Of a stretch of 64,000 nucleotides of DNA, positions 1 to 64,000 are shown piece by piece (position 1 is the first letter of the stretch; the number at the start of each line of letters is the position of its first letter). The DNA comes from Geosiphon pyriformis (lineage: Eukaryota; Glomeromycota; Glomeromycetes; Archaeosporales; Geosiphonaceae). The position numbers and the translations under genes were made by a program. The notes under the pieces were generated by a model. That model was not told the DNA's origin. It saw only the letters and a program-made list of their open reading frames with translations, and did not search any database. The stretch covers positions 245,947 through 309,946 of the forward strand of contig JAAOMT010000445.1 in assembly GCA_016748015.1 (NCBI GenBank), in the 5' to 3' direction.

Positions 1-1
1 T

Positions 2-862
2 CTCATTGGAAATGATTGGCTTCAAAAAGCCAATGCTAATCTGAATTGGGAAACACAAGAGTTAACAATCTCCTACCAAGGACAACATGCCTGGGTACCT
101 GCCATTTGTGGTACATTCAACAAACGCTCTGAAAAAACCCCGGCTTTTGAATTTGAATTAGAAGAAGAAAAACCAATAATCAAAACATTCATGGCTCTTG
201 GATCAATGTCCAACTGGGCCGATGAAACAGAACAAGAACATTTTACCTCACACACTAAACCCGAAACCTCTAGATGGAATATACCTTACTCAAAACCTGA
301 ATCAAGGAAACAATGCCCCTATATTCCCCTTAAATGTAAGGACTGCCACAAGAAACTATCGTCAATGGAAGCCTGCATTTCACCCGAAGAAGAATATGAA
401 AATCATACTTGTTATTACTGCAAGGCTTGCCACAGAGAGTGATGGGGCCATCTAATAAAAAAGAGCGGAAAATGGGACAACACCCCTTGTTTGACTTGTG
501 GAGATATGCTATTGGAAGAATGCAATTGGATTGATGTAGTAATGAGAGGAGGCGTCTGCAATCAGACCTGCCAATATGCTTTATCAATTTCAGAAAAAGT
601 AAAAAGAGGAACACCTTTTAATGCAGCATACAATAGTGCTTTCAACAAACTTTATCACTACCTTCACGATGCTGAGATGATTTTCGACTTAGCAATAGCA
701 TTAATTAATAGAGCTACCAAAAAAGATGTTCGTCAAATAAAGGAAGCAGAATACATTAAATACACTATAGAATTAGCTGGATTTAATTACGAAGATGAAG
801 TAGAAGTCTACCACCAAATTGCAAGTCACACCTACCTGACCCAAGAAGCTCAAATTCAATGA
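2..862 (+). pseudogene. A1 gag-pol: C-terminal part of retropepsin and Cys-rich module
   Basis: The frame is open from base 2. It starts in the retropepsin C-terminal segment (LIGNDWL, also seen in A2 and A3) and runs through an acidic linker. A Cys-rich region follows with CKDC (about 335), CYYCKAC (about 410), CLTCG (about 495) and CNQTC (about 558). A helical stretch rich in Ala, Tyr and Leu comes next. A TGA at 440-442 stands where A3 has CGA, which fits a C-to-T change. Another TGA at 860 ends this open stretch. I do not recognise the Cys-rich part as a named domain. The paired cysteines suggest zinc binding, which is inference. Confidence 0.8.
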
Positions 863-1717
863 TTAGAACAAATGAACATTAGGCTATGTGAAGAATGCAT
901 TATGCCTTGCAATGAACAATGGTGTCCTGAATGCTATGCTCTTAGTATCCTCTTGCCCAGCAAAAATGATGAGAATGAAATTGAATTTGGAGAACCTGAA
1001 GAAATAAAAAAAATTGAAACAACACCCATCTACCTTATCGAAAATCAGCCTGCCTTACAACTTAAATACTTCAACAACAATGGACAAGGAATACAACCCG
1101 AAAAAGCACACGAAATTGATGTTGAATATGACCTAAGATATCCAGGCAAGGATATTCTTGTTCTCAAACCCAAATCTCTCACAAAAATCAACCTCAAAAT
1201 TGCACTCAAAATCCTGCCAGGAGCAATGGTTCAAATCGCCTCCTGGTCCTCTCTGACAAGCAAAGAAATCAATGTCAGAAGAGGAATAATTAATGCTGGA
1301 TATACTAGAGACATAACAGTGATGCTTTAAAATGAAACTGACAAACCATTCAAGATAAAACATGCTGAAAAAATTGCCCAAGCTATTTACCTACCCTTAA
1401 TCAACATTTCGGGTTTGCAACTAGTCAATCAAAGAGAACAATTAAGAAAAAGCAATAGAGGAATCCAAGGTTTTGGTTCAACTGGACGATTCATAGTTCC
1501 AGTTAATATAGCTCTTAATACACAAAACAAATCCCACCAGATTCTCAGACTTCTACAACTGATTACTATCTCACCCTTTGGAGAACATCCAGAAATCTAC
1601 ATCTGCCCAAAGTCAACAACCACACAACAAATTTTTGAGTCCAATGAACAAGTCTGCTTGAAACATAATATTTTGATCCCAAACATTTATATTCCAGAAG
1701 GAACAAAAAAAGTTTGA
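863..1717 (+). pseudogene. A1 gag-pol: dUTPase domain and following spacer
   Basis: The segment starts with a last CxxC pair (LCEEC, QWCPEC). It then shows the trimeric dUTPase motifs in order: motif I DVEYDLRYP, motif II SWSSL, motif III GIINAGY, motif IV about EKIAQAIYL, motif V RGIQGFGSTG. Motif V is textbook. In motif III the catalytic Asp (GVIDARY in A3) is Asn, so this copy is probably inactive. A TAA at 1,328-1,330 interrupts it where A3 has CAG. The remainder is the beta-rich spacer usually found between protease and RT in gypsy elements. The family enzyme hydrolyses dUTP to dUMP and would limit uracil in the cDNA. Confidence 0.85.
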
Positions 1718-3317
1718 GTTACTTTTTACAACCCCAATAATTACCCCATAATTTTATTAAATAATTTAGAAATTGGAGTTATTCACAGTAATATATTTCA
1801 ACAAGAACTACTCCGATTTCTCTGAAATTATTGGACATTCAATACTAAAAACCAACCCAAACCCTAGCTCCAAAAACTACCATGTTGTCATGGAAAAACT
1901 ATCTCAAATCAACATGGGACAACTTGAACCACAACAACAGACCCAGCTCAAAGAGCTAATTGCAGAATTTGCTGACATCTTTGCCGAAAACAACAATGAC
2001 TTAGGAAGAACTGATTTGGTTCAACACCAAATCTATACAGGAGATGCCAAACCAAGATGACAACAAGCCTACCAAGTTGCTCTAGAAAGTCACCAATTTA
2101 TCCAAGAAGAAGTACAATAAATGCTTAACAATGGGCTTATTCAACCATCAATGAGCCCATGGGCCTTACCTGTGGTCCTAGTTAAAAAGAAAAATGGAAA
2201 GATACAATTTTGTGTTGATTACCGACAACTTAATAGTATCACTATTGGGGATGCTTACCCTCTTCTCCAAATTGATGACATGTTGGATGCCCTTGGAAAG
2301 TCCAAATACTTTTCAACATTAGATTTAGAGAGTGGATACTGGCAAGTTGCTATGGATCCCAAAGACCACCCCAAAACAGCATTCACCACTCAAAGAGGAA
2401 ATTACAAGTTCAATGTAATGCCTTTTGGATTATGCAATGCACCAGCAACATTCCAAAGACTTATGGATGTTGTTTACAAAGGCCTCCTTTGGAAATCAGT
2501 AGTAGTTTATCTTGATGACACTGATGTTTATTCACCATCTTTTGAGCTATATTTAATTCACCTGCGAGAAGTTTTTCAACGATTATGGAAAGCAGGATTG
2601 AAACTGAACATTGAAAAATACTACTTTGGAAAAACAAGTTTAGCTTTTTTTGGTCACATTGTTAGCAAAGATAGAATTAAACCAGACTTCAGAAAAATCA
2701 GTACTGTTAAGAACTTCAAGACTCCACGAAATACCACAGAATTAAGAGGATTTATTGGATTAGCATCCTATTACCAAAAATTCATCAAAAGATTCTCAGA
2801 AATTGCAAAACCCCTCAACCAGCTCACTACTAAAAATGTCGAATACAAATGGACAGAAGAACACCAAAATGCCTTCAAAATACTTAAGGAAAAACTCACA
2901 ACAGCTCCAATTCTCGCCTATCCAGATTTTAGCAACCAATTCCAGTTAGCAACTGACACCTCTTATACTGTCTTTAGTGCCATCCTATCACAGTTAGATG
3001 ACAATGAAAATGAGCGAGTAATTGTTTATGTTAGTAGAACATTAAAGCCAGCTGAAAAGAACTACCCCACAACAGAATTAGAAACTGCAGCAGTAATCTG
3101 GGCCCTACATTACTTCAATCTTTACTTCAGACCCAAAAAATTTGATATTATTACTGATAATATTGGACTTAAATGGCTTCAAAACAAAAACACCTAGCTG
3201 AACGCAAAACAAATCCAATGGACAGGATTTTTAGCTAATTACCAATACATCATACATCACAAACCAAGAAAACTCCACACCAACGTTGATTATCTCTCAA
3301 GAATAAGGCAAGATTAA
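1718..3317 (+). pseudogene. A1 gag-pol: reverse transcriptase and RNase H
   Basis: The upstream linker is open at 1,773-2,057. RT and RNase H are open at 2,121-3,194 (358 codons). RT has FSTLDLESGYW (first catalytic Asp) and an intact YLDD box, the only undamaged one among the Ty3/gypsy copies here. RNase H has ATDTS, ELETAAVIWAL and ITDNIGLKWL, the acidic residues expected. Stops lie at 2,058 (TGA), 2,118 (TAA) and 3,195 (TAG), and a frame change separates this part from the dUTPase part. The frame ends at SRIRQD followed by TAA at 3,315-3,317. A2 and A3 stop at the same place, so this stop looks native. Confidence 0.88.
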
Positions 3318-3366
3318 AAAACAAAACCAACACCCATTTGAATTAACAGCATCAAAACAACAAACA

Positions 3367-4752
3367 ATGAACCCCGAAAACTACAACAATCTTAAACAAT
3401 ATTTGGAGACATTAACAATCCCAACAGATTGGTTTCCAGATGAAAAACATCGGTTACAACAACAAGCCAAACAATATTTTCTACACAACAATATTATCTA
3501 TTATCGAAATTTCAAAAACCCAACCAAATCACTCAGATTAATACAAGAACCAGAAAAAGAGACCATTTTATACAATATGCACTCGGATTCTTTATCAGCA
3601 CACTTCGGAAAAGATAGCACCACCCAAAGAACACTAGAATACTACTTTTGGCTTCGAATAAGAAAAGACATTCACGAATATGTCGAATCTTATGATAGTT
3701 GTCAAAGAAGAGGAGGAACTCGTCCTACAAAATCTTTAAATCCAATCAAAGTTGGACAGCCTTTTGACAGAGTTGGTATCGATTTAGTCAGACCACTATC
3801 TATCACCACTCAAAGAAACTGTTATATTGCAGTAGCTGTAAACTATCTTACTAAATGGCCTGAAGCCAGAGCCATTCAATGAACAGATGCAAAATCAGTA
3901 GCAAATTTCATCTACGAAGACATTATTTGTAGACATGGATGTCCAATTGAACTTTTATCCGATCAGAGAACACACTTTGTGAACAACCTGATACAAGAAA
4001 TTTGTGAACAATTTAATGTCAAAAGACCTCTGTCTTTGCTCTACCATCCACAAACAAATGGACTTGTGGAACATTTTAACAGAACATTGTGTGAGTTATT
4101 AGCCAAAGTCTCAACTGATTTTGAGCAAGAATGGAATCTCTTTATTCTATCAGTGTTACTAGCATATAGAACATTAAAACAAGATACCACGAAACACACA
4201 CCATTTGATTTAACTTATGGAAGGACAGCAACGTTATCAATTAGTTTCACAGTGGAAACATACCCAGTACAACCGATTGATGAAAACAATTTCCAAGAAA
4301 CGCTTCAGCGAAGAGCCTACACTTTGCTTAGCACATTGGAAGGAAAACAACGAATAGCAGCCACCCATATTGAACACTCCCAAGCTCAACAAAAAAAACA
4401 GCATGATGACAAATTGTCTTCAGTCACCAATAAATTCAAAATTGGAAACAAAGTTCTCTTACACAGAACTAAAGCTGAAAAACAATGGAGTGGAAAATTT
4501 GAAAATAAATGGGATGGACCATTCTTTATCCATGAAGTCCTAGGCAATGGATTATACAAGCTAAGACTTGATGACAAAATCCTAGCAAAAGTTGCACATA
4601 GAGATTGTTTGAAACACTATCATTCCAGAAACAATCCTGAACCATTAATTCCACAAATTGGTACACATTCCCCTTTGGTCAGTCCCGAAGATATTCCCTG
4701 AAACTTAGAACCAATAGTTGTCATTGAACAACCTTCCAACCTGAATACTTAA
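3367..4752 (+). pseudogene. A1 integrase, separate ORF
   Basis: The ORF starts at ATG 3,367 (MNPENYNNL), 49 nt after the RNase H stop and in another frame. It contains an H2C2 zinc-binding head whose first Cys is Tyr (ESYDSC; EFCDSC in A2). The catalytic core has D in GIDLVRP, D in LLSDQRTHF and E in NGLVEHFNR. A GPY/F-type tail follows (KWDGPFFIHEV). No chromodomain is visible after it. TGA stops at 3,880 (A2 has TGG) and 4,699 break it. The family joins cDNA ends to target DNA. It is close to intact but not functional as it stands. Confidence 0.88.
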
Positions 4753-4867
4753 TTTAATTTTACTAGTTATTCTCTTATAATTTAGAAACAATCTCACAAA
4801 AACAAAACAAAAATAACATAAAAACCCATACACCAAAAATAATTTTTATTTTTTTCAATTGCTTATA

Positions 4868-5587
4868 ATGACTATTCCTCAAAACATTCAACAATTATCC
4901 CAAAAACTAATGTTAGCTTTAAAAACAATACCCATTTTATCTATTACTATTACTGAAAACCACATTAATTATACCCAAACAGAAGTAGTCATAAATTTAG
5001 ACCCAAATTCACAAAAATATCACCCATATAAGAAGAACACAAGAAGTTATTCTGGAATTCACCTGCCAGAACTTTTAAAGCTTGCTTTAAGAGAAAACTT
5101 AATACTCACTCCGATTAGTATTCCACCAAATGCTACAATTCAACAAAAACTTCAACTGTGTCTCAATGAGGAAAACACTGAATATCCTCCAATCTATAGA
5201 TATTTTCACATTGGAAAAACACTCTATGAACAGAAACTGGAACTTACAACAGCAAACCTCACAAAAGAAGCTATTCAGAAACAACTCCACAACGAATTCA
5301 AGACAACAGCTGGATCAACAAACAGTCGCTACAGGCTTAGAGCTGCTCTTAGACTTTATGACCTATTCCACACCTGTGAAAATGTCCTACAAAACCCAAT
5401 TTTATGACCTTTGAAGATTTAATACATTAAAAAGCTCACAGAACTGAAATTTCAACAATTTTCAGACCAAATTTTTTCAATAATTTTGGATTACTATCTG
5501 GAAATTACAGACAGTACTTGGACTTCGACGGAGCTCAGTCTTGAGGAGGAGGTTATGTTATCAGACAAAATTAGAGATATCATTTAG
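4868..5587 (+). pseudogene. A1 ORF3, unknown conserved protein
   Basis: ORF3 starts at ATG 4,868 (MTIPQNIQQLSQKL), 115 nt after the integrase stop. It is open for about 180 codons to a TGA at 5,405, with a further TAA soon after. The native stop at 5,585-5,587 lies 32 nt inside the 3' LTR. The protein looks soluble and helical, with Gln- and Leu-rich segments. No signal peptide or membrane segment is visible, so an envelope protein is unlikely. A2 and A3 carry full-length intact versions, and B and C elements carry relics with the same N-terminal pattern. I recognise no domain. Confidence 0.8.
5541..5555 (+). promoter_or_regulatory. A1 polypurine tract
   Basis: A purine run (TTGAGGAGGAGGTTA) ends exactly where the LTR begins with TGTTAT. 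This is the expected position of the plus-strand primer. The same tract precedes the 3' LTRs of A2 and A3. Confidence 0.75.
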
Positions 5588-6540
5588 CATGAAATTATCT
5601 CATAATTCCTATCATTAATTAGCATATATTATTGTTTCAAATTATCACTTATTACATTAGCAAAGAATGTCCGAAATTATCATTTAATTAATAACCCAAA
5701 TTGTACACAACACAAATGTAACCTAATTGCGATGATCAATCATGCAATACCCCAAACTATGTAACATTCAAAAGTTTGCCGAAATTTATAGAAATTTGCC
5801 AAAATAATTGATAAGTTCACCGAAATATCTAATAGTTCACAGAAATAACTTGTAGTTTGCCAAAATGTATCTTTAATTCAGCGAAATTGTAGAAAAATAG
5901 CAAAGTTCAAGTTCATAGAATAGTGTTATGACAAGTTGTATAAAAGAAGAGCTTTTCTCTTCGAGAAAATGTATCTTACTTTAGATTTATTACTTAGAAC
6001 CAATTCTACACACACAAAAAGAAATAAATACCAAATAATTTGAAAAACCAAATTCTTTAATTATTGCTCTTGGAAAATCCCCAAAAACCAACTAACATTT
6101 CGAAATTGATTAGCTACCAATTTCAGTAAACTGTTAGTGACTCCAGGCCTAAATAGAAAACGTTTCTCTTGACAAAAATTCTATTTCTTTTACATTTCTT
6201 TTATTTTCTTTTCTTTTCTTATTACAATCATCAGAGTAGCCTACAGACGAGATTCCTGTAGAAGAGTTGACTTTCACAGCAAAGTAACTACACATTTTTA
6301 GTGAGCTTCCAAACAAGCAATTCCTGGAAAAGAGTTGACGTTTACTACAACATAACTACATAAAGCAACTGGCACGGAATTGGCCATTCCACTCATAAGC
6401 CCAGCAAGTTCAAATTATAGGAGATAATTTGAAGTTAAAAATTCAGTTACTGGAGGTTCAACCACATCCAGAAAACGTGAATTCACAACAAATAAGTATC
6501 AACAACATTACAGAAAAGAGACCAAAAACCTCTGGTAATA
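5556..6540 (+). repeat. A1 3' LTR (family A, about 985 bp)
   Basis: The LTR starts TGTTATCAGAC and ends CTCTGGTAATA, degenerate forms of the family ends TGTTAC and GTAACA. It matches the A2 and A3 LTRs along its whole length. Its first part holds a run of related short motifs built on TTYGCCRAAAT (about 5,770-5,895). A TATA box at 5,939 follows, then a pyrimidine-rich stretch near 6,170-6,225. Confidence 0.9.
5939..5946 (+). promoter_or_regulatory. Likely TATA box in the family A LTR
   Basis: TATAAAAG sits just downstream of the short-motif cluster. It is conserved at the same place in A2 (34,271-34,278 and 40,308-40,315, minus strand) and A3 (45,986-45,993 and 56,352-56,359). It would mark the U3/R start of the element transcript. 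This is inferred from position only. Confidence 0.55.
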
Positions 6541-6956
6541 ATGGCTCATGTTTGTGTAGTTATATTGTTTTTTTTCACAAATTGTTCAAGTTGTTATAAT
6601 ATTTCTATGTCAAATAATCACTTTGTCTTATCTGTATATAAGTTCTAAATATTTAAGTATTCTCCCAAGTGAAAGTAACAAAAGTTTCTTGGAAATTGTT
6701 GTGTCCATCAATTTCATGTTTCTATTATTAACTCTGGATATTGGGTGACTTTTGGCTGTGCTTCTATTGCGAATTTTACCTTGGTAATTATTTTTTCAAT
6801 AGTGTTTTCTGTTTTTCTCTATATTGTCTTTCATGGTTTCTTTTTGGTGTTTTTGTATCTAATGGTTTGTTGATTAATTGTAATTTTCATTTTTTGTTGT
6901 TGGATTAGTTGAAATAGTTGTTGTGCTAGTAAGTGGATGTTATCAGTAATTTCTAT
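6541..6956 (-). pseudogene. B1 ORF3 relic, truncated by A1
   Basis: Reading leftward from about 6,956, the frame gives IEITDNIHLLAQQLF and then IKITINQ-like residues. This aligns with B2 ORF3 (MEILDHIHTIAQ) and family A ORF3. The start ATG has become ATA. Similarity to B2 continues until about 6,545, where A1 begins. It is too broken to encode protein but shows that ORF3 is old in family B. Confidence 0.65.
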
Positions 6957-7018
6957 TTTTTTAATGTTGCTTTTGTTGCATATACTGTGTTTTTATATAC
7001 TTTTTTGGTTGTTCAATT

Positions 7019-8395
7019 TTACGTGTTTGGTTCAATGATTATGATTGGTTCTAAATCTCATGGAATCTTATCTGGTTGAACTAGTATTTTTTGTATTCCC
7101 AATTGTAAAATATTACTGGTGAGTGATAATATTACATGGTAATATGGTTTCAATCAATTACTATGTACTGCTTTAGTTAAAATTTTGTTGTTCAATCTTA
7201 ATTTATAAGCTTCATTTTCAAAAATTTCTTTTATGTGAAATAGTCTGTTCTATTTGGGGTCTAATTTTCTATTCTATTGTTTTTCTACTTTGGTATAATG
7301 TAAAAATACTTTGTCTCTAATCTTGAATTTAACTGGTTTATCTGGTAGTTGGTTATTGTGTCTTTCTTTTTGTTTCTCTTGTAACTTTTGAATGTTGTCA
7401 GCTGCTTTTTATCATTTGTTTTCTAGAGTTTTTATTAAATTATATGTTCTTCTCAACAATGTTCTTTGAAATTTTTTTTCTGTTATTGGTTTTGTTAGAT
7501 ATGTTTTGACTTTTATCTTAACTGGTAATGTTGTTGTTCTATTATATACTAATTTAAATGGTGTTGTTTGTGTAGTGTCTTGCTTTATTGTCCAATAAAT
7601 AAATAATACTGATGATATAAACAAATCCCATTTATCCTGATTTTTTTGGCTAATCTTGGCTATTGCTTTACATAATGTTTTGTTGAATTTTTCAACTAAC
7701 CCATTTGTTTGTGGATGATATGATAATAATAATGGTCTTTTGATTCCAAATCTTTGACTTAGTTCTGCTAATGTTCTATTCACAAAGTGAGTTCCTTGAT
7801 CAGATAACAATTTTTTTAGACATCCATATTAGCAAATTAAATCTTGATAAACAAATTCTGCAATAGATTCTGCATCTGCTCTTTGAATGGCTTTTGCTTC
7901 TGGCCATTTAGTAAAATAATTTATGGTTACTGCAATATATTTGTTGTCTCTACTGATTATTGTTAATAGTCTAACTAAATCAATTCCAATGCAATTGAAT
8001 GGTTGTCTTACTTTAATTGGTCTTAATGGTTTACTGGGTTTTGTTTCACCTCTTCTTTAACAAGCATCACAATTTTGAACATATTAAATGATGTCTGGAT
8101 ATATTGATGGCCAATAATATCTTTTTCTGATTTTTTTCATGATTGCTTCTTTATGAAAATGTTCTGCTGTTGGATTTGAATACATGTTAAACAATATTGT
8201 CTCTTTCTCTGATTTTGTAATTACTCTGATTAGTTGATCTGAATTTTTTTTGTTCTTCTGGTAAAGTATATTTTGATGATTGATAAAATATTTTAATTGT
8301 TGTTTTATGTTATTTTGTTCTTTTTGAGATAATTTTTCCTTAAACAATTGGGTATTTATATAATATTAGAGTTGTTGGTATTTTTGTATATTTAT
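7019..8395 (-). pseudogene. B1 integrase relic
   Basis: The start codon position holds ATA (8,393-8,395), aligned with the ATG of B2 (MNTQKYQQL). H2C2 residues are visible around 8,084-8,200. The core is best seen at 7,412-7,810, with LLSDQGTHFV (Asp) and NGLVEKFNK (Glu). The frame ends EPNT-stop at 7,019. Several stops interrupt it, mostly TAA or TAG where B2 has Gln or Trp codons. Confidence 0.82.
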
Positions 8396-8419
8396 CTTTT
8401 TGTTATATTTTTTGGTTTG

Positions 8420-9760
8420 AAATGTTTTTTTAGATTTGTCTCATTTGTGACAAACTGTTAGCATTTCCGTTTTTTTTTCTTTTTTTGTAATGTACTGTAT
8501 AATTAAATAGTGAAAGTTTTATTTTTCATTTAGCATGACAATTGTTTCCAAATTTTTGCTTCTGGATTGAAGTCAATTCTTTGTGATCAATGTATACATC
8601 AAACTTTTGACTCAAGTATTTTTTCTATTTAATGACAGCCCAATAAATAGCTAAGTGTTCTAGTGCTGGAGTTCTATAGTTTTTTTTAGCTGGACTTAAG
8701 CTGTAACTAGCATATGCTACTGGATGTTCTTTTCCATTTAGTCCTTTCTAAAATATTACTGCTCCTAATACTTGACCAGATGCATCAGTGGTAATGATGA
8801 ATGGTTTGCTGTGATCTGGATAAATTAATATTGGGACCTGAATAAGTTTTCTTCTTAGGGTGTCAAAAACTTTTTGTTGGATTTCAGTCCATTTGTATTT
8901 GGTGTTCTTTGTTTGGAGTTGATGTAATAGTTGAGCTATTTTGAAAAAGTTTTTGATAAAGTGGTGGTAATATCTAGCAAATTCCAAGAATGTTCTTAAT
9001 TCCATGAGATTATTTGGTACTAGAAAGTTCTTAACAATCTCAATCTTATCTGGATCTGTTTTGATACTATCTTTGTTTACAACATGTCCCAAAAACTTGA
9101 GTTCTGTTTTGCCAAAGAAGCATTTGTTTGCATATTATTTTAATTTTGCTTATCTGAGTCTTTTAAATACTTATTGGAGATGATGCAAATGATTATTGAA
9201 TGTTTTTGAAAACACATTGGTGTTATTCAAATATACAATTACTAATTTCTATAGCAGTTTAGTATAAACAATTTTTATGAATCATTGAAATGTGGCAGGA
9301 GCATTCATCAAACCAAATGGCATAACTTCAAATTCAAAATTCACTTCTTGTGTTGTAAAAGTTATTTTCTTTTTATCTTTTAGTTTCATGGCTACTTGTT
9401 AGTAACTATTATCTAAGTCTAAAGTTGAGAACCATTTCTTTTCTCCAAAAGCATCAAACAGTTTTTGGATCTTTGGAGTTGGGTAGTAATCTCCTTTTGT
9501 TACTCTATTTAGTTTTCAGTAATCCACACAAAAGTGGATTTTTCCATTTTTCTTATGGACTAGTACTACTGGTAATGACCATGTGCTCATTAATGACTGA
9601 ATTAACCCATTATTAAGCATCCAATTGATTTCTTGACAAATGATCTCATGGCTGGCTGGTAGTACTTTGTATGCTTTTTGTTTAATTACATCTCCAGTCT
9701 TAATCTGATGCTAGATTATGTTAGTTCTGCCAAACTTATTTTCACTTGCAAAAATGTCAG
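8420..9760 (-). pseudogene. B1 reverse transcriptase and RNase H relic
   Basis: The longest open part (8,748-9,092) covers the RT connection and the start of RNase H (LGAVIF after ITTDAS). Further upstream the RT fingers and palm are recognisable. The YxDD box reads YLNN near 9,225, with both catalytic Asp codons changed to Asn by G-to-A. Stops are frequent. It aligns with B2 17,380-18,666. Confidence 0.82.
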
Positions 9761-10668
9761 TAAAGTTGTTGAGTAACATTTTGAGTTGTATTTGTTAAAG
9801 TGAGTCTAAGTTTCCCATGTTCATTTGTTCCAATTGTTTTGATTGGAGTAGATAACATTCTTTTCATCTGTATATTGTTTGAGATGTGATATCTACATAT
9901 CTGCACAGTTGTAGAAAATCTGGAATGGCATTCAGTAGTTGGTTTTTAATTTTGGTGGTTAGATATTCAATAGTAATTTTTTCTGGTATCTCGATGATAT
10001 TTCCTGTGTTGTTGTAAATAGAAATTTTGATGTAACTGTGGTTTTTGGCTGGTATGTATAGATTGACTAATCCAATCTCTCTTAATTCACAAAAGATTGC
10101 TTCTGCTTCAAAAATTTAAACCTAATCCTTTACTTTTCTCTCTATAGTTACTATGTACTAGTTATATGGTGGAATGAAAATTGATTGACAGGTAAAGATA
10201 ATTTCTCCTTTGTCAATAACTTTTTCTTCTGCCATATTAACTAGTACATCTATTCTACTCATTAATCTGAATTTTTGTATCTCTCTAGCTGTAATTCTTA
10301 ATTCTTTTCTGTTTTTCACTAATACTAATTGAACTATTTTAACCAGAGGCAGAAATATTGCCTGTGTTATTTTTTTGTTTGGTTCAATTATATAGGCCTT
10401 TTCTGAGTTATTTTGCAGTATTGCAATAATATTTCCTACATATCCTGCATCAATTATTCTTTTTCTGATGTTGATTCTTTTTTTGCTAAGCTACTCCTAG
10501 ATGTTAGTTGAACCATTGTTATTGCTGGAATTTTCAGTGCTACTTTGAGATCAATGCAAGTGCATGAATGTGATTCCAATTTGATGGCATTTTTTCTCAG
10601 ATATCTCAAATCAAATTTTGCATTAGTATTATGCATGCATTCTGGCATAATACCTTCATTATTATCAC
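9761..10668 (-). pseudogene. B1 spacer and dUTPase relic
   Basis: dUTPase motifs are present but damaged. They include FDLRY (motif I) and a Ser-rich motif II (SRSSLAKK; 10,454-10,648). The spacer to RT follows at lower coordinates. It aligns with the B2 segment that is still open at 15,865-17,379. The many stops make it non-coding. Confidence 0.75.
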
Positions 10669-11600
10669 TGAACCATCTTAGTTCCTGTTCCTTAGTAAGA
10701 TCAGGGAGTGCAATGTATTGTTCAGAGTTTGAATCGAAGTTTGAATTATTGTTATTTTTATTGCCATTTTAAACAGAGCTGGAACTGCTGTTTTTATTGT
10801 TGTTATTGTCAGAGTTTGAATTGGGATTGAATGGTAATTCTAATTCTGATGTGCAGCTGTTAATTAGTTCCTTTTCTTTTAGGATCATGTAGATTATGTA
10901 TGGTGGTGAATTGTAAATGAGGTCATATTCATTACAATATTGGAAGTTACAAAGAATCAAACAATGGTCACATAGTTGTGTATTTATTTTTTTCAACCAT
11001 TATTCTTGTTCTTTTCAAATGAGTGCTAATTCTTGGTAGTGCTTGTGGAATTGTTTTGAATTTATAGGCTCTAGAATAATATCTGGGTTTGGGTCCCAGT
11101 TGAATTCTATGAGTTCTAGTGAATTGTTTTTGATCATTTTTATTTCTTCTGGTGATGCTTCTTTGATTTTGACAAGTGCCATTTATCAGATTTTGTTATT
11201 GTCATGTGGACAGCCATCCAAACATCTGACTGCTCATTTCCAGGTAGCATCTATGGATGTTTTTTTTCTTACCCAGTTGTTTATAAGAATTATGTACTGA
11301 CACAATTTATTACATATTTCCCCTCATCTAGGAATGTCATTTCACATTCTTTTGTCTAGAAAAGTCTCTCCACAAGCAAAACATGGCTTATTATTCCATT
11401 TCTCTTGTTTTTTTGGTTGGCCAAAATGTTCAAAGATACATGGGTGGCAATAAAACTTTGTTGTGGTTTGCTATTTCTTATTGTTGCCACAGTATGCACC
11501 CATTGTGAACAATTTCTTACTGCAATCATTGCATATTAGCTTGGATCAATGGTAATTGGCCTGTGGTTGGAGTGCCAAATATGAAATATATATAGAAATG
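10669..11600 (-). pseudogene. B1 Cys-rich module relic
   Basis: An Asn/Ser-rich linker (10,769-10,900) is preceded in the coding direction by LCDHCLILC and QYCNEYD, CNKLCQY, CFACGE and further CxxC pairs up to about 11,550. The order matches the module in A1, A3, B2 and C1. One Cys has become Tyr (NEYD against NECD in B2), a G-to-A change. Stops break the frame. Confidence 0.72.
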
Positions 11601-11737
11601 GTGGCTTGTGTGTTTTCATCTTTTCTTTCTCTCCCTTTTTCCTTTTCTTTTCAGGTCAAAATTGGTGGTAGCTTATTGTGGTCTTTGTCAGTCCAGGAAA
11701 CTTGATAAGCTTTCCAGGTAGGTTTTTTTTTTGTCAT
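11601..11737 (-). pseudogene. B1 protease tail, left of the B2 insertion
   Basis: This short piece matches B2 near 15,245-15,300 (the Lys-rich linker after protease, then SW-D). It stops at the B2 LTR. The last 4 bases, TCAT, pair with TTAT at 21,606-21,609 as the B2 target duplication, with one transition between them. Confidence 0.7.
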
Positions 11738-12481
11738 TGTTATTCATAAAAAAAAAAAGAAAACAAATATAGAAAATAGTAGACCAATAAGTGAGTAGTA
11801 GTTAGCATATGAGCACATTGTTCAGCAATATGGAGCAATATCAAAAATTATAGCACATTGCTCGAGAATGTGAGCGATTTCGTAGAACCCAAATTATGTA
11901 TATATAGCAGTAGTGCTAGAAGTAGAAAGAGCAGAATCCATTAGTTAGAAACCTTCCACATTACAAATATCAATAAATAATTATTCACTATCTCAATTCA
12001 CTTATCACTATCAACACTTCATGTTGATAATAATTAATACTTAACTCCACTAGAACAATAGCTCTTGATTATGGCTATTGACAGAATACTAACTTGTGCA
12101 TTGCCTTGGCTTATTTCTTTATTTTCTTTTCTTTTATTTTCTTTTCTTTCTTTGATTTTATTGTTGTATACTAATCAATTGAGAATTAAAGCGCTGAGAT
12201 ACAGACATTATAGTGACTGGTAAAAGACCCATAAAACAAGGGTAGAACACTTATAAATTTGAGGATAGCTTACCAGGAGGATTACCAGCCATCATGCTGA
12301 GAAAAAAATTTGACAAAACTGCGGTTTTGGGAAGCTACGGATAAATTCATCAATTAACTCTCTGTCCATTATACAAAGAACTCCACAACAAAACCTTCAG
12401 ATATCAGCTCCAGAATACCAACCAAGCACCAAATTACGGATTTGTTATTTGATTTAAGATCCCAAATAATCATCTGTAACA
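11738..12481 (+). repeat. B2 5' LTR (about 744 bp)
   Basis: It begins TGTTATTCATAAA and ends ATCTGTAACA, directly before the primer site. It contains imperfect copies of the ATTGCTNAGCAAT palindrome (about 11,815-11,880) and TATATATAG at 11,899-11,907. It is about 80 bp shorter than the 3' LTR, mainly because palindrome units are missing. Confidence 0.9.
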
Positions 12482-12483
12482 TT

Positions 12484-12493
12484 TGGTGCTCCC
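12484..12493 (+). promoter_or_regulatory. B2 primer-binding site
   Basis: TGGTGCTCCC lies 2 nt after the LTR end, the usual start (TGG) of a site complementary to a tRNA 3' end. The same core is found in A2, A3, B1, B3 and C1. I cannot assign the tRNA. Confidence 0.7.
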
Positions 12494-12543
12494 TGTGAAG
12501 TATAATCCTACAGAGAACCAGCACCAATAACATCATTTAAACA

Positions 12544-14640
12544 GTGACAGAATCTGAAGAAATAGGAACAAACCACTTAGAATTTGTGAAATCCTTATTC
12601 CAACACTATCATACTCATCTTGGATTAACAAATAATAGTTGGCCAACAGAATCAGCTTTCAATTGCTACATCAACAAAAGAATAGTATATTACTTGGGAG
12701 GCCAAGAAGATCCAGAACCCACCTTCAACAACTTCTTTAGTGAATTGCTTCAAAGCACCACCCTTCCACAAAACTATCTATTTGCACCCCTAATTACAGA
12801 AATAAACAGAGAAATTGAAAAATACACCAAGCAGAAATTTCCCATCACTTTTGTAGACAAAGACAAAAGAAGACTACAAACACCAGCAGGAACACCAAAG
12901 CAAATCCAACTACTCACTTGGAAGAAACAAAGGTTTGATTTACCTGCTAATCCATCATATTACCACATACCCGGAAGCATTATCAATATAATAAACACAG
13001 CTACAATAAGTATGACAATGCCATTAAACAAAATCCCATTCCAAAGTAAACAAAAGAAAGCAGAGTTATTAGAAACATATGGCAATTATTTCAAGGGATT
13101 CAAATCATGATCTCCAATGCCATCAGAAATTTGATCACTACCACCACAACCAGATTTCGGAGCCATTAGCCCTTGGGAAATAACAGACTCTGAGGAAGAA
13201 GAGAGTAGTGATCAGAAAATTAATAAACAAAACCTGATCCTAGAAAACTTGGAAATTAAAACTCCAGTTAATCAAACTTCGAAAAATCAGAATAATCAAA
13301 ATTCCAATGTAATTAATCAACACTTACCTCCAGTAATTGTGATCAATCTACCACCAGCTCTACCAAATGCTGAACAGCAACAACAGCCACAACTGCTACC
13401 TCAACAAATCCAGCAGCAATCACAACAACAACCAATGGCTTATGCTCTAATTGCCAAAATCAAGAAATTTACCAGTGAAGAGAATGCAAGTATGGCTCAA
13501 CAATATGGAAAAAACCATTGCAGCCAATAGATGGAATGATGACAGAGCTCTTCAAGTAATTCCCTATTTTCTACAGAATACTGCCAACTCATAATATTAG
13601 AGTTTAGCTGTTAAATCTCAAACATTCCAGGAATTCAAAACTGCATTTTTGGGCTATTTCAATAATAATAATAGTATTAATCGGCTAGCAAACACTTTCA
13701 CCACTATTAAACAAGGGGAAAATGAAGCAGTTACTACTTATTTAGAATGCTTTCATAGGAATCTGTGCCAAATTCAAGCAATCCAGACTGACTATTTTAT
13801 AGTGCCCCAAATCCTAACCAATTTATTAAAGGTCTGCACAGTAGCATCCTCCAATGCATACATCTAATGCATCCAGCAGACCTTCAAGCTACAGTTACCA
13901 ATGTCTGAGATTTTGAATTGGCAGGACTCGAAGCAAACCATGCCCAAGCTGTTAATCTAGTGATGAATGGATCATTTGAATTGGATTCCAAATTGAAACA
14001 ATTCAGTGATTCAATTAATCAAAAATTAGAAGGATACTTAGCTGACAATTGTGCAATTTATTAACCATTACAACAACACAATAATTCAGAAAACAATTCA
14101 TGTTTCCAAAATCAGTTGTGTCCATCATCATCTCCAAATCAGCCATGGCAACAAGAGATGCGTGTCTGCCATAACTGTGGTAAACAAGACCACATTAGAG
14201 CTAACTGCCAATTTTATAATAATAACCAATGATTGGGAAATCAATATCGAAACCCCAATTGCCAGTTCCCAACTCCGAGTTATCAATTCAACTCAGCACT
14301 ATATCAACTGACTTACCTGCCAATAATGCAACAGCCAATATATCAACCACCTGTATATCAACCTCCAATTTATTAACCACAGCCACTGATAATATATCAA
14401 TTACCACAGCCACAAATAATTTATCAGACACTCACAGTTCAAACACTGCCATCAAACTTAGCTTAAATAACAGCAAGAAACCCTAGATCAAGAGTCACCC
14501 AAAACTGGAGATTGGTGATAGTTGTTTACCAACCAATCTCCAGTTCATCCAACCAGCCATCAGGATTACAACAGCAGAGTTCAGAAACTGGGTATACTCA
14601 AAACCCAAGTTCCCAGAACTATTTAAGTCTTCTAGTTATC
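12544..14640 (+). pseudogene. B2 gag
   Basis: The frame opens with GTG at 12,544 and is open for 188 codons before the first stop. A Gln-rich linker is followed by a capsid-like region near 13,450-13,900 (WxLxNMEKTIAANRW- and FKTAFLGYF-like residues, read across frame changes). A CCHC knuckle is at 14,167-14,208 (CHNCGKQDHIRANC), and a Pro/Gln/Tyr-rich tail follows. Gag would form the particle and bind RNA. Several stops and at least one frame change interrupt it. No ATG lies at the conserved start. Confidence 0.82.
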
Positions 14641-15240
14641 CCAGAAGACGCCTCACCCAACACTTGAGAACCCAAACAGAAGCAATCACTTATCAATATT
14701 CTGCCAGCCACTGTCATGAAAGACGAGTCTCTAGTAGCTATATTTCCTTTCAAAATCGAGAAACTGACAGAAACCTCTTTGTTCAGTGGAGCTGCACTTG
14801 AGGAAAAACTTATCATGGCAATGTACACAGATGCCAAAATTAATAGTCAGTTTATTAAACTGATCCTAGATAGTGGATCAGCTGGCAGCATTATTACAAA
14901 ACAACTCATGAACCAATTAGGTCACCAAGTTGATTGAGCTGCCAGCACATGAATCATCACAGCTGATGGAGCAACAAAAACTTTTATTGACAAAATTAAT
15001 GACTTTCTTATAAAAATTAATGGCATTACTGTGCCAATCAAAGTATTAGTCATAGAAGTCATGCAATATTAAGCCCTCATTGGTAATGACTGGCTGTTTA
15101 AAACCAATACAATACTTGATTAGAACATGCAAGAGCTCCAATTCAGCCAAAATGGTCAACACACACAAGTACCAGCTACATGTGACCATTTCAAAATTCT
15201 CAACATGCCAGCACCCCTTATCGAATTTGAGGAAGAAAAA
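14641..15240 (+). pseudogene. B2 retropepsin-type protease
   Basis: The active-site loop LILDSGSAGSIITKQ is intact near 14,860-14,905, preceded by MYTDAKI. The flap and C-terminal parts follow (DGATKTFIDKIN, then IGNDWL). Stops include TGA at 14,935, TAA at 15,070 and TAG at 15,120. The family cleaves Gag-Pol as a dimer. A2 carries the least damaged relative. Confidence 0.82.
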
Positions 15241-16200
15241 AAGAAACCTACCTGGAAAGCTTATCAAATATCCTGGGCTGATGAAAATCACAATGAACTA
15301 CTGCCTATACTCTTCTGGGACAACAATGGCAAAGGAAAACAGAAGAAGATTAAACTTACCTGAAACACCAACCAAGACTGAGAAAATAACAATGACTCAA
15401 ATGAACTACCAAGCTGGGAATGAGAAGAAAACAATAAGAAGAAAGAAGAAGACCTATCCAAAGAAATCACCACCACAAAAAAAATAACTAGTGGCTGGAA
15501 AAGAGAATACTCCTGAGAACTGATAAAAGAGCCACCATATATTCCTCTCAAATGCAAAGACTGTAGGAAGAAACTGTTTTCTATGAGAGCTTGGGTCACG
15601 CCAAACAAAGATTACTAGATGCGAACCCACTATTATTGTAAGTCTTACCACCACAAATGCTATGGCTATCCAAAAAGGCAAGGCAAATGGGACAATGATT
15701 CATGTCTCACTTGTGACAAACAACTACTCGATGAAGGAATGTGAAACAACATTCCTGGGCAAAGAGGAACATGCGATGCTTCGTGCCAATATACAATCCT
15801 CATCAGTGACTGGGTAAGTCATAGTATGCTAATAACTGCAGCCTGACACTGTGCAATATCTTGCTTGGACAGTTACTCACACGACAAAAATGAGATCTGG
15901 CAAATGGCAAACACAAAAATAAAAGGTACCACACTTAGCAAAATATTGAAAATCAAGAACAACCCTCCAAAACCAGTTAACATTGTTTTGATTTCTAACC
16001 CAGACACTTTCCTGGACCTGGAAGCAGGCCCAAAAGAATTCCATGAACACTACCAAAATTTGGCACCAACCAGAGAGGAACAAGAGCAATGGTTGGAAGA
16101 AATCAACATTCAACTATGTGATCATTGTTTAATTCTCTGTGACTTTCAATACTGTAATGAGTGTGATCTCATTTACAATCCACCCATCTGTATGATCTAC
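15241..16200 (+). pseudogene. B2 linker and Cys-rich module
   Basis: A charged Lys/Glu linker leads into CKDC (about 15,555), HYYCKSY, CLTCDK (about 15,708), CDASCQY (about 15,770), LCDHC (about 16,117) and QYCNEC (about 16,147). Between the fourth and fifth groups lies a segment with a Trp-rich helix (EIWQMANTK). The order and spacing match A3 and C1. Stops lie at about 15,361, 15,616 and 15,742. The last part, from 15,865 on, is open. The function is unknown. Zinc binding is inferred from paired cysteines. Confidence 0.75.
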
Positions 16201-17379
16201 ACAATCCCAAAGAAAGAAGAACCAATCAGCAGCTGTGCATTGGAATTGGAATCAGTTTTCAATTCCAATTCAAACTCCAACAACAACAACAATGAAAACA
16301 ATGGTTCTAGCTCCACTCCAATTAGCAACAAGAATTACAACAATTTAAACTTTGATTCATACCCTGAAACATTTATCGCACTTTTTGACCTCACCAAGGA
16401 ACAGGAACTTAAATGGTTCAGTAATAATGGCAAAAGTATCATGCCAGAATGTGCACATGATACTGATGCAAGGTTTGATCTGAGATATCCAGAAAAAGAT
16501 TCCATCAAATTGGAACCACATTCGTGCACTTGCATCAATCTAAAAATAGCACTGAAAATTCCAGCAACAACTATGGTTCAATTAGCATCTAGGAGTAGTT
16601 TAGCAAAAAAGGGAATAAACATCAGAGAAAAAATAATTGACACAGAATACATAAGAAATATCATTGCTATGCTACAAAATAACTCTGAAAAAGCCTATAT
16701 CATAGAGCCAAATGAAAAGATAGCACAGACAATATTTCTGTCTCTGGTTAAAATAGCTCAGCTAGTATTAGTGGAAAACAAGGAAGAATTAGGAATAACA
16801 GCAAGAGGGATACAGAGATTCAGATTAATGGGTAGAATAGATATACCAGTTAATATGGCAGAAGAAAAAGTTATTGACAAAAGAGTAATTATCTTAATTT
16901 GTCAAACAATTTTTATTCCACCATATGACCAGTATATGTTAGTCATAAAAAGAAAAGTAAAGAATCAAGCTCAGTTGTTTAAAGCAGAAGCCACCATTTG
17001 TGAATTAAAAGAGATTGGACTCATGAATTTCTACATATCAGCCAAAAGCCCCAAAAATATCAAAATTCCCATCTACAACACAACAGAAAATGTCATCAAA
17101 ATACCAAAGAGAACCATCATTGGATATTTAATCACTGAAGTTGGGAATCAACCACCAAACCACATTCCAAACTTTTCACAGCTTTGCAGATATGTAGACA
17201 TCACATCACAGACTATATACAGACGAAGTGAATGTTATTTGCTCCAACCAGAACAATTGGAACAGATCAACATGGGGAATCTAAATCTACTCCAACAAAT
17301 GCAACTAAAGATATTACTCAGCAATTTCAATGATATTTTTGCAAGCAAAAATGAATTTGGTTGCACCAACATCATCTAG
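16201..17379 (+). pseudogene. B2 dUTPase and spacer, open from 15,865 to 17,379
   Basis: This is the C-terminal part of a 504-codon open stretch. After an Asn/Ser linker come motif I (DARFDLRYP), motif II (SRSSLAKK), motif III (IIDTEYIRN, with the catalytic Asp and Tyr), motif IV (EKIAQTIFL) and a badly altered motif V (GIQRFRLMGR in place of GFGSTG). The spacer to RT follows. Loss of motif V argues against activity although the frame is open. The stretch ends at a TAG where related copies continue into RT. Confidence 0.83.
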
Positions 17380-18666
17380 CATCAGATCAAGACTAGAGAT
17401 GCAATGCCAATTAAGCAAAGAGCATACAAAGTACTACCAGCTAGCCATGAGATCATTTGTCAAGAAATTAATCAGATGCTTGACAATGAGCTTGTTCAGC
17501 CATTAATGAGTCCATGGTCGTTATCAGTGGTACTAGTCCAGAAGAAAAATGGAAAAATCTGCTTTTGTGTAGATTACTGGAAATTGAATAGAGTAATCAA
17601 AGGAGACAGCTACTCAACTCCAAAGATCCAAGAACTATTCAATGCTTTTGGAGAAAATAAATGGTTCTTAACACTAGATTTAGATAGTGGTTACTGGCAA
17701 GTAGCCATGGACCCAGCTGACAAAGAAAAGACTGCATTCACAACAAGAGAAGAGAATTTCGAATTTGAAGTCATGCTATTTGGCTTGATGAACACTCCAG
17801 TGACATTCCAACAACTCATGGAAATCATCTATACTGGATTACTATAGAAATCAGTAGTTGTTTATCTAAATGACACAAATGTGTTTTCAAAAACATTTGA
17901 TGATCATCTGCATTACCTCTAGCAAGTATTTGAAAAACTCAGAAGAGCCGGATTGAAACTAAATGCAACTAAGTGTTTCTTTGGAAAGACGGAACTAAAA
18001 TTCTTGGGACATATTGTGAGCAAAGATGGCATCAAAACAGATCCAGACAAAATTGAAGTTGTCAAAAACTTTCCAGTACCAAACAATCTCACAGAACTAA
18101 GAGCATTCTTGGGATTTGCTGGATACTACTGCCACTTTATCAAAGACTTTTCTAAAATAGCTTAACAACTACATTAGCTCCAAACAAAAAACACCAAATA
18201 TGAATGGACAAAAACACAGCAAGAAGCTTTTGATACACTAAGGAGAAAACTTATTTAAGCTCCAGTACTGATCTATTTAGATCATAGCAAGCCATTTATT
18301 ATTACCACTGATGCATCAAGTCAAGCATTGGAAGCAGCACTATCACAAAAAAGACCAGATAGAAGAGAATATCCAGTAGCTTACACCAGTAGAAGCTTAA
18401 GTCCAGCTGAAAAGAACTATAGAACTCCAGTACTAGAACACTTAGCTATTTATTGGGCTGTTATCAAGTAGAAAGAATATTTGAGCCAAAAGTTTGATGT
18501 GTACACCAATCACAAGAGATTGATTTCAATTCAGAAGCAGAAATTTGGAGATGACTGCCATGTCAGATGGAAAATAGAACTTTCACCATTTAATTATACA
18601 GTACACTATAAGAAAGGAAAAAACAATGGAAATGCCAACGGATTGTTGTAAATAAGACAAATCTAA
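17380..18666 (+). pseudogene. B2 reverse transcriptase and RNase H
   Basis: RT is open at 17,404-17,844 with LTLDLDSGYW (catalytic Asp). The YxDD box reads YLND near 17,865, Asp to Asn. The connection domain is open at 17,953-18,162. RNase H has TTDAS near 18,308 and a later acidic residue in VYTNHKR, altered from TD. The presumed native end is IRQI followed by TAA at 18,664-18,666, matching the RNase H stop in family A. Confidence 0.85.
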
Positions 18667-18696
18667 AAACATTTCAACCCAAAAATATAACAAAAC

Positions 18697-20073
18697 ATGA
18701 ATACACAAAAATACTAACAACTTCAACATTATATAAATACTCAATCATTCAAGGAGAAATTATCTCAAAAAGAACAAAACAACATAAAACAACAATCAAA
18801 ATATTTTATCAATCATCAAAATATACTTTACTAAAAGAACAGAAGAAATCCAGATCAACCAACCAGAGTAATCACAGAACCAGAAAAAGAGACAATATTA
18901 TTCAACATGCACTCAGACCCAACAGCAGGACATTTTCATAAAGAAGCAACCATGAAAAGAACTAAAAAAAGATACTATTGGCTATCAATGTATCCAGACA
19001 TCATCTAATATGTTCAAAATTGTGATGCTTGTCAGAGAAGAGAAAGAACAAGACCCAGTAAACCATTAAAACCAATCAAAGTGGGACAACCATTCAATCA
19101 TATTGGAATTGACTTAGTTGGACCATTAACAATCACCAGCAGAGGCAACAGATATATTGCAATAGCTATGGATTATCTTACTAAATGGCCAAAAGCAAAA
19201 GCCATTCAAAGAGCAGATGCAGAATCTGTTGCTGAATTCATCTATTAAGATTTGATCTGTCAACACAAATGTTCAAAAAAACTACTATCAGATCAAGGAA
19301 CTCACTTTTTGAACAGAACACTGGCAGAATTAAGTCAAAGATTTGAAGTTAAAAAACCATTGTCATCACCATACCATCCACAAACCAATAGACTAGTTGA
19401 AAGATTCAATAGAATATTGTGTGAAGCAGTTGCCAAGATCAGTCAAGAAAACCAGGATAAATGTGATTTGTTTATACCATCAATACTATTTGCTTATCAG
19501 ACAATGAAGCAAGACACTACACAAGCAACACCATTTGAATTAGTATATGGTAAAACAGTAACATTACCAGTTGAGATAGAAGTCAACACTTATTCAACAG
19601 AACCAATAACTGAAGACAATTTTCAGAAAACGTTGCTAAGAAGAACATATGACTTGATAGAAACTCTAGAAAACAAGCGACGAAAAGCAGTTGATAACAT
19701 TCAAAAGTTACAAAAAAAACAAAAAGAGAAACACGATAACCAACTACCAGACAAACCAGTTGAATTCAAGATTGGAAACAAAGTACTTCTACATTGTACT
19801 AAAGCAGAAAAACAATGGAGTGGAAAATTGGACCCCAAATGGGATGGACCATTTCACATTGAAGAAATTCTTGAAAATAGAGCCTATAAATTAAGATGGG
19901 ACAACAAAATCTTAGCCAAAACAGCACATGGTAATCGACTAAAACCATATCACCATACAGTGTTACCATCCACCAGTAATATTCCACAATTAGGAGTACA
20001 ACAAATACTAGTCTAACCAGATGAGATTCCACAAAATCTGGAACCAATCATAATTATTAGACCAAACACATAA
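18697..20073 (+). pseudogene. B2 integrase
   Basis: It starts at ATG 18,697 (MNTQKY), 30 nt after the RNase H stop. The H2C2 head is complete (HSDPTAGHF, then CDACQRR). The core has GIDLVGP (Asp), LLSDQGTHF (Asp) and NRLVERFNR (Glu), and a GPY/F-type tail (KWDGPFHIEEI). The C-terminal 254 codons (19,252-20,013) are open. TAA or TAG stops occur at about four upstream points, then a late TAA at 20,014 and the native TAA at 20,071. No chromodomain is visible. Confidence 0.87.
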
Positions 20074-20132
20074 AATCAAACAATCAAAAAGTATATAAAG
20101 ACACAGTATACATGACAAAAGCAACCAAGAAA

Positions 20133-20795
20133 ATGGAAATACTAGATCATATTCACACCATAGCTCAGTAATTATTCTAGGCATTAAGTCAACAGCCATT
20201 AGACATAGAAATTATCATTAATAACCAAACAATTTGCTATTGAAACACCAAAAAAAAGACACAGAAATACACCATATTAGCAGATACCAAGGAGTAATAA
20301 AAACTGGTCAAACAACATAATAGAAAAAGTAAAGAACACTTTTGGGAAAATCCTTGCTATGGCACCAACAGAAGAACTTACAAAAAAGAATTAGAAGCAA
20401 TGAACAAAACAACTTCCAATATCATACTGCTACTACCAGTTAGGTTGGAAGTTGAATATTTAGGAGTTATATACCAAAAAATTCAAGAGAATATTTAACC
20501 AAAACATAATACAACAAATTGAAGAATTCATTGGAAAGAAAATGAATTTAACACTACATGTTAAAACAATGTACTGACTATATAACATATTTCAGAATTA
20601 TTCAGAAATACTGTTATATTCTAACATGGAAACCATAATCATTAACCAATGGGGAAGAATGAACAATACACAAATAGAAGACATAAAGAACAGAATTGAA
20701 CAAACAATACTTAAAAAAGAAGTATTAGAATTAATTCAAAATAAAGATTTCAATGGAGCTCAATATTAAAAAAGAGAAGATAATGTTACTCATAA
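20133..20795 (+). pseudogene. B2 ORF3 relic
   Basis: It starts at ATG 20,133 (MEILDHIHTIAQ; an in-frame ATG also lies at 20,112). DIEIIINNQTICY follows, matching the hydrophobic pattern of family A ORF3 (SITVTGNHINY). Stops and frame changes interrupt it. The distal part has LYNIFQNYSE, comparable with LYDLFHTCEN of A2. The end runs into the 3' LTR as in family A. Confidence 0.65.
20768..20783 (+). promoter_or_regulatory. B2 polypurine tract
   Basis: TAAAAAAGAGAAGATAA lies immediately before the TGTTACTCAT start of the 3' LTR. Comparable tracts precede the B3 and C1 3' LTRs. Confidence 0.7.
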
Positions 20796-21605
20796 AAAAA
20801 AAAAACAGATATAAAAAAAAGTAGACTAATAAGTGAGTAGTAGTTAGCACGTGAGCACATTGTTTAACAATGTGGAGCAATGTTAGAAATCATGGCATAT
20901 TGCTCAGCAATGTGAAGCGATGTCAAGAAGATATGACATATTGCTCAACAATGTGAGTATTGCTTGAGAAATTATAGCACATCACTCGAGAATGTGAGCA
21001 ATTTCATAGAACCCAAATTATGTATATATAGCAGTAGTGCTAGAAGTAAAAAGAGCAGAATTCATTAGTTAGAAACCTTTTATATTACAAATATCAATAA
21101 ATAATTATTCACTATCTCAATCTATTTGTTACTATCAACATGAAGTGTTGATAGTAATTGATACTTAACCCCATTAGAACAATAGCTCTTGATCACAGCT
21201 ATTGACAGAATACTAATTCATGCATTGTCTTAGCTCATTTCTTTATTTTCTTTTCTTTTATTTTCTTCTTTTTTTTTGATTTTATTGTTGTATGCTAATC
21301 AATTGAAGATTAAAGTGCTGAAATACAAACATCATAGTGACTGGTAAAAGACCTGTGAAACAAGGGTAGAACACTCATAGATTTGAGGATAGCTTACCAG
21401 AAGGATTACCAACCATCATGCTGAAAAAAAAATTTGACAAAACTACAGTTTTGGGAAGCTACAGATAAACCCATCAATTAATTTTCTGTCCATTATACAA
21501 AAAACTCCACAACAAAACCTTCAGATATTAGCCTCAGAATACCAACCAAGCACCAAGTTATGGATTTGTTATTTGATTTGAGATTCCAAATAATTATCTG
21601 TAATA
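20784..21605 (+). repeat. B2 3' LTR (about 822 bp)
   Basis: It begins TGTTACTCATAAA and ends ATCTGTAATA. It holds a longer run of ATTGCTNAGCAAT-type palindromes (about 20,850-21,000) than the 5' copy, then TATATATAG near 21,025. B1 protease sequence resumes at 21,606. Confidence 0.9.
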
Positions 21606-21733
21606 TTATCAAACTCAATGAGTGGTGCTGGCATGTTGGTACTGGGTTTGAAATGACCACACATTGTTGGTATTTGGGTGTATTATCTGTTTTAACTAAG
21701 TTGGAGCTCCTATATGTTCCAGTTGAATGTTGC
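21606..21733 (-). pseudogene. B1 protease C-terminal piece between two insertions
   Basis: The reverse strand gives residues like FNWNIxxLQ, then CGHFKPSTNMPAPLIEF, matching B2 15,118-15,230. It is bounded by B2 on the left and a solo family B LTR on the right. Confidence 0.72.
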
Positions 21734-22513
21734 TGTTATTCAAAAAAAGAAAAACAGATATAAAAAATAGTTGATCAATAGGAGAGTAGTAGTTAGCACA
21801 TGAGCATATTGCTTAGCAATATGAAGCGATATTAGAAAATTAGAGCACATTGCTCAAAAAATCATAGCACATTGCTCAGGAATATGACTGATCTCATAGA
21901 ACATCAATTATGTATATATAGCAGTAGCATTAGAAAAAAAAAGGACAGATCTCTTAGTTTAGATTTAATCTAAGCAACCTTTTACATCACAAATATCAAT
22001 AAATAATTATTTACTATCTCAATCTACTCTCCACTATCAACACTCCATGTTTATAGTAATTGATACTTAGCCACACTAGAACAATAGCTCTTGATCATGG
22101 CTATTAATGAGATACTAACATATTGTTTTGGCTTATTTTCTTATTTCTTTTTATTTTCTTTTTTTATTTTCTTTTTTTTGTTTGTTAACTTGATTAAAAA
22201 AAATTACATATAAAGGTATTGACGTTAGGATATAGTACTGGTAAAAAACTCAGGAATAAGAGTAGACACTTGGAATTAAGAATATTTTATCAAAAGAATT
22301 ACTGACCATTATGCTGAGAAAAAAATTGACAAAACTGCAGTTTTGGGAAGCTATGGATAAAACTATCAATTGAACTTCTGTTCATTATACAAAGAACTCA
22401 ACCAAAACCTTTAAAAACTACATCTTCAGAAATTATCAACGTCTATATATCAACTAAATACCAAGTTACAGATTTGTTATTTAATTTGAGACCCCAAATA
22501 ATTATTTGTAATA
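21734..22513 (+). repeat. Solo LTR, family B, inserted in B1
   Basis: It starts TGTTATTC and ends TTTGTAATA, in plus orientation. B1 protease sequence flanks it on both sides. The 4-bp flanks are TTGC (21,730-21,733) and TTAC (22,514-22,517). A solo LTR is the usual product of recombination between the two LTRs of one element. It contains palindrome relics near 21,800-21,890 and TATATATAG near 21,913. Confidence 0.85.
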
Positions 22514-22970
22514 TTACATTGGTTTTGGACAACCAATCATTGCCAATAAGTACTTGGTACTAAGTGGCTTCTATGACTAATATCTTAATTAATATGATGA
22601 TGCCATTGACTTTTATGGGAAAATCATCAATCTTGCCAATTGGAGTTTTAGTCACTCCATCAGCTGTTATAATTTTGGTGCTGGCAGCACAATCAACTTG
22701 GTGACCTAATTGGTCCATGAATTGTCATGTAATAATGCTGTCTGTTAAACCACTATCTAATATGAGTTTGATGGAATGGCCATTAATTTTAGCATCAGTG
22801 TACATGGTGGTGATTGGTTTTTCTTCAAGTATGACTCTACTAAACAAAAACATGGATGACAGTTCTTTAAGTTTAAACAGAAAAATTGCTGCTAGTAATT
22901 CATCATTGGTGATGGTGACTGGAAGTATGTTGCTGGTAAGTGGTTGGGTCTGGTTGGTTTCCATATTATT
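22514..22970 (-). pseudogene. B1 protease, N-terminal part
   Basis: The minus frame 22,725-22,964 carries ITTMYTDAKINGHSIKL and the active-site loop LILDSGLTDSIIT, where B2 has LILDSGSAGSIIT. Catalytic Asp-Ser-Gly is kept, but the following Ala-Gly is altered. Stops lie downstream. Confidence 0.8.
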
Positions 22971-23752
22971 GAATGAGACATCTTCTGAGGTGACTAAAAG
23001 ACTTAAATAGTTCTGGAAATTTGGGTTTTGGGTGTATCTAGTTTCTGAACTCCATTGGCATAATTTTAATTGTTGGGTAGATGAACTGAGAATTGGTTAA
23101 TGAACAACCATCGCTGATTTCCAGTTTTGTTGAATGGATCTTGGTCTTTGGTTTCTATGTAATATTGGAGTTGAAATTTGTGGTGGTGTTTGAATTTGTT
23201 GGAGTTAATATATTATTTGTGGCTGTGGTTAATAAATAACTAATGCTGGAGTCTGATAAATCAGTGGTTAATAAATGGGCTGTGATGTTATTGGTAGGTA
23301 ATTCAGTTGATATGGATTTGGTTGATAACTTGGAGTTTGAAACCAGTGATCAGATTTTTAATATTGATTTCCCAATTGTTGGTTATTTAATTAATGGTAA
23401 CAGTTCATTTGTAAGTATTCTTTTTTACCACAATAGTGGCAAATATGTATTTCCTGTTACTACTGTTAATTGATCAACAATGATAGACATGATTGATTTT
23501 GGAACCAATTTGAGTTTCCTGAATTATTGCGTCATTGTGGTGGCTAATAAATTGCATGATTGTCAGCTAAGTATCTTTTTAGTTTCTGATTAATTGAATT
23601 ACTAAATTGTTTTAGTTTAAAATCTAAGTCAGATGATCCATTCATTACTAGATTTATGGCTTGGACATGGTTGGCTTCAAGTTCAGCTGCTTCAAAATCT
23701 TTGGTGTTTGTAACAGTGGCTTGAAGATCTGCTGGATACAATAAACATACAC
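22971..23752 (-). pseudogene. B1 gag, C-terminal part
   Basis: The minus strand shows a gag segment (23,544-23,752, LQATVTNTKDFEAAELEANH) and a CCHC knuckle near 23,400-23,460 reading CHYCGKKEYLQMNC. The knuckle His is Tyr, a CAT-to-TAT change. Pro/Tyr/Gln-rich sequence follows. Gag continues at 56,962 beyond the C1 insertion. The two halves align without a gap against B2 13,820-13,900 once C1 and one ACNC copy are removed. Confidence 0.8.
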
Positions 23753-24462
23753 TGTTATGGGTAAACTGAATAGGGTATGGTGGTAACATTTAATGCTCTA
23801 GTTTTGGGTTATCTTTCAAAGTTGTCTGTTTTTTTTGTCATGTCAGTGTTATCAGTCTCTGAAGGTCTATTCCTGGCTGTAAATTTATCCGTTGAGTTTT
23901 TTGGTTATAAGGCACAGAGTTTGTCTTTTGTCAATTATAATGTTTTCTGTAAATGTGAACTTTTTTTTCTGTGTTAACAAATGCAGTCATTAGGATCCAG
24001 TATTGTCTTTTTGCTCTTCTGATAAGCTACCAAGATAACATTAATATCCAAAACTTAAAAAGAGCTTCCCTCTTTTACCAGGTTATCACGAAGTTTATTC
24101 TAAGACAGTCAATTTTTCTATGTTGTTGTTCCAAAAAAAGAAAGAAAATAAAATAAAAAAAGAAAAAAAGAAAAAGAAAAGAAAAGAATTAGTTTCTGTC
24201 AATCACTGTGATCAAAAGCAATTGGTCCAAATTATTAAGAGTTTAAGGCTTTTATGCCAATGACATCTGTCCTGGAACAAAAGTAGAAAATACTGATTTT
24301 AATTTCAATTAAAATCTGTAAGATGGGAGAACATGAATTGGTGAATTGGATTTGGTTTTGATAATTTATTGTATTTTGGACTATGAATATATAATAAGTA
24401 TAATACAAAGTAAAATTGATTTCTAACTAACTGTCTGTCTTTTCAACTTCTACAACTACTTG

Positions 24463-24470
24463 CTTTTATA
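24463..24470 (-). promoter_or_regulatory. Likely TATA box in the family C LTR
   Basis: TATAAAAG on the minus strand, downstream of the tandem units in the transcription sense. It is conserved in the 5' LTR at 45,355-45,362. Assigned by position and conservation only. Confidence 0.5.
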
Positions 24471-24510
24471 CATTCTTTTGGTTTTACAGGATTGCTTTCA
24501 ATTGCTTCAC

Positions 24511-24570
24511 TATTGCTAGCTATTGCTCATTATTGCTAGCTATTGCTTGTTATTGCTAGCTATTGCTCGT
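24511..24570. repeat. Tandem 20-bp repeat in the C1 3' LTR, 3 units
   Basis: Three near-identical units of the form TATTGCTAGCTATTGCTNRT. Each contains the palindrome GCTAGC. The 5' LTR of the same element has five units. Confidence 0.85.
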
Positions 24571-24667
24571 GTTTGCTCTGTGTTACCTCGAGTTGTACCA
24601 TGTTTTTCTTGTCATGTTTCTTTGTCACATTTTTTCATAGCTTTTTGGTTTTTCTACTTGGGTAACA

Positions 24668-25409
24668 TTATCTTTCTCTTTTTAAAATTGAGCTTTTACA
24701 AAATCATCTATTTCAGCCAAGTTTGTGTTTTCTGTAAAGAACTTAAATGTTGCTTTCAGTATTGCTTTTTGTAGAACTTCAAATTAGGTGTTTGTTATCT
24801 GTTCTATGTTGTTGACTGTGATAGTTTTCAGAGTTTTGTCTAGTAGTACTATTAGATAGTGTTTAAATGCTGAATATAGTCAGTATATTGCTTTATAGTA
24901 TAGGTTTAAATTGTTTCTTCCCACAAATTTTTCTACTTGTCTGTAGGCTTCTTTGTTGATTGTTTGATGGTTGAAGTCTTTGTATGGGCTATCTAATCCT
25001 AATTGTAATCCAATTTTAAATAGTCAATAGATGAGTGAAAGTTTTTTTTCTATTTCTTTGCATTTTCAGGTGTCCATTTTTCTGTTACTGGCTCTAATGT
25101 TTGCCTGTTCAAACCCTCTCTTATTTTTTCAATTCTTACCCAACACAGTTCTATTTCTGTTATCTTCCCTTTTTTCTTAGCTGTGTTGGATCCTATTCCT
25201 ATCATATCCTTTTTTCTTTTATAAAAAGAGGTTTGCTTGTAAAGATGTGACAGCTTAGTTCTAGTTGAACTCTTGTCCACCTTTTTTTTGCTCCTATCCC
25301 TGTATCATATCTTTTTTTTATCAATTGTGATTTCTATTTGAGTAGAAGATTGTTGAATTGCATCAAACAGTTGTTTTGAAAGTTGTAGAATTTGATTTGA
25401 AAAGTTCAT
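24668..25409 (-). pseudogene. C1 ORF3 relic
   Basis: The start ATG is at 25,407-25,409 (MNFSNQILQLSKQLF), followed by IEITIDKKKI. This matches the N-terminal pattern of family A and B ORF3. A 76-codon open piece (25,050-25,280) follows in a shifted frame, and the rest is full of stops. The end (KLNFKKRKIML) passes through the polypurine tract into the LTR, as in the other families. Confidence 0.65.
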
Positions 25410-25493
25410 GTTGAAAAAGGTTTTATCATTTTTTCATTGTTTTCTGGGTGGTATATATACTTGAATTTTTCAATTTAATTTGCTACATGTTGT

Positions 25494-26615
25494 TTACATT
25501 TTGATAATGATAATTGGTTCCAGATCTTGTGGTATATCTTCTGGTCTAATTAATGAAATTTGTGTTCCTAGTTGATGTATTGATAATGATGACTGTTGTT
25601 TTGCATGATAAATTTTTAATCGATTCCTATGAGCTACTTTCTTTAAAATCCTGTCTTCCAATCATAATTTGTAAGCTCTATTTCCTAATACTTTGTGTAT
25701 ATGGAATAGGCTGTTCCACTTTGGGTTGAATTTTCTGCTCTATTGTTTTTCTGCTTTTGTATGATGTAATAGTACTTGGTCTCCAATCTTAAATTCCATT
25801 GGTTGTTCGAATAGGCAATTGTCATGTCTTTCTTTTTGTCATTCTTAAGCATTACTAATATTATTAGCCACTATTCTACGATTGTTTTTTAATGTTTCTA
25901 TTAGCTGGTATGTTCTTTGGTGTAAGATATCTTCAAAAATTTTTTTGTTGATAGTTTCTGTTGGGTAGGACGTTATTTCTCATTTAATAGGTAACATTGC
26001 TTTTTTTTCATAAACTAATTCAAATAGTGTAAACTGTGTTATATTTTGCTTTAATGTTTAATATGCAAAGAGTACAAAAGGTATAAATAAGTCCTATTCT
26101 TGTTCATTTTTGTAACTTATTTTTGCTAATGCTTTACATAATATTCTGTTAAATTATTCCACCAGTCTATTTGTTTGTGGATGATATAGTGACAATAATA
26201 GTTATTTTATACCAAAACATTGACTCAATTCAGTTAATGTAGTATTGACGAGATGTGTTCCTTGGTCTGATAACAGTTTTTTCAGGCATCTATGTCTGCA
26301 TATTAGGTTTTGGTGTACAAATTCAGCTACTGTTTTAGCATTAGCTACTTAGATTGCTCTGGCTTTTGGCCATTTTGTAAGGTAGTCTATGGCTATAATG
26401 ATGTAACAATTTTCTTTGAATATAATCAAGAAGGGACCAACCAAATTGATCCTGATTCTATCAAATGGATTTCCAACTGGAATGAATTGAAGTGGTTCCG
26501 TTATTCTGGCTTCTTTTTTTCACTAACATGAGTCACAATTGCAAACATATTCAAAAGATATCCTTATACATTATAGGCCAATAGTATAAATTTGTTGTTT
26601 TTTCCAGAGTCATAT
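25494..26615 (-). pseudogene. C1 integrase, core and C-terminal part
   Basis: The minus strand shows LLSDQGTHLVN (Asp) near 26,270 and NRLVE-stop-FNR (Glu) near 26,160. A GPY/F-like tail and a terminal LEPIIIIK-M-stop at 25,494 follow. Many stops occur. The N-terminal zinc head lies beyond the D LTR at 28,034-28,283. Confidence 0.78.
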
Positions 26616-28033
26616 TGTTACTGGGTGAAAACTACAGATTTGTAACTTCTTAGCAATGACAATAACTTTTACCTGGAACACATATTACCATAATTATACT
26701 ACTAACTATAGCATATCATGGGTGTATAAACTATTTCAATGAATGGGAAAGTGAAAAAAAGATACGTAATAAAGTTATTAAAAGCAAAAGAAAATATTGT
26801 TATTATTATTTGTTTTTGGGCAAGAACCAGTTTTAGGTATTTAAAAGATGAAAGAGAAGTCACATCTCTTTATATGTATCAAAAGTACAACCAGCAACAA
26901 GGAAAAACCAAAACTACTTAAGAAAATCATAACCAGAATTTTTTCAATTAGTCATTGAAAGAGTGTGGTGTTCAAATACCTGTTTTGAAAATGAAGTTAT
27001 AGGAATTATAAAAGGAATTGTGAAAGTAAAACATAACTGAAATAGATTTTAATTAAACTTTTTATTGTTGAAACCATTCTCTAATAACGTGATATTTTAT
27101 TACTTATTTTTATATCTAACAACTTGTTCAGTGAAACAAAACTTAATATGAAATGGTGATAACATATGATTTGAAAGATCAGAAGTAATAGAACAACTTA
27201 AAATGGTGATAACAAATAAGTAAAAGATTATAAACAATGTAATTCTAAATGGTAATAAGAAATATAGGAAGACATATTTGAAATGGTGATAACAAGTATT
27301 TAAAGCATAAGAAGAGGGAAAAAAAGAGTAAAGGGTAAAGGAAAAAACTAACTGTTTACTATAAAACTATAGCAAAGAGTTGGCTCAGTATTGAACTGAT
27401 GCTTTCCTGAGCTGACAGAAGGGCTGTATATATAGCTAAATTACATCAGATCTACATATTATATTAGAACTATTTAAAATACATCAATTATTTATATACA
27501 TTTAATTAATCAATTTATGATGAGCTTATTTGGCCTGTTATTTATTCAAGAGCTAGTAATTTAGATGATCAGATTTTAGATGGCTGGATCTAGAACATTG
27601 ATTGTAAATCAATAATACCAATTGTGATTATGATCAACATAATCAGAAGTAGATCAATTGATTACATTTCTTGGTAACTACTTTTAACTATTAATCACAG
27701 ATCTGGAATGTTAGATTGTTTCAATAAGAGCATATGAGAATTTTAGAGCATAATAAAACCTGTTGTTATTTAATTACATGTGTCAATCATTTATTTCCAT
27801 TGGTATTTTTTAGTTTGTTAAGATTTTTTTGTATTCAACTTAGTTAAACTGTTGGATTGTGCCATATTTCTTTGTTGTAATTAAATTGATTACTGATCAT
27901 TTATTTTCAGATTGCCAGTTGATTTGTTGATTAAGTGCAATAATATAGGCTTTTTTTGCATGATTTTGATGTTAATTTTTATTATATGTGTTGTAATTTT
28001 TGCATTGAAAAGTGTGAAAATCTTCCAATAATA
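26616..28033 (+). repeat. Solo LTR, family D, inserted in the C1 integrase
   Basis: It starts TGTTACTGGGTGAAA and ends CTTCCAATAATA. It matches 50,303-51,722 end to end (about 1,418 against 1,420 bp). The flanks ATAT and GCAT differ by two transitions. C1 codons on both sides allow an original ACGC site in the coding sense (GAC GCG, Asp-Ala). It contains several copies of a GAAATGGTGATAAC motif (27,150-27,300). Orientation is tentative. Confidence 0.82.
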
Positions 28034-28283
28034 GCATCTTTGTTGAAGTGTCCTGCAGTTGGATCAGAATACATACTATATAATATAGCTTCTTTTTTAC
28101 TGTCCTTAATCAATTGTTATGAAATGGTGTGCTTTCATTATTTTTGATGATAGAATTGATCATTTTGAATAAAGTAATTTCGTGCTTGTTTCCATATGGT
28201 ATTTTGTTCCTGTTAAGATAAAATCTCCTTGAAATATAGTGTCAATAGGTACTGATGTAATCGCTGATAAGTAAGTGTGTCCA
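28034..28283 (-). pseudogene. C1 integrase, N-terminal part
   Basis: It starts at ATG 28,281-28,283 (MDTLTYQRLHQYL), aligned with the integrase starts of A and B, and lies in a different frame from the preceding RNase H. The first zinc-head residues follow (SDPTAGHF). A D-family LTR then interrupts the ORF. Confidence 0.78.
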
Positions 28284-28293
28284 TAAGTCTGAG

Positions 28294-29520
28294 ATTAGAT
28301 TTGTAGCATCCTTGACAAACTGTCAGCATTGGTGTTCTTAGATCCTTCTTTGTAATGAACTTTGAGTGAGAATTGTTGCAGATAAGTACTCCATCTAGCA
28401 TATTTTCTTTCTAGTTGTGGGTTATTAAGTAATCAGATAAGTTCTTTATGATCAGTATATAGGTCAAATAGTTGCTGGAGATAGTGTTTCTATGTTTGTA
28501 TGGCCCAATAAATAGTGAGACATTCTAAATCCATTGTGCTATATATTTTTTCTGCTGGACTAGTACTGCGACAATGAATTGTTTGGTGAAGTTAAAATAA
28601 ATCAGTATTGGAGATGTGATTAATTGCTGTTTAAGATAATTAAAGACTTTTTGTTGTTCTTTTTTTTACAGATATGACACATATTTGGACAACAAGTGAT
28701 GAAGAGATTTTGTAATAGTTGAGAATCCTTTGACAAATTAGTGGTAGTATCCAGTCAATCCTAAAAATCCTCACAGCTCTCATAGATTGATTGGGACTGA
28801 AAAATCCTTGATCTTTTGGATTTTGTCTGGATCGGGTTTTACTTTGTTCTTGCCAATCACATGTCTTAAGAATTTCAGTTCAGTTTTCCTAAAGAAGTAT
28901 TTATTAGAATTAAGTTTTAATTTGGCACCTTAAAGGCATTTGAAGACTTGTTACAGATAGAGCAAATGTTTGTCAAATGTTTTCAAAAAGACATTGGTGT
29001 TGTCCAAGTATACTATAACTGATTTCCACAAGATTCTTTTATACACGACATCCATAAGACATTGGAAAATAGCGGGAGCATTGCACAGTCTGAAAGACAT
29101 CACATTGAATTCAAAATTTCCATCTTGTGTGGTGAATGCCATTTTTTCTTTGTCTTTTAGGTCCATTTCAACTTGCCAATATCCACTGGCTAGATCTAGT
29201 GATGAGAACAATTTTTTCTTTCCTAAGTTGTTTAGGATTTTTTGGATAAAAGAAGTGGAATAGTTATCTTCTTGGATAACACTGTTTAATTTCTGGTAAT
29301 CTACACAGAATTGTACCTTTCTATTTTTCTTTGTGACTAAAACTATTAAAAAGAACCAAGAGCTTAATAATTCTTTAATCAGTCTATTGTCAAGCATTTG
29401 TTGTACTTTCTGCTTAATCAGATTATCGTCAGATAGGGTACTCAATAAGTTTACTGCTTAATAGGTCAAACATCTCTGGTGTTAATCTGGTGTTTTACAA
29501 TGTTAGTACATCTGAACTCA
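28294..29520 (-). pseudogene. C1 reverse transcriptase and RNase H
   Basis: RT is open at 28,951-29,445 (164 codons) with FSSLDLASGYW (catalytic Asp), NAPAIFQ, and a YxDD box reading YLDN, the second Asp to Asn. RNase H follows in broken form and ends at SRMLQI-stop (TAA, 28,294-28,296), the position of the conserved RNase H stop. Multiple stops make it inactive. Confidence 0.85.
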
Positions 29521-30440
29521 TTTTTACTGGCAAAGACATTGGCATATTGGTTCAATAGAATCTTAAGTTGCATTTGCTGTAAAGTGCTCAGATTTCTCAG
29601 ATTGAGTTTATTAATTTCTTCCAGCGTGAACAAGTAACTTTCTTTTAGCAGATTTCATACTTGTGAAGTAATGTCACAAAACAAGAATAATTGAGTGAAA
29701 TCTAAAATAAGCTGAGGTTTTTCTGGATTTTGAATATCTGAAGATATAGAACCAATAAGAGTTTTTTCAGGAATTTTGATAATGTTTTCAATCGGATTAT
29801 GGATAGGAATTTTGAAGTGTTTATAAGCTTTGGTTGGTAAGTACAGGTTAGTAACGTTGGTTAGTGAGCAGATCTCGGAATTGGCCTTGAAGACTAGTGC
29901 TTGGTTCTGAATCTTCTGGTCAACTTTGAGAATGTATTGCCAATAAAGAGAAATAGAAATAATGTTGTCGGTATAAATAAGTTCTACTTGGTCACTATCT
30001 TTTTTTGTAAAATTGACCATTACATTCTCTCTTTCACTTGAGCCAAATCCATTGATTCCTTAGACAATAAGGCTTAATTCTTCTTGGGTGGTAACTGGAG
30101 CTAGTTGGAGTATTTTGACTAAAGATAGGAAGATGGCTTGGGCAATTTTTTCATGAAATTTGATCTTGTAGGATTTGTCTGAATTGTTTTGTAGCATTAT
30201 AATAATGTTTCCCATATATCTGGCATCAATAATTTTTTCTTTTACGTTGATTTCTTTCTTTGTAAGGCTCGATCTAAACACTACTTGTATTATAATGCTA
30301 ACAAAAATTTCTAGCACTATTTTGAGATCTATTTTTACCAAGGAATGTGGGACTATAACTATGTGTGATTGTCCAGGGTATCTTAAATCAAAACTTGCAT
30401 CAGTCTTATGCACTCTTTTTGGGCATATTTCTTTATCATT
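29521..30440 (-). pseudogene. C1 dUTPase and spacer
   Basis: The open part 30,060-30,413 carries motif I (DASFDLRYP), motif II (FRSSLTKK), motif III (IIDARYMGN, Asp and Tyr present) and motif IV (EKIAQAIFL). After a TAA, motif V reads GINGFGSSER, slightly altered from GFGSTG. The spacer to RT is open at 29,655-30,020. This is one of the best preserved dUTPase cores here apart from the stop just before motif V. Confidence 0.83.
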
Positions 30441-31330
30441 GTCACTGTACTATTTTAATTCTAATTTTTTGGAGAAGTTGGAATATACAAGGTATTGTTC
30501 TATTTCAGTAGTCTGATTCAGCTCTTAAAATAACATGTTCTTGGCAAGTAATTCCTTTTTTTCCTTGGGCTCAGGTAATTTGGTGATCAATAGAATTCTG
30601 GGAGGCAGTTTGAACATAAGATCACACTCGTTACAGTATTAAAAGTGGCAAAGAATTAAGCAATAATTGCATAATTTGGTATTTAAATCAACTAGCCACT
30701 GTTCTTGCTTTTTTTGAGTCAGAGCCAATTCTTGATATCAGTTCTAAAATGCATCAGGATCATTTGTAAAGAAATCATCCACAAGGTAGTCGGGTCCATT
30801 ATATTCAGGTGCCCAAAGGTTGTTCTTAATTTCTCATATTTCTTTGGGCGTGGCATCTTTAGCTTTAGTGCTTGCCATTCTCCAAATTTTATGATCATTA
30901 TGTAGATAACTGTCCAGTCTATTAAGTGCTTGTTTCCAAGCATTCTTGATGGGAGTTCCTTTTTGTACCCAATTATTGATTAATATGATGTACTGACAAA
31001 CCTTGTCACATGTTTTTCTTCTGCCAGACACATCATTCCAGAGTCCTTTATCAAACAGAATTTTGCCACATGCAAGGCACAGTGTGTTGTTCCACTTGTC
31101 TTGTTATTTTGGTCGTCCAAATCTTTTCAGTACACAAAATTTGCAGTAGTATTTGGTAGCAGTGGGCCATTTTTTGTTGTTTCCAATACATGCACCCATT
31201 GTGGATAGCTTCTTTCTACAATCAACACATATTAGTTTTGGAAGTTGATAAAATAAATTTCTTTAGTCTGAGATTACATATCCTAGTGATGACGATTGGA
31301 GTTTTTCTTTGGCTTTGCCTTTTTTTTTTT
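30441..31330 (-). pseudogene. C1 Cys-rich module
   Basis: In order on the minus strand: CVDCRKKL (about 31,225), YYCKFC (about 31,150), CLACGK (about 31,080), CDKVCQY (about 31,010), a helical segment (WKQALNRLDSYLHND), LCNYC and YCNEC (about 30,630). Spacing matches A3. The piece 30,834-31,031 is open, and stops occur elsewhere. Confidence 0.75.
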
Positions 31331-31780
31331 CTTTCCAGGTTGGTGGTGGGAGTAGTTCAGTTCAATAATTGTCCGCCCATGAAACCTGATAGATCTCAAT
31401 GGTTGGTGGTAGTGGTGTGTCTTTGAATTCAATTAGGGGTTTCTTAATATGTTGGATTTTAAAGTGTCTACATGTAGCTGAAACTCGGGCATACTGTTTA
31501 TTAAACATGAGTTGAAGTTTTTGGGTATTCCAGTCGAGCATAACATTGGCTTTTGACAACCAATCATTTCTTACTAGAGCTTGATATTAAGTAGCTTCCA
31601 TGACAAGTACCTTGGTAGGGATCTGGATTCTATTAATCTTAAAGAGGAAGTTGTTAATTTTTTCTATTAGAGTTTTTGTGTTTCCATCTACTGTAATGAT
31701 CTGGGAAGTAGTAGCACAGTTTACTTGATGACCTAGTTGGTTCATGAACTGTTTTGTAATTATGTTACTGGCTGATCTGC
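31331..31780 (-). pseudogene. C1 protease, C-terminal part
   Basis: It begins within the active-site loop (SASNIITKQFMNQLGHQV), directly after the B3 insertion, and continues through the flap (ITVDGNTKTLIEKIN) to the linker. With the N-terminal part at 42,383-42,654 it reads through an Asp-Ser-Gly-Ser-Ala loop once B3 and one 4-bp copy are ignored. Confidence 0.8.
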
Positions 31781-32784
31781 TGTTACAGGTAATTATTTGA
31801 GGTTTCAAAGCAAATAACAAATCTGTAACTTGGTGCTTAATATCTTGATAATACTGGTACATTGGTTGTATCTAAAGGTTTTTAGAGTTGAGTCCTTTGT
31901 ATAATGGACAAAGATTTAATTATTGTCTTTCCCATAGCCTCCTGGAATCGCAATTCTATCAAATTTTTTTCTTAGTGTGGTGGCTGGTAATCTTGGCAGA
32001 GATGTCCTTCTGGTAAGCTATCCTTAAATTCTCAATTCCAATACCCTTCCTTTGGGATTTTTTACCAAGCTATTCTTAACATTAATAACTTAGCACTTAA
32101 CTTTTTAATTAATTTAGTGAATAACAAAAGAAAATAAAATAAAATAAAGAAAATAAAAGAAAATAAAAAAAATAAAATAAGAAATAAGTATCCTGTCAAT
32201 AGTTGTGATTAAGAGCTATTGTGCCAGCAAGTTAAGTAGTAGATAATAACATAGATTTATAGATAATAGATAATTTCATTAATATGGGTGTGATTTTTCT
32301 TCAAGTTATAGTATTCTATCTTTTGAAGGAAGAGTATTTAATCATTATGACCTGCGAGTCTAATTGACTTTGTGAGTCTAATTGACTCTGAGAGTTCTAC
32401 TGACTCTTAGTCTTTTTAACTTTTTGTTTCATTGACTTTTTGTCTCCTTGACTTATTTTCTAACTTCTGATACTACTGCTATATATACATAATTTGAGTT
32501 CTACGAAATTGCTCACATTCTTGAGCAATGTTCTATAATTTCTCAAGCAATGTTTATATTGCTGAGCAATATGCCATGATTTCTGACATTGCTCCATATT
32601 GCTGAGCAATGTGCCTGTAATTTCTGATAATGTGCTCATTGCTGAACAATGTGCCGTGATTCTCTGACAATGCTTCACATTGCTGAGCAATATGTTTACA
32701 TGCTATATACTATTTTCTTATTGGTCTATTTTCTCTATCTGTTTTTTCCTACTATTTTCTTGTATTTTTTTTTTATGAGTAACA
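31781..32784 (-). repeat. B3 3' LTR (about 1,004 bp)
   Basis: On the plus strand it runs from TGTTACAGGTAATTA to TATGAGTAACA. Palindromes of the form ATTGCTGAGCAAT cluster at about 32,510-32,700. The polypurine tract lies just right of it, at 32,785-32,800 on the minus strand. Confidence 0.9.
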
Positions 32785-33300
32785 TTATTCCCTCTTTTAA
32801 TATTGAGCTCCTGTGAAATCTTCTAAATTTTTCTTTTGTATCAATGTTGTTGCTGTAATTTCTATTGCTATTTGTAAATCTAATTTTATACATGACTGGG
32901 GTTTTTAACTATAGCAGTCTGTTCAGAATATCAATTTCAAATCTTGCATCTGTATTATGTGCATGTTCAGACATAATGCTTTCATTATTATCACTGAATT
33001 TAGTTAATTCCTGCTCTATTATAAGATCTAGAAGTGTGATATATTGTTCAATGTTTGAAGCAGAGTTTGAATTTGTTGTTGGCAGAGTTTGAATTGTTGT
33101 TGTCATTAGTGAAGTTTGAATTATTGTTGTCATTAGTGAAGTTTGAATCGTTGTTGTCATCAGCAGAGTTTAAATTATTGCTGTCATTAATGGCATTTGA
33201 ATTGTTGCTGTTATCAGTGGAGTTTGAATTGAAATTAAGTTCTGATTCCCATTTGTTCTCGCTAATTGGCTCTTTTTCAAATATATAACACATGGGAGTA
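32785..33300 (-). pseudogene. B3 internal relic: linker, start of dUTPase and ORF3 end
   Basis: On the minus strand an Asn/Asp/Ser repeat-rich linker (33,048-33,293; units like DNNNSNFTN) leads into EHAHNTDARFEIDI, which is dUTPase motif I, and then breaks off. A deletion joins it to a few codons from the ORF3 end and the polypurine tract. It encodes no complete domain. Confidence 0.72.
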
Positions 33301-33369
33301 GATTGTGACTATGTCCCAATATTCTGACTTAGGGCCGTTAGGTGAGTTTTTCTGATTTATTGGTACTGT

Positions 33370-33675
33370 GAGAATTAGGTAAGTTTCCTTGTATAATAGC
33401 GGTGTTTGGAATTTATCAGACTTCGAATGTTCAGGTTTTTGAATAATTCCCTGAGTTTGAATTGCTAGAGATTTAATGAGTTTTATTGATGGTAAGTTTC
33501 TTTGTATGATAGCAGGATTGGAATTATTGGGTTTCGAATGTTTAGATTTTTTAACAATCGGATTTTGAATAATCAGAGTTTTAACAAGTTTATCAAAGAT
33601 AAGTTTCAAATATTTAAAGTTTTAACGATCAGGTCAGAGTTTTAATTTAACGAGTTTTAACAAATTTATCAATGG
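33370..33675. repeat. Minisatellite of B3, left part, degenerate
   Basis: About three to four degenerate units of the roughly 88-bp repeat that continues at 40,696. Shared landmarks are GTAAGTTT, CGAATGTT, TTGAATAATC and TTTATCA. A2 is inserted within the array at a unit boundary. Confidence 0.8.
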
Positions 33676-34658
33676 TGTTACCAGAGGTTTTTGGTCTCTT
33701 TTCTTAAATGTTGTCGATACTTGTTTGCTGTAAATTCATGTTTTCTGGATGTGGTTAAATCTCCAGTAACTGAATTTATCTTCAAATTATCTCCTATAAT
33801 TTGAACTGCTGGGCTTATAAGTGGAATGGCCAATTTTATGCCAGTTGCTTTATGTAGTTACATTGTAGTAAATGTCAACTCTTTTCCAGGAAATGCTTGT
33901 CTGGAAGCTCACTAAAAAAATGTGTAGTTACTTTGCTATGAAAGTCAACTCTTCTACAGGAATCTTGTCTGTAGACTATCCTAATGATTATAGTAAGAAA
34001 ATAAAAAGAAAATAAAAAAAATGTAAAAGAAATAAAATTCTGTCAAGGGAGATGTTTTCAATCCAAGCCTGGAGTCACTAACAGTTTATTGAAATTGGTA
34101 GCTAATCAATTTCAAAATGTTAGTTGAGTTTTAAGAATTTTCTAAATGCAATAATTAAAGAGTTTTTGGTTTTTCGAATTATTTTATATTTATTTCTTTT
34201 TGTGTGTGTAGAAGTGGTTCTAAGTAATAAATCTAAAGTAAGATACATTTTCTCGAAGAAAGAAGCTCTTCTTTTATACAACTTGTTGTAACACTATTCT
34301 ATGAATTTGAACTTTGCTATTTTCTACAATTTTGCTGAACTAAAGATACATTTCGGCAAACTACAAGTTATTTCTGTGAACTATTAGATATTTCAGTGAA
34401 TTATCAATTATTTTGGCAAATTTCTACAAATTTTGGCGAACTTTTGAATGTTACATAGTTCGGGGTATTGCATAATTAATCATCACAATTAGGTTACATT
34501 TGTGTTGTGTACAATTTGGGTTATTAATTAAATAATAATTTTGGACATTTTTGCTAATGTAATAAGTGATAATTTGAAACAATAATATATGCTAATTAAT
34601 GATAGGAATTATAAGATAATTTCATGTTAAATAATATCTTTAATTTTATTTGGTAATA
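33676..34658 (-). repeat. A2 3' LTR (983 bp)
   Basis: On the plus strand it runs from TGTTACCAGAGG to ATTTGGTAATA. The TATA box is at 34,271-34,278 (minus). Compared by eye with the 5' LTR, the differences are almost all transitions. ORF3 ends 32 nt inside it. Confidence 0.93.
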
Positions 34659-35346
34659 TAACCTCCTTTTTAAGACTGAGCTTCATCAAAGTCCAAGTAC
34701 TGTTTGTTATTTCCAAATAATAATCCAAAATTATTGAAGAAATTTGGTCTGACAATTGTTGAAATTTCAGTTTTGTGAGCTTTCCAATGTATTGAATCTT
34801 CAAAGGTTGAAAAATTGGGTTTTGTAGTATGTTTTCACAGGTGTGGAATAGGTCATAAAGTCTAAGAGCAGCTCTGAGTCTGTAGTAACTGTTTGTTGAT
34901 CTAGCTGTTGTCTTGAATTTATTGTGAAGTTGTTTTTGAATAGCTTCTTTTGTGAGGTTTGCTGTTGTAAATTCTAGTTTCCATTCGTAAAGTGTTTTTC
35001 CAATGTGAAAATATTTATAGATTGGAGGATATTTAGTGTTTTCCTCATTGAGACACAGTTGAAGTCTTTGTTGAATTGTAGCATTTGGTGAAATACTAAT
35101 CAGAGTAAGCATTAGGTTTTCTCTTAAAGCAAGCTTTAAAAGTTCTGGCAGGTAAATTCCAGTATAACTTCTTGTGTTCTTCTTATACGGGTGATATTTT
35201 TGTGAATTTGGGGCTAAATTTGTAACTACTTCTGTTTGGGTATAATTAATGTGGTTTCCAGTAACAGTAATAGATAATTCGGGTATTGTTTTTAAAGCTA
35301 ACATTAGTTTTTGGAATAATTGTTGAATGTTTTGAGGAATAGTCAT
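34627..35346 (-). CDS. A2 ORF3, intact unknown protein of 239 residues
   Basis: It is an uninterrupted frame from ATG 35,346 (MTIPQNIQQLFQKL) to a stop inside the 3' LTR. Recognisable blocks shared with A1 and A3 are HPYKKNTRSYTG (residues about 50), LPELLKLALREN, PPIYKYFHIGKTLYE (about 120), NLTKEAIQKQLHN, LRAALRLYDLFHTCEN (about 165) and LKIQYIGKLTKLKFQQLSDQ. It is mostly helical, without signal peptide, transmembrane segment or Cys cluster. It sits where errantiviruses carry env, but nothing supports an envelope. The function is unknown; a particle or cDNA-associated accessory is possible. Confidence 0.8.
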   Translation of the reverse strand: MTIPQNIQQLFQKLMLALKTIPELSITVTGNHINYTQTEVVTNLAPNSQKYHPYKKNTRSYTGIYLPELLKLALRENLMLTLISISPNATIQQRLQLCLNEENTKYPPIYKYFHIGKTLYEWKLEFTTANLTKEAIQKQLHNKFKTTARSTNSYYRLRAALRLYDLFHTCENILQNPIFQPLKIQYIGKLTKLKFQQLSDQISSIILDYYLEITNSTWTLMKLSLKKEVILPNKIKDII

Positions 35347-35466
35347 TATAAGCAATTTAAAATAAAAAAAATTATTTTTGGTGTATGGGTTTTTATGTTA
35401 TTTTTGTTTTGTTTTTGTGAGATTGCTTTTAAATTATAAAAAAATAACTATAATAATAAATTTAAA

Positions 35467-36852
35467 TTAAGTGTTCAAGTTGGGAGGCTGTTCAATGACA
35501 ACTATTGGTTCTAAATTTTGGGGAATGTCTTTGGGATTGATTAAAAGGGAATGTGTACCAATTTGTGGAATTAATGGTTCAGGATTGTTTCTGGAATTAT
35601 AGTGTTTCAAACAATCTCCATGTGCAACTTTTGCTAGAATTTTGTTATCAAGTCTTAGCTTGTATGATCTGTTGCCTAAAACTTCATAGATAAAGAATGG
35701 TTCATCCCATTTATTCTCAAATTTTCCACTCCATTGTTTTTCAGCTTTAGTTCTGTGTAAGAGAACTTTGTTTCCAATTTTAAATTCATTGGTGATTGGA
35801 GACAATTTGTCATCATGCTGTTCTTTTTGTTAAGCTTGAGAGTGTTTAATATGGGTGGCTGCAATTCATTGTTTTCCTTCCAATGTACTAAGCAGAGTGT
35901 AGGCTTTTCACTGAAGCATTTCTTAAAAATTGTTTTCATCAATTGGTTGTGCTGGGTATGTTTCCACTATGAAACTAATTGGTAACATTGCTGTCTTTCC
36001 GTAAGTTAAATCAAATGGTGTGTGTTTTGTGGTATCTTGTTTTAGTGTCCTATATACTAGTAACACTGATGGAATAAAGAGATCCCATTCTTGTTCAAAA
36101 TCAGTTGAAACTTTGGCTAATGATTTACACAATGTTCTGTTAAACTGTTCTACAAGTCCATTTGTTTGTGGATGGTAGGGTGAAGATAATGGTCTCTTGA
36201 CATTAAATTGTCCACAAATTTTCTGGATTAAATTGTTCACAAAATGTGTTCCTTGATCAGATAAAAGTTCTATTGGGCATCTATGTCTACAAATGATGTC
36301 TTTGTAGATGAAGCTTGCTATTGATTTTGCATCTGCCCATTGAATGGCTTTGGCTTCAGGCCATTTGGTGAAATAGTCTACAGCTACTGCAATATAACGG
36401 TTTCCTTGGTTTGTGATAGGTAGTGGTCTGACTAAATCAATACCAACTCTGTCAAAAGGCTGTCCAATTTTGATTGGGTTTAAAGATTCTGTAGGGCGAG
36501 TTCCTTTTCTTCTTTGACAACTATCACAAAATTCGACATATTCGTAAATGTTTTTTCTCATTCGAGGCCAAAAGTAGTATTCTAGTGTTTTTTGGGTGGT
36601 GCTGTCTTTTCCGAAGTGGGCTGATGAAGGATCTGAGTGCATGTTGTATAATATAGTCTCTTTTTCCTGTTCTTGTATTAATCTGAGTGGTTTGTCTGGG
36701 TTTTTGAAATTTCGATAATAAATAATGTTGTTGTGTAGAAAATATTGTTTGGCTTGTTGTTGTAGTTGATGTTTTTCATCTGGAAACCAATCTGTTGGGA
36801 TTGTTAATGTTTCCAAATATTGTTTGAGATCATTGTAGTTTTCCGAATTCAT
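35467..36852 (-). pseudogene. A2 integrase, nearly intact
   Basis: It starts at ATG 36,852 (MNSENYNDL), with 52 nt between it and the RNase H stop and in another frame. It is open for 309 codons. The H2C2 head is complete (HSDPSSAHF, CDSCQRR). The core has GIDLVRPL (Asp; canonical Gly-Pro altered to Arg-Pro), LLSDQGTHF (Asp) and NGLVEQFNR (Glu), with 35 residues between the last two, the classic D35E spacing. Four stops fall between about 35,820 and 35,925. After them the GPY/F-type tail (KWDEPFFIYEV) is open to 35,467. No chromodomain is visible. Confidence 0.9.
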
Positions 36853-36904
36853 TGTTTGTTGGCTCTTTTGGTTGGTTAAGTTGAGTGTTGGTTTTTGTGT
36901 TTTT

Positions 36905-37159
36905 CTAATCTTGTCTCATTCTGGAGAGACAGTCAATATTGGTGTAGAATTTTCCTGGTTTGTAATGTACTATGTATCAATAATTTGCTAAAAATCTTGT
37001 CCATCGGGTTTGTTTTGCATTCAGTTAAGTATTTTTGTTCTGAAGCCATTTGAGTCCAATATTATCAGTGATAATATCGAATTCTTTAGGCCTGAAATAA
37101 AGGTTGAAGTGATGTAGGGCCCAAATTATGGCTGCTGTTTCTAGTTCTGTTTTATTGGC
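36905..37159 (-). pseudogene. A2 RNase H remnant fused to protease by deletion
   Basis: The frame resumes at TELETAAIIWALHHF (RNase H) directly after the protease linker (ALGSTFN). It runs through FDIITDNIGLKWL to SRMRQD and TAG at 36,905-36,907. Against A1 about 2.9 kb is missing, covering the Cys-rich module, dUTPase, RT and most of RNase H. Confidence 0.88.
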
Positions 37160-37800
37160 CTAGTTGAACGTTGATCCAAGAGCCATGAATGTTTCAATGA
37201 GGGGTTTTTCCTCTTCCAGTTTGAATTCAAAAGCTGGGGCTTTTTCAGAGCATTTGTTGAATGTACCACAAGTGGCAGGTACCCAGATGTGTTGTCCTTG
37301 ATAGAAGATTGTTAATTCTTGTGTTTCCCAATTCAGATTAGCATTGGCTTTTTGAAGCCAATCATTTCCGATGAGAGCTTGGTACTGGGGTGCATCCATT
37401 ACAAGAACTTTGACTAGAATGGTAATTCTATCAAAAGTGAATGGAAAATTGTCAATTTCTCCTACTGGGGTTTTTTTTATGTCATTGGTAGTAATGATTA
37501 CTATTTGAGCTGGTCGGTCAACATTTCTCTTCAACTGTTGCGTTAACTGGTAGATGATAATGCTTCCGGCGGATCCACTGTCTAGGATCAAGTGAATTGT
37601 CTTTCCTTTGACTTCTGCTTTAGTGTACATAACCGTGATTGCTTTTTGTTCATTGGTGGCTGCATTGCTAAGCAGGAATGATGACTTATTTGCTTCAAAC
37701 TCAAAAGGAAATATATCTGAAAGGTTAGTGATTTCAGCAATTCTGGCTGATGGAATTGTGGTGAGAGTATAGGAAGAGTTTTGTTGTTGTGCTGCAGCTC
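37160..37800 (-). pseudogene. A2 protease
   Basis: This is part of an open stretch of 333 codons (37,160-38,161). The active-site loop LILDSGSAGSIIIYQ is intact near 37,575. The flap and C-terminal parts follow (ITTNDIKKTPVGEIDNF, then LIGNDWLQKAN). As a domain it has no stop. It has no start of its own and depends on the interrupted gag frame. Confidence 0.87.
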
Positions 37801-39667
37801 TACCTTTCAAGGGTGCAGTATAGTAAAAATCCTGTTTTTCTGGCATTGTTAAATAACTGGGTTGAGTGTGGTAGTGGTTGGGTCTTGATTGAGTGGAATT
37901 TTGGGGAACCAATTGGTTGTTCGAACTAATTCTATTGTTGTTTACTTGGTATTGGTTTTGTGGTGTGAATTGATTTTGTGTAATCAGTCTTCGAGCAGGT
38001 ACTTGATAATGTTGTGTGAGTGGTTGTTGGTATTGCTGTTGGATTGGCTGTGGGATGGGCTGATAATAGTTATTTTGGTATTGGGGTCTTGGTGGATAAT
38101 AAGCTAGTGGTGGTGGTTGATAATAAGATTGCTGTAGTGGAAGGTAACGTTGATTACTCATATTTTGTTGGTCTTGTTGTAGCTTTCTGCAATCTCTTTT
38201 CTAGTGGCCAGAGATTCCACAGTAATGGCAATTTTGAGGCTGGTTATTGGAAAGTGGTGCAAAGTTATTTTGATTTTGTCTTTGAAGTGGTTGATATCTT
38301 TGGGGTTGCTGTTGTTGTTGATTGGTGAAATAGTTTTCAACCTTCTTTGTGAGTTGGTCAATTTTTTTCTCAGCTGCTGAGCTGGTTTTTCCAATTGCCA
38401 AATTTACAAGTTTTGTGCGATTGGCCTCTTCTATGGCCATTTCATATCTTTTCGCATGCTGTATGGCAGAGTTTAAATCTTCTGGTGCATGTGGGCGAAC
38501 CTTTTTAATTAGTTTATCTTTTATACCAGCAATAAATTGATCCAAGATTTAAGCATCGGAATAATAATTGTTTGTTTCAAGTTGGCGAATTCATCTGAGA
38601 AGTTTGTTGAATTTCCCAATATAAGTCATAACAGATTTAGAGAGTTTTTGTTTGATATTTCAAAAACAATTGCGAAGGGTGATAGAGGTATTATTGTCGG
38701 TGAACTGTTCAAGGAAGGCTGCTTTGAAAGCATTCCAATCATTAAATGGAGTGGCAAGGTTTTCAAACCATTCTCCTGCTGTTCCTTTGAGAAAGTAGGG
38801 AATTGTTCTTAACATTCTGACAGCATTCCATCCATTTGCATCTCCAGCTTTAGTAACTTGGTCGAGCCATTCTTGGAGACTGGTCTCAATATCTTCTCCA
38901 TTGAATTCAGGGATTTTTGCGATATATGTTGTCATTTCGTCTTTTTCATTTTCACTGTCTATTGATTTTTTTTTAGTTATTTCAAAGTCGTTTTCTTTGT
39001 TTGCTGCTGTTTCAGAGTGTTCACTTTGATTTTCAGCTAGAAAATCAAGGAGATTGGAACTAGTTTGAATGGGTTTTTGTTGTCTGATAGGACTTCTGAG
39101 TAATGTAAAATCTTCTGGTCTTGCAAATTGATTCAAGGGTGAATTAGGTGTTTGTGCTTGTGCAAGTGAAGCTGGAAAAGGTGTGATAGTAAGTGGAAAT
39201 TTTGAACTGGTTCCTTGTTTAGGTATTTGTAAATGTTTGGCAGTTGTTTTCAGTAGTGTTAAAGTATTTGGGGTGGTTCTTGAATATTGCTTTAATTTGT
39301 TTTTGCCTTTGTTGCTTGTTTTTGTTTCCAATTCAAAATCAATAGTGTATTAAGACTGCACTGGATATGTTTTTTCACAGTATTTGATAATGTTAAAATT
39401 AAGTTTGTAAAAGTAAGTGGCAAGTGTTTTACTGTTAAGGTCTTCAGTTTCCAACTATAAATAGTGTGCTAAATTATTGTAAAGGTTGCTTCTAACTTCT
39501 GAGATATTGTAATTTCCAAAAAGATAATTGTTGATGTGGTTTTCAATGTATTGGTATACTGATTTCTTGACAACTTCAATTCTGTCTGGAATGTTGAATC
39601 TTTGCTTGCAGTGAGTGTAAATTGACTGGTAATACTCTAGAGTTGTTGCATCTGGTGTGGTCGCCAC
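37801..39667 (-). pseudogene. A2 gag
   Basis: The frame begins at GTG 39,665-39,667 (AAAGTGGCG context; then ATTPDATTLEYYQ) with no ATG at the start. The capsid part lies at 38,660-39,100 (WNAVRMLRTIPYFLKGTAGEWF and FKAAFLEQF blocks). A CCHC knuckle is near 38,195-38,240 (CHYCGISGH, then KRDC, with the intervening Trp now TAG). A Gln/Tyr/Pro-rich tail leads to protease. In-frame stops are the only breaks I see. All pieces share one frame. Confidence 0.87.
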
Positions 39668-39700
39668 TTTGAAGTTGTTTTTGCTGTGTTGTTTCTATGG

Positions 39701-39710
39701 GAGAGCACCA
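39701..39710 (-). promoter_or_regulatory. A2 primer-binding site
   Basis: On the minus strand TGGTGCTCTC starts 2 nt after the 5' LTR end. It has the same core as in the other elements. Confidence 0.7.
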
Positions 39711-39712
39711 AA

Positions 39713-40695
39713 TGTTACTGGAGGTTTTTGGTCTCTTTTCTTAAATGTTGTCGATGCTTGTTTGCTGTGAATTTACGTTTTCTGGATGTGGTTGAACCTC
39801 TAGTAACTGAATTTATTTTCAAATTATCTCCTATAATTTGAACTGCTGGGTTTATAAGTGGAATGACTAATTCTATGCCAGTTGCTTTATGTAGTTACAT
39901 TGTAATAAATGTCAACTCTTTTCCAGGAAATGCTCATCTGGAAGCTCACTAAAAAAATGTGTAGTTACTTTGCTATGAAAGTCAACTTTTCTACAGGAAT
40001 CTCGTCTGTAAGCTACCCTAATGATTATAGTAAGAAAATAAAAAGAAAATAAAAAAAATGTAAAAAAAATAGAATTCTGTCAAGAAAGATGTTTTCAATC
40101 CAGGCCTGGAGTCACTAACAGTTTATTGAAATTGGTAGCTAATTAATTTCAAAACGTTAGTTGAGTTTTGAGAATTTTCTAAGTGCAATAATTAAAAAGT
40201 TTTTGGTTTTTCGAATTATTTTATATTTATTTCTTTTTGTGTGTGTAGGAGTGATTCTAAGTAATAAATCTAAAGTAAAATACATTTTCTCGAAGAGAAA
40301 AGCTCTTCTTTTATACAACTTGTCATAACACTATTCTATAAACTTGAACTTTGCTATTTTCTACAATTTCGCTGAACTAAAGATACATTTTGGCAAACTA
40401 CAAGTTATTTCTGTGAACTATTAGATATTTCAGTGAATTATCAATTATTTCGGCGAATTTCTACAAATTTCGGTGAACTTTTGAATGTTACATAGTTCGG
40501 AGTATTGCATGATTGATCATCACAATTAGGTTACATTTGGGTTGTGTACAATTTGGGTTATTAATTAAATGATAATTTCGGACATTTTTGCTAATGTAAT
40601 AAGTGATAATTTGAAACAATAATATATGCTAATTAATGATAGGAATTATAAGATAATTTCATGCTAAATAATTTCTCTAATTTCGTCTGGTAACA
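39713..40695 (-). repeat. A2 5' LTR (983 bp)
   Basis: On the plus strand it runs from TGTTACTGGAGG to GTCTGGTAACA. It has the same length as the 3' LTR. The TATA box is at 40,308-40,315 (minus). The TTCGCC/TTCGGC short-motif cluster is at about 40,360-40,480. Confidence 0.93.
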
Positions 40696-41300
40696 ACAGT
40701 AATTTTCAAATGTTCGGGGTTTTTAATGATCAGGTTTTGAATAAATGGAGTTTTAATTTAAAAAATTTTTAACGAATTTATCAACAGTAATTTTCGAATG
40801 TTTGGGGTTTTAATGATCAGATCTTGAATAATCAGAGTTTTAATTTAATGAGTTTTTTAACGAATTTATCAAAGGTAAGTTTTGAATGTTCGGGGTTTTA
40901 ATGATCGGATTTTGAATAAATGGAGTTTTAATTTAACGAGCTTTTAACGAATTTATCAACAATAATTTTCAAATGTTCAGGGTTTTAACATTTGGGTCTT
41001 GAATAATCAGAGTTTGAATTTTAACAAGTTTTAACGAATTTATTAACAGTAAGTTTCGAATGTTTGGGGTTTTAATGATTGGGTCTTGAATAATCAGAGT
41101 TTGAATTTAACAAGTTTTAATAAATTTATCAATGGTAATTTTTGAATGTTTGGAATTTTAACAATCGGGTCTTGAATAATTGGAGTTTGAATTTAATGAG
41201 TTTTAACAAATTTATCAATGGTAATTTTTGAATGTTCAGGGTTTTAACAATCAGATCTTGAATAATCGGAGTTTGAATTTTAACAAGTTTTTCAAAGGTA
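40696..41300. repeat. Minisatellite of B3, right part, 7 units of about 86-90 bp
   Basis: Seven consecutive units. Each contains a GTAATTTTCGAATGTT-like start, GGGGTTTTAATGATC, TTGAATAATCAGAG and AACGAATTTATCA. The 4 bases after TTTATCA vary as ACAG, ATGG, ACAA or AAGG, consistent with decay of ACGG. In the reverse direction it lies in the gag linker, where B1 has a related short repetitive stretch near 57,540-57,610. Unit length is not a multiple of three. Confidence 0.9.
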
Positions 41301-41428
41301 ATGGTAAAATAAGAATTTCGCGAATTCTAAGTGATTTTTTCTTGTTTTCTCTTGGTCTGCCACTTTCCTGCATGGTTGTTGCTGGTGCTGGTTTTCTGTT
41401 GGATTATACCTCACAGGGAGCACCAAAT
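41301..41428 (-). pseudogene. B3 gag start and leader
   Basis: The primer site lies at about 41,415-41,426 on the minus strand. Then comes AAAGTGGCA with GTG at 41,361-41,363, followed by ADQEKTRKNHLEF, which matches B2 gag (NHLEFVKSLF). It runs into the minisatellite within about 25 codons. Confidence 0.75.
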
Positions 41429-42382
41429 GTTACAGATGATTATTTGGGGTCTCAAATCAAATAACAAACCCATAACTTGGTGCTCAATTGATATAATTGG
41501 TGTTGGTATCTCTGAAGGTGTTGTTTTATCTGAAGGTTTGATGGATCTGAAGGTTTTGTTGTGGAGTTTTTTGTATAATGGACAGAAATTTAATTGTTGT
41601 CTTCCTCGTAGCCTCCCAGAATTGCAATTCCATTGAATTTCTTTCTCAGTATGGTGGCCAGTAATCTTGGCAGAGATGTCTTTCAGTAAGCTATTCTTAA
41701 ATTCTCAATTCTGATACCCTTTCTTTGGGGTCTTTTACCAGACTATCCTTGATATTAATAACTTAGTGCTTAACTCTTTAATTAATTTAGTGAATAACAA
41801 AAAAAAATAAAAAAAAATAAAGAAAATAAAAGAAAATAAAGAAAATAAAATAAGAAATAAGTATTCTGTCAATAGCTGTGATCAAAAGCTATTGTGCCAG
41901 CAGATTAAGTAGTAGAGAATAACATAAATTTATGGATAATGGATAATTTCATTAATATGGGAGTGATTTTTTTTCAAGTTATAGTATTTTATCTTTTGAA
42001 GAAAGAGTATTTAATCATTATGACCTGCAAGTTTAATTAACTTTGAGAGTCCTGCTGACTCTCAGTCTTTTTAACTTTTTGTCTCCTTAACTTATTTTCT
42101 AACTTCTGATACTACTGCTATATATATATAATTTGAGTTCTACAAGATTGCTCACATTTTCGAGCAATGTGCCATGATTTCTGACATTGTTTCACATTGC
42201 TGAGCAATGTGCCTGTAATTTTTGACAATGTGCTTATTGCTGAACAATGTGCCATAATTCTCTGATAATGCTTCACATTGCTGAGCAATGTGCTCATATG
42301 CTACATACTATTTTTTTATTGGTCTATTTTTTCTATCTGTTTTTTTCTATTATTTTCTTATATTCTTTTTCTATGAATAACA
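41429..42382 (-). repeat. B3 5' LTR (about 954 bp)
   Basis: On the plus strand it runs from TGTTACAGATGATTA to TATGAATAACA. It matches 31,781-32,784. C1 protease resumes at 42,383. Confidence 0.9.
42165..42295. repeat. Palindrome cluster in the B3 5' LTR
   Basis: The 19-bp perfect palindrome CACATTGCTGAGCAATGTG occurs at 42,193-42,211 and again at 42,274-42,292, with degenerate copies between. Similar clusters occur in every family B LTR in the window, in the presumed U3. They may be protein-binding sites or form hairpins. Confidence 0.85.
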
Positions 42383-42654
42383 CCACTATCCAGGATTAAT
42401 TTAATGTCTATTCCTCCAACTCTAGCATCAGTGTATAGAGCCATTATTGGTTTATCCTGATTGATGGCTACTCCATTAAAAAGACTATGGGTGTTCAAAT
42501 TATCGATGTCAAAAGAATATATGACAGTTAGGGTGGTGTCCTTAGTAATAGTGGCTGGTGAGATATTGCTTTTTGTTTGTTTGAAAAGTTGGAAGATTTG
42601 TTCTACATTCCTTCCTTCCATAAGTGTAGATTTATCAAAATTCTGGTCTTCCAT
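42383..42654 (-). pseudogene. C1 protease, N-terminal part
   Basis: The minus strand carries KPIMALYTDARVGGIDIKL, then LILDSG, where B3 interrupts. The protease continues at 31,780. Upstream it is continuous with gag. Confidence 0.82.
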
Positions 42655-44601
42655 GAGACCGAAATAGGAAGTTTAATTTGGGTATCCAGTTGGTGCTGGT
42701 TGAGATTGTGCAAAACCACAAGGAATTGATTAAGACAGTCTACTGTTGGTTTGCACCTAATTGTTGTTGGAATTTCTCCATCTCTGATTATAGTTTATAG
42801 TTCAAGGTCTGGGCTGGCTATAAAGAAGAGTTTGATAGTAAGGAATTGCTTGTGTTATTGGTAGTAGTTGATAATAATTTTGGGGTGAAAATTGAGTGTA
42901 CAGGACTCATTGTGTGTACTAGGGGAGTGGATTTTGAGGAATGGAATATTGGGATATCATGTTTTGCTAATATCGTGGTTGTTGGTATTAGTTTCCTTGA
43001 TTTTGGTCTATTATTTTCTTTCTGCAGTCATGGGCAATGTGTCTAGGTTTTTGGCAGTAGTAACAGTTGTAGGGATCAGATCTCCAAGGTTGTTGCTGTT
43101 GCTGACAGTTCTGTTGCTGTGGATATCTGCTGTTGTTGTTATTTTTTCTCCATTGTGGTGGTTGGTAAGTTTCTGTGGTTCCAGCTAAGAATTCCTCAAT
43201 TTTTTAAGTTAATTTTTCACTTAATTGGGTTATCTTTGTGTCAATGTCAAAGATTCCATTAATGGCTAAGTTAACAGCTTGAATATAATTTGCTTCTTGT
43301 TCTGCAGACTCAAAATCATGAGTGAGATTGATTGCTTCTTGTAGGTTTACTGGATGGCAAGGTCATATAGATTTTAGAAGATTGCTCCTTAGTCCTTTAA
43401 CAAATTGATTGAGGACTTGCACAGTGGTATAATAATTCTGCTTGATGGCTAGGATTTGTTAAAAAACCTGATTGAATCTTCCAAGATAAGTAGTTACTGC
43501 TTCATGGTTGTTTTGTTTTATTATACTGAATTGATTTTACAATTAGATGAGTATATTAGGGTCACAAAAGTATTGCAGAAAAGCAAGTTTAAACTCTGTA
43601 AAGGAGGTAGGCTTCTCTGCAAGGCTCTGATATCACAAATCGGTAGTTCTGGTCAGAAAAAACAGCAGTGCCTGAATTGTGTGGTTGTTGTCCCATCCGT
43701 TAGTGGTAATTGCTTTCTCGGCATCCATGATCTAAGAATATGCATTATCTTCTTCACCAGAGAATTTCTCTAATTTAGCAATATTTTAGTAGGCCATGAT
43801 CTGGTTAATAAGTAGAGTGTTACTGGTTATGGTTAAGAAAATTGGTGTCTGCATATTCAAATGTTCTCTGGGTGCTAATGCTGGTTGTTTTTCTTTGTCA
43901 CTGGAACCAATAGGTTGTAAGATAGCTGTTCCTTCTATCAGAGAAAATGCTAATTCTGTTGGGTTTTGTGCTGGTGGCTGTTCCCAAGTTAACAAGTTTC
44001 TTTCTGTTTGACCAACTGTTGGGGTAAGATTTCCAAACAGCAATCTATATTCTCCTAGTGATTTGGTCCAACTGTATTGGTCTCAAGAGTGTGGATTTCC
44101 AAAAGTTTGTAGTATTTCTGACTGAGTTTCTGAGAGTGGATTGAATACAATTCTACTTTGGGGTGTCTGATAATATGATGGAGTTGTTGGGGAGAGGAAC
44201 CTTGGTTTCTTGTTGACTGTGAACTTGTCTTGGACAGTTGTGGGATTATTGGATTCATTCTCATATTTCTCTGGATCAGATTCTACTGGTTGTTGTACTT
44301 GAGGGAATTATTTTGTCACATAGTGTTTAATATCTATATTAACTATTTGTAGAGTTTCAGTGATTGCTCAAATAGTAGTAGTTGTTGAGTACCCTAGTAA
44401 GCTTTGATGGATTTGTTTTCTAAGTTTTTCTGTATCAGTTGCATGGCCTAACAAGCAGTTAATTTTTGTGTTGATATAGTTGCAAAAATTACTTTCTGCA
44501 ATGGTGGTTTCTGCTAGTATTCCTAAATCTTTTCAAAAGTATTAAAATAGTGCTCTTCCATATGAGGAGTGGTCCTTTCTTATTGTTTCAATAGTTGCCA
44601 C
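42655..44601 (-). pseudogene. C1 gag
   Basis: The frame starts at GTG 44,599-44,601 (AAAGTGGCA; then ATIETIRKDHSSYG). A piece at 43,786-44,043 is open. Capsid-like blocks lie near 43,480-43,760 (AVTTYLGRFNQVF, FTEFKLAFLQYF). The CCHC knuckle is near 43,010-43,050 (CYYCQKPRHIAHDC). Gln/Tyr/Pro-rich sequence follows. About a dozen TAA, TAG or TGA codons interrupt it, many at Gln or Trp positions of relatives. Confidence 0.8.
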
Positions 44602-44648
44602 TTTTGTGTATCTCTGGAGTGTTCTGTCTCTGTAGATTTATAACCTTA

Positions 44649-44660
44649 CAGGGAGCACCA
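44649..44660 (-). promoter_or_regulatory. C1 primer-binding site
   Basis: On the minus strand TGGTGCTCCCTG lies 2 nt inside the 5' LTR end. It is the same core as family B. Confidence 0.7.
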
Positions 44661-44662
44661 AA

Positions 44663-45593
44663 TATTACAGGTAAACTGAGTAGGGTATGGTGGTAACATT
44701 TGGTGCTCTAGTTTTGGATTATCTTTTAAAGTTGTCTGTTTTTTCCACCATGTCAGTATTATCAGTCTCTGAAGATCTATTTCTGGCTGTGAATTTACTC
44801 ATTGAGTTCTTTGGTTATAAGGCACAGAGTTTGTCTTTTGTTGATTGCAATGTTTTCTATAAATGTAAACTTTCTTCTCTGTGCTAACAAGCACAGTTGT
44901 TAGGATCCAACATTGTCTTTTTGTCTTTTTGATAAGCTACCAAGATAATGTTAATATCCAAAACTTAGAAGGAGCTTTCCTCTTTTACCAGGATATCACA
45001 AAGTCTATTCCAAGACAGTTGATTTTCTTATGTTGCCACTCTAAAAAATAAAATAAAATAAAAGAAAAAAAAAAAAAAATTTAGTTCCCGTTAATCACTA
45101 TAATCAAGAGCAATTGGTCCAAATTATTAAGAGTTTAAAGCATTTATGCTAATGGCATCTGTTCCAAAACAAAAGTAAGAAATACTGATTTTAATTTCAA
45201 TTAAAATCTATAAGATGGGAGAACATGAATTGGTAAATTGGATTTGGTTTTGATAATTTATTGTATTTCAGACTATGGATATATAATAAGTATAATACAA
45301 AGTAAAATTGATTCCTAATTAACTGTTTGCCTTTTCAACTTCTACAACTACTTGCTTTTATACATTCTTTTGGTTTTACAGGATTGCTTTCAATTGCTTC
45401 ACTATTGTTAGCTATTGCTTATTATTGCTAGCTATTGCTTATTATTACTAGCTATTGCTCACATTTGCTAACTATTGCTCATTATTGCTAGCTATTGCTT
45501 GTGTTTGCTCTGTGTTACCTCAAGTTGTACCACATTTTTCTTGTCATGTTTCTTTGTCACATTTTTTCATAGCTTTTTGGTTTTTCTACTTGG
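44663..45593 (-). repeat. C1 5' LTR, main part (last bases at 56,952-56,961)
   Basis: It starts TATTACAGGTAAACTG (TG decayed to TA). It is interrupted by A3 just before its end, and the remaining ATAACA lies at 56,956-56,961. Comparison with CTACTTGGGTAACA of the 3' LTR confirms the break. Near its start (about 44,690) it also has TAACATTTGGTGCTC, resembling an LTR/primer-site junction. The 3' LTR has a changed version of this, so it is part of the LTR. Confidence 0.9.
45403..45502. repeat. Tandem 20-bp repeat in the C1 5' LTR, 5 units
   Basis: Five units of the TATTGCTAGCTATTGCTNAT type, against three in the 3' LTR at 24,511-24,570. Confidence 0.85.
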
Positions 45594-46584
45594 TGTTATC
45601 AATAGAATTTTAGCTATTAATTAGCATGAAATTATCTTTATAATTCCTATAATTAATTAGTATATTAATATCATTTCAAATTATCATTTATTATTTTATC
45701 AATTATCACATATCACAATTCAATTATATAATCCAATTAGTATAACAAAAAGTAGAATGATCAAATTACACAATATTCTGAACTTTGTAACATTCAAAAA
45801 TTCGCCAAAATTTACAGAAATTCGCCAAAATTTATAAGAAATTCATCAAAATTATGAATAGTTCATCCAAATTAATCAATAGTTCAGCAAAATAACTTGT
45901 AATCTATTAAAATGTATCTTTAGTTTGCCAAAATTTGAGCAAAGAGAAAAAGTGCAAGTTCATAGACTAGTATTACAACAAGTTGTATAAAAGAAGAGCT
46001 TTTCTCTTCAAAAAAATGTATCTTACTTTAGATTTATTACTTAGAACTATTTCTATATACACAAAAAAAAAAAATATCAAATAATTTGAAAAACCAAATT
46101 TTTTAATTATTGCACTTGGAAAATCCCCAAAACCCAACTAATGTTTTGAAATTGATTAGCTACCAATTTCAGTAAACTGTTAGTGACTCCAGGCCTGAAT
46201 AGAAAACGTTTCCTTTAACAGAATTCAATTTCTTTTACTTTTTTTTTACTTTTCTTTTATTTTCTTATTATAATCATCAGAGTAGCCTACAGACAAAATT
46301 CCTATAGAAGAGTTGACTTTTACAGCAAAGTAACTACACATTTTTAGTAAGCTTCCAGACAAGCAATTCCTGGGAAAGAGTTGACATTTACTACAATGTA
46401 ACTACATAAAGTAACTGGCAAGGAATTGGCCATTCCACTTATAAGCCCAGCAAGTTCAAATTATAGAAGATAATTTGAAGATAAATTCAGTTATTGGAGG
46501 TTCAACTACTTCTAGAAAACGTGAATTTGCAACCAACAGACATTTACAACATTCAAGAAAAGAAACCAAAAACCTGTAGTAACA
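45594..46584 (+). repeat. A3 5' LTR (about 991 bp)
   Basis: It runs from TGTTATCAATAG to CTGTAGTAACA. The short-motif cluster (TTCGCCAAAATTTA) is at about 45,790-45,935 and the TATA box at 45,986-45,993. Confidence 0.92.
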
Positions 46585-46586
46585 TT

Positions 46587-46597
46587 TGGTGCTCTCC
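46587..46597 (+). promoter_or_regulatory. A3 primer-binding site
   Basis: TGGTGCTCTCC starts 2 nt after the LTR end. Confidence 0.7.
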
Positions 46598-46632
46598 TAC
46601 AGAAATAACACAGCAACAACAAATTCAAAGTA

Positions 46633-48480
46633 ATGACCACACCAGACACAACAACTTTAGAGTATCATTAGTCAATTTACACCCATTGCAAGCAAAGATT
46701 CAACATCCCAGACAGAATTGAAGTTGTCAAGAAATCAGTATACCAATATATTGAAAATCGCATCAACAATTATCTTTTTGGAAACTACAACATTTCAGAA
46801 GTTAGAAGCAACCTCTACAATAATTTAGTGCACTATTCACAATTGGAAACAGAAGACCTGAACAGTGAAACACTTGCTACCTACTTCCAAGAACTTAATT
46901 TTAATATTATTGAGTACTGTAAAGAAAAATACCCAGTACAGCCCAAATATTTTTTTAACTTTGAATCAAAAACAGAGACAAGCAACAAAGGTAAACAAAA
47001 AGTGAAACAATACTCAAGAACCATTCCAAACACTCCAATACTACCAAAGACAACTGCCAAACACTTGCAAACACCTGAACAAGGAACCAGTGTCAAATTA
47101 CCACTTTCTATTACACTATTTCCAATTTCACTTGTTCAACCACAAACACCAAGTTCACCACTTAACCGTTTCTCCAGACCAGAAGATTTTCAGTCACCTA
47201 GAAATCCTACTCAACAACAGGAACCAATATCAACAAGTGCCAATATCATTGATTACTTACAGGAAAATGAAAGTAATCATTCAAAAAGCTTGGAAAGTGA
47301 AGAAACTGAACCAGAACCAGAAGAAGCCACAGAAAATGAAGAAGAAATGGCAACTGCTTATATTGCAAAGATTTCAAAATTCATGGGTGAAAATAATGAT
47401 ACCAGTTCTCAAGAATGGCTTAACAAAGTTCAAAAAGCAGGAGATGCAAATGGTTGGAATGCAGCAAGAATGCTCAAAGCAATTCCATACTTTCTTCAAA
47501 AAACTGCAGGAGAATGGTTTGAAAACTTAGAAAAACCATTTGAAAACTGGCAAGCATTCAAAAATGCTTTTCTACAACAATTCACTGACAACAACACTTC
47601 TATTACTCTCAGAAACTGCTTTCACAATATCAAGCAAGAAACATTTGAAACTGTTATGACCTATCTTGAAAGATTCAACAAACTTCTCAGACAAATTTGA
47701 CAATTAGAAACCAATAACTACTATTCTGATACTCAAATTCTAAATCAGTTTATAGCAGAGTTAAAAGACAAACTGATTAAGAAAGTCTGTCCACATGCTT
47801 CAACAGACTTAGCAATTGCCATTAGACATGCAAAGAATTATGAAATAACTATAGAAGAAGCAAACCACATCAAACTTGTTAACTTGGCTATTGGAGAAAC
47901 CAGCTCAGCAGCTAAAGAAAAGATAGACCAACTCACAAAGAAAGTTGAAAGCTATTTTACAAACCAGCAACAACCACAAAAATATCAACCACTACAGTGA
48001 TGCAATCAAAACAACTTTGGACTATCATCCAACAACCAATCTCAAAATTGCCACTATTGTGGAATTCCAGGACACTGGAAACGAGATTGCAGAAAACTAC
48101 AAAGAGACCAACAAAACAGGAGTAATTAACATTACTTTTTACCACAACAATCTTATTACCAACCCTCACTACCAACTTATTATTCACTAAGACCACAAAT
48201 TTAAAACAGCTATTATCAACCAGCTCCACAACCAATTCAACAACAATATCAGCAACCTTTAACAATTCAGCAATATCAGACACCACTCATTCAACAATAT
48301 CAAGTACCAGCAAAAAGATTGGTTCAACATAACCAATTCACATCCCAAAATCAATTTCAGAATAACAACAACAGAATTAATTCAAATAACCAGTTGGTTT
48401 TCCAAAATTCTGGTCAGCAAAGACCTAATCACTATTACACTCAACCCAGTTATCTTACAATACCAGAGGAATCGGATTTT
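46633..48480 (+). pseudogene. A3 gag
   Basis: An ATG lies at 46,633, one codon after the conserved GTG position (here GTA). The protein starts MTTPDTTTLEY. The open stretch 46,828-47,697 includes a basic/Pro-rich linker, an acidic Glu repeat (about 47,300) and the capsid (GWNAARMLKAIPYFL, AFKNAFLQQF). The CCHC knuckle at 48,049-48,090 (CHYCGIPGHWKRDC) is intact. Stops include TAG at about 46,669, TGA at 47,698 and TGA at 47,998. There is no frameshift within gag. Confidence 0.87.
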
Positions 48481-49180
48481 CAACAACCTGTACTTTCTGA
48501 AAGTGAAGTTGCAGCACCCAGATCAAACCCTTCCAACAACACTATTCTACCAGCTCAAATTGCCCAAAATGCCAATCTTTCAGATATATTCCCATTCGAA
48601 TTTGAAGCAAATAAATCACCATTCTTGCTTAGTAATGCAGCAGCTAATGAACAAAAAGCTATCACTGTCATGTACACTAAAGCTACAGTAGAAGGAAAAC
48701 TCATCCGACTAATTCTAGACAGTAGATCAGCTGGAAGTATTATTACCTACCAGTTAATGCAACAGTTTCAAAGAACTGTTAACAGACCAGCCCAAACTGT
48801 AATTGTTACAGCAGATGGTATGAAAAAGACACCAGTAGGAAAAATTGACAATTTTCCATTCACCATTGATGGAATCACCATTCCAGTTAAAGTTTTAGTC
48901 ATGAATGCACCCCAATATCAAGCTCTGGTCGGAAATGATTGGCTTCTTAAGGCCAATGCAAACTTGGACTGGAAAACTCAGGAATTAAAAATCTCATACC
49001 AAGGACAATACACCATAGTACCTGCTACTTGTGGTACTTTTAACAAATGATCAGAAAAAGCCCCAGTATTTGAATTTAAAGAGAAGAAAAAAATGCCACT
49101 TACTGAAACCTACATGGCTCTTGGATCAACATCCAATTGGGCTGAAAAAACAGAACAGGGGATTTTTGAAGAATTAAGAA
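48481..49180 (+). pseudogene. A3 protease
   Basis: It is open from 48,319 to 49,047 together with the gag tail. The active-site loop reads LILDSRSAGSIITYQ near 48,715, with the essential Gly after Asp-Ser changed to Arg (GGA to AGA). The flap (VTADGMKKTPVGKIDNF) and C-terminal part (LVGNDWLLKAN) are good. The Gly-to-Arg change predicts an inactive enzyme. A TGA follows at 49,048. Confidence 0.87.
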
Positions 49181-49890
49181 GATGGAAGAAAGTTAGATAT
49201 TCTATACCAGAACCATAGAAACAACCATCTTATATTCTACTCAAATACAAAGATTGCAACAAAAAACTTTCATCAATGTGAGCATGTATTTCTCCAGAAG
49301 AGAAATATGAAACTCATACCTGTTACTTTTGCAAAGCATGCCATAGAGAACGATTTGAATCTCCAAAAAGAAGTGGAAAATAGGACAACACACCTTGCCT
49401 TACATGTGGAGATATGTTACCAGAAAAATGCAACTGGATTGATATTGCAATGAGAGGAGGAGTATGTGATCAAATCTGTCAATATGCTCTATCAATTTCA
49501 GAAAAAGTCAGAAGAGGAACACCATTTGATGTAGCATACAATAGTGCTCTCAATAAACTTTACTACTACCCTCATAATACTAAAATAATTTTTGACCTAA
49601 CAATGGCATTGATCAATAGAGCCACTCAAGAAGATGTCTGTCAAATAAAAGAAGCTGAATACATTGAGTATATCATGGAATTAGCTGGATTTAATTATGA
49701 AAATGAAGCAGAAACATATTACCAAATTGCAAGCCACATATATTTGACCAAAGAAGCTCAAATTTAACAATTAGAGCAAATGAATATTTAATTGTGTAAA
49801 AAATACATCATGTTTTGTGATGACCAATGGTGTTTAGAATGCTATGCTCTTAGCATTCCTCTGCCAAATGAGAATAATGAAAATGAAATC
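49181..49890 (+). pseudogene. A3 Cys-rich module
   Basis: KYKDC (first Cys now Tyr), CYFCKACHRERF (about 49,320-49,355), CLTCGD (about 49,398) and CDQICQY (about 49,465) are followed by a helical stretch (AYNSALNKLYYY, 49,414-49,764 open). Then comes a final group with one Cys altered (LCKKYIM) and CLECY. Stops are TGA at about 49,279, TAG at 49,381 and TAA at 49,765. A1 has complementary undamaged positions, which lets the ancestral pattern be read. Confidence 0.77.
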
Positions 49891-50302
49891 GAATTTGGAG
49901 TATCTGAACTAGTAGAAGAACTACCAACCACCTCTATCTATCTCCTTAAAAAACAACCACTTCTACAACTTAAATATTTTGACAACTATGGCCAAGGAAT
50001 CAGACCAGAAAAAGCACACGAAATTGATGCCAGATATGACCTAAGATACCCAGAAAAAGATACTTTGGTTCTCCAACCAAAGTTTTTGACAAAAATCAAT
50101 CTCAAAATTGCTCTTGAAATTCCACCTGGAGCAATAGTTCAAATTGCCTCCAGATCATTATTGGCAAGCAAAAGAATCAATATTAGAAGAGGAGTTATAG
50201 ATGCAAGATACACTGGAAACATTACCATCATGTTGCAGAATAAAACAGACAAACCATTCAAGATTAAACATGCTGAAAAAATCACTCAAGCAATTTACCT
50301 AC
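49891..50302 (+). pseudogene. A3 dUTPase, motifs I to IV
   Basis: Motif I is DARYDLRYP, motif II SRSLLASK (second Ser to Leu) and motif III RRGVIDARYTGN with catalytic Asp and Tyr intact. Motif IV begins KHAEKITQAIYL. The D-family LTR then interrupts just after motif IV. Motif V lies at about 51,790. Confidence 0.87.
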
Positions 50303-51722
50303 TGTTACCAGGTGAAAGCTATAGATTTGTAACTTCTTAACAATAACAATAGCTTTCACCTGGAACATACATATTACCATAATTATGCTACTGACTATAG
50401 CATATCATAGGTGTATAGACTATTTTAGTGAATGGAAAAGCAGAAAGAGATACATAATAAGGTCATTAAAAGTGAAAGAAAGTATTGTTATTATTATTTG
50501 TTTTTGGGCAAGAACCAGTCTTAGGTATTTTAAAAGAAAAAGAGAAATCACATCTCTTTATATGTATCAGAAGCACAACCAGCAACAAAGAGTAAAACCA
50601 ACTACTCAAAGAAATACGTAACCAGAATTCTTTCAATTAGTCATTGAAAGGGTGTGGTGTTCAAATGCCTGCTTTGAAAACGAAGTTATAGGAATTATAA
50701 AAGGAATTATGAAAGTCAAACATAACTGAAATAAATTTTGCTTAAACTTTTTATTGTTAAGACCACTCTTTAACAATGTGATACTTTATTACTTATTTTT
50801 ATATTTAACAACTTGTTTGGTGAAACAAGACTTAATGTGAAATGGTGATAACACATGATTTGAAAGATTGGAAGTAATAGAACAACTTGAAATGGTGATA
50901 ACAAGTAAGTAAAAGATTATAAACAACATGATTCTAAATGGTGATAAGGAATATGGGAAGACATACTTGAGATTGTGATGACAAGTATTTAGAGCATAGA
51001 AAGGGGAGAGAGAATGTAAAAAGTAAAGGAGAGGACTAACTGCTCATTATAAAACTATAGCAAAGAGTTGGCTTAGTATTGAACTGATACTTTCCTGAGC
51101 TGACAAAGGAGCTGTATATATAGCTAAATTACATTAAATCTACATACTATATTAAAACTATTTAAAATACATCAATTATTTATATACATTTAATTAATCA
51201 ATTTATAATAAGCTTACTCAGCATGTTATTTTCTCAGAGCTAGTGATTTTTAGATGATCAGATTTAGATGGCTGGATCTAGAACATTAATTGTCAATCAA
51301 TAATACCAATTGTGATTATGATCAATGTAATCAGAAATAGATTAATTGATTACATTTCTTGGTAACTACTTTTAATCATTGATTGCAGATCTAGAATGTT
51401 AAATTGTTCTAATAAGGGCGTATGAAAATTTTAGAGCATAACAAAATCTGTTGTTATCTGATTACATACATCAATTATTCATTTCTATTGGTGTTTCTTA
51501 GTTTGCCAAGATTTCTTTATATTCAACTTAGTTAAACTGTTGGATTGTGCCATATTTCTTTGTTGTAATTAGATTAATTGCTGATCATTTATTTCCAGAT
51601 TGCCAGCTGATTTTGTTGATTAAGTGCAATGATGTAGGTCTTTTTCGCATGATTTTGATGTTAATTTCTATTGTATGTGTTGTAATTTTTGCATTGAAAA
51701 GTGTAAAAATCTTCTGGTAACA
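50303..51722 (+). repeat. Solo LTR, family D, inserted in the A3 dUTPase
   Basis: It starts TGTTACCAGGTGAAAG and ends CTTCTGGTAACA, with CTAC on both sides. The empty site in A1 reads TTACCTACCC, as expected. The interior has about four copies of a roughly 50-bp unit with AAATGGTGATAAC (50,840-50,990) and TATATATAG near 51,118. No internal region or second LTR of this family occurs in the window. Orientation is tentative. Confidence 0.9.
50308..50363. other. Perfect 15-bp inverted repeat near the D LTR start
   Basis: CCAGGTGAAAGCTAT at 50,308-50,322 and its exact reverse complement at 50,349-50,363 enclose a 26-nt loop. The older copy at 26,616 has the same arms with several transitions. It could form a hairpin in RNA or single-stranded DNA. 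Confidence 0.9.
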
Positions 51723-52400
51723 CTACCCTTAATCAATATTTCGGGTCTACAATCAGTTAACAACAAAAAACAATTGGAAAAAAGTGAAAGAGGAACTCAA
51801 GGTTTTGGTTCAACTGAACAATTTACAGTTCCAGTAAACATAGCTCTTAAAATACAAAATGAATCTTACCAGATTTTTCAACTTCCCCAACCAATTACCA
51901 TTTCATCTTTTGGAGAACATCACGAAATTTACACTTGCTCAAAATCCACTACTATCCAACAAATCTTTAAATTCAATGAACAAATCTGTTTGAAGCATGG
52001 AATCTCAATTCCAAACGTTTATATTCCCAAAAGAATGAAAAAATTTTGAGTTACATTCTATAATCCCAATAATTACCCTATTGTCTTATTAAACAAATTA
52101 AAGATTGGAATCATACACAGCAATATTTTTCAAGATGAAAACCCTCAAATTGTCTCTAATTTCATTGAAATTGTAAAGCACATTCTACTCCCAAATCCAA
52201 ATATCATTCCCAATACTGAAAACTACCACTTGTTGGAAGAAAAACTCTCTTGAATCAATATGGGTCTCTTAAAACCTCAACAACAAAGACAATTGAAACA
52301 ATTAATAGCTGAATTTGCAGATATATTTGCAAAAGACAACAATAACCTGGGAAAAACGGATATCATTCAACATCAGATTCATACAAGAGATGCTCCACCA
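51723..52400 (+). pseudogene. A3 dUTPase motif V and spacer
   Basis: Motif V is ERGTQGFGSTEQF, with GFGST kept and the final Gly altered. The spacer (VPVNIALKIQNE) is open to 52,046, then TGA at the same place as in A1 (KKF-stop-VTFYNP). More spacer and the RT linker follow with stops. Confidence 0.83.
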
Positions 52401-53666
52401 AAATATTAGCAAGCTTACAGAGTGCCACCTGCCAGTTACCAATTTATCAGAGAAGAAGTCCAGAGAATGCTTAATAACGGATTGATTCAACCATCAAGAA
52501 GTTCTTGGGCCTCACCAGTAGTTTTTGTCAAAAAGAAAAATAGAAAAATCAGATTTTGTGTTGACTATTGCCAATTGAACAGTGTGACAATTGAAGATGC
52601 TTACTCTCTTCCAAAAATTGATGACATATTAGATGCTTTAGGAAAAGCCAAGTTCTTCTCAACTTTGGACTTGAAAAGTGAATACTGGCAAGTCAAAATG
52701 GACCCAAAAGACCGACCCAAAACAGCATTTACCACTTAAAGAGGAAACTATGAGTTCAATGTTATGCCTTTTGGACTCTGCAATGCACCAGCAACATTTT
52801 AGTGACTCATAGATGTTGTATATGAAGGGCTCTTGTGGCAATCAGTAGTTGTTTATCTTGATAACACTGATGTATACTCACTAAGCTTTGAAGCCCACCT
52901 CATTCACCTGTGAGAAGTTTTTCAACGATTATGAAAAGCAGGATTAAAGTTAAACATTGAAAAATGTCACTTTGGAAAAACAAGCTTGATTTTTCTTGGA
53001 CACATAGTTAGTAAAGATGGAGTCAAACCAAACCCAGGAACAATCAGTGCTGTCAAAAACTTTCAAACTCCCAGAAATACCACAGAACTACAAGGATTTG
53101 TAGGATTAACCTCTTATTATCAAAAATTCATAAAAAGATTCTCAGAAATTGCCAAACCACTCAATTATCTTACCAACAAAAATGTGCCATACAAATGGAC
53201 TGAAGAACAACAAAAAGCTTTTGAAACTCTCAAAACAAAATTGACAACAGCCCCAGTTCTTGCTTACTCAGACTTCAACAAACGGTTCCAATTAGTCACT
53301 GATGCTTCATACATAGTATTTGGTGCCATTTTATCACAATTGGATGAAAATGGACAAGAGCAAGTCATCGTCTATGCTAGTAGAACACTCAAACCAACAG
53401 AACTAAAATATGGCTCAACTGAATTAGAAGCTGCTACAGTTATCTGGGCTCTTAAACATTTTTAACAATATCTGAAGAATGGAAAAGAATTTGACATCAT
53501 AACTGACAATATTGGTCTCAAATAGCTTAATAAAAAGAAAATTGAACAAAGTGCCAAACAGTCTCAATGGAATGACTTCTTAGCAGACTACAAATATATT
53601 GTACACCACAAACCAGGAAAAATACACACTAATGTTGACAGTCTCTTAAGGATGAGACAATATTAA
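52401..53666 (+). pseudogene. A3 reverse transcriptase and RNase H
   Basis: RT is open at 52,422-52,736 with FSTLDLKSEYW (Asp kept, Gly to Glu after Ser). The YxDD box reads YLDN near 52,858. The connection and RNase H start is open at 52,986-53,462 (VTDASYIVFGAIL, TELEAATVIWAL). The native end is RMRQY and TAA at 53,664-53,666. Stops lie at 52,737, about 52,801 and about 52,911, among others. Confidence 0.87.
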
Positions 53667-53722
53667 TACCAACATCAATACCAACAAATTTAACAGCAGA
53701 ACAAACAACAAAATCAACAACA

Positions 53723-55107
53723 ATGGATCCAGAAAACTACAAATAACATCAAAAACTATTTGGAAACTCTCACTATGCCAGAAAATTGGTCCCAAGTGAA
53801 AAACATTGATTACAACACCAATTCAAACAATATTTTATACACCACAACAAAATCTATTACAAAAATTGTAAAAACTCAAACCAATCACTCAAATTAGTAC
53901 AGGAAAATAAAAAAGAAACAATTTTATATAACATGCATACAGATCTGTCTTCAGCACACTTGGGAAGAGATGAAACAATTCAAAGAACTCTTGAACATTA
54001 TTTTTGGCTTTACATGTAAAAAGACATTCGACAATATATAAAATCTTGTGATAGTTGTCAAAGAAGAAGAGGAACTTGCCCCACAGAACCTTTAAATCCA
54101 ATCAAAGTTGGACAACCATTTGACAGAGTTGGAATTGATTTAGTTGGACCATTACCTATCACAATCCAAGGAAATTGCTATATTGCAGTAGCAGTAGATT
54201 ATCTTACCAAATGGCCTGAAGCTAGAGTCATCCAAAGAGCAGATGCAAAATTAGTAGCAAATTTCATCTATGAAGACATTATTTGTAGACATGGATGTTT
54301 AATTGAACTCTTATCTGATCAAGGAACACATTTTGTAAACAACTTGATACAAGAAATTTGTGATTGATTTAATGTCAAAAGATTTCTATCATTGTCTTAT
54401 CATCCTCAAACAAATAGACTTGTAGAATGGTTTAACAGAACATTGTGTGAATCATTGGCCAAAGTCTCAACAGATTTTGAGCAGGAATGAAATATCTTTA
54501 TTCCATCAGTGTTACTAGCATACAGAACACTAAAACAAGATACTATGAAACACACACCATTTGACCTTACTTATGGAAAGACAGCAATATTACCAATTAA
54601 TTTCACAGTAGAAACATACCCAGTGCAACCAATCAATGAAAAAACTTTCAAAAAACACTCCAAAGAAGGGCCTATACTCTTTTCAGTACACTGGAAGGAA
54701 AAAGAAGGATAGCAGCAACTCACATTGAATATTCCCAAGCTCAACAAAAAGAAAGACATGACAACAAATTACCACCCATTATCAACAAATTTAAAGTTAG
54801 AAATAAAGTTTTCTTACACAGAACTAAGGCTGAAAAACAATAGAGTGAAAAATTTGAAAACAAATGGGATAGACCATTTTATATTTACGAAATTCTAGGC
54901 AATGGATCATATAAATTAAGACTTGATAATAAAATACTAGCAAAAGTTGCACATAGAGACAAATTGAAACACTATCATTTCAGAAACAATCTTGAAACAT
55001 TAATTCCACAAATTGGTACACATTCCCCTTTAATTAATCCTGAAGATATTCTCCAAAATTTAGAACCAATAATTATAATAAAACAACAACCAAACTTGAA
55101 CACTTAA
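53723..55107 (+). pseudogene. A3 integrase
   Basis: ATG is at 53,723 (MDPENYK), 56 nt after the RNase H stop. Two compensating 1-bp changes lie in the first 35 codons and one 1-bp deletion near 54,645. Zinc head: HTDLSSAHL and CDSCQRR. Core: GIDLVGPLP (Asp), LLSDQGTHF (Asp), NRLVEWFNR (Glu). The GPY/F-type tail is KWDRPFYIYEI. It ends NLNT-stop like A1 and A2. Several stops occur. Confidence 0.87.
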
Positions 55108-55251
55108 TTTTACAATAATTTTTTAATAAAAACACAAAGCCAAAAAATAGTAAATAATTACAAAAAACACCCAAACCCAAAAACAAATAAAAACCCCATA
55201 TCCAAAAATAATTTTCTTTATTCTCCCTTTTCATAATTAGTCAATTTTATC

Positions 55252-55959
55252 ATGATTATTTCCCGAAATATTCAACAAATATCCCAAAAGTTAATGTTAG
55301 TCTTAAAAACACTTTCTGACTTATCCATAACGATTAATGGAAGTCAAATTAATTACATTCAGAAAGAAACTACAGCCCCAGTAGTAAATCATTTGCAGAA
55401 CTATCACCCCTATAGAAGAAAAACAAGAAGTCACTCTGAAAATAGATTACTAAGACTTTTGAAGCAAGCACTGGAAGAAAATTTTTTAATTGCCCCTATT
55501 GACATTCCACCAAATGCTACAATGCAACAAAAACTTCTACTACTTTTCAATGAACAGAACAATAAACACACCCTTATCTATAAATACTTTCACATTGAAA
55601 AGACACTTTATGAACGAAAACTGGAATTTGAAACAACAAATCTCACTCCTGAAGCTATACAAAAACAAATTCATAATGAATTCAAAACAGCAGCTGGACC
55701 AACAAACACTTGCTACAAACTTAGAACAGCTTTTAGATTCTATGATTTGTTTAATACTTGTAAAAATGTTCTACAAAATCCAATACTGCAACCAATGAAA
55801 GTTCAATACATTGGCAAACTCACAGAACTGAAATTTCAACAATTTTCAGACCAGATTACTTCAATTATTTTGGATCACTATCTCAATATTACAGATAGTG
55901 CTTGGACTTTGACAGAGCTTAGTCTTGAGGAGAAGATTATGTTACCAGTAGAATTTTAG
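55252..55959 (+). CDS. A3 ORF3, intact unknown protein of 235 residues
   Basis: It is an uninterrupted frame from ATG 55,252 (MIISRNIQQISQKL) to a stop 20 nt inside the 3' LTR. It aligns over its whole length with A2 ORF3: HPYRRKTRSHSE, LLRLLKQALEEN, LIYKYFHIEKTLYERK, NLTPEAIQKQIHNEF, FRFYDLFNTCKN and VQYIGKLTELKFQQFSDQ. Conserved blocks with diverged surroundings suggest past selection on the protein. No known domain is recognised. Confidence 0.8.
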   Translation: MIISRNIQQISQKLMLVLKTLSDLSITINGSQINYIQKETTAPVVNHLQNYHPYRRKTRSHSENRLLRLLKQALEENFLIAPIDIPPNATMQQKLLLLFNEQNNKHTLIYKYFHIEKTLYERKLEFETTNLTPEAIQKQIHNEFKTAAGPTNTCYKLRTAFRFYDLFNTCKNVLQNPILQPMKVQYIGKLTELKFQQFSDQITSIILDHYLNITDSAWTLTELSLEEKIMLPVEF

Positions 55960-56951
55960 CTATTAATTAACATGAAATTACCCTTATAATTCCTATAATT
56001 AATTAGTATATTAATATTATTTCAAATTATCATTTATTATTTCATCAATTATCACATATCACGATTCAATTATATAATTTAATTAGTATAACAAAAAGTA
56101 GAATGATCAAATTACACAATACTCTGAACTTTGTAACATTCAAAAATTTGCCAAAATTTACAGAAATTCGCCAAAATTTATAAGAAATTCGCCGAAATTT
56201 ATAGAAATTCGCCAAAATTATGAATAGTTTATCCAAATTAATCAATAGTTCAGCAAAATAACTTGTAGTCCATCAAAATGTATCTTTAGTTTGCCAAAAT
56301 TTGAGCAAAGAGAAAAAGTGCAAGTTCATAGACTAGTACTACAACAAGTTGTATAAAAGAAAAGCTTTTCTCTTTAAGAAAATGTATTTTACTTTAAATT
56401 TATCACTTAGAACCATTCCTATACACACAAAAAGAAATAAATATCAAATAATTTGAAAAACCAAATTCTTTAATTATTGCACTTGGAAAATCCCCAAAAC
56501 CCAACTAACATTTTGAAATTGATTAGCTACCAATTTCAGTAAACTGTTAGTGACTCCAGGCCTGAATAGAAAACGTTTCCCTTAACAGAATTCAATTTCT
56601 TTTATATTTTTTTTACTTTTTTTTTATTTTCTTATTATAATCATTAGAGTAGTGTACAAACAAGATTCCTGTAGAAGAGTTGACTTTTACAGCAAAGTAA
56701 CTACACATTTTTAGTGAGCTTTCAGACAAGCAATTCCTGGGAATAAGTTTACATTTACTACAACATAACTATATAAAGTAACTGACAAGGAATTGGCCAT
56801 TCCACTTATAAGCCCAGCAAGTTCAAATTATAGAAGATAATTTGAAGATAAATTCAGTTATTGGAGGTTCAACTACTTCTAGAAAATGTGAATTTGCAAC
56901 CAATAGACATTTACAACATTCAAGAAAAGAGACCAAAAACCTCTGGTAACA
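55940..56951 (+). repeat. A3 3' LTR (about 1,012 bp)
   Basis: It runs from TGTTACCAGTAG to CTCTGGTAACA, preceded by the purine tract TTGAGGAGAAGATTA. The TATA box is at 56,352-56,359. It is slightly longer than the 5' copy through an extra GAAATTCGCC-type unit (about 56,160-56,220). Confidence 0.92.
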
Positions 56952-56961
56952 TCAGATAACA

Positions 56962-58310
56962 ATGCATTGGAAGATATTACTGCACAGGTCTCTAATGAAT
57001 TGGTTTAGGATTTGTGGTGCTGTAAAATAATCAGCTTGTATTGTCTGAATTTGGTGCAGATTTCTGTAGAAGTGTCCTAAGTAAGTAATAACTGCTTCAG
57101 TTTCTTCTGGTTTAATAGTAGTAAAGATATTTATTAGACAATTAATACTATTATTATTGCTAAAATATTATAGAAATGCAAGCTTGAATGCATTGAAATT
57201 CTAAGGTTTGTTGGCCAAGCTTTGATATCATAAGTCGGCAGTATCCTAAAGAAAGTATGGAATGGCTTACATGGCTCTAGCATTATTCTATCTATTGACT
57301 ACAATGGCTTTTTCAATATTGTTTAGCCATACTTGGGTATTGTCTTCTTTGTCTGTAAACTTTTCGAGTTTTGCTATTGAGACATAGGCCATTGGATCCA
57401 AGTTTGGTTGTTGTTGTTGTTGTTGGGATGATAACTGAATTTGGAATTATGGTGGTGGCTGTTGTTGTTGTTCAGTAATTAGTGAAATGAGTGATGGATT
57501 GATCTCGATTATTGGAGGTAAGTTTTGTTGATTAATTATGTTAGAGTTTAGATCATTCTGATTTTCTGGAGTTTGAATATTTGGGGTTTGATTTTCTGGA
57601 TTTTCTGAGATCAGATTTTGGTAATTAAATTCTTGATTCTCATTTTTTTTTTCTTCAAATTCTGTCACTTCCCAAGGACTTGCAGTTCCAAAATTTGGTG
57701 GAGGTGGTAATGATCAAAATTCTGATGGCATCAATGATTGTAATTTAAATTTTTCAAAATAATCACCATAAGTTCCTAATAATTCTGCTTTTTTTTGTTT
57801 ATTTTAAAATAGGAGTTATCTAAATGTTGAGATCATGTTTGATGTGAACATATCTGCTAATAAGATGTTAATGGTGCTTCTGGATGTATAGTGGTATGAT
57901 GGATTGGTTAAAAATTCTATTCTTGTTTTCTTTCAAGTAAGTGGTTGTATTTTTTGTGATGTTACTGCTGGTGTTTGTAGTTTTCTTTTGTTTTTGTTTG
58001 TATAGATAATTAGATATCTTTGTTAAGTGTGATGTTCAATTTTTTTATTGATTTTGATAAGGATTGCTGTGAAATTATAATTTGCTGGTAGGCTGGTATT
58101 TTGAATTAATTTGTTGTTAAAATTTCTTCTGGCTGAGTTAGTTTCTATTGGTACTCCTAGCAAATATGAGATTCTCTTGTTGACGTAAAAGTTGAAGGCT
58201 AATTCTGTTAATAGGTAATTGTTAGTTAATCTCAAGTGTTAACAGTAATGTTGGAATAAAAATTTGATGAATCCTAAATGGTTTGTCCCTATTCTTTCTG
58301 GTTCTGCCAC
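56962..58310 (-). pseudogene. B1 gag, N-terminal part
   Basis: The frame starts at GTG 58,308-58,310 (AAAGTGGCA; then AEPERIGTNHLGF, matching B2). Open pieces are 58,023-58,235 (KRISYLLGVPIETNS) and 57,447-57,668 (Asn/Gln/Pro-rich linker). Capsid-like sequence continues to the C1 junction at 56,962. Stops are frequent. Confidence 0.8.
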
Positions 58311-58360
58311 TTTTGGATTGTTGTTGTGTTGGTACTGGTTCTCTGTAAGATTATACTTTA

Positions 58361-58372
58361 CAGGGAGCACCA
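58361..58372 (-). promoter_or_regulatory. B1 primer-binding site
   Basis: On the minus strand TGGTGCTCCCTG lies 2 nt from the LTR end. Confidence 0.68.
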
Positions 58373-58374
58373 AA

Positions 58375-59002
58375 TGTTACAAGTAATTATTTGGGGTCTC
58401 AAATCAAATAACAAAACCATAACTTAGTGCTCAATTAATATTTTGATGTTGATTTCTGAAGATGTTATGAATTTGAAGATTTTGGTTGAGTTTTTTGTAT
58501 AATAAACAGAGATTCACTATGATTAGTTTTAGTAGATTTCTCAAGTCATTTTCCCAATTTCTGTCTTCAACATAATGGCTGATTTAATCTGGCAGTTGTG
58601 TTTTTCTGGTAAGCTATTTGTTAATATCTATATAATTCTATCCTTATTTCTGAGTCTTTTACCAGACTATCTGTAAAATTAATATTTCAGCACTTAATCT
58701 TCAATCAATTTAGTAAAACAAAAAGAAATAACAAAAAAAAATCAAAGAAAATAAAAAAAAATAAAAAAAATAAGCCAAGACAATAAAGATTAATATCTTG
58801 TTAATAGCCATAATTAAGAACTATTGTTTCAGCATAGTTAAGTATCAATTATTATTAGCATGAAATGTTGATAGTGAAGAGTGAATTGAGATAGTGAATA
58901 ATTATTTATTGATATTTGTAGTGTAAAAAGGTTGCTTAGATTAAATCTAAACTAAAAGGTTTGCCTTTTTTACTTCTAATACTACCACTATATATACATA
59001 AT
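58375..59002 (-). repeat. B1 5' LTR, U3-truncated
   Basis: On the plus strand it starts TGTTACAAGTAATTA and matches other B LTRs up to TATATACATAATT near 59,002. The palindrome-rich U3 that should follow is absent. A deletion, or truncation at insertion, replaced it. Confidence 0.82.
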
Positions 59003-59111
59003 TAAGATTCCTCAATTTTTTAATTTTTCACACCAAGAATCTTGGAATTTCTGGAATTCTGCAATTTTTTTAAGAAAAATTCTGGAATTCTGAAATCTTG
59101 CGATTTTTTGT
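59003..59111. repeat. GGAATTCTG-type repeat, left copy
   Basis: About 60 bp with AAGAATCTTGGAATT and CTGGAATTCTGCAATT recur, with small changes, at 59,921-59,985 on the other side of the solo LTR. This looks like a short tandem repeat into which the LTR inserted. Confidence 0.6.
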
Positions 59112-59914
59112 TGTTACAGATGATTATTTGGGGTCTCAAAGCAAATAACAAATCCATAACTTGGTGCTTGAGTGGTACTCTGGCATAGATATCTGAAGGT
59201 TTTATTGATCTGAAGGTTTATTGTAGAGTCCTTTGTATAATAGACAGAGATTTAACAATTGTTTTCAGTAGCCTCTCGGAATCATAATTCTGTCAAATTT
59301 TTTTCTTAGTATGATGGCCGGTAATCCTCCTGGTAAGCTATTCTCAAATCTATGAGTGTTTTACCCTTGTTTTATGGGTTTTTTACCAGTTCTATGACAT
59401 CTGTATCTTAGTGCTTAATCCTTAATCAATTTTAGTAAAACAAAGAAATAAAAGAAAATAAATAAAATTTAAACAAAAGCAATTACAAGTTAGTATCCTG
59501 TCAATAATCATAATCAAGAGCTATTGTTCCAGTATGATTAAGTATCAATTACTATCAACATGAAGTGTTAATAGGGGAAGTGAATTTGAAATAGAGAATA
59601 ATTATTTATTGATATTTGTGAATAGAAAGGTTATTTAGATAAAATATAAACTGAGAAGTCTGTCTTTTCTACCTTTAATGCTATTACTATATATACATAA
59701 TTTGGGTTCTATGAAATCACTCATATACTTGAGTGATGTGCTATAATTTCTTAAGCAATGTGCTATATTTTCTTGACATTGCTCTACATTGCTGAGCAAT
59801 GTGCTGTAATTTCTGACATTGCTTCACATTGCTAAGCAATGTGCTTATGTGCTAACTACTACTTTCTTATTGGCCTATTATTTTTTTATATCTGTTTTCT
59901 TTTTATGAGTAACA
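59112..59914 (-). repeat. Solo LTR, family B
   Basis: On the plus strand it runs from TGTTACAGATGATTA to TATGAGTAACA. The flanks TTGT (59,108-59,111) and TCAT (59,915-59,918) imply an original TCGT. The palindrome cluster is at about 59,720-59,845. Confidence 0.88.
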
Positions 59915-60696
59915 TCATACAAGAATCCTGTAATTCCTGGAATTCTGCAATTCTTCTAAGAGGAATCCTGGAATTTCACATTTACTATGGCTACTTTTGG
60001 TTGGCTAATTTATATGCTAATATACTTTCTATATTCTATAAGTAACAACATAGGTCCTCATATGTGTTTTCCTTAGAGTAGTATCATCTATTATGTCATC
60101 TGTTTCAGAAACATTGAAGTTAATATAGCTTATCTCTTCAGCAATCATGTTTTTCATGTTCTCTATATTTAACACCTTACTAATACTACTCTCTTTGCTA
60201 TCTATTTTACTACCCCAAAATTTAACATGCTCATCACTAGTATTATACAACAAATCAACTGACAAAAGTCCAGCTAACAAATTTATCATACTACCAGGAA
60301 CTACAAGCAACTTCATTTTCTTATATGAAGAACCACAAGAATAGATACTCTCAACTTGTGTCTTTTTTTTGTTCCAGACCAGGTTCCCAATTCAGTTAAA
60401 ACAGAATTGAAAATGCCAGCAGAAGAGTCTACTGAATTCATAGCAACAAATAAAAGTGTATCGAAAGAAATAACTATGAAAATTAAAAAGGAAAAGGAAA
60501 AGGAAAATTGTATTTTTTTGGCTATATTATGCTCTCACTGTAACTAGGGAATCAACAAAAGAAAAAACTTTTTTCCTTAACAATTATACAAATTTTTTAT
60601 TATTATTTAAGTAAAAAAATTTTACAATAATAAAATTATAATATTATAAATAAATTAATTGTTTGTTTAATATTTAATACTTATTAATAAAATTTT
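59915..60696. other. AT-rich stretch without a recognised gene
   Basis: It begins with the right copy of the GGAATTCTG-type repeat. From about 60,550 it is almost pure A and T. A minus frame at 60,029-60,316 (95 codons from ATG, open further upstream to about 60,400) encodes a mildly hydrophobic N-terminus and an acidic tail (SETDDIIDDTTL). I do not recognise it, and in such AT-rich DNA it may be chance or a fragment of a host gene. Confidence 0.5.
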
Positions 60697-60824
60697 TTTT
60701 TTTATTAATTAACAAGTGAGGTCCAAATGCTACCTACTGCTATACATTAAAGAAATGATCTAAAGTAGGTGCAAATTATGCATTTTCTACATGTGACCAG
60801 TCATTTGGGCCAGTCAGAACAACA

Positions 60825-61619
60825 CTACACAACTATATGAACAGAAACTGAGTCATCAATACCAGAAAAAAATAAGCAACACTTGTGATAACCAAAGCTA
60901 ACACCAAAAGCCTCAACCATTTCCAGCAAATTGACTACATCAGCAGAAAACTTTGAAGACAAACCAGGCAATGAAATAAGAATCAAACCATCTAAAGAAA
61001 TCAACCTGTTCTTCTCCATGTACGCACAATGTTTTGCACGAACCAACCAAATATTATTCCTAAAAGCAAGACCAAGAGAATGCATGAACTTGACAACCTT
61101 TGAACCAGCCACCTTAGGGTCATGGAAGACAAAAACAGCCTCACAAAACCAATCATTAAAAACAAAACCTTTATGAAGAGCTGCTGATACTAAAGAACCA
61201 GAGACACAAGATGACAACAAACACAACACACTTGACGAAGAATGAGACAATCCAGAAAGTGCCTTCCAAGACTCCACGTGGGATTCTAATAATCAACGCT
61301 GAGCAGAATCATTAACTCCACAAGAAAACACATGATCTAATATCTTCACTTCACTGCAATACAAGCACAAAACACTAGAATAAAATCTATTATAAAGGCG
61401 TTTATGAACAGCCACAGGCAGTTGATGATGCAAAGCCTTTATGAAATAAGTGCGCACATTAGCCGAAACTCTGCTGGTAAAACCAGCAGCCATATGTAAA
61501 TCCAGATGCTACACCAATGAAGAACACAACCAATCAATCTCAGAAACCAAATCACTCACCAAAAACTTAACTCCCAAACCTATTTCTTAATGTGCACAAC
61601 TAATGAAGTGAAAAACATC
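60825..61619 (-). pseudogene. LINE ORF2, C-terminal region with CCHC-like knuckle
   Basis: After RNase H the frame continues with CLYCSEVKILDHVFSC near 61,330-61,380, a CX2CX7HX4C knuckle. An Ala/Ser/Val-rich C-terminal domain ends at TAG 60,825. In-frame stops (TGA, TAA, TAG) occur at about 61,617, 61,588, 61,510 and 61,291. Such knuckles are thought to bind RNA. Confidence 0.78.
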
Positions 61620-62261
61620 TCAGACAAAACATCTAGAATTACCAGAAATCACAACACCATCGGCCACCAAAAAGTGCTCATCCAAGCGAGGAGGAAGAAA
61701 CCAACTAGAAAGAGAGTCAGAACCAGCAATCACATCAGCTTGCTCATTCCCTTCTATACCAGAATGACCTTTGACTTTATGCCAGCTAACCCTTAAATTT
61801 TTTCTATGAATTAAGTTAACAATATGCTGACATTCAACCCAGCACTGACTGCAAAAATCAGGATGCAAAAGACCCAATTCCAACTTGTACACATCCAAGA
61901 CAGATTGATTATCTGAAAACAGGTGAACCAAACTAAAAGGGGGGACGCATTCTAGGGCCAAAGCAATGGCTTGTAGCTCAGCCAGAGTGAACAACATCAA
62001 ATCCGACATACCAATGCCCAAACTCAGACCAATGTCCTCAAAAAAGGCAGTAGTACCAGCTTTACAGCCAACCATACCCAGATTCCTCAAAGATCCATCC
62101 ATGTAGACAGATAAACAACCAGTTTCAACACATAAGAGATGATCACAGACAGACAAAAATTCATCAGAACTAAGAATATTCAAAGGACCAATATTATCCA
62201 AAACTAAAAAAGGAGCAGAAAAAGAAGTCACACCATCAAGAAATGCAGCAGAAAGTCTAAA
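61620..62261 (-). pseudogene. LINE ORF2, RNase H domain
   Basis: It is open at 61,620-62,231. Residues VYMDGSLRN (first Asp), TLAELQAIALAL (Glu), LFSDNQSVLD (Asp) and HKVKGHSGIEGNEQAD (His and final Asp) form a complete RNase H active site. A TAG at about 62,259 separates it from the RT part, where a Trp codon would fit (PD-stop-FRL). Confidence 0.88.
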
Positions 62262-64000
62262 CTAATCAGGAATGGGTCCATGGGAGTCCAATCTCTTCCA
62301 CCACTTAAATGTGTACCAACTAAAAACAGAACTATAACAATCATGAAGCTGATCAATAAAAGCTATACCATAATGCTGAAGAGATGAGAGAAACTTAAAA
62401 AATCTCAACTTGCCAAGAACAGCCGACATAGACACCCCACCATTAAAACTAAATGCATTGGCTGAAGAGCCACCCAAAGACAAATTGCAATCAAAGAGTA
62501 TGCAAACCAGGCCAGCCAGAAAGTTATTAGAAGCACTGACACAAATACGAGCCAAACAACTCAATGGGTGAACAAGGTGCCAACACAAAACTTGTAAGTC
62601 ATGAGATCTGTAAGAAAATAAGTGGCCCAAAATACCACTGAAGTTTACAAAACTGATGAGAGAGACAACCTTGTCCTTAGATTGAATCTGCAAAAAAGAC
62701 TTTAGATCATAAAAAGAAGGGTGGTGAATCATATTACCAGGAAAATTGAGTGGCAGACCAGATTTGAGTTTTAAAGCCTTGCGAATCATGACATCCCATT
62801 TGTTACATACACCAACAGAAACAAAGCTAAATTGGGTCCTATAACGGACTATAGGATAAAGAACTGCTGAAACTAAATACAAGAGCTGCTTATCTGTAAT
62901 AGCCTTTTTCAGAACCAGATTGGTAAAAAAACAAATGTTCAAATGGGCTTTAACCAAACTAGGTTTCAATAGGCCCTTAGTTGAGAGAAAAATACCCAAA
63001 TATCGATGAGATTCTCCCTTTTTGGCAATAGAAATGGGTGAACCACTGATAAAAAGAGAAAGATTGCTGACCCTGCTATTAATAGGGATGGCCACTGTCT
63101 TGTCATTGTTAATTGAAATGTTATTAATTCAAAAAAATTCACTAGCAACATTGAAAATATGTTGAATGGCCTTCAGACTGCTACCAACTCAAATTGTATC
63201 ATCAATGAAAGCACCAGCAGCAAAAAACGTAGAAAATCTAACCTGAGACTCAGCGTGACCACTCTTAGAAATAAAATAGAAATTCAGTCTGTACTCACAC
63301 ACACTCCCCTGTCGCTTGACTTTGCACAAGAGAGGATCATAAAATATGTGTCACAAGAGAGGAAAAAAGACTTCCCTTTGGTCCAAATCATCATGTACAT
63401 AATAACCACTCATTAGCCCAAAATCTGTCATAACTCAATTGGTGCGACCCCAATGAATACCACTGAAAAACCAAATGAACTTGTCACACATTTTAATCCT
63501 AACCAAACATTTACTAAGATGCTCCCAGCTAACCAAGTTATACACCTTTTTCATGTTCTGTAAAATGAGCCAGAGCTCACAATCCTTTTCTAGAACATTT
63601 TTAACAATAGAACCAACTGCAAAAATGGGAAACTGGGTAGATGTACCCTTCAAAACTGAAAAGTTGTCACCACGAAAAATGTCGAATGCGCTGCATGCCA
63701 ATGAAATCCGATCAGAGAGAATCTTAAAAAGAATCTTACGAGCTGTTTCAATCAAAGCAATAGGACGTGTATTTGTTAGTACACTCTTCTACTCATATGG
63801 TTTAGAGATCATTGAGACCCACACCTTCTTCCAGGAACAAGGCACTGATTCACATGACAAACAAGAGTTTAAAAGCACCAAAAGCATATTCAAAACAGAT
63901 CTATTACAACACTTTCAGAGTTCATTTGAAATTGCAGAAAGACCAGCAACTTTGCCATTAAGCAGACCAGAAACCACCCCGAACAACTCATCAAAACTAA
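62262..64000 (-). pseudogene. LINE ORF2, reverse transcriptase and thumb region
   Basis: The frame enters at the right edge with the RT fingers (NTRPIALIETARKILF, about 63,720-63,770). The palm follows, with AFIDDTI near 63,200 as the YxDD-type box (FxDD in this clade). Then comes HRYLGIFLS, typical of the LINE RT end, and a long connector (62,262-63,095 open). Stops at about 63,903, 63,784, 63,435, 63,237 and 63,135 are TGA or TAG. Most stand where Trp is expected. Confidence 0.85.

Follow-up and report, generated by a model that had tools for sequence, protein, structure and literature searches.

A near-invariant central pyrimidine-purine step, probably followed by CpG decay, at the target sites of Ty3/gypsy-type elements in Geosiphon pyriformis

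The target duplication of the yeast retrotransposon Ty3 is 5 bp long. Its integration takes place upstream of polymerase III genes, according to the available excerpt of PMC8632968. Duplications of 4 bp are made by prototype foamy virus, Moloney MLV, PERV, and XMRV, and the available text of PMC4422553 describes for these four retroviruses an enrichment of a central pyrimidine-purine (YR) step (on average +63% over 22%), under-use of T as the first base of the duplication and of A as its last, and, in the foamy-virus structure, a kink at the central step of the target. Within the gypsy group, the Drosophila errantiviruses and their relatives likewise make 4-bp duplications at palindromic targets (excerpts of PMC5408687 and PMC3276498), which the review, in its available part, gives as TATA, CGCG, or ATAT (PMC5408687). 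For the Gypsy elements of Rhizophagus, a literature search on target duplications of arbuscular mycorrhizal LTR retrotransposons, covering parts of the texts, found no target-site study.

The window analyzed here is a stretch of 64,000 nucleotides from the AT-rich genome of Geosiphon pyriformis, in which LTR elements of families A (with subfamily A'), B, C, and D lie partly nested in one another (Table 1). They show the hallmarks of Ty3/gypsy (Metaviridae), with LTRs having TG...CA ends (TGTTAC...GTAACA) and a pol order, on one strand, of RVT_1 and RNase H (2121-3194), H2C2 (3307-3879), and a weak rve match (3883-4698). The rve match is above the cut-off in A2, the protease was found in A2 and A3, and gag in A3. 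Two ORFs located 3' of pol (256 aa in A2 and 240 aa in A3), considered with regard to an errantivirus-type env gene, had no Pfam match. Among solved structures, the integrase piece of A2 is most similar to Ty3 integrase (7q5b, E = 9.5e-26), and it is also related in sequence to the foamy-virus integrase (E = 5e-23). H2C2 and the rve core are shared with the fungal chromoviruses (Tf1, MAGGY, Tcn1-like), and a Tf2-1-like SH3 match fell below the curated cut-off. A chromodomain at the integrase C-terminus, as in the chromovirus branch, was not matched in 19 different ORF pieces, two of which extend 20-25 residues beyond the SH3-like match, though it could be hidden by broken frames. The integrases are 47-50% identical to named proteins of R. 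irregularis and R. clarus, and identity rises to as much as 63% with unnamed environmental proteins. The catalytic loop SDQGTH is common to five integrase copies of A, A', and B type in the window and therefore does not explain the differing CG shares of these families described below.

Table 1. Elements, target-site flanks, and integrase piece in the window
Feature	Position	Strand	Remarks
A2, A' subfamily	33676..40695	-	LTRs about 981 bp; ends TGTTAC...GTAACA
A2 left flank ATGG	33672..33675	+	read from sequence
A2 right flank ACAG	40696..40699	+	within array of about 87-bp units
A2 integrase open piece	35926..36915	-	zinc-binding H2C2 and rve core; like Ty3 and foamy-virus integrase
B3 element	31781..42382	-	A2 inserted inside; strand inferred from primer-site side
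B3 left flank CTGC	31777..31780	+	read from sequence
B3 right flank CCAC	42383..42386	+	read from sequence
C1 element	23753..56961	-	contains nested insertions; strand inferred from primer-site side
C1 left flank ACAC	23749..23752	+	read from sequence
C1 right flank ATGC	56962..56965	+	read from sequence
A3 element	45594..56951	+	split by D LTR; inserted into the end of the second C1 LTR
A3 left flank TTGG	45590..45593	+	read from sequence
A3 right flank TCAG	56952..56955	+	read from sequence
D LTR	50303..51722		flanks CTAC/CTAC, identical (central TA)
D LTR	26616..28033		flanks ATAT/GCAT; end set by visual comparison with the other D LTR
Solo B LTR	59112..59914	-	flanks TTGT/TCAT
Solo B LTR	21734..22513	+	flanks TTGC/TTAC
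B2 element	11738..21605	+	flanks TCAT/TTAT

Re-reading confirmed the flank letters of all nine window pairs as first noted, with exact element ends, and the outer end of A2 is present in the genome-wide match listing. In five of the nine pairs, the two copies agree at positions 1 and 4 and show TG on one side and CA on the other at positions 2-3. This pattern has a probability of 0.0007 for a random pair of 4-mers of the same base composition, and five of nine such pairs would arise by chance with a probability of about 2e-14. The original prediction regarded these five pairs as CG targets whose copies had each lost one half of the CpG. Copies of the targets without an insertion bear this out for B3 and A3. 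The B3 site has 107 such copies within 3 mismatches in the genome, and the centers of the 100 copies among the matches listed are CG (25), TG (31), CA (31), and TA (13). The A3 site, the end of a C LTR, has 106 genome copies within 2 mismatches, and 100 copies among the matches listed have CA (41), TG (41), TA (10), CG (6), or other centers (2). For C1 and A2, both decayed halves occur, and an intact CG was found neither in the 18 copies of the C1 target (ATGT 6, ATGC 3, ACAC 3, ATAT 3, ACTT 3) nor in the seven sister array units of the A2 target (ACAG 2, ATGG 2, ACAA 1, AAGG 1, AAGA 1), two of which are not YR. The B3 and A3 sites also serve as known-CpG controls, at which the decay to TG and CA is symmetric (31:31 and 41:41). 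A third control site, the CpG at the A' LTR start, decayed lopsidedly (CA 46, TG 18, among the matches listed).

A nearly absolute rule emerged from the flanks read genome-wide. Among the matches listed, positions 2-3 are a YR step in 359 of 367 outer flanks of the three families A, A', and B (80/81 A starts, 90/92 A' starts, 95/97 A/A' ends, and 94/97 B starts, some starts and ends coming from the same insertion), compared to a background of 22.7%, which was taken from loci L001-L068, themselves rich in these elements. These flanks come from the first 100 places of each listing, mostly in the order of contig number and not a random sample; 27 of the 200 listed LTR starts (inner ones, beside the polypurine tract), 3 of the 100 listed ends, and 3 of the 100 B rows (both on the primer-site side) were excluded before counting. 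The start pattern of family C gave 0 genome matches and that of family D gave 3, and thus these two families have no genome-wide statistics. The D LTR with identical flanks had been called incompatible with an NCGN target; its central step is indeed not CG, and being TA it fits the YR rule. To pair the flanks, the search for a near end covered 60 starts of A, 40 of A', and 40 of B, and the search for a far end covered 28 starts of A' and 12 of A; the starts yielding no pair were full-length copies without a far end, broken copies, or copies partly given as N. The 53 A starts selected for a CG flank and the 40 matches selected for likeness to the A3 LTR are mostly outside the pair counts, into which only four insertions of these loci, also present in the unselected listing, entered. 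Both sides are YR in 109 of the 110 accepted pairs, and in A/A' the base preferences at one LTR end mirror those at the other.

That the flank pairs reflect chance or mispaired LTRs is scarcely conceivable. Such a reading could draw on CTGT/CCAG, an A pair whose copies differ by a transversion at position 4, and on C192:24575 (ATAC/ATGC), which was presumed to be a solo pair and, judging from its distance, is probably an inner LTR; both were excluded, as were two wrong ends (L134 and L233). It is refuted by the counts: in 110 of 111 pairs, positions 1 and 4 are either identical (90) or differ by a transition (20), which sets the target duplication at 4 bp, and the five window pairs carry the chance value given above. 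A more serious candidate is the general form of the original prediction, in which CpG at positions 2-3 is a requirement of the integrases and all TG and CA flanks have arisen from CG by decay. The TG/CA pairs of the window, the intact CG in copies of two targets, both decayed halves in two more, and the CG excess at the central step given below speak for it. If all targets were CpG, however, pairs in which both sides share one center, TG or CA, should be as frequent as TG/CA pairs (1:1), and the 110 two-sided insertions comprise 54 of the former and only 11 of the latter. The ratio is 22 to 2 in A (p = 4e-5 versus 1:1), 25 to 8 in A' (p = 0.005), and 7 to 1 in B (p = 0.07, not significant); if decay were as lopsided as at the A' LTR start, p would rise to 0.001 in A and to 0.07 in A'. 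The symmetric decay at two known CpG sites also argues against this reading. Furthermore, enrichment of CG at young insertions had been foreseen and was in part contradicted: a CG flank was found in only 3 of the 33 A' copies with an intact LTR-start CpG versus 15 of 59 otherwise (p = 0.10). Taken as a clock, the LTR-start CpG runs against a simple decay story. Since same-center pairs outnumber TG/CA pairs, the CpG targets are a subset, and a strict NCGN target is rejected as a general rule; a CpG-only requirement is thus very unlikely. The window is not typical of the genome in its frequency of TG/CA pairs (5/9 versus 11/110, Fisher p = 0.002).

At the other end, any flexible YR step might suffice, CG being frequent merely because the targets are young, CpG-rich elements. 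The near-absolute YR rule agrees with this, as do the flanks of B, whose one-sided starts show no CG excess (2/97 among the matches listed, not above the share of the YR background, p = 0.66), and the minimum CG-derived share of A (at least 8/44), which is not significantly above 10.5% (p = 0.09), the reckoned CG share of YR steps in CpG-undepleted DNA. On the other hand, TA makes up 40% of the background YR steps, the commonest of them, though only 3 of the 110 pairs are TA/TA. Among the matches listed, CG occupies the central step in 39 of 270 A/A' flanks (29/173 starts and 10/97 ends) versus 1 of 1080 at informative neighboring steps (p = 2e-27; 0/692 for starts and 1/388 for ends at the four such steps), and therefore CpG is favored; to this extent, the predicted preference of the integrases stood. 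In A', at least 24 of 53 targets are CG-derived (p = 1e-10 versus 10.5%); the minimum in B is 3 of 13. A mixture fit gave CG shares of 0.24 in A (bootstrap 5-95% 0.15-0.56) and 0.58 in A' (0.41-0.79), the fit for B being unstable with 13 pairs. Derivation from CG is commoner among the solo LTRs of A' than among its full copies (13/19 versus 11/34, p = 0.02), so age or place matters. We regard indifference among YR steps as unlikely. Methylated CpG could instead attract integration if the integrase or a bound host protein recognizes 5-methylcytosine (5mC), and this mark would later destroy the target. Besides the CpG excess at the center, this idea is favored by a study of Kitamura in 1992, which reportedly, by its title, linked CpG methylation to the in vitro integration of retroviruses. 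R. irregularis, a host of related integrases, has CpG methylation at transposons, as described in the available part of PMC8647823. In contrast, the same-center excess implies that at least 20 of 44 A targets and 17 of 53 A' targets were TG or CA when hit and thus were not symmetrically methylated CpG, which makes attraction by methylated CpG quite unlikely.

These results lead us to propose, with good confidence, that Ty3/gypsy-type elements with a nearly absolute, palindromic N-Y-R-N target, preferring C over T at position 2, were inserted and that their CpG targets then decayed. The flanks sampled show the YR rule in all three groups (A, A', and B) and, for A and A', a use per available site in the order CG > CA/TG > TA; they also show the 4-bp duplication and, for A/A', the symmetry between the ends. 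The integrase would cut the two strands 4 bp apart and accept almost only a central YR step, probably because this step is sharply kinked during strand transfer, and each integrase protomer may contact a base. With both halves of the palindromic site favoring C rather than T at position 2 of their respective strands, CG would offer two good halves, CA and TG one, and TA none (CG > CA and TG >> TA); T at position 1 and A at position 4 would be disfavored. After insertion, host CpG decay, probably by deamination of 5-methylcytosine, would convert each copy of a CG target independently to TG or CA, which would explain the mismatched window pairs. This later decay, also part of the original prediction, is supported as the source of the mismatched copies. 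In an improbable extension, the base recognized by each protomer at position 2 is cytosine, possibly in the form of 5-methylcytosine, and the best targets are methylated CpGs within silenced repeats; if so, a two-base mark that is erased by its own use would guide the elements into DNA that is already silent.

Compared to the four retroviruses, the disfavor of T and A at the outer bases of the duplication recurs here, and the T/A preference outside the duplication is shifted outward by one base (to -7 and +7 from the LTR). The retroviral intasomes, which kink a central YR step, are an analogue, whereas the step is near-absolute here (about 98%); the YR requirement and its grading (CG > CA/TG >> TA) are far stronger than the bias described in the available text of PMC4422553. 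The favoring of CG and avoidance of TA are features of A/A'. Errantivirus targets are four-base words, whereas here only the middle step is nearly fixed. The YR and CG preference is measurable because a single genome holds hundreds of natural insertions, and the system offers a test of the idea that integrases with a 4-bp stagger choose their sites by bending of the middle step and base contact. Where a genome is depleted of CpG, the two copies of a target duplication can appear to be mismatched, and therefore tools that require identical duplications will miss some of them.

The 124.7-Mb genome (406 contigs) was searched with LTR-end patterns including 8-bp flanks, which matched 374 starts of family A, 328 of its subfamily A', 210 of family B, and 621 A/A' ends; the first 100 matches of each were listed, and inner LTR ends were left out before the central steps were counted. 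Among the matches listed, positions 2–3 of the duplicated four bases formed a pyrimidine-purine (YR) step in 80/81 A starts, 90/92 A' starts, 94/97 B starts, and 95/97 A/A' ends, against a background of 22.7% across the fetched loci (228,497 dinucleotides).

Central steps of the target duplications among the matches listed
LTR end	TG	CA	TA	CG	Other
A starts	32	26	11	11	1 (CT)
A' starts	36	29	7	18	2
A/A' ends	46	31	8	10	2
B starts	41	36	15	2	3

In the listed A and A' flanks, CG occupied the central step of 29/173 starts and 10/97 ends, versus 0/692 and 1/388 of the four neighbouring steps able to hold it (p = 2e-27). Because CG is central but nearly absent from the neighbouring steps, we conclude that the A/A' integrase picks CG although its targets sit in CpG-poor DNA. 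Among the listed B starts, CG was no more frequent than expected from its proportion of the background YR steps (p = 0.66).

The original prediction held that the targets were NCGN and that each flank copy had later lost half of the CG. All nine flank pairs on which it was based are present in the window, where CpG stands at 0.19 of expectation, TG at 1.31, and CA at 1.32. Five of the nine pair TG with CA at positions 2–3 and agree at positions 1 and 4, a pattern not given by chance (~2e-14). Such pairs made up only 11/110 of the genome sample (p = 0.002); the window's surplus perhaps reflects young elements as its targets.

Insertion-free copies were found for four of these five targets, those of the elements B3, A3, C1, and A2. 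The B3 target looks by eye like a protease active-site motif, and among 100 listed of 107 matching copies its centre was TG in 31, CA in 31, CG in 25, and TA in 13. The A3 target is a C-family LTR end with 106 matching copies; the centre of the 100 listed was CA in 41, TG in 41, TA in 10, CG in 6, and another step in 2. The 18 copies of the C1 site (ATGT 6, ATGC 3, ACAC 3, ATAT 3, ACTT 3) included both halves but no intact CG. The A2 target is a tandem array, whose seven sister units read ACAG (2), ATGG (2), ACAA, AAGG, and AAGA. Judged by these bases, B3 and A3, where CG itself was seen, have a sound CG reconstruction; for A2 and C1, where the halves were decayed, it is likely, and for the fifth target, that of the solo LTR at 59,112, CG is a candidate.

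Flanks on both sides could be read for 45 A, 53 A', and 13 B insertions; of these, 44, 53, and 13 were accepted. If all targets had been CG, fully decayed TG/CA pairs should equal TG/TG plus CA/CA pairs in number. The observed ratios were 2 versus 22 in A (p = 4e-5), 8 versus 25 in A' (p = 0.005), and 1 versus 7 in B (p = 0.07), corresponding to same-centre surpluses of 20/44, 17/53, and 6/13; many targets were therefore already TG or CA at the time of insertion. The expectation assumes symmetric CpG decay, as found at two known CpG sites (TG:CA, 31:31 and 41:41). Decay of the A' LTR-start CpG was lopsided (CA 46, TG 18 among 100 matches listed), possibly owing to a subfamily carrying CA there, and with this asymmetry the surplus had p = 0.001 (A), 0.07 (A'), and 0.15 (B). 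By eye, many A LTR ends (L069–L128, fetched loci) also showed C-to-T or G-to-A outside CpG, and thus decay is not restricted to CpG.

A minimum for CG targets follows from the pairs that read TG/CA or keep CG in a copy: 8/44 in A, 24/53 in A' (A versus A', p = 0.005), and 3/13 in B. A mixture fit gave CG shares of 0.24 (0.15–0.56) for A and 0.58 (0.41–0.79) for A'. TA/TA pairs numbered 3/110. Two results fit poorly. A CG flank was rarer among A' copies with an intact LTR-start CpG (3/33) than among the other A' copies (15/59; p = 0.10), and CG-derived targets were commoner in A' solo LTRs (13/19) than in full copies (11/34; p = 0.02). One guess is that older insertions met a genome richer in CpG.

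The elements are of the Ty3/gypsy type. The searched pieces of the window copies together matched gag, protease, dUTPase, RT-RNase H, and integrase (H2C2 and core); they gave a Tf2-1-like SH3 match at the integrase, below its cut-off, and no chromodomain match. The named ones among 120 listed relatives of the A2 integrase came from Rhizophagus irregularis and R. clarus (47–50% identity), and unnamed environmental proteins reached 63%; the elements' host is therefore probably an arbuscular mycorrhizal fungus or something related to one. A weak dUTPase match, below cut-off, also lies at 863–1327. Long ORFs outside the LTR elements at 60828–63128 (-) resemble a non-LTR element by eye; neither tested ORF (60828–61292, 62265–63128) matched Pfam, nor did the two ORFs downstream of pol.

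Features of the window elements
Feature	Position	Strand	Remark
dUTPase (PF00692)	15847–17376	+	in B2; E = 1e-16
dUTPase (PF00692)	49792–50337	+	in A3, between protease and RT; E = 1e-14
ORF, 256 aa	34630–35397	-	downstream of pol in A2
ORF, 240 aa	55237–55956	+	downstream of pol in A3
Tandem array, ~87-bp units	40691–41302 and 33518–33676		within B3, split by the A2 insertion

The target is palindromic, with a central YR and mirror-image preferences at the two A/A' ends: among the matches listed, T at position 1 was 12% and 9%, A at position 4 was 12% and 18%, and the outer preference was T at -7 (57%) and A at +7 (61%). Weaker versions of these target signs occur in retroviruses that make 4-bp duplications, and the central step is kinked and unstacked in the foamy-virus structure, according to PMC4422553; the A2 integrase piece is related to foamy-virus and Ty3 integrases. 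Palindromic 4-bp targets are also described for Drosophila gypsy-group elements in PMC3276498 and PMC5408687. A near-absolute YR rule combined with a preference for CpG did not come up among the papers listed by a literature search; this is weak evidence of absence, because most subscription papers lay outside the search's reach. Independent half-sites, each preferring C over T, would yield the order CG > CA/TG >> TA, and a base contact may be its cause.

The flank pattern itself is confirmed. Of the predicted NCGN rule, the central preference for CG stands in A and A', but not its generality, since many decayed pairs share a TG or CA centre. The targets are probably NYRN, with C favoured on each strand and, in A and A', CpG the most favoured step; B follows the YR rule, with too few CpG cases for a ranking.
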